This document shows, piece by piece, positions 1 through 26,633 of a stretch of 26,633 bases of DNA. Made by a program: the position numbers and the translations under genes. Every line of letters begins with the position of its first letter. Positions within the stretch are counted from its first letter, which is position 1. The notes under the pieces are model-generated. The model was not told where the DNA came from. It saw only the letters and a program-made list of their open reading frames with translations, and ran no database searches. This stretch comes from Neolecta irregularis DAH-3 (taxonomy: Eukaryota; Ascomycota; Neolectomycetes; Neolectales; Neolectaceae): contig LXFE01000330.1 of the NCBI GenBank assembly GCA_001929475.1, positions 1 through 26,633 of the forward strand. Reading direction: 5' to 3'.

Positions 1-270
1 AGTAGGGGAGTAAGAGGAAGCAAGCAGAGCCTTTTCCATGTCACTTTGATAAACGCGATAAATCCCAACAATCTAACATCATGGGCCGGGCTTTTTCCAT
101 AGTCCAGTCGATAGACTTTTGATGTACTGGATTAAGTCCATGGTCCATTCACAACACTGTGGAAGGATTAGTATGCCAGCCGCCTGCTGGAAAAATATGA
201 TCATGGGGGTTGGTAGTTTCATTCATGTGATGCTTCTTCAAAGGTCCCCTTTTGACTTTCTTGTATTGAA

Positions 271-536
271 TTTGTTGGCAGACCATTAGTGTTGCCTTTA
301 AATTTTGATCCCGATAGTGTTTGTTTCATTTGAATACGTTGGTTTGTTGTTCAACTGTGAATTGATTTGCAATTTGCTCAAAGTTGTACTCGCAAGATTT
401 GTCACGGATCACGTGATACGGTGACCAGGATGATAAGACATGAATTTTGTATGTGCAGCATACTTCACCAATGAAAGAAATGGCCAGATAGAAATCATTA
501 TATACTAGCAATTTTTGTTATTTAGTGAATATTGTA
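271..536. repeat. Dispersed repeat, copy A (diverged)
   Basis: This stretch aligns by eye, with scattered substitutions and small indels, to 26049-26315 at the other end of the window. Both copies begin with a TTTGTTGG(C/T)AGACC block, contain GCCTTTAAATT, a run around TGAATTGATTTGC/TGATTGCCGTTTGC, and end with ATGGCCAGATAGA followed by an AT-rich tail. Copy B lies inside an element bounded by GC-rich terminal inverted repeats. For copy A only a weak left-end resemblance is visible (near 170-190), and no right terminus, so it looks truncated or decayed. No protein is encoded. A further short match to the tail block (AAGGCCAGATATAAATC) occurs at about 735-752. Confidence 0.75.
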
Positions 537-537
537 T

Positions 538-561
538 GACTTGCTTACTTGTTAGCAAGTC
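538..561. repeat. Hairpin at the end of repeat copy A
   Basis: A perfect inverted repeat with 8-bp arms (GACTTGCT / AGCAAGTC) around an 8-nt spacer sits directly after the right end of repeat copy A. It could be a remnant of the element's end or a chance hairpin. No gene is near enough to call it a terminator. Confidence 0.4.
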
Positions 562-847
562 TGGTTAGGGTTATAGCATGGTATATTGTTTCAAAACTGG
601 TGGTAAGTATAAGTATATCTGCTTACTACATTTCTATTTCTATTACTCTATTATTATATTCTAATGTACTGCGTTGTTGTTCTTGACCTTAGGTTAACTA
701 ATGGTCTTACCATGAGGAGAATAATAACTGAAGAAAAGGCCAGATATAAATCAATTTATATTGTTTCGATCAAACGAGCGAATTGAATTTCCAGAAAAAA
801 TAACTTGAAAAGAAATAGGGCCGGTGCTCAGGTCAAAGAATAACCTC

Positions 848-1425
848 CTAGAAGTTTGTGAGATACCAATCTTTCTGGAGATACATCCAAATCAAAGTAC
901 ATGCTATCCAGTGTGAGTCTGTTGTCGTGAAATAGACTGCATACGGGCTATCAATATCGGACCGATCAATCCCGTACCTAAATTGGCCGATCGAAAGATT
1001 CGCCATTCTGATACAAAATGAGCAGTCGCTATGACAAAGGTCCACTGTGCCATGGTATAGACTCTAGAAAAATAAAAATAAAAAAAGAGATTGGACTACG
1101 TGGGACAATCGAGATTATATGCTGCAAATAGCCGTACAATCGCAGAGGTTATTGTCCATGTGCCAAACATCCGACTTGTAAGGGGTGTTACTAACTTCTT
1201 TATCCAAATGTCTCAATTGAAAAGAATACCTTGCTGGGGTTGATTCGTGAAGATTTTTTTCGTAAGGTCCTGTGTGAGGAAAGTTTGAACAGTATTCATC
1301 AAGCTGACAGTTCCAACCAATAACAACCATCTTGGCAGCCACCCAGAGGTATTGGGAATAAAATCTAGAAGAAATTCCGGGACGTCTAGCAGTATATCAG
1401 TTTGACCGACGTGTGATGAATACAT
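848..1425 (-). CDS. ERG28: ERG28-like ergosterol biosynthesis scaffold protein
   Basis: ERG28 is a small ER membrane protein that tethers the C-4 demethylation enzymes of ergosterol synthesis. Four exons (1425-1230, 1190-1100, 1063-945, 903-848) encode 153 aa, the usual family size. Recognisable blocks in order are GWLPRWLLLVGTVSLMNTVQ (exon 1), VTPLTSRMFGTWTITSAIVR across junction 1, an AHFVSEWRIFRSAN segment (family F-x-SEW motif), LGTGLIGPILIA, and a C-terminal TLIWMYLQKDWY. The three introns are 39, 36 and 41 nt and start GTATTC, GTAGTC and GTATGC; all reading phases agree. Several hydrophobic segments fit a multi-pass membrane protein. The ATG at 1425 lies 94 bp from the start of the divergent YIP4 gene. 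Identification is by motif memory only, but the order and spacing fit well. Confidence 0.88.
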
Positions 1426-1519
1426 TCAGTCATGATTGGTGAAACACAAATTTTATTTTGGTGGAGTTGACTGGCCAATTTCTCAACCTCAACTAAGCAC
1501 CGCCAATCTCATAGACAGT
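1426..1519. promoter_or_regulatory. Shared divergent promoter ERG28/YIP4 with three CCAAT boxes
   Basis: Only 94 bp separate the two start codons. The interval carries CCAAT on the + strand at 1475-1479 and 1503-1507 and ATTGG (CCAAT on the minus strand) at 1435-1439. CCAAT pentamers are the known recognition core of the fungal HAP/CBC (NF-Y) complex. That this complex acts here is inference. Confidence 0.5.
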
Positions 1520-2313
1520 ATGACTAGCAGTATCAGCAATGATGTTTTAATTGAAGCGGACGATGATGATTTGGAATTACTACATGGACCAGAAGCTTTG
1601 ACTTCACCATCACCAAGTCCAGCAACTTTGCTAACGGAAAATCGAGCTACCAACAGGAGGTTTACCGGAGGGGATACATTGGATGAACCAGTTACGACGA
1701 CAATCGTACGTTCCATTTATTATGTAGAACTGAACAAGACCGAGAAAAGAGATGCGTTTGCAGTCGCCCATAAACTTCGTCAAGTCTTGTATCCTCTTCC
1801 ATCATCCACAGAGCAAGCCTTACGCGATTGGGATCTTTGGGGTCCTTTAATATTCTGTCTGTTCCTCTCATTGTGTCTCAGTTTTTCTGCACCGAAAAAT
1901 CAAAGCGTCCTTGTCTTCACAGGCATTTTTTCTTTAGTCTGGTTCGGAGAAGCCATTGTGACAATGAATATCAAGGTGCTCGGCGGGAAAGTGTACGCTA
2001 TCTACTACAGAAATAATTTGAACACTCAGGTCAATGTTCCAGTCGGTGAGCATTCTCGGATATGCGCTTGCTCCCTTAGTCGTAGCGAGTTTGATTGGGA
2101 TCTTTGTGAAAACTTGGGTTGTCATGTTGCCGCTTTCTCTAGGGATGTACGCTTGGTCTATCTATGGTATTCTTTCGCTTAGGCACTTTATCAATATTTT
2201 CAGGTTCGAGGATTGTCGTAACAAGCTCCGGGATGGATCGAAAAATCGGACTAGCGATGTACCCGCTGTTTTTGTTTTACGGTGTATTATCGTATATCAT
2301 CATATTGTCTTAG
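1520..2313 (+). CDS. YIP4: Yip1-family Golgi membrane protein (Yip4/YIPF6 type)
   Basis: Yip1-family proteins are multi-pass Golgi/ER membrane proteins that bind Rab/Ypt GTPases in vesicle transport. Exons 1520-1705, 1745-1992, 2030-2166 and 2204-2313 give 226 aa. An acidic N-terminus is followed by GGDTLDEP and the family's TIKRD-like block, LRQVLYP, RDWDLWGPLIFCLFLSLCLS (the Yip4 signature and first membrane segment), GEAIVTMNIKVLGGK, SMFQSVSILGYALAP, then further membrane segments ending in AMYPLFLFYGVLS. Introns are 39, 37 and 37 nt. The first has no stop in frame and is recognised only because removing it restores TI-KRD; its 3' end is GAG, so that boundary is the least sure. The ATG at 1520 is the first in frame; an extra upstream exon cannot be excluded. 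Confidence 0.88.
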
Positions 2314-2491
2314 CGACGAAGCGAATATTTATTTTCTCTTCCAGAAACTCCGCGTCGTGGTACGGGATCATAAATATGGGAAATCAATCCATTCAGAATG
2401 AAAACTAAAAGTCTAATGTTGTTCCTGTGACGATCGCATTGATAGTGTGCCTGAGGAACCGAACTTGAAGAAAACTGAAATCATTGCATGA

Positions 2492-4467
<1,976 letters not shown>

Positions 4468-5234
4468 ATGTCCCTCAAACTGCCTATCGAGCTACTTCCG
4501 CTCATTCTAGGATACTGCTCTTCAAGAGATCTATCAAGTTTTCTCACAATTAACAGGACATTCTTTTTTATCATTACAAGAATACTAAGAAAGCGGTTAC
4601 AAGACCAGCTATACCGAGGCTATGAGTTAATTGTACGTCTCAGTCTCCAAGATAGGCTAATTATAGTTTGAGGCATATCAACCCTCAGAGAAGAATACTC
4701 TTCCTTATCTGTCTTCACATTTCGACCATGAGATATACCCGTATTGTACGTTTCAAGTTGGCGGCGATGCTGGATATTCCTTTACTATGGAGTATGAGGG
4801 TTTCGTGCAAATCATAGTACAGGTAAACGTCATCCGTCAAGTCCAACGGGGTGATACGAATTATCTGTCGGCCGTGATCCCTGTGCTTGAAGGCATTCAC
4901 TCATTCAAAGGATATCGCTGAAGTGTTAGAAATAATCCGACTCTATCGAAATTCGTTAGACGAGAAAAAGCATGACAACGAAATCGTCAATAGGCTCGGA
5001 AGTATAGCAATGCTGAAAAGCTCTTTTATGGCGAGGACAGAGAGAGGTGTTCTACTTGCTCATCACTCTGAAATCCCGGTGGAATATGAAATTCGCTATC
5101 AACAAATATTTTTGAACACGGGGTGCGGTTTCTACTTCCATTCACTGCTGATATCCAGCTTTCTACTGGCGAAAATCGAAGAAGCTGAAATCGTGCAATT
5201 AACAGCATCTGCACCACTAGTCGTCGCAGTATAG
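4468..5234 (+). CDS. Small F-box protein, function unknown
   Basis: The N-terminus reads LPIELLPLILGYCSSRDLSS, then FLTINRTFFFIITRIL, which fits an F-box (the Skp1-binding motif of SCF ubiquitin ligases). The rest is unrecognised. At first sight the gene looks broken, because the frame changes twice. Two short introns repair it: 4633-4666 (34 nt, GTACGT donor, GGCTAAT branch-like site, TATAG end) and 4874-4910 (37 nt, GTGATC donor, CACTCAT, CAAAG end). Phases agree at both, giving 231 aa from exons 4468-4632, 4667-4873 and 4911-5234. The middle exon contains YPYCTFQVGGDAGYSFTMEY, not low-complexity. The ATG at 4468 precedes the F-box by four residues. The alternative is a twice-frameshifted pseudogene; the intron model is preferred because the same intron class occurs throughout the window. 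Confidence 0.65.
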
Positions 5235-5259
5235 CAACGCCTAGTATGGTATTTACATT

Positions 5260-5778
5260 CTAAGAATGTTTAAGCCTTTCAACAATCGACCGTTTGCTGA
5301 CAACCCCCATCTTTAACTCCTCTTTCAAGACTTCAAAAGCATTTTTGATATCCGTAATTCCTTGAAGTTTGGCATTCAAGTCATCTGCACTGATTGGTTT
5401 CGGGCAATAGCTCTTCAGTATTTCCGCCTCTTCCTCTTCATTCTGAGCTAAATCCTGCCTTCCATGTAGTCGAAATTCGTTGGCTGAATCTAGATGTTTC
5501 TTCATGGAAGATTGTAACAGGTGGATTATCTCGGCTGTCGTAGTAATTGGTTTAGGCGAGTGGGTGGAATATGTTATATCTGATATCACAGTCTATTACT
5601 TTAATCGAATAAGACTAAAGAATAGAGATACTTTTAACACATTGAGTTTCTGTTTATCTTTTTGTTTCATCGAGGTTTTTATATCTTGGCGGATTTGAAG
5701 GAGAACCGTGGGAGTCTGAGATACTGATGTTGAATTGAACCGTAGGCATTTATGAAATATTAACCTCTTTCGAAACAT
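5260..5778 (-). CDS. AIM41: AIM41/YqeY-like (GatB/YqeY domain) mitochondrial protein
   Basis: Two exons (5778-5632 and 5592-5260) joined over a 39-nt GTATCT...AATAG intron encode 159 aa. The N-terminus is basic and rich in Ser/Thr/Arg, consistent with a mitochondrial presequence. Then come IRQDIKTSMKQKDKQKLNVL, an acidic helical EEEEAEILKSYCPKPISADD block and a C-terminal helix with GITDIKNAFEVLKEELK. This pattern (a short helical domain with the E-x-x-x-LxxYLP-like core) is that of the YqeY/Aim41 family, related to the tail domain of GatB amidotransferases. The biochemical role of Aim41 is not settled. It runs convergently to the F-box gene, with only 25 bp between stop codons. Confidence 0.75.
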
Positions 5779-5786
5779 TCTTGATA

Positions 5787-5939
5787 ATGAGTGATATTCG
5801 GGGAGGTTGGCGCGACGAAGAAAAATTTGGTGTTACAAAAAACCCATGGGCTTCGGCCAATCCACATGTTCACAACATTGGGCAGCTGGTCTCACTCTCA
5901 ATATTTAGTTCACAATTGCCTATCGTCACACACATCTAG
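5787..5939 (+). CDS. Possible small ORF, unrecognised (50 aa)
   Basis: An ATG-started frame of 50 codons reads GGWRDEEKFGVTKNPWASAN near its start, which looks more protein-like than chance sequence, then loses that character. It begins only 8 bp from the AIM41 start codon on the opposite strand, leaving no room for a normal promoter. It may therefore be a decayed gene, an exon of a longer transcript or chance. No intron that extends it could be found. Confidence 0.25.
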   Translation: MSDIRGGWRDEEKFGVTKNPWASANPHVHNIGQLVSLSIFSSQLPIVTHI

Positions 5940-6117
5940 TGTCCGGATACGTCAACAATATCCGTTTACAAGTATCCCCATATAGCCTTGTAAGTATATA
6001 AAGGGCTACAAACGAAATGGTAAATTGAAAATACATGTTTACCACTGGAATGCAACTAACTCTGGCAAGGGTTAGCAAGGAATGTTATGGACTTGTTTGT
6101 GTATTGACAATATCAGC

Positions 6118-6379
6118 CGGCCGTCACGTACCCGACCGACGACACCTACCCACCGAAGTGGGTGGATATCAGAACCACCGGGTGGCAACCACCAACAATG
6201 ATTTTATTATTCATATTTCAAGTATTTGTCGCATATTCAGTTATTCTAATACAACTTCATTGATAAACTCCGTTTTGTAGACCGATATGAAGATATATAT
6301 TGTTAACAGTACATATCTCTGGTGGGTGGATTACTAATCCACCCGGTGGCCCATCGGGTGGTTTGGCCACACTGGGTAC
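6118..6379. repeat. Foldback-rich GGGTGG/CCACCC block
   Basis: The block opens with a GC-rich run of CCGGCC/ACCCGACCGACG/ACCCACC words and closes with GGTGGTTTGGCCACACTGGG. It contains a perfect hairpin at 6324-6344 (GGGTGGATTA / TAATCCACCC around one base) and a CCACCGGGTGG palindrome at about 6176-6186. The closing words resemble the right end of the TIR element at 16441-16542 (GGTTAGACACACTGGG), suggesting a diverged relative. The left end does not match clearly. Confidence 0.4.
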
Positions 6380-6522
6380 AGTTTGGTTTTGCTTATCGTC
6401 GTCACCTCTACCTAATTTCTGGATTCCTCAATAGCACCCCCTTACATAAACGTTTCCTAATCAAAATTTACCTTTTCTCTCCTTGAAATAGTTTTGCTTA
6501 CATATGGCCTTCATGTTTGAAC

Positions 6523-6661
6523 TAAGCTCAGCGCCGATTTAACCGACACCCCCCTAAACCCGACACAATATCCTAAACCCGATACAATATAATTATATAA
6601 TAAGAATTCCATATGTTGTGTCGGGTTTAGCGGGGTGTCGGTTAAATCGGCGCTGAGCTTA
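6523..6661. mobile_element. 139-bp MITE-like palindromic element with TA ends
   Basis: Two arms of about 49 bp (6523-6571 and 6613-6661) are inverted copies differing at only two positions. They begin TAAGCTCAGCGCCGATTTAA and end with the complement. The outermost TA on both sides fits the TA target duplication of Tc1/mariner-type elements. The centre is AT-rich. The left arm's inner 19 bp (6553-6571) are followed by a near-exact tandem copy (6572-6590, one difference). The near-identity of the arms suggests recent origin. No transposase is encoded, so movement would need one supplied elsewhere. Confidence 0.8.
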
Positions 6662-6882
6662 TGTCAGGAATGTTTGCGTAAGTGAACTACCAAATCATTG
6701 ACTGGCTGTATTTCACTAAACTGTCAAGCTCTATTTAATTCAATTCCTGTACAATAAATAGGTTCTTCTGAGTGGGTTAGGGATAAGGCAACAGATGATT
6801 TAGTCCCTATGCCTAGCAAATATTATTATTAGAGACATTGCTAAAAATATAGATGGAAGCATTCCACAACTAGGCTAAGGTG

Positions 6883-7565
6883 ATGACTGATGAGAACGAG
6901 AGCTGCAATAGATTTGAGGACAAAAACCATGGTAAGATAAACTCTGAATATATCCTCCTTTGTAGTATGGCGCGAGCGGATTTTTGATTCTGAATGTAGA
7001 GATTTGTTCATTGGCACCTCCTGGCATATGTGCCACCTTTCTAAATCATCTCGGCATGAAGATCCCGAAGTCCCATCACAACCCATATCGCTCGAATTGC
7101 CACTGAAATGTCTCTTTTCTTGTTCATGACTCCTGTAAGTTCACAGCAGCTGGCGAAACGGCTGAGCAGAAATTACACGCTTTGTGAGTGTTGAGCAGTA
7201 CGCGATTTAGGCTAAAGCTTGAAGCAAATCCAGGTCCCTCCTCCATCGCTATGGCAGTTGCACTTCCACTAATCATTGTTTTTGGAGGATTGTTGGGCAT
7301 GATAATTATAATGATAACAACACGAACGCACCGGAAAATTGATTTCTCGAAGTCGGACAAGGGGTTTGTCGTAGAGTTAAATGTAACTCTGATCGGCAGG
7401 ATGCTTCCCAAACGAAAGACTCGGGGTGAACGAATCAGGACCATTAACAGCGATGAGATCAAACTCAAAGATTGGAGCTCATCTGAAAATGTTTATTTAT
7501 CGAACCCGGCGCTGATCAATGTTGTTCATGCGAACCTGGCATTAAGAGAGCTTGAGAGCGACTAA
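6883..7565 (+). CDS. Unrecognised single-pass membrane protein (multi-exon, structure partly resolved)
   Basis: Exon 1 (ATG 6883-6931) joins exon 2 (6966-7109) over a clear 34-nt intron (GTAAGA, CTCTGAAT, TTTGTAG). The joined frame reads VWRERIFDSECRDLF, then a Trp/His/Cys segment GTSWHMCHLSKSSRHEDPEV. A 37-nt gap 7110-7146 with a weak GTCTCT donor would continue to SAGETAEQKLHAL. Then a TGA at 7185 interrupts the same frame, which reopens as LKLEANPGPSSIA, one strong membrane helix (MAVALPLIIVFGGLLGMIII) and a basic/Ser-rich tail to the TAA at 7563-7565. A GTGAGT donor sits exactly at the stop, but the only in-phase acceptor would make a 27-nt intron. I do not recognise the family. The N-terminal half is probably lumenal or cytosolic and the tail on the opposite side; which is which cannot be told. 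Confidence 0.55.
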
Positions 7566-7800
7566 ATTTTACTGTACAAGGTGTTTTGACCAGATTACAC
7601 CGATCCCGAAGAATGTTATAATTCTGGGACCATCTCCTGTTTGTTTGAATATTATGGATAGATAGGTGTAATGGTGAGCAAATATCAATTATAATTAGAT
7701 GGAAGCCCAAGATGCTATAGCCTAACTTATGCTGTTTCTCAACTGAGGATTTGTTTATCTTAACATTTCTAGATTGCTAAAGAAGCCATAAATCATTCCT

Positions 7801-9521
7801 TTATCGACGAATCGCCTGGGTTCCCGCCCAGAAGATCAAGGGAACCATTATGTTGTCATTTTGTTCGGAGATACCTTCGTATATTCCTAAGGATGAGTAA
7901 ATGGGCAAAGACGAGGAGATACCTGTTAAAACTACAACCATAACATATTTCCAGAAAGCTGATCCCAAAGTTGTCCACTGCATAGCAACAACAAGCCAAC
8001 TCCCTAGAAGAACAAAGAGGATAAAAGCAAAAGTACCTTCAGCGGTTTTCTTCGTTAGAAACCACTTTCTCCTTCCAAATAATTTGCCGAAAATACTGGC
8101 CATTGAATCACCTAAACCCAAACTAAGTATCCCGACATAACCATCGATCTCAAAATCCTGTTTCGAGTACATTGATAGAAATATTGGTAAAGAGCACCCT
8201 AGGAGGAGATATATATGTGAAATTATTAGAGGTCCGCGATGGTCCCTTTCGTCTGTGAAGTGTTGAAGAAAAATATTTAGTCGCTCAGAGAACGGTAGGA
8301 GATGAGTAATCCGTAACAGTTCTGTGAATACGAACACAAAGAGCGCTAGTGAAAGGGCGAGGAATGTGAATGGTTTCTTGCATGTTAGAAGTATGTGAGG
8401 AGGAGATTAGTACATCCACAGAGATGGTGGGCAGAAAGAGCACAGTGACGAGCAGATGGAATGATTTCCTACGAAGATTGAGAATGGACGAGGTACAGCT
8501 AGATTCTGGGAGAAAGAATTTATCAACCATGAAGACCGTTCCTAAAATTAGGGCAGTCCAATATGCGAGGATCGAGAGTCGCGTATTGCATCCTGGATCT
8601 TTGAACATGTAGAAAATCATCCATAATATGGGGTCGCTATTGAGATGATTTGCGATCCAGGGGCGAAGAAAAACGAGAATGTTGAAAGCGAAAATCCCAT
8701 AAACTAGTATTGCGCACTTCCACCGTTCATACAGATGCTCGCTCTTCGCATTTTTTGACTTCCGAAGGAAAGGGGTTGAAGGAAAAATACAAAACAATGC
8801 GCCAAATGTAAAAGCAACAAGAAATAGTTCTTGAGGAGATGAAATATTATGTCGTAAGAGGAAAACGGAAGCTATAGTCGCGAGAAATTCCTCCTCCAGA
8901 GTGAGAGATGCTCCAGTCAGAGAATCAACAATATCAAGGACGCAAACGAAAAGGTTTGCAGGTTCCCATGATATCCAATATAGGAGATTTGCTGGAGAAC
9001 TCGGTAGATGGGTCAAGCGTTCGAGTACGAGCAAAAAGAATATAACGAGATCGCAGGTACGATATTCGGGTTGTGAGAATGCGGCGACAATAAGTTCTGG
9101 AAATAGGGCAATATAGAGTATGATGGTGCCGTAGCGCCTGTGACTACTATCAGGTTTAAATGGTAAATAGAGAGCCTAATATACGGGATGAATAACTGGT
9201 ATAAAGATCCCAGCGTCCAAATAGTGATACCAGATATATCTATGATCTATTCAGATCATATGATTGAGAATCCAGCCTGATACCTCTTGGAAATTGAAAT
9301 CCAAGGACAGACCTCAGAACGAACAAGGTCAATGCCTCGGTAAAGCTTCTTAAAGTATGATTATTCCATGATAAAATTTTCCTAGAATCTGTCGTTTCAG
9401 AATCATTAACTCTCTTTGACCAAGATATTCCGAACTCGAGGTGGCATCTGGTGATGGGAGACTCGTTTGAAGGTATTGTTGGTACGATCAAATGGGACGA
9501 ACTGGGTGGAGGTTTGGACAT
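7801..9521 (-). CDS. SEC59: Dolichol kinase
   Basis: Dolichol kinase makes dolichyl phosphate from dolichol and CTP in the ER membrane, the lipid carrier for N-glycosylation, O-mannosylation and GPI anchors. Five exons (9521-9284, 9239-9185, 9146-8414, 8376-7923, 7886-7801) encode 521 aa with many membrane segments. Signature blocks are RRKSFHLLVTVLFLP and, near the C-terminus, LSLGLGDSMASIFGKLFGRR followed by KKTAEGTFAF, the CTP-binding region of the family, then YEGISEQNDNIMVP. Introns are 44, 38, 37 and 36 nt with agreeing phases. The last is in frame and stop-free and is inferred because removing it restores the family's L-T-G-x-x-EG-x-S-x-QNDN spacing. The N-terminal 79 residues are hydrophilic and poorly conserved. 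The gene ends convergently to the membrane-protein gene. Confidence 0.88.
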
Positions 9522-9652
9522 CAATACTATATAAGTATCAGCAGGCTAGCATTTTAATTTTGATCGAATTTTCCCGAAATATTGCTAAAACCTCTTCTTC
9601 ATATGATCAATAATCTTTTCACCCTCAAATGATTTCCTTTCTTCCGAGCTGA

Positions 9653-10015
9653 GATAAGACTGCAGGTCCCTTGCCTGATTTTTACTGGGAAAGGTATGAA
9701 TATTAGAGCGATAAAAAGATGTTCTCAAATGTCAGACCAAAGCCTTTTATCCGATTAAATTAACAGAGTTCTAAATTCCAGACATTTTTGTCGAGGTTAC
9801 ACGGTATCTAAAAGAATCTGATCCACTGACGATACACAACCTTATTTTTAAACTTTTCTCATATGTACAATGGCTTCCCCTTATGGATCAGGATGTTGCG
9901 AATGAACTTCTTCCGTATTCCCTGCACCATGTTCGAGCTGTTAGTCGAGATTTTAAATGTATGCAATTTTCAAAGACCTTTATCTAGAATAGTTGTAGAA
10001 GAAAAAATGGGTTGA
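9653..10015 (+). CDS. Unresolved small gene or gene remnant
   Basis: Two coding-like pieces are visible. The first (about 9653-9693) reads KTAGPLPDFYWER and runs into a GTATGA donor. The second, from 9782 after a TTCCAG acceptor, reads DIFVEVTRYLKESDPLTI, then a hydrophobic helix IFKLFSYVQWLPLM and ELLPYSLHHVRAVSRDF. A 34-nt GTATGC...AATAG intron (9956-9989) then joins to FVEEKMG and a stop at 10013-10015. The pieces cannot be joined in phase by one short intron (the gap is 88 nt and the phase is wrong), and no start codon is evident. The family is not recognised. It could be a real gene with an exon I miss, or a decaying one. Confidence 0.4.
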
Positions 10016-10093
10016 GGATATTGTGATTCATTGTACTGTCCACATGATAAGGCTCGCTAGCGCCGGCTTGGCGTATTCTTCATTCAAACTCTT

Positions 10094-11529
10094 ATGGTTA
10101 CCTCGCCATTACCACCAAAGCAACTTTTCTTCGGACGCATTGCTTATACACTATCTTCCAGAGAGCTTTTCATCCACAAGAGGGCTGCTATTGGTGTTGA
10201 CGGGTTTGGAATTATCGCCTTTTTGGACGATACTGTTTCATCAGCTGAAGAGGCCGCTGAAAAATACCAATTCCAAGATGCCGACGTAGATTTATCGTCC
10301 ATAGCCCATCTAATAGATAGGTAACGCTCCTATCCACCTCGCAATTTCTTTTTCCAGGGCTTATTGATACCCATATACATGCATCTCAATATCCCAATTG
10401 TGGTATAGGAATGGATCTTCCTCTCCTCGACTGGCTATATAAATATACTTTTCCTCTTGAATCATCTTTCTCGAATCTTGAATTCGCGAGAGATGTCTAT
10501 ACTACTGTTGTTAAAACGACCTTGAAGCATGGGACAACGACCGCTGCGTATTTCGCCACGTTGCATCTGGAGGCCACAAATCTACTAAGCGAAATTTGCT
10601 GGAAATTAGGACAAAGGGCGTTCATTGGCAAGGTACATTGGTTGTCCAATGCGAAAGCTGATGATCAAAAGGTTTGTATGACTACACTAGCGCCGAATTA
10701 TTATCTCGAAAAATCGGAAGAGGAATCACTTTCTTCGACAAGACAAAGCATCGAATATATACGCAAAATCGATCCTCAATTCTCGCGCATATCACCAATA
10801 ATAACACCCCGGTTTGCACCAAGTTGTACGGCAAGCCTTCTTCTTGAACTAGGCAATCTCGCGGAAAAAGAATGTCTTCCTATTCAAACACATCTTGCAG
10901 AGAACAAAAGAGAGACCGAATTGGTGAAATCTCTGTATCCAGAAAGTTCGAGCTATACAGATGTTTACGACAAGGCTAATATATTAACAAAAAGAACAAT
11001 CTTAGCTCATGCTATTCACCTGGATATTGAAGAACGAGATCTAATCGCCAAGAGGGGAAGTGGGGTCTCTCATTGTCCTGCTAGTAATTGTGCTATATCA
11101 AGTGGTATTGCACGAGTAAAATGGCTGTTAGAGGTACCTTTGCTCAAGCCAAGCAGCTGTTGACTTTCAAAGGGTGGAGTTAAAGTTGGTCTCGGAACAG
11201 ATTGTAGCGGTGGCTACTCCCCATCTGTTCTTGACGCGGCAAGACAAGCAAGCCAAGTCTCAAGGCTTCTACCAGATCCTTCAAAGTCCAGGCTTTCGCT
11301 GGCAGAACTTTTGTTTCTTGCCACGCTCGGTGGGGCTCAAGTCTGTGGCATTGCAGACAGAGCTGGAAGCTTTGAACCTGGGAAATGCTGGGATGCGATC
11401 TTGGTTGATATCGGGGAAATGGACTACTGGGACGATTCTTCTATTTTGCAAAAGTGGGTTTTTGGCGGTGATGATAGACATATCAAAAAGGTATGGGTTG
11501 ATGGCAAGTTAGTGCACGAGAATTTATAA
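10094..11529 (+). CDS. GUD1: Guanine deaminase
   Basis: This amidohydrolase-superfamily enzyme hydrolyses guanine to xanthine and ammonia in purine salvage. Exons 10094-10285, 10321-10632, 10672-11133 and 11173-11529 give 440 aa. Visible motifs are PGLIDTHIHASQYPN (metal HxH), a GTTTAAYFAT strand, APSCT, IQTHLAENK, LAHAIHL, GVSHCPASN and GLGTDCSGGYSPSVLDAAR, which carries the catalytic Asp. The C-terminus ends KKVWVDGKLVHENL, typical of the family. Introns are 35, 39 and 39 nt. The second (10633-10671) is in frame and stop-free; removing it gives GKVCMTTLAPNYYLEKS as in relatives. The first joins QDAD to VTLLSTSQFLFPG with a CTAAT branch-like site. Its presence implies the organism can use guanine as a nitrogen source or recycle it. 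Confidence 0.93.
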
Positions 11530-11637
11530 GCGTCGAATATAGATAGACTTTGGCTGCAGAATAGACTTCAGGGTAATGAATCTGTATTCTCAGTCCTGTG
11601 TGGAGAACACTGGTTGGTGAACCTTGATGTTTACTTT

Positions 11638-12321
11638 ATGCCATACTCAGTTGAAATCCCCTCCACCGATTCAGTTGTTCTCCAAGCACGCATATATTCA
11701 CCGGGACCAGCCTCAAATCGCCTAGCAATCATTGCGCATCCATGGTCGAAGTTGGGAGGCTCTCAGGACGACCATGTCGTGGTTTTCCTGGCCCGTTGTT
11801 CCTATGATAAATGCGGCTTCAGTTAACTGTCAGGTACATTAGAAGAATTCGGAATTGCGGCGTGTACCTTCAACTTTCGTGGTGTAGGCAAGAGTTCGGG
11901 AAAATCAACATTTAATGCAAGAGGGGAACAAGAAGATTATCAGGCAGTTATACGACACTTTGAGCAACGTTTCAGAAAGATAGCTATTTGCGCACGTTTG
12001 CTTCACACTCACATCTGATAGATCTAGGGATATTCTTACGGAGCATTGATAGCCTCATCAATTCCCGGCAATTGTCATGTTCTCATGTCAAAACCACATT
12101 GGTTGACAGCAAAGTCCTTGGTGTTTGGACAAACATTAAGGGATGTTGTTGACGATGAGCGATCCTTGAGGATCTATGGAGGAAGCGACTGGATTTGCGA
12201 GAAAAAGGGGTGTCAAATCCAAGGCGGCGATCATTTCTGGAGTACAGGACTGGAAGAAGTAAGAGAAATCTTGAAGGCGTGGACTATCAAGCTGTTTAAC
12301 AATAATGAATCTTCGACTTGA
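11638..12321 (+). CDS. Small alpha/beta hydrolase-fold protein
   Basis: Exons 11638-11794, 11834-11991 and 12028-12321 encode 202 aa. The order of blocks is that of a compact alpha/beta hydrolase: an early AIIAHPWSKLGGSQDD (HP-x-x-x-x-GG oxyanion region), TFNFRGVGKSSG, then ICGYSYGALIASS with a G-x-S-x-G nucleophile elbow, LRIYGGSDW where the acid residue usually sits, and IQGGDHFW carrying the likely catalytic His. Intron 1 is 39 nt (GTTGTT...CTGTCAG). Intron 2 is 36 nt and begins GC (GCACGT...ATCTAG); no GT donor keeps the frame, and the join gives the nucleophile elbow exactly. Substrate is unknown; related short fungal and bacterial proteins are annotated only as hydrolases. It follows guanine deaminase on the same strand by 108 bp. 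Confidence 0.78.
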
Positions 12322-12339
12322 GATTTCCTGTACATTATT

Positions 12340-12357
12340 TAATATGACGTCATATTA
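12340..12357. promoter_or_regulatory. Perfect 18-bp palindrome with a CRE core
   Basis: TAATATGACGTCATATTA is its own reverse complement and contains TGACGTCA, the classical ATF/CREB-type bZIP binding site. It lies 18 bp after the hydrolase stop and 90 bp before the ATG of the next gene, a natural position for an upstream activator or repressor site. Binding is inferred from the motif only. Confidence 0.6.
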
Positions 12358-12446
12358 GGGGTATGCAATCAAAGCAAGCATGATTTCTCAGTCGACCAAT
12401 CACCATTTGTCAATCCCGCATATCTTGTCCTACTTATCCTCTCTTT

Positions 12447-12704
12447 ATGTCTCCAAAACTCCCTGAAACCATCAAAAACAGCCTCATTGCCCAACGAGAT
12501 AAAATCCTCGGCGTAGCGCTGGAACCAGAAGAACGTAAGAAGCTCTCGTTACAAGAAAAGTTGGATCTAGCCATTCGCAGGATTCTCTCGGGAGTTGTTC
12601 CTATGGATGAATTAGTTCCAGAATCGGGGGATGCTCAGAAACAGGCTGTTGTAGAGATGTTGAAAAACTGGAAAAGTTTGGCTGTTGATGAGGAGTTGGA
12701 ATGA
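12447..12704 (+). CDS. Small hydrophilic protein, unrecognised (85 aa)
   Basis: A single uninterrupted ATG frame encodes a charged, mostly helical protein: an N-terminal LPETIKNSLIAQRDKILG helix, an EERKKLSLQEKLDLAIRRIL helix, and a C-terminal KQAVVEMLKNWKSLAVDEEL. There is no signal peptide, membrane segment or cysteine. The pyrimidine-rich stretch just upstream (12425-12446) and the CRE palindrome 90 bp before the ATG support a real gene. No family is recognised. Confidence 0.6.
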   Translation: MSPKLPETIKNSLIAQRDKILGVALEPEERKKLSLQEKLDLAIRRILSGVVPMDELVPESGDAQKQAVVEMLKNWKSLAVDEELE

Positions 12705-13537
12705 TCGATTCAAATATTCGATATTCGGGCCTGGGTATTTGCATGCGTTAGACGGGACATGCGGGGTTTTTTTCGAGGTGTTCTCTCATGCTTTTGTCGT
12801 ACTGGTCGCATCGTTAGATACATTTGTTCAATTGCTGAACGAATATGCTTTCAAATAGACAACGGAACGACTATTGTGTCCATAGACGTTAAGACCCCAG
12901 ATCGGCAATTGTCCTCTGGCCGCATAAGCCAACCATATGGATTAAAATATTTCTTTCATGGCACTACCGTTGAGAGCGAATCTGTCCAGAAGAGGAATAT
13001 AAGAATTCTGATGTGAAGCTTGAATTTTAGTCAAATGTCTGGAAGTATAAGTGAAACGGATCATTCCTGCTGATAACAAGGGCCTTTAGACCAGCGAGAA
13101 TAACTGCTGATCAGGTAAGGATATATACCCTTTGGGTATATCGTACCAATACGGCAAGGTGGCTTGACGGGGAGTATATAGATATTCCTAGCCAAGTACG
13201 AATACTTAGGCTAGGCATGTCCCTTTGTAAGAAGTACGAATACATTAGGCTAGTTGTTATAACACTTGGTCTTATCGTACTTCTAAGCGCATAGCTTACA
13301 GATCACTACCGAAACATCCAGCCTTAACATCTTGCCTCGTAATTTTCAGCTACGCTAAACGAATCGGCCTGTCTAGGCCTTTTATCACCGTGTTTCCATT
13401 TTGAATATTCTAGTCGGGTCACAACACCAACAATGGCTTAAGACATGTGAAAAAATCAATTGGATCAGATATTCTGCATTGATTTTCCTGGTCATTTCTG
13501 TGGCAAAGAGTAAATCTTTCCATTGGCTCATAGTAAT
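12705..13537. other. Intergenic stretch with LTR-like repeat
   Basis: No gene is supported. The open frame 12759-13016 lacks motifs and a plausible partner exon. The segment 13144-13301 is a repeat related to 18771-18913 and is listed separately. Two hairpins are present: ATATACCC / GGGTATAT near 13118-13136 and a CCTAGCC / GGCTAGG stem at 13188-13215. Confidence 0.4.
13144..13301. repeat. LTR-like repeat, copy 1
   Basis: It starts TACCAATACGGCAAGGTGGC and ends with a TATAAC...GTCTTA...GTACT...TAG.CTTACAG block. The same opening and closing blocks, in the same order, occur at 18771-18913. Inside are two near-identical 22-bp words (AAGTACGAATAC..AGGCTAG, at 13194 and 13232). This is compatible with fragments of solo LTRs of one retrotransposon family, but no coding domain or target-site duplication is visible to prove it. 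Confidence 0.45.
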
Positions 13538-14052
13538 ATGCCAGCAAGACGTTTTCGCAATGATGGAAAAGTGCCGAATAATTCGTTCAAACAGCCTAGG
13601 CCCATCTATCGTTTCCCACTTGCAGAGCTTAGTGCAAATTTCTATTCGCTTAGTCAAGAGCTACATGATTTCTTGAGTATATCTATAAAACTTCCGTTCC
13701 TCGCATGCAAGCCAGTACCCGCATTATGTCGTCTTCTCGAGTCGAACAATTAAGATCGAAATACCAAGAAATGAACGAATGCATTCGACCTATGACAAAG
13801 ACTCTAGCTATTATCTCGTTTTTGTTCGTTGATGTAGACAAGCTTGCGCTGGAAGAGTGTTTCGAGGTGTTAATCAAGTCTGTCGGACTGGGTTATGTTA
13901 CGCCCCGCGAACTCGTACACGCCCAGATGAGTCAAAGAGAAATTTTGAACTTTCTGGGCAGGGGATTACGGGCTGTTACATTGATTAGAGAAGAACTGGA
14001 ACTACTGGGAGAGTTGGTGGTATCTTTCGTTCTTAGCTGTGACAATTACTAA
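13538..14052 (+). CDS. Uncharacterised helical protein (about 159 aa)
   Basis: Exon 1 (13538-13676) encodes a basic N-terminus, then RPIYRFPLAELSANFYSLSQ and ELHDFL. A 35-nt intron (13677-13711, GTATAT...GCAAG) leads in phase to exon 2 (13712-14052), reading SSSRVEQLRSKYQEMNECIR, a hydrophobic stretch ending in FLFVDVDKLALEECFEVLI, then TPRELVHAQMSQREILNFLG and ALTLIREEL-like helices. A consensus GTATCT...TTACTAAT...AATAG pair (14018-14060) near the 3' end would put a stop immediately after the acceptor, so the last ten residues are uncertain. No family is recognised. The helical character suggests a subunit of a complex, but that is a guess. Confidence 0.5.
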
Positions 14053-15106
14053 TTTGAAATAGTGATATCCTTTTCTCTTTCACTTTTTGTTGACTTGATC
14101 TACTTCGCAAATCTCATCTGGGGGGGTATTATCGTGTCTTGTATATTCTCGATAGACTCGGGAAAATTTCGTCATTTTCAAATATCCGAGGTTCTATATC
14201 CTGATAGTCTCTTTTGGGCTAGAGAGATAGATTTACTAAAAAGGTGATTGATTTACATAATTGCACTACGCTACACCGAATTACCAACTGGTTTCTTTAC
14301 CAACTGGTTTCTTTGATGGTGGAGCGAGCTTTCGGTTTACCGATAGTATCCTTCAGCCTAACCTGTTTCGTGTGAAGACTTCGATAGAATGGTTCTTATA
14401 CTCGCTGGTTTCTACGAAGTCGAGAATACTGAGTTTCATTTAGTCGCAATCCCAACGGATTGCTAAGGACAGCATCAATTGATCCGACCATCTTGCCTGT
14501 TACTAATCTCTCTATCATAACATTCTTTCTACCACACCAGCATGCGATCAAGATGTCTTGACGACTTCACTACCATACTCAACCCCGCCATGTTAAATTC
14601 CAGGAAAGGAGTTTTCCGAATCAAAAAGAGGGACTTCCCAGAAAGATAAGACTTATTAAAATACCAAGAAAGGAGATATATGATCATTACGCTATAGCCT
14701 TCCATGATTTATTGTGAACATATTATGTTATGCGGGTTGAACTGAGTACTTGGAAGGTAAATATTGCGAGGCTTTTCAATGAAGCATTAATAAGAGTACC
14801 GGGATACTTCAGGATTCTAGGAGAAAGTAACAGTTAAAGTTCTTCCTGGTTTTCAGTCCAGCTTATATAATATACAAATAGCTATGTCAAAGCTAGGATT
14901 GTCGCATATCTTCACTCGCAGAACAAAGTCTGTATTGAGCAGCGCAATAATCAGACTGGTTGATGTGTGATCCTGTAATATCTGTGGGACTGGCCATAAG
15001 GAAGACGTAATGATTATGATGTATTAAAACAAATGCATACATAATCTTTTCAATAGTCACCACAAATTCGGCATCGAAATACATTTCTGTCAGACCACAG
15101 AGCTTC
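14053..15106. other. Mostly non-coding stretch
   Basis: No confident gene. It contains an exact tandem duplication of the 16-mer ACCAACTGGTTTCTTT (14283-14298 and 14299-14314). A 35-codon frame at 14542-14649 reads DDFTTILNPAMLNSRKGVFR, then IKKRDFPER. It looks slightly protein-like but has no visible partner exon. The remainder up to the RNPS1-like gene's stop is AT-rich. Confidence 0.4.
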
Positions 15107-15870
15107 CTAGGCAATGCCACGTTTGGGGGAATGGGATTTACTTCGTCTGGGACTAGGACTTCTTCTTCGACCGACACTTGGACGACTTACACTTGGAGAT
15201 CTGCTCCGTGAACAACTTCTTCCCCGAGAAATGCTTCGACTTGACCTACGTCATCAACCCAGCCAAGAAGAAACTTACCGGCTATCATAACTCGAATAAC
15301 TGGCGCTTCTGCGCCGTCTTCTATATGGACTACGGGATCGACTTCGGGGTCGATAGCTATCACCACCACCTCGTCCACTGCGTCCTCTAAACCCGCCTCT
15401 CCCTCGTCTCGCAGCAGGGGGTCTTCGGATAACGATCGAGACGCTGATTTCCGATCCATCAAGCTGTCCCTCATGCATATGGGCGATAGCTTTCTTCGCC
15501 TCGAAAGAAGAAGAATAAATCACGTAAGCGACTCCCCGATTAGCGTTTATTACAGAGTTGATAGGCATGTCGATTGATGTAATTTCTCCATAGAGAGAAA
15601 ATATTTCTTTTATATGAGCCTCCTGAACGTTTTTCGTCAGTTTTTCAATAACAATCTAAAAGTCAGTCTTGATCGCCTCATATTCAAACTTTGGAGCTTT
15701 CAAGCTTCGCTGGCGAACGGGAGCGGCTTCGAGATGGGAGATCGAGGCGACTTCTGGATCGCGAGCGTGAGATGCCTTTCGAGGGCAAACGACCGCGGCT
15801 CCTAGAACGAGCTCTTCTGGGTGAAGGAGAACGTGGCCTGGAGATTAGTGGTGGTCTGTCGAAGAGGCTT
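15107..15870 (-). CDS. RNPS1-like SR protein with one RRM
   Basis: Proteins of this type bind pre-mRNA and connect splicing, the exon junction complex and export. Three exons are visible: about 15870-15690 (5' end open), 15655-15279 and 15245-15107. Exon 1 is an RS region (RPRSPSPRRARSRSRGR and similar). Exon 2 is a single RRM with RNP2-like IVIEKLTKNV and RNP1-like GVAYVIYSS, then AHMHEGQLDGSEISVSIVIR and an RGG-rich linker. Exon 3 ends in a second RS tail. Introns are 34 nt (15656-15689) and 33 nt (15246-15278, GTAAGT donor), both in phase. RS-RRM-RS order is that of RNPS1. No in-frame ATG precedes exon 1: the frame stays open past 16004 without one, and the ATG at 15869 is in another frame. 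A missed 5' exon is likely. Confidence 0.7.
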
Positions 15871-16662
15871 GCATTTTTTTGGTCGAAGGTGTTTGGTTGG
15901 TGCTTGTATTTCCAGTATGTAGTTGAAGGTGCAGATGAATAAGCGATCAGTTGGCTTAAATATACAACAAGCCTTTTACATATATTGAAATCCTTCCCAA
16001 GCACTCTTTCGATATTAAGGAAGAATTCTATTGTGGAATGGAATAATATCCTGATATAATCTCACTCTTCCAATATGCTCGCAAAGCATTCATAGCAAAG
16101 TGTTGGCTGTAACGAAGGAAAAGATAGTAATTCTGAAGAGGAGATAGAAATTGTGGATATATGGGAAAAAGTGTCCTTTGAAATCTCTTGAGAATCTTTT
16201 GCTAAGCCTTGAAAGGTACACAAGATCTTGATGCAACTGAATCATTATCGCTTGGTGTCATCGTATCTTCGTACTACTACCTCTTCAAAGGAATAACAAT
16301 AGAAGCGCCTAGAATTTTGTTGTCTTTCTATAATATATATTAGACCTCTCGATTTTCAATCTTGTTTGATAAATCTCATGATGAAGTCATCTTATAACTC
16401 CCATTTAGTGCTCATGAGAACAGAAAGTACAAAAATTGTCCAGTATGTCCAACCGCCCACCAGCCCGCCGGAGAAATAATGACCCGCCAGCCCGTTGGAG
16501 GGTCTTTGACGGTGGCGGGCGGGCGGGCGGTTAGACACACTGGGTTGGACCCAAAATGTCAGTAAAAAGGCGTTTAAGTCAGACACGTGAGAAAAATCAT
16601 CCGTTAATCGCAAAAACTTACAAACCTCCTTTGAAAAAGAACAATCCAACATCCAAAAACAA
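15871..16662. other. Intergenic region between RNPS1-like gene and helicase
   Basis: The two genes diverge here. The first 130 bases may still hold part of the RNPS1-like 5' region. The stretch 16000-16400 is AT-rich with no visible gene. The TIR element 16441-16542 sits 120 bp upstream of the helicase start codon. Confidence 0.4.
16441..16542. mobile_element. About 100-bp GC-rich TIR element
   Basis: The left end reads CAGTATGTCCAACCGCCC and the right end, read on the minus strand, CAGTGTGTCTAACCGCCC; these are inverted copies. Both continue into CCGCC-rich DNA, and a GGAGGGTCTTTGACGG core lies near the right side. The same terminal words and core occur at the ends of the element 25970-26398. 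It is very GC-rich in an AT-rich setting. No target duplication was clear. It has no coding capacity and looks like a minimal non-autonomous copy. Confidence 0.65.
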
Positions 16663-18341
16663 ATGATACTTCGGTCAGGATCGAAGTCTCTTTATACCTG
16701 CTGGAGATGCCAGACACGGGGAATAGGTTCGAAGTTTCCCTCTGCACATTCGCTGTTGTCGATGGAAAAGAATGCAGAGTCGATGGAAAAGATTACAGAG
16801 AAACGAAAGAAGCATGAATCGCCAAGGGAGCCTCTGAGGTTGGATTCAATGGAAGCAGCTTCATTTCTTGTATAGTCCGCCATGGGATTCGCCTTCTCAT
16901 TCTCCAGGATGTACACATAAAGCCTCAGTTGGTCGCTACGTTACAAACCGCTTTCCCCGAGGTTAAAAAACCCACAGAACCCCAAAAACAGCTTCTCTTG
17001 GCCCTACATCACAAATACAACCTCATCCTCCGATCCCATGCCGGGACCGGGAAAAGTCTGGCGTTACTTCTCTATCTCCTTTCAACTCAACGCGTTTCTC
17101 ATAAAGACCCTGCGACATCTTTGTCCTTTCTTTCTATATCATGCTTGCTGCTTGTACCGAGCGGCGATCTGGCCATTCAGTGTAAATCCTGGGCTTATAA
17201 GCTTCTCGGAAACCTGCCTGAAAAAGAGAGGGTCGTACAAATTCTTTTTCGAGGATCTAAAGAAGAGGAGTCAGAGCAGGATCAATATCATTCAATCCAT
17301 CCTCGTCCACATCTCTTAATCGCGACACCTACTAGGCTACTTGATCTTATTTCAAATAACATTAGATTTGATTTTCGAGATTTACGGATATTAGCATTAG
17401 ACGAAGCAGATTTACTGATAGAACCGCTCAAAAAGTATGCTTTAGAGAAGGAAATTCAAAAGCGCAAACATCACGTTCCACCGGCTGAAATTCTTATCAA
17501 CTATGTTCTACAGCAACAGGAAATGTGGGCAACATATGCGAAGCTACCGAATATTCACTTTGTTGCAATCAGTGCAACTGCAAATCAGCGATTAGCTGCT
17601 CAAATATACAAAAATAAATGGGTTAGGGCTATCAGCACAATTGGGATGGACCCACCAGGGGGTGTATGGGGATGGGATCTACGTATCCCTAAGAGCATTC
17701 AACATTCAGTATTGTTGTCCTCCACTTCACTGGATGCGACATTACCAACGACCACTCATTTTAATAAAACGATTGAAGATAACATCCAGAGAAAAGAGCT
17801 TCTAGATCAAGCTTGGAGAGAAGGAAAAGATATTGAGCCGAAGCCAAAATTTGATGAGCGGTGGATTAGTGCCATCGTCAAGATTTTAAAGCACGAGAAC
17901 ACAAGAAACGCAATTATATTCCTCCACCACCAACTCTCACTGAATAAATTACGTCAAGGGCTAAATGATGAGGGTATCGAAACGAAATTGGACATGAAAA
18001 CACACAAAGATAAAGTTATGATTGCTCATCCGAGGGCTGTTCGTGGTTTGGATCTCGACATTTCCCTTGCAATATGTCTTGGATTACCACAAGGTGGGAC
18101 TGAGTATATTCATATTTCTGGACGCGTTGGAAGAACGGGTCGCCCAGGCAAAGTTATTACAATTATTTCTGAAGGTGAAGCAAAGGAGATGGCAGAACTG
18201 CTCCTGAAAATTGGCTGTCGCTCCACTACTTACTGGGTACAGCACGATAAATCATCGACACATATTTTGACATCTACCCCCAAAAATCAAGAGGATCTCG
18301 AGAATCAAGGGGAAAGTGATATTAATTTTGTCGGCACTTAA
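16663..18341 (+). CDS. MRH4: MRH4-like mitochondrial DEAD-box RNA helicase
   Basis: Mrh4 acts in assembly of the mitochondrial large ribosomal subunit. Two exons (16663-16869, 16908-18341) joined over a 38-nt GTATAG...CTCCAG intron encode 546 aa. The N-terminus is basic with a CWRCQTRG segment and few acids until residue 30, fitting a mitochondrial presequence. Helicase motifs in order are the Walker-type SHAGTGKS (motif I), ATPTRLLDL (Ib), LALDEADLL (motif II, DEAD), ISATA (motif III, SAT), a FLHHQ-type Ib/IV region, AHPRAVRGLDLD (V) and HISGRVGRTGRPG (VI). The unusual motif I and the divergent Q region are what distinguish Mrh4 from other DEAD-box proteins, so the assignment is fairly but not fully certain. 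Confidence 0.8.
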
Positions 18342-18495
18342 TCACTGTCCACTATGTGATTGTTTTTGCGCCGAATTGTTAATTTAAAGATTCCTGCTTG
18401 GATACCGCAAATAGCACTTATTTTTAGTCTTGTCAGTCGTATGCGAAGTGATTTAAGGCAAGTAGAAGAGCCGACGGAATTTTTTAATTTGTAAG

Positions 18496-19285
18496 GATAG
18501 TCGGATTTAACGTATTGGGGTACGATCACGATGTCTTAGAATGACATTCAATAGGGTGTGAGCTTTATGTGTCCGGATTGTTGGCTCGAGTAGACTTTGG
18601 CTGGATAATTTGATATACGATGGGTGCCTTTGAGAAGTAACTACATATATTATTATGCGCTTAATGCCTAATGCCTGGTCTGCTAATCAGACCAGGTGGT
18701 GTCTATATAACAATTTTACACCCCCTGATTCTGCCTCCATGATTTGTTAGGACTTATAGTCCATTATATTTACCAATACGGTCAGTGGCGCAGGCTATAA
18801 CGGTATATAGGTATATAAGGAGGCAGGATCGCCACCCCTAACTTAGGTTCTCGCAACTCAAGCTAGAACAATATAACCTAGTCTTAGTTGTACTCGAGGG
18901 CCTAGGCTTACAGGTTTCATCTTCGCCGGAATTGGCTTGTTAGCACACAGGTTCCAATCGGAGTCTTACCCAGCATCAAAACCAAGTTCGCGTGCTGACA
19001 CATGGCAATACGCACTTAGTTTTTCCAGTTACAGCGCCAAGCCTCATCTCCTCCATACTCTACCACTGTTCCTATCTACCCCAGTAGTTACCTTATCCCG
19101 CTCCTTCAGAACTCCTATCGTTATCCCATATCTTTACATCATTTACCTCAGATACCTTGCATGGCATTATCAAATTATCCAGCCTAAGTCTACTCGAGCC
19201 AACAGTCCGGACACATAAAGCTCACCCTATTGAAAGTCATTCTAAGACATCGTGATCGTACCCAAGTACATTAAATCTGACTATC
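18496..19285. repeat. Large inverted repeat with about 120-bp arms
   Basis: The arms 18496-18615 and 19168-19285 are reverse complements with roughly nine in ten bases matching. They share the block TACGATCACGATGTCTTAGA and a TTTATGTGTCCGGA(C/T)TGTTGGC run. Each arm, read outward to inward, ends the same short frame (...FNVLGYDHDVLE, stop), and differences there are mostly silent. The 552-bp interior contains a hairpin and an LTR-like piece. Outside the arms the flanks are unrelated. It may be a foldback element or two inverted copies of one gene's 3' end. Confidence 0.65.
18771..18913. repeat. LTR-like repeat, copy 2
   Basis: This segment shares its opening (TACCAATACGG, then GTGGC and ACGG..TATATAG words) and its closing (TATAACCTAGTCTTAG, GTACT, TAGGCTTACAG) with 13144-13301. 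It lies inside the inverted repeat. The relationship is seen by eye with gaps, so a formal alignment is needed to trust its limits. Confidence 0.45.
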
Positions 19286-19784
19286 TTTAGTGTTGCCTTG
19301 TGCCAGAACGCGAACTTGATTTTGATGCTTCCTGCAGTCTTCCGCAATGTTTCTTGTCTCCCGACGCCAGTGCTTCCAACTTGGCTGGTTGCGCGCGATC
19401 GCCGATGGTTGTTGTGGGGGATTCTTGAGTCCCCACAAAAGGGGCTGATAGGATTCCAAGGAACCACGCAACATTAGTGTTACACTGGCCAGATTTTTAA
19501 GTTTTCAAAAGTAGTCGGAAGAATAATATTTGGCCTTGAAAGTGTTTAATTACTTCGTATCCGAGTTCTCGACCGATGCGATAGGTAAAAAAAACTTGCT
19601 TTTGGAACTATGACGGGAACATTTTTTGTTGAAGTTCAAAATTTCAAAGTTGTTCCTCTCCGTATTCAGTGTACTTACTAGCATACGATTGGTAATATAT
19701 GGTTACAAGTTTTTTAAAATATGAAAAAGATGAAAGATGAGTTGTGGGGAGATAGGCACTAGCAAAAGTGCTCGCCGCATCGGT

Positions 19785-19860
19785 CGAATAGTCTCCTCTT
19801 TCGTCTTCATCTCCCTTTTAACTCTTTCTCCCCTGAAAATATTCAGACCAACTCTCTGTT
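19785..19860 (+). promoter_or_regulatory. FAS2 core promoter, pyrimidine-rich leader
   Basis: The 75 bp before the FAS2 ATG contain long CT-rich runs (CTCCTCTTTCGTCTTCATCTCCC and CTCTTTCTCCCC type), as is common just upstream of fungal transcription and translation starts. No TATA box was assigned. Confidence 0.4.
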
Positions 19861-22800
19861 ATGACACCAGAACTTGAGCAGGAATTGGCTCATACCCTGC
19901 TTAGTATTCTCGGATCAGGGTTAAATCAGATTTGACTTTTTAGTCGAGCTACTTGCATATCAATTTTCGAGCTCAGTCAGATGGGTCGAAACACAGGATG
20001 TGCTCCTTGGAAGTAATGTTGAACGGCTCGTCGAGATTGGACCTTCTCCCATACTCACTGGAATGGCACAACGAACATTGAAGTTAAAGTATGAAAGTTA
20101 CGATGCTGCTCTTAGTCTACAACGACAAGTGCTTTGCTATTCGAAAGATATAAAGGAAATCTACTACGAGAAGGACCTCACGCCAGAGCCAGAGCCATTG
20201 GTTTCGATTTCAGTTCTGTCTGCTGCTCCGGTCGTAGATGCATCTGCTACAGGTGTTGCTCCTCCCCCAGCTGCCTATGCATCATCACAACCTGTTGAAC
20301 AAATAGCCGACGAACCCATAAAAGCTATTGACATTTTACATACGCTCATTGCACAAAAACTCAAGAAGACCGTATCCGATATTCCTGTATCGAAAGCCCT
20401 CAAAGATCTTGTTGGGGGAAAATCTACTCTTCAGGTATGCCTTCGTTTCATTCGCTCATTTTAAAAAGATAGAATGAAATTCTAGGGGATCTACAAAAAG
20501 AGTTTGGCTCAACACCTGAACGCCCTGAAGAAACACCTCTCAATGAACTAGGGGCCGTAATTCAATCCACGTTCAATGGTGCACTTGGAAAACACTCGGC
20601 AACCCTAATTGGAAAATTGATTTCCGGAAAGATGCCTGGAGGATTCAATCTTACCGCTGCTAAAGGTTACTTGAGCTCGAAATGGGGTCTCGGTCCTCAA
20701 AGGACTGACGGAGCTTTACTGTTGGCCCTTACAATGGAGCCTTCATCTCGCCTCAGTTCTGAAGCCGACGCCAAATCTTTTCTCGATTCTGTTGCTAAAG
20801 AATATGCCTCAAAGCAAGGGATCTCTCTTGCACTGCCATCTAGTAATGCTTCTGGCGGTGGTGGTGGGGCGGTGATCGATAGCGCTGCATTTGATGCATT
20901 TACCAAAGGTCAGAAACAACTTGCTGCCCAGCAACTTGAATTATATGCACGTTATCTTGAGAGAGATCTTCGGGCGGGTGATAAGGCTTATATCAACGAA
21001 ACAGTTATTTCTACAAAACTTCGACAACAGCTCGATCTATGGGCTACCGAACATGGTGACTTCTATGCAACCGGAATCGAACCAGTGTTTTCGAGCCTGA
21101 AAGCCAGGACATACGACTCCAGCTGGAACTGGGTTCGTCAAGATGCTCTCAGCATGTATTATGATATCATCTTTGGTCGACTGAAGCTCGTTGATAGAGA
21201 AATCGTTGCTCGCTGCATTGGCATTATGAATCGCGCTAATCCTACTTTGCTCGAGTACATGCAATGGGTTGTCGATCATTGTCCCCAAGATCGTGGAGAG
21301 AACTATCAGCTTGCTAAAGAACTTGCTACCCGGCTTATTGACAATTGCCGAGCAGTTCAGGATTCTGACCCCCATTACAAAGATGGTTATTTTCTTGGCG
21401 TCTAAAGTTTCACTAACCGTCTAGTTATGAGACCCACCGGGCCTCAAACTAAAATTGATGAGAAAGGCAATCTCACCTATGTCGAAGCCCCTCGACCCGC
21501 TGTTCGAAAACTGGAGCAATATGTTACGGAAATGGCAGCAGGAGGCAAGATTACCGAATACGCCAACAAGTTTAAAATCCAAATTGATCTTGGACGTATC
21601 TATCGAATTATCAAACAGCAGCATAAAATGTCAAAGAGCTCCAAACTCCAAGTTAAAAGCCTTTATGGCGAAGTTCTGCGAAGTATGTCAATGAACCAAT
21701 CCATTCTTAACCAGAAACCGCGCAGAAAACGGGGTCTTGATAAAGGCAAGAAAGAAAAAATTCCTTTTCTTCACATCAAGAAGAAAGAAGGTCAAGATTG
21801 GGAATTTAATAATAAGTTGACTGGTGTTTACCTTGACGTTCTCGAAGACGCCGCTCGTAATGGAATATCCTTTGCTGGAAAGAACGTGCTTATGACTGGA
21901 TGTGGCGCTGGAAGCATCGGCGCTGAGGTTATGCAAGGCCTATTGGCTGGTGGTGCCAATGTCGTTGTCACAACTTCACGTTATTCAAAAGAAGTTACAG
22001 AGTTCTATCAGGCGACTTACACTCGATATGGCTCGAAAGGTTCAAGCCTAATTGTTGTTCCTTTCAACCAAGGTGCACTTCATGTTTAAGCTTAATACTG
22101 ACATGTTAGGGAGCAAACAAGATGTTGATGCGCTAGTGAAGTATGTTTATGACGAAAAGACAGGACTTGGATGGGACCTCGACTATATCGTTCCATTTGC
22201 AGCCATTCCCGAAAATGGTCGAGAGATGGATATGATCGACTCTCGTTCTGAACTCGCCCATCGAATAATGCTCACGAATCTCCTCAGATTGCTCGGAAAC
22301 GTAAAGATTGAAAAAACAGCTCGAGGTTTCGATACTCGGCCAGCTCAAGTTGTATTACCTCTCTCTCCTAATCACGGAAACTTCGGTAGTGATGGTCTCT
22401 ATTCCGAGAGCAAATTGGCACTAGAGACTCTTTTCAACCGCTGGTATTCGGAGAGCTGGGCAAGCTACCTCACCATCGTTGGTGCTGTCATTGGATGGAC
22501 TCGAGGAACAGGCCTGATGTCAGCTAACAATGTTATTGCTGAGGGTGTCGAAACGCTTGGAGTCAGAACCTTTAGTCAACAAGAGATGGCCTTCAACATT
22601 CTTGGTCTCATGTCCCCGAAGATCGTCGACCTTTGTCAAATTGAACCTGTCCATGCTGATCTCAATGGTGGGTTCCAGTTCATTCCTAATCTTAAAGATG
22701 TCTGCTCTCAACTGCGGGAAGAACTTATGGAAACTTCGGCAATTAGGCAGTCAGTAAACAGAGAGACTGCCAGAGAGCACAGCATTGTTAGTGGTGCCAA

Positions 22801-25785
22801 AGCCGAGAAACTCTACAAACAACAAATCATCCAACCTCGTGCAAATCTGAAATTTTCATTTCCTAAAATTTCGCGCCCTTTGGATCATCTAGTGGGAATG
22901 ATCGATCTAGAGAAAGTTGTTGTTGTTGTTGGTTTCTCTGAAGTCGGTCCCTGGGGAAACTCGCGAACTCGATGGGAAATGGAAGCTTATGGAGAGTTTT
23001 CTCTTGAAGGAGCTATTGAAATGGCCTGGATCATGGGATTAATCAAAAATCACGACGGCAGATTGAAGAACGGGCAAATCTACTCGGGGTGGGTTGATAC
23101 GAAAACGGGCGAACCAGTCCAAGATGCAGAAATCAAGTCTCGGTATGAGAAACATATCCTAGAACATTCCGGTATACGTTTAATTGGTAATATTTATATT
23201 ACTATCTTGTTCTGACCATTTTAGAAGCCGAACTTTTCGGTGGCTATGATCCAAAGCGAAAAGGTCTCCTCCAGGAAGTCGTCATCAATCATGACCTTGA
23301 ACCATTTGAAACGTCATCGGATGCTGCAGCAGAATTCAGGCTCAAACATGGTGATAAAGTTGAGATATTTGAGATCAAAGAAACCGGCGAATGGACTGTC
23401 CAGTTCAAGAAAGGTGCATCTTTGCTCGTTCCAAAAGCTGTTCGGTTCGATCGCTTTGTTGCTGGACAGATCCCAACCGGTTGGGATGCTCGCCGATATG
23501 GTGTCCCTGAGGACATCATCTCTCAAGTAGATCCGGTCACTTTATACGTGTTGGTGGCGACCGTTGAAGCCCTAGTTTCTTCAGGGATCACAGACCCATA
23601 CGAACTCTACCAATACGTCGGTATTTCAGAAGTTGGGAATACCATAGGTTCTGGAGTGGGAGGAATGAATGCTCTCCGAGGAATGTACAAATACCGATGG
23701 GCGGACAAATCTATTCAAAAGGATATCCTTCAAGAGTCATTCGTCAATACAATGTGCGCTCTTCCTTTTCCCCATAACTGAATATATAGTGCTGCTTGGG
23801 TTAACATGCTCCTCCTTTCATCGGCAGGGCCCATCAAGACGCCAGTAGGTGCTTGCGCCACAGCTGTCGAATCCATTGATATTGGTGTTGAGACCATCCA
23901 AAGTGGAAAGGCCAGGGTTGTTATTGCAGGCGGTGTTGATGATTTCCAAGAGGAAGGTTCGTACGAATTTGCCAATATGAAAGCTACCAGCAATTCCCAA
24001 GAGGAATTCTCTCAAGGCCGCTCTCCGAGGGAAATGTCTCGACCAACCACGACCACCCGAAACGGCTTTGTGGAAGCTCATGGCTCTGGGATTCACGTTC
24101 TCATGCAAGCAAAACTCGCTCTCCAAATGGGAGTGCCTATTTACGCCGTCATCGCCATGTCTTCCACTGCTACAGACAAGGCTGGACGATCCGTTCCGGG
24201 TATCTCTTTGAGCAAGAAAAATGCTAATGTGCCAGCTCCTGGTCAAGGTATCTTGACCACCGCTCGAGAACAATCAAGCAAATTCCCATCGCCTCTTCTT
24301 GACATCAATTATCGAAGACGACAACTCGATCTCAGGAAGAAGCAGATTAAGGCTTGGACAGAGTCCGAGCTTATGTATATGAATTCTGAGGTGGCTGCCA
24401 TCAAGTCCTCTGGTCCGAATTTTGACCGCGAGGAATTTCTCCTTGAGCGAGCACAGCATGTCGAAGATGAAGCAAACAGGCAAACCCGAGATGCCCTCAA
24501 TATTTGGGGGAATGAATTCTGGGTCAAAGATTCTCGTATAGCTCCTCTTCGGGGCTCTTTGGCTGTTTGGGGACTTACCATTGACGATATTAACGTTGCT
24601 TCCTGTCATGGAACCTCAACTGTTGCAAACGACAAGAACGAACCTCAGACGATCGCAAAAATGCTCCGCCACCTCGGTCGCGGTAAGGGAAACGCATTGT
24701 TGGGAGTGTTCCAAAAATATCTAACTGCTCACCCTAAAGCACCTGCCGCTGCTTGGATGATGAATGGTGCTATACAAATTCTAAACTCGGGGATAGTTCC
24801 TGGAAACAGAAACGCTGATAGTATTCCGAGCTTTTTGACTAGATTATCTGACTCAATTAGACATTGATCGAGCTCTAGAACAATATCCTGAATTTGTCTT
24901 TCCTAGTCGCAGTATTCAAACAGATGGAATCAAAGTAGAGATCCCCCAGTCTTTGTTCATCTAATTTTCCAGGCGGTTTCTATTACATCATTCGGATTTG
25001 GTCAGGTCGGCGGTCAAATAATCGTGATCAATAAAGACTATCTCTTCGCTGCTATTGACGAACATGATTTCAAGGTGTACAAGACAAAGATGGAAGATCG
25101 TTACAAGAAAGCTTATAGATATTACCATACTTCGCTCGCTGAAAACAACATGTTCGTTGCAAAGGAGGGGCCTCCACATACAATTGAACAAGAAAGCGAA
25201 GTCTATCTTAATCCCCGGGCTCGAGTGAATTTAAACAAGAACACTGGTTCATACCGCTACCCTTCCGACTTTCAGAAGCGTTCCGAACCAAGCGCTAAAA
25301 AAACTACAGAGATGCTTTCTGCACTAGTCGACTCATCTGGCCAGAATGTCGGTATTGATGTTGAATCAATTTCCACGTTCAATATCGACAACGAAACTTT
25401 CATAAAGCGTAACTTTACCGATATCGAGCAACACTATTGTAAAAGCGCAGCGTCTCCTCAGTCCAGCTTTTGCGGAACGTGGAGTGCCAAAGAAGGCACC
25501 AGATTCGTAATATTTCGTTTGCTGACATTATAGCGGTGTTTAAAAGCCTCGGAGTCAAGAGTCAAGGTGGCGGCGCTAGCCTCAAAGATATCGAGATTAT
25601 ACGGGATAGCAATGGAGTTCCAGTTGTTCGATTGCATAGAGGTGTTGCACAGAAAGCTACTGCTGCTGGTATTACAAATGTTGAAGTGAGCATTTCACAC
25701 GATGAGTTCCAAAGCGTAGCAGTTGGTGAGTATATTATGTTATGAGATTCGCTAATTGTAAGCCTTTGCTCAAAAACGAAATTGA
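19861..25785 (+). CDS. FAS2: Fatty acid synthase subunit alpha
   Basis: The alpha chain of the cytosolic alpha6-beta6 fungal fatty acid synthase carries the acyl carrier, ketoreductase, ketosynthase and phosphopantetheine transferase activities. Twelve exons encode 1835 aa, full length. Introns are 19904-19943, 20435-20472, 21386-21424, 22073-22109, 23187-23224, 23754-23789, 24200-24235, 24821-24860, 24935-24972, 25496-25533 and 25726-25762 (36-40 nt each). Landmarks in order: [21 protein letters not shown] attachment serine in [23 protein letters not shown] loop [12 protein letters not shown] and [14 protein letters not shown] nucleophile [13 protein letters not shown], then [13 protein letters not shown] and [13 protein letters not shown] with the two active histidines; [11 protein letters not shown] and [16 protein letters not shown]-terminus [18 protein letters not shown]. 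The tenth intron begins GC. The seventh is in frame and stop-free. FAS1, often adjacent and divergent in ascomycetes, is not next to it. Confidence 0.97.
25496..25533 (+). other. GC-AG intron 10 of FAS2
   Basis: The 38-nt interval starts GCACCA and ends ATTATAG, with a GCTGAC branch-like site 14 nt from the end. Removing it joins SAKEG... to [11 protein letters not shown], the conserved PPT-domain motif. The only GT nearby (25507) would leave the wrong frame. Confidence 0.8.
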
Positions 25786-25969
25786 TCACATGGTATTTGA
25801 TTCCGATATATACTTGAAAAGCTTCTCTTTTTTGCCACGTTGTCATTGTCATATCTTTTCATCATTCATAATGTTAGAGGGGTGGCGGATTGTTAATTTT
25901 TCATTTTCCAGAAAGATCTTGTGCTTGATAAAAAGGATGCAAATATGACAAACCATGTCATGACCACTT

Positions 25970-26398
25970 CAGTGTGTCCAACTGCCCGCCCGGCGGCCCC
26001 GACAGATTTCTAAGCCACCTGCTCCCCAAGAGATCTGAATCACCCACATTTGTTGGTAGACCTTTAGTTTTGCCTTTAAATTCTGGTCCCAATAGTGATC
26101 GTTTCGTTTGAATCAGTTGGTTGGTTGTATAGCTGTGGATTGATTGCCGTTTGCTCTAAATTCTGCGAGCAGAATTTGTCGTGGATCAGGTGACACAGTG
26201 ATCCCATGATTCGCCGTGAACTTTGTGTATGCAACATACTGACACCAACTAAAAAAATGGCCAGATAGAGATTATTTTATATTAGAATTTTTGGTTTTGA
26301 GTGAATTTGAGATTGCACAGTTGTAAATTGATAAAACGCTTTTCCCCGCCCGTCCGCCCGCCGGAGGGTCTCCGACGGGCGGGTGGGTAGACACACCG
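25970..26398. mobile_element. Non-autonomous TIR element, about 429 bp
   Basis: The left terminus is CAGTGTGTCCAACTGCCC and the right, on the minus strand, CGGTGTGTCTACCCACCC; about 20 of the first 27 bases match. The right side also shares the GGAGGGTCT..GACGG core with the short element 16441-16542. Between the GC-rich ends lies AT-rich DNA containing repeat copy B (26049-26315), which matches 271-536. No transposase frame is present. The family is unknown to me. Confidence 0.65.
26049..26315. repeat. Dispersed repeat, copy B
   Basis: This is the better-framed copy of the repeat also found at 271-536, in the same orientation, here forming the body of a TIR-bounded element. Conserved words include TTTGTTGGTAGACC, TGCCTTTAAATTC, a TCGTGGATCAGGTGACAC / TCACGGATCACGTGATAC pair, and ATGGCCAGATAGAGATTAT. 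Substitutions are spread evenly with no reading frame kept, so it is non-coding. Confidence 0.75.
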
Positions 26399-26633
26399 GA
26401 CCTCTTCGCTATGTTCTCTGTTTGCTGAATAATTAGATCGGAGATATCTTCCTTGATAAAACGACAAAAATGACACTGACTAGAAAACAAAGCAATTCAT
26501 ATCTCTGGGAACACAGGAGCGAAAATTCAAATAAATTATTTTTCGGGTGTCGGTAAGTTTCAAACAGATTTGTTCTGTCCCACCTGTGGAATCGTCCCAC
26601 CTGTGGAATCGCCCAGCCTCACCACCAAATCCA

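Follow-up and report, generated by a model that had tools for sequence, protein, structure and literature searches.

The window analysed here is the whole stretch of 26,633 nt from contig LXFE01000330.1 of Neolecta irregularis DAH-3, an ascomycete of the Taphrinomycotina. It carries GAL7 on the minus strand and, on the plus strand, the genes for a guanine deaminase, a helicase-like protein and FAS2. The introns considered in these four genes are listed in Table 1. Individual checks, by homology or against a deposited protein, covered 18 of the 37 introns claimed in a first-pass annotation of the window, in three of its 12 genes (FAS2, GAL7 and the guanine deaminase gene); the introns of SEC59, ERG28, an RNPS1-like gene and other genes stand as first annotated.

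Table 1. Introns of the window, with coordinates counted from its first nucleotide
Gene	Position	Strand	Length (nt)	Remarks	Support
GAL7	3584..3627	-	44		spliced-protein alignment
GAL7	3266..3306	-	41		gene model and spliced-protein alignment
GAL7	3071..3112	-	42	interrupts HPHGQ; in-frame, stopless	spliced-protein alignment
GAL7	2663..2700	-	38		gene model and spliced-protein alignment
Guanine deaminase	10286..10320	+	35		gene model; protein alignment
Guanine deaminase	10633..10671	+	39	in-frame, stopless	sequence reading; GKVCM contiguous in 2UZ9
Guanine deaminase	11134..11172	+	39		gene finder; protein alignment
Helicase-like gene	16870..16907	+	38	predicted intron	gene finder only; Helicase_C match downstream
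FAS2	19904..19943	+	40	phase 1	14/14 cross-species references
FAS2	20435..20472	+	38	phase 0	14/14 references
FAS2	21386..21424	+	39	branch-like CTAAC, A 8 nt from end	14/14 references
FAS2	22073..22109	+	37		14/14 references
FAS2	23187..23224	+	38		14/14 references
FAS2	23754..23789	+	36		14/14 references
FAS2	24200..24235	+	36	3n, no in-frame stop; missed by gene finder	14/14 references
FAS2	24821..24860	+	40		14/14 references
FAS2	24935..24972	+	38		14/14 references
FAS2	25496..25533	+	38	GC-AG	14/14 references; P0121 differs
FAS2	25726..25762	+	37	last intron	deposited Neolecta protein P0121 only

The introns of FAS2 were placed with a spliced protein-to-DNA aligner that charges a constant cost for any intron length from 15 to 300 nt, using as references 14 of the 119 non-Neolecta entries listed. 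All 14 references agree on ten introns. The first-pass annotation had proposed eleven of 36-40 nt; ten of these are thus recovered across species, and the eleventh is given by the deposited Neolecta protein P0121. When spliced as proposed, FAS2 matches the FAS2 of N. irregularis DAH-3 from end to end with 99% identity, and the next matches, among those listed in the protein search, reach at most 66%.

For GAL7, the four intron lengths that had been proposed are exact. The spliced product matches galactose-1-phosphate uridylyltransferase (GalT) structures, the best alignment running from residue 3 to residue 355 of 356. Its HPHGQ motif appears only once the 42-nt intron is removed. The guanine deaminase, spliced at its three introns, aligns continuously with 2UZ9, although at 10633..10671 the query had been entered pre-spliced.

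Intron length across the genome

The genome-wide analysis covered 8.96 Mb in 363 contigs, which would be approximately 62% of the published assembly, which the genome paper describes as 14.5 Mb with 5,546 genes, 99.4% of them supported by RNA-seq (PMC5309816). Relative to Markov-generated sequence, words combining a donor, a branch motif and an AG had an observed/expected ratio of 1.18-1.37 at 32-43 nt and of about 0.65 in most bins elsewhere, and one distant bin (88-91) reached 1.32. This excess is only modest, and the motif count was replaced by spliced alignment and by a test based on gaps between pieces of conserved domains.

In the domain-gap test, neighbouring pieces of RRM, Helicase_C, AAA, Pkinase and TCP1 domains (311 rows, with the U2AF large-subunit rows omitted) were paired if the DNA gap was at most 400 and the profile gap at most 12, giving 85 pairs. 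The gap implied a length of 31-47 nt in 68 of the 85, with a median of 38 nt, in a test that is nearly blind to introns with a length that is a multiple of three. The remainder comprises 14 gaps of at least 60 nt, two of 56 and 59 nt and one of 7 nt. Six of the 14 large gaps were inspected: those in C181 and C248 are long introns, those in C5 and C48 are single-frame insertions, and those in C191 and C312, read by eye, combine an insertion with a short intron, of 30 or 35 nt.

Spliced alignment of Ubp21, which lies on another contig, again with 14 of 119 non-Neolecta entries listed, gave introns of 31, 31, 35, 32, 31, 34, 34, 37, 41 and 40 nt. Five of these are supported by 14/14 references, four by 13/14 and the sixth by 7/14, the remaining seven references choosing a different nearby intron of 34 nt. 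Odd alternatives of 17, 28, 29, 34 and 108 nt each come from a single reference. One reference and the deposited protein also place an eleventh intron, at the margin of the sequence aligned. The shortest intron seen, read by eye, is 30 nt long and lies in a kinase gene, which we take to be GCN2-like.

We also used a crude gene finder, trained on 282,662 bases from 30 stretches (with overlap in two pairs), whose length prior was flat. With a prior of 15-300 nt, 41 of 70 introns were 31-46 nt long and 28 were longer and scattered; with a prior of 15-150 nt the corresponding numbers were 77 of 110 and 30, and with a branch term added they were 93 of 130 and 33. A further, length-informed run served for drawing gene models and contributes no evidence on length. 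Under the flat prior, six of nine GT-AG introns of FAS2 were predicted correctly; the FAS2 introns of 61, 70, 53, 120 and 125 nt proposed by the version with the prior of 15-150 nt are wrong and cover true introns of 36-40 nt. Because these five proved wrong, the tail above 46 nt is not trusted, and many of the gene-finder introns in it are probably errors. A possible signature of nonsense-mediated decay, a deficit of stopless introns with a length of 3n, was dropped: the gene finder is biased against such introns, and several clear ones exist.

Taken at the level of sequence, the existence of an ultra-short intron class is confirmed, with a median of 37-38 nt across the domain gaps and the pooled introns. 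The narrow class that had been described from the window extends genome-wide at approximately 31-47 nt, but the statement that all introns have 33-44 nt does not hold: a gene for an RRM protein contains an intron of 152 nt and a helicase gene one of 259 nt, and the minority of longer introns looks real.

Donor, branch and acceptor

For the analysis of intron layout, we pooled 92 introns, of which 20 had been placed by alignment; the other 72, none of them among those 20, were predicted by the gene finder in a version without a branch model. GC donors were permitted for the aligned introns, which have 19 GT donors and one GC donor, and GT-AG ends were obligatory for the 72 others. The information content at donor positions +3 to +6 is 1.5 bits over the 92 introns, i.e. 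the 5' splice site is weak. The branch motif, CTRAY, is degenerate, and its most frequent hexamer occurs in 8 of the 92 introns.

The position of this motif varies little. Removal of 19 introns below the branch threshold leaves 73 that can be scored. In 55 of the 73, the distance from the predicted branch A to the intron end is 6-9 nt, and in 18 it is outside this interval; for the aligned introns, 6-9 nt is found in 16 of 18. The earlier remark on branch words close to the acceptor is borne out. The span from donor to predicted branch is 24-33 nt in 63 of the 73 (aligned set, 17 of 18). Strict YTRAY matches at 6-9 nt from the end account for 42 of the 73; in one aligned intron the best match is at 17 nt, with a weaker one, read by eye, at 6 nt. 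A branch-like motif is present near the 3' end of 70 of 97 introns, a set taken partly from the model with a branch term, compared to 18% of 3000 control segments. The pyrimidine fraction is 0.55 after the branch and 0.61 before it, i.e. there is no enrichment after the branch. Of the two long introns, that of 152 nt has the same ending (GCTAACTACCAG), with the branch word approximately 7 nt from the end, and the 259-nt intron has a branch-like ACTAAT approximately 11 nt from the end. As judged from their GT-AG (rarely GC-AG) ends and a branch motif above background, the introns are probably of the U2 type.

Among the snRNAs, U2 and the 5' end of U1 look conventional. The U2 snRNA scores 132.8 bits and keeps the usual branch-binding stretch; the U1 candidate has ACUUACCUG near its start and scores 43.7 bits, under the Rfam cut-off of 69.5. 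Searches of the 8.96 Mb for Prp8 (PROCN), SF1-HH, RED_N and U6 gave no match; because the same families were found in no control genome either and the searched sequence is only part of the assembly, these absences carry no meaning. The model for the U2AF large subunit gave 17 matches in the 8.96 Mb, none of them above the cut-off; they resemble generic RRMs and carry no information on this factor.

How such introns may be recognised

Based on these data, we suggest that the short introns of Neolecta are ordinary U2-type introns that have shrunk to near the minimum span and are probably recognised by intron definition, a reading to which we assign a probability of roughly 0.8. In the model that we infer, U1 would bind the donor and U2 the degenerate CTRAY, and the predicted branch sites would be those in use. 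Since in most cases only 6-9 nt separate the branch A from the intron end, there is no space for a polypyrimidine tract after the branch, and a YAG a few nucleotides past the branch would be used without such a tract. The distance from donor to branch would be compressed to approximately 24-33 nt. The floor of approximately 30-31 nt may be steric, made up of approximately 24 nt between donor and branch and 6-7 nt between branch and acceptor, and either deletion bias or selection for compactness could hold most introns near this floor.

The first-pass annotation had set the introns against those of filamentous ascomycetes. Published medians are 45 nt for Pneumocystis jirovecii, 45 nt for Pseudocercospora fijiensis, 50 nt for Peltaster fructicola and 57 nt for Dothideomycetes generally (PMC7181583), and the Neolecta median is shorter than all four; that part of the comparison stands, but Pezizomycotina are not the best yardstick because Neolecta belongs to the Taphrinomycotina. 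Within that subphylum, Pneumocystis, with approximately five introns per gene (PMC4764891), shares with Neolecta an abundance of introns and their compactness, but the Neolecta median lies below the 45 nt of P. jirovecii (PMC7181583), with a floor at approximately 30-31 nt. The number of introns is given as 4202 for Neolecta and 862 for Schizosaccharomyces pombe (PMC7940399). In S. pombe, the median distance from branch to intron end is 12 nt, as determined by a method that missed most introns below approximately 75 nt (PMC4079972), and in most fungi the branch lies approximately 13-25 nt from the end (PMC2483917).

Outside the Ascomycota, Encephalitozoon cuniculi has introns with a mean length of 35.8 nt and a CTRAY-type branch, as in Neolecta (PMC2483917), but only a handful of them and with a strict branch motif, whereas Neolecta has thousands with weak motifs (PMC2483917, PMC7940399). 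Paramecium (median 24-25 nt; PMC12862383), the Bigelowiella nucleomorph and dicyemids (PMC2483917) resemble Neolecta in a relatively high intron density, ultra-short introns and weak donors, but reportedly lack a branch-point signature (PMC2483917), whereas Neolecta has one at a nearly fixed position. Of the two groups set out in PMC2483917, Neolecta shares with the short-intron lineages the weak donor but not the absence of a branch signature, and it has neither the intron paucity nor the dominant hexamer of the intron-poor lineages with a fixed 3' end, there being about ten introns each in FAS2 and Ubp21 and a top hexamer in 8 of 92. Neither description suits Neolecta, whose introns are numerous and short and combine weak motifs with a branch that is nearly fixed in its position.

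Short introns are known in many eukaryotes, and it is this combination that appears to be new. The main texts of PMC8476143, PMC10878826, PMC7940399, PMC8537764, PMC7912804, PMC7980564, PMC5309816 and PMC13263728, as far as covered, give no intron length for Neolecta, although intron statistics may stand in their supplements. The main text of the genome paper contains no word starting with "intron" (PMC5309816), and no Neolecta intron length was seen in listings of the short-intron literature. The species offers a natural test of the minimum size of a spliceosomal intron that retains a branch signal, and also of the claim that only genomes poor in introns come to have a fixed branch position.

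As to cause, strong deletion bias acting with an ordinary spliceosome might suffice, the edge at approximately 31 nt then being the general failure point in such fungi. This explanation is compatible with the layout described, and we regard it as possible, with the odds somewhat against it. The conventional look of U2 and of the U1 5' end and the median of 45 nt in the related P. jirovecii (PMC7181583) agree with it, as does the persistence of long introns, which means that there is no absolute ceiling on length. However, a donor-branch span of 24-33 nt is about half of the minimum of ca 50 nt in human extracts and of the estimate of 52 nt for the human B complex (PMC6692369), and the branch lies nearer to the intron end than in S. 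pombe (PMC4079972) and in most fungi (PMC2483917).

A more far-reaching proposal is that an intron-rich genome with weak motifs has its branch-acceptor distance nearly locked at 6-9 nt and a spliceosome able to assemble over donor-branch spans as short as approximately 24 nt, from which a changed 3' splice-site step and a changed B-complex step would follow. We put this forward tentatively and with more doubt than conviction; if true, it breaks the published rule under which only species with few introns have a constrained branch position.

The first-pass annotation had pointed to an adapted spliceosome or to strong selection on intron length; the conventional look of U2 and of the U1 5' end gives the former no support. 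An explanation in which the spliceosome itself is adapted, with SPF45-like choice of the 3' splice site without contact between U2AF65 and a polypyrimidine tract and with B-complex factors such as SMU1/RED permitting the short donor-branch span, seems unlikely to us. It would account for the lack of space for a tract after the branch, and there is precedent in that SPF45 serves human introns with a truncated tract (PMC8363638) and SMU1/RED are needed for short donor-branch spans (PMC6692369). The human introns that depend on SPF45 or on SMU1/RED resemble those of Neolecta in these respects, but they mostly have 56-100 nt and are a minority of human introns (PMC8363638, PMC6692369). RED_N was not found in the 8.96 Mb, in a search that was blank in the control genomes as well.

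Finally, it is highly improbable that the intervals are translated insertions or frame-breaking sequencing indels instead of introns: those at 24200-24235, 3071-3112 and 10633-10671 are stopless, have a length of 3n and would read through, but ten FAS2 introns are each placed by 14/14 references, the intervals have GT/GC-AG ends, branch words and narrow lengths, GAL7 lacks HPHGQ unless spliced, and the deposited Neolecta FAS2 agrees except at the GC-AG intron.

Deposited gene models

We compared the alignments with two deposited Neolecta proteins, Ubp21 and FAS2. The deposited Ubp21 lacks the blocks DIQLNVK, VLVHS and EEIKPGMI, which are nearly unchanged in 14/14 orthologs and are restored by three introns of 31 nt in place of the deposited introns of 52, 46 and 55 nt. 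In the part compared, its seven introns of 32-41 nt match the alignment, including the one supported by 7/14 references. Judged against the orthologs, the deposited Ubp21 is mis-spliced at its three 31-nt introns. Because both versions keep the frame, the two sets of introns may instead represent alternative acceptors, but the deposited version loses the conserved blocks. This loss suggests that the gene-calling pipeline imposed a minimum intron length.

In FAS2, P0121 removes 25484-25533 at the GC-AG intron, and the conserved SAKEA is lost. As a consequence of the mis-splicing at the 31-nt introns of Ubp21 and at the GC-AG intron of FAS2, conserved residues are missing from both deposited proteins, in a species that is in use for fungal phylogenomics. 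Otherwise, the deposited FAS2 shows the same introns as the alignment.

Ultra-short introns in deposited Ubp21 and FAS2 models

In the Ubp21 gene (minus strand of locus L032, outside the window), three introns of 31 nt are mis-spliced in the deposited Neolecta model, where they are 52, 46 and 55 nt long. As a consequence, conserved protein blocks that align in 14/14 Ubp21 orthologs in the spliced alignment comparison are missing from the deposited protein. Similarly, SAKEA is absent from the deposited FAS2 because this model excises 50 nt, while the alignment gives a 38-nt GC-AG intron.

Introns that preserve the reading frame

Three introns in the window, in GAL7, the guanine deaminase gene and FAS2, have a length that is a multiple of three and lack an in-frame stop; thus, each would allow a full protein if retained. 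In a very small sample, there is no sign that such introns are avoided.

Repeats and G+C-rich stretches

The direct repeats close to the two ends of the window look like a dispersed repeat, and the longer-spaced inverted repeat pair could be a small transposon.

Coordinates of introns and repeats
Feature	Position	Strand	Properties
Ubp21, stretch with the three 31-nt introns	L032:6949-9985	minus	
FAS2, excised in deposited model	25484-25533		
GAL7 intron	3071-3112	minus	42 nt
Guanine deaminase intron	10633-10671		39 nt
FAS2 intron	24200-24235		36 nt
Direct repeats	270-519, 26048-26296		81-84% alike
Inverted repeats	18492-18615, 19168-19289		91-97% complementary; ~550-660 nt between
Inverted repeat	6518-6666		54-nt arms, 41-nt loop

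Elsewhere in the assembly, which was made from fruiting bodies, locus L003, close to where contig C218 ends, has a G+C content of 0.59 compared to ~0.41-0.46 in most other loci, and that of L041 (contig C5) is, as judged by eye, above the remainder; both are possibly foreign DNA.
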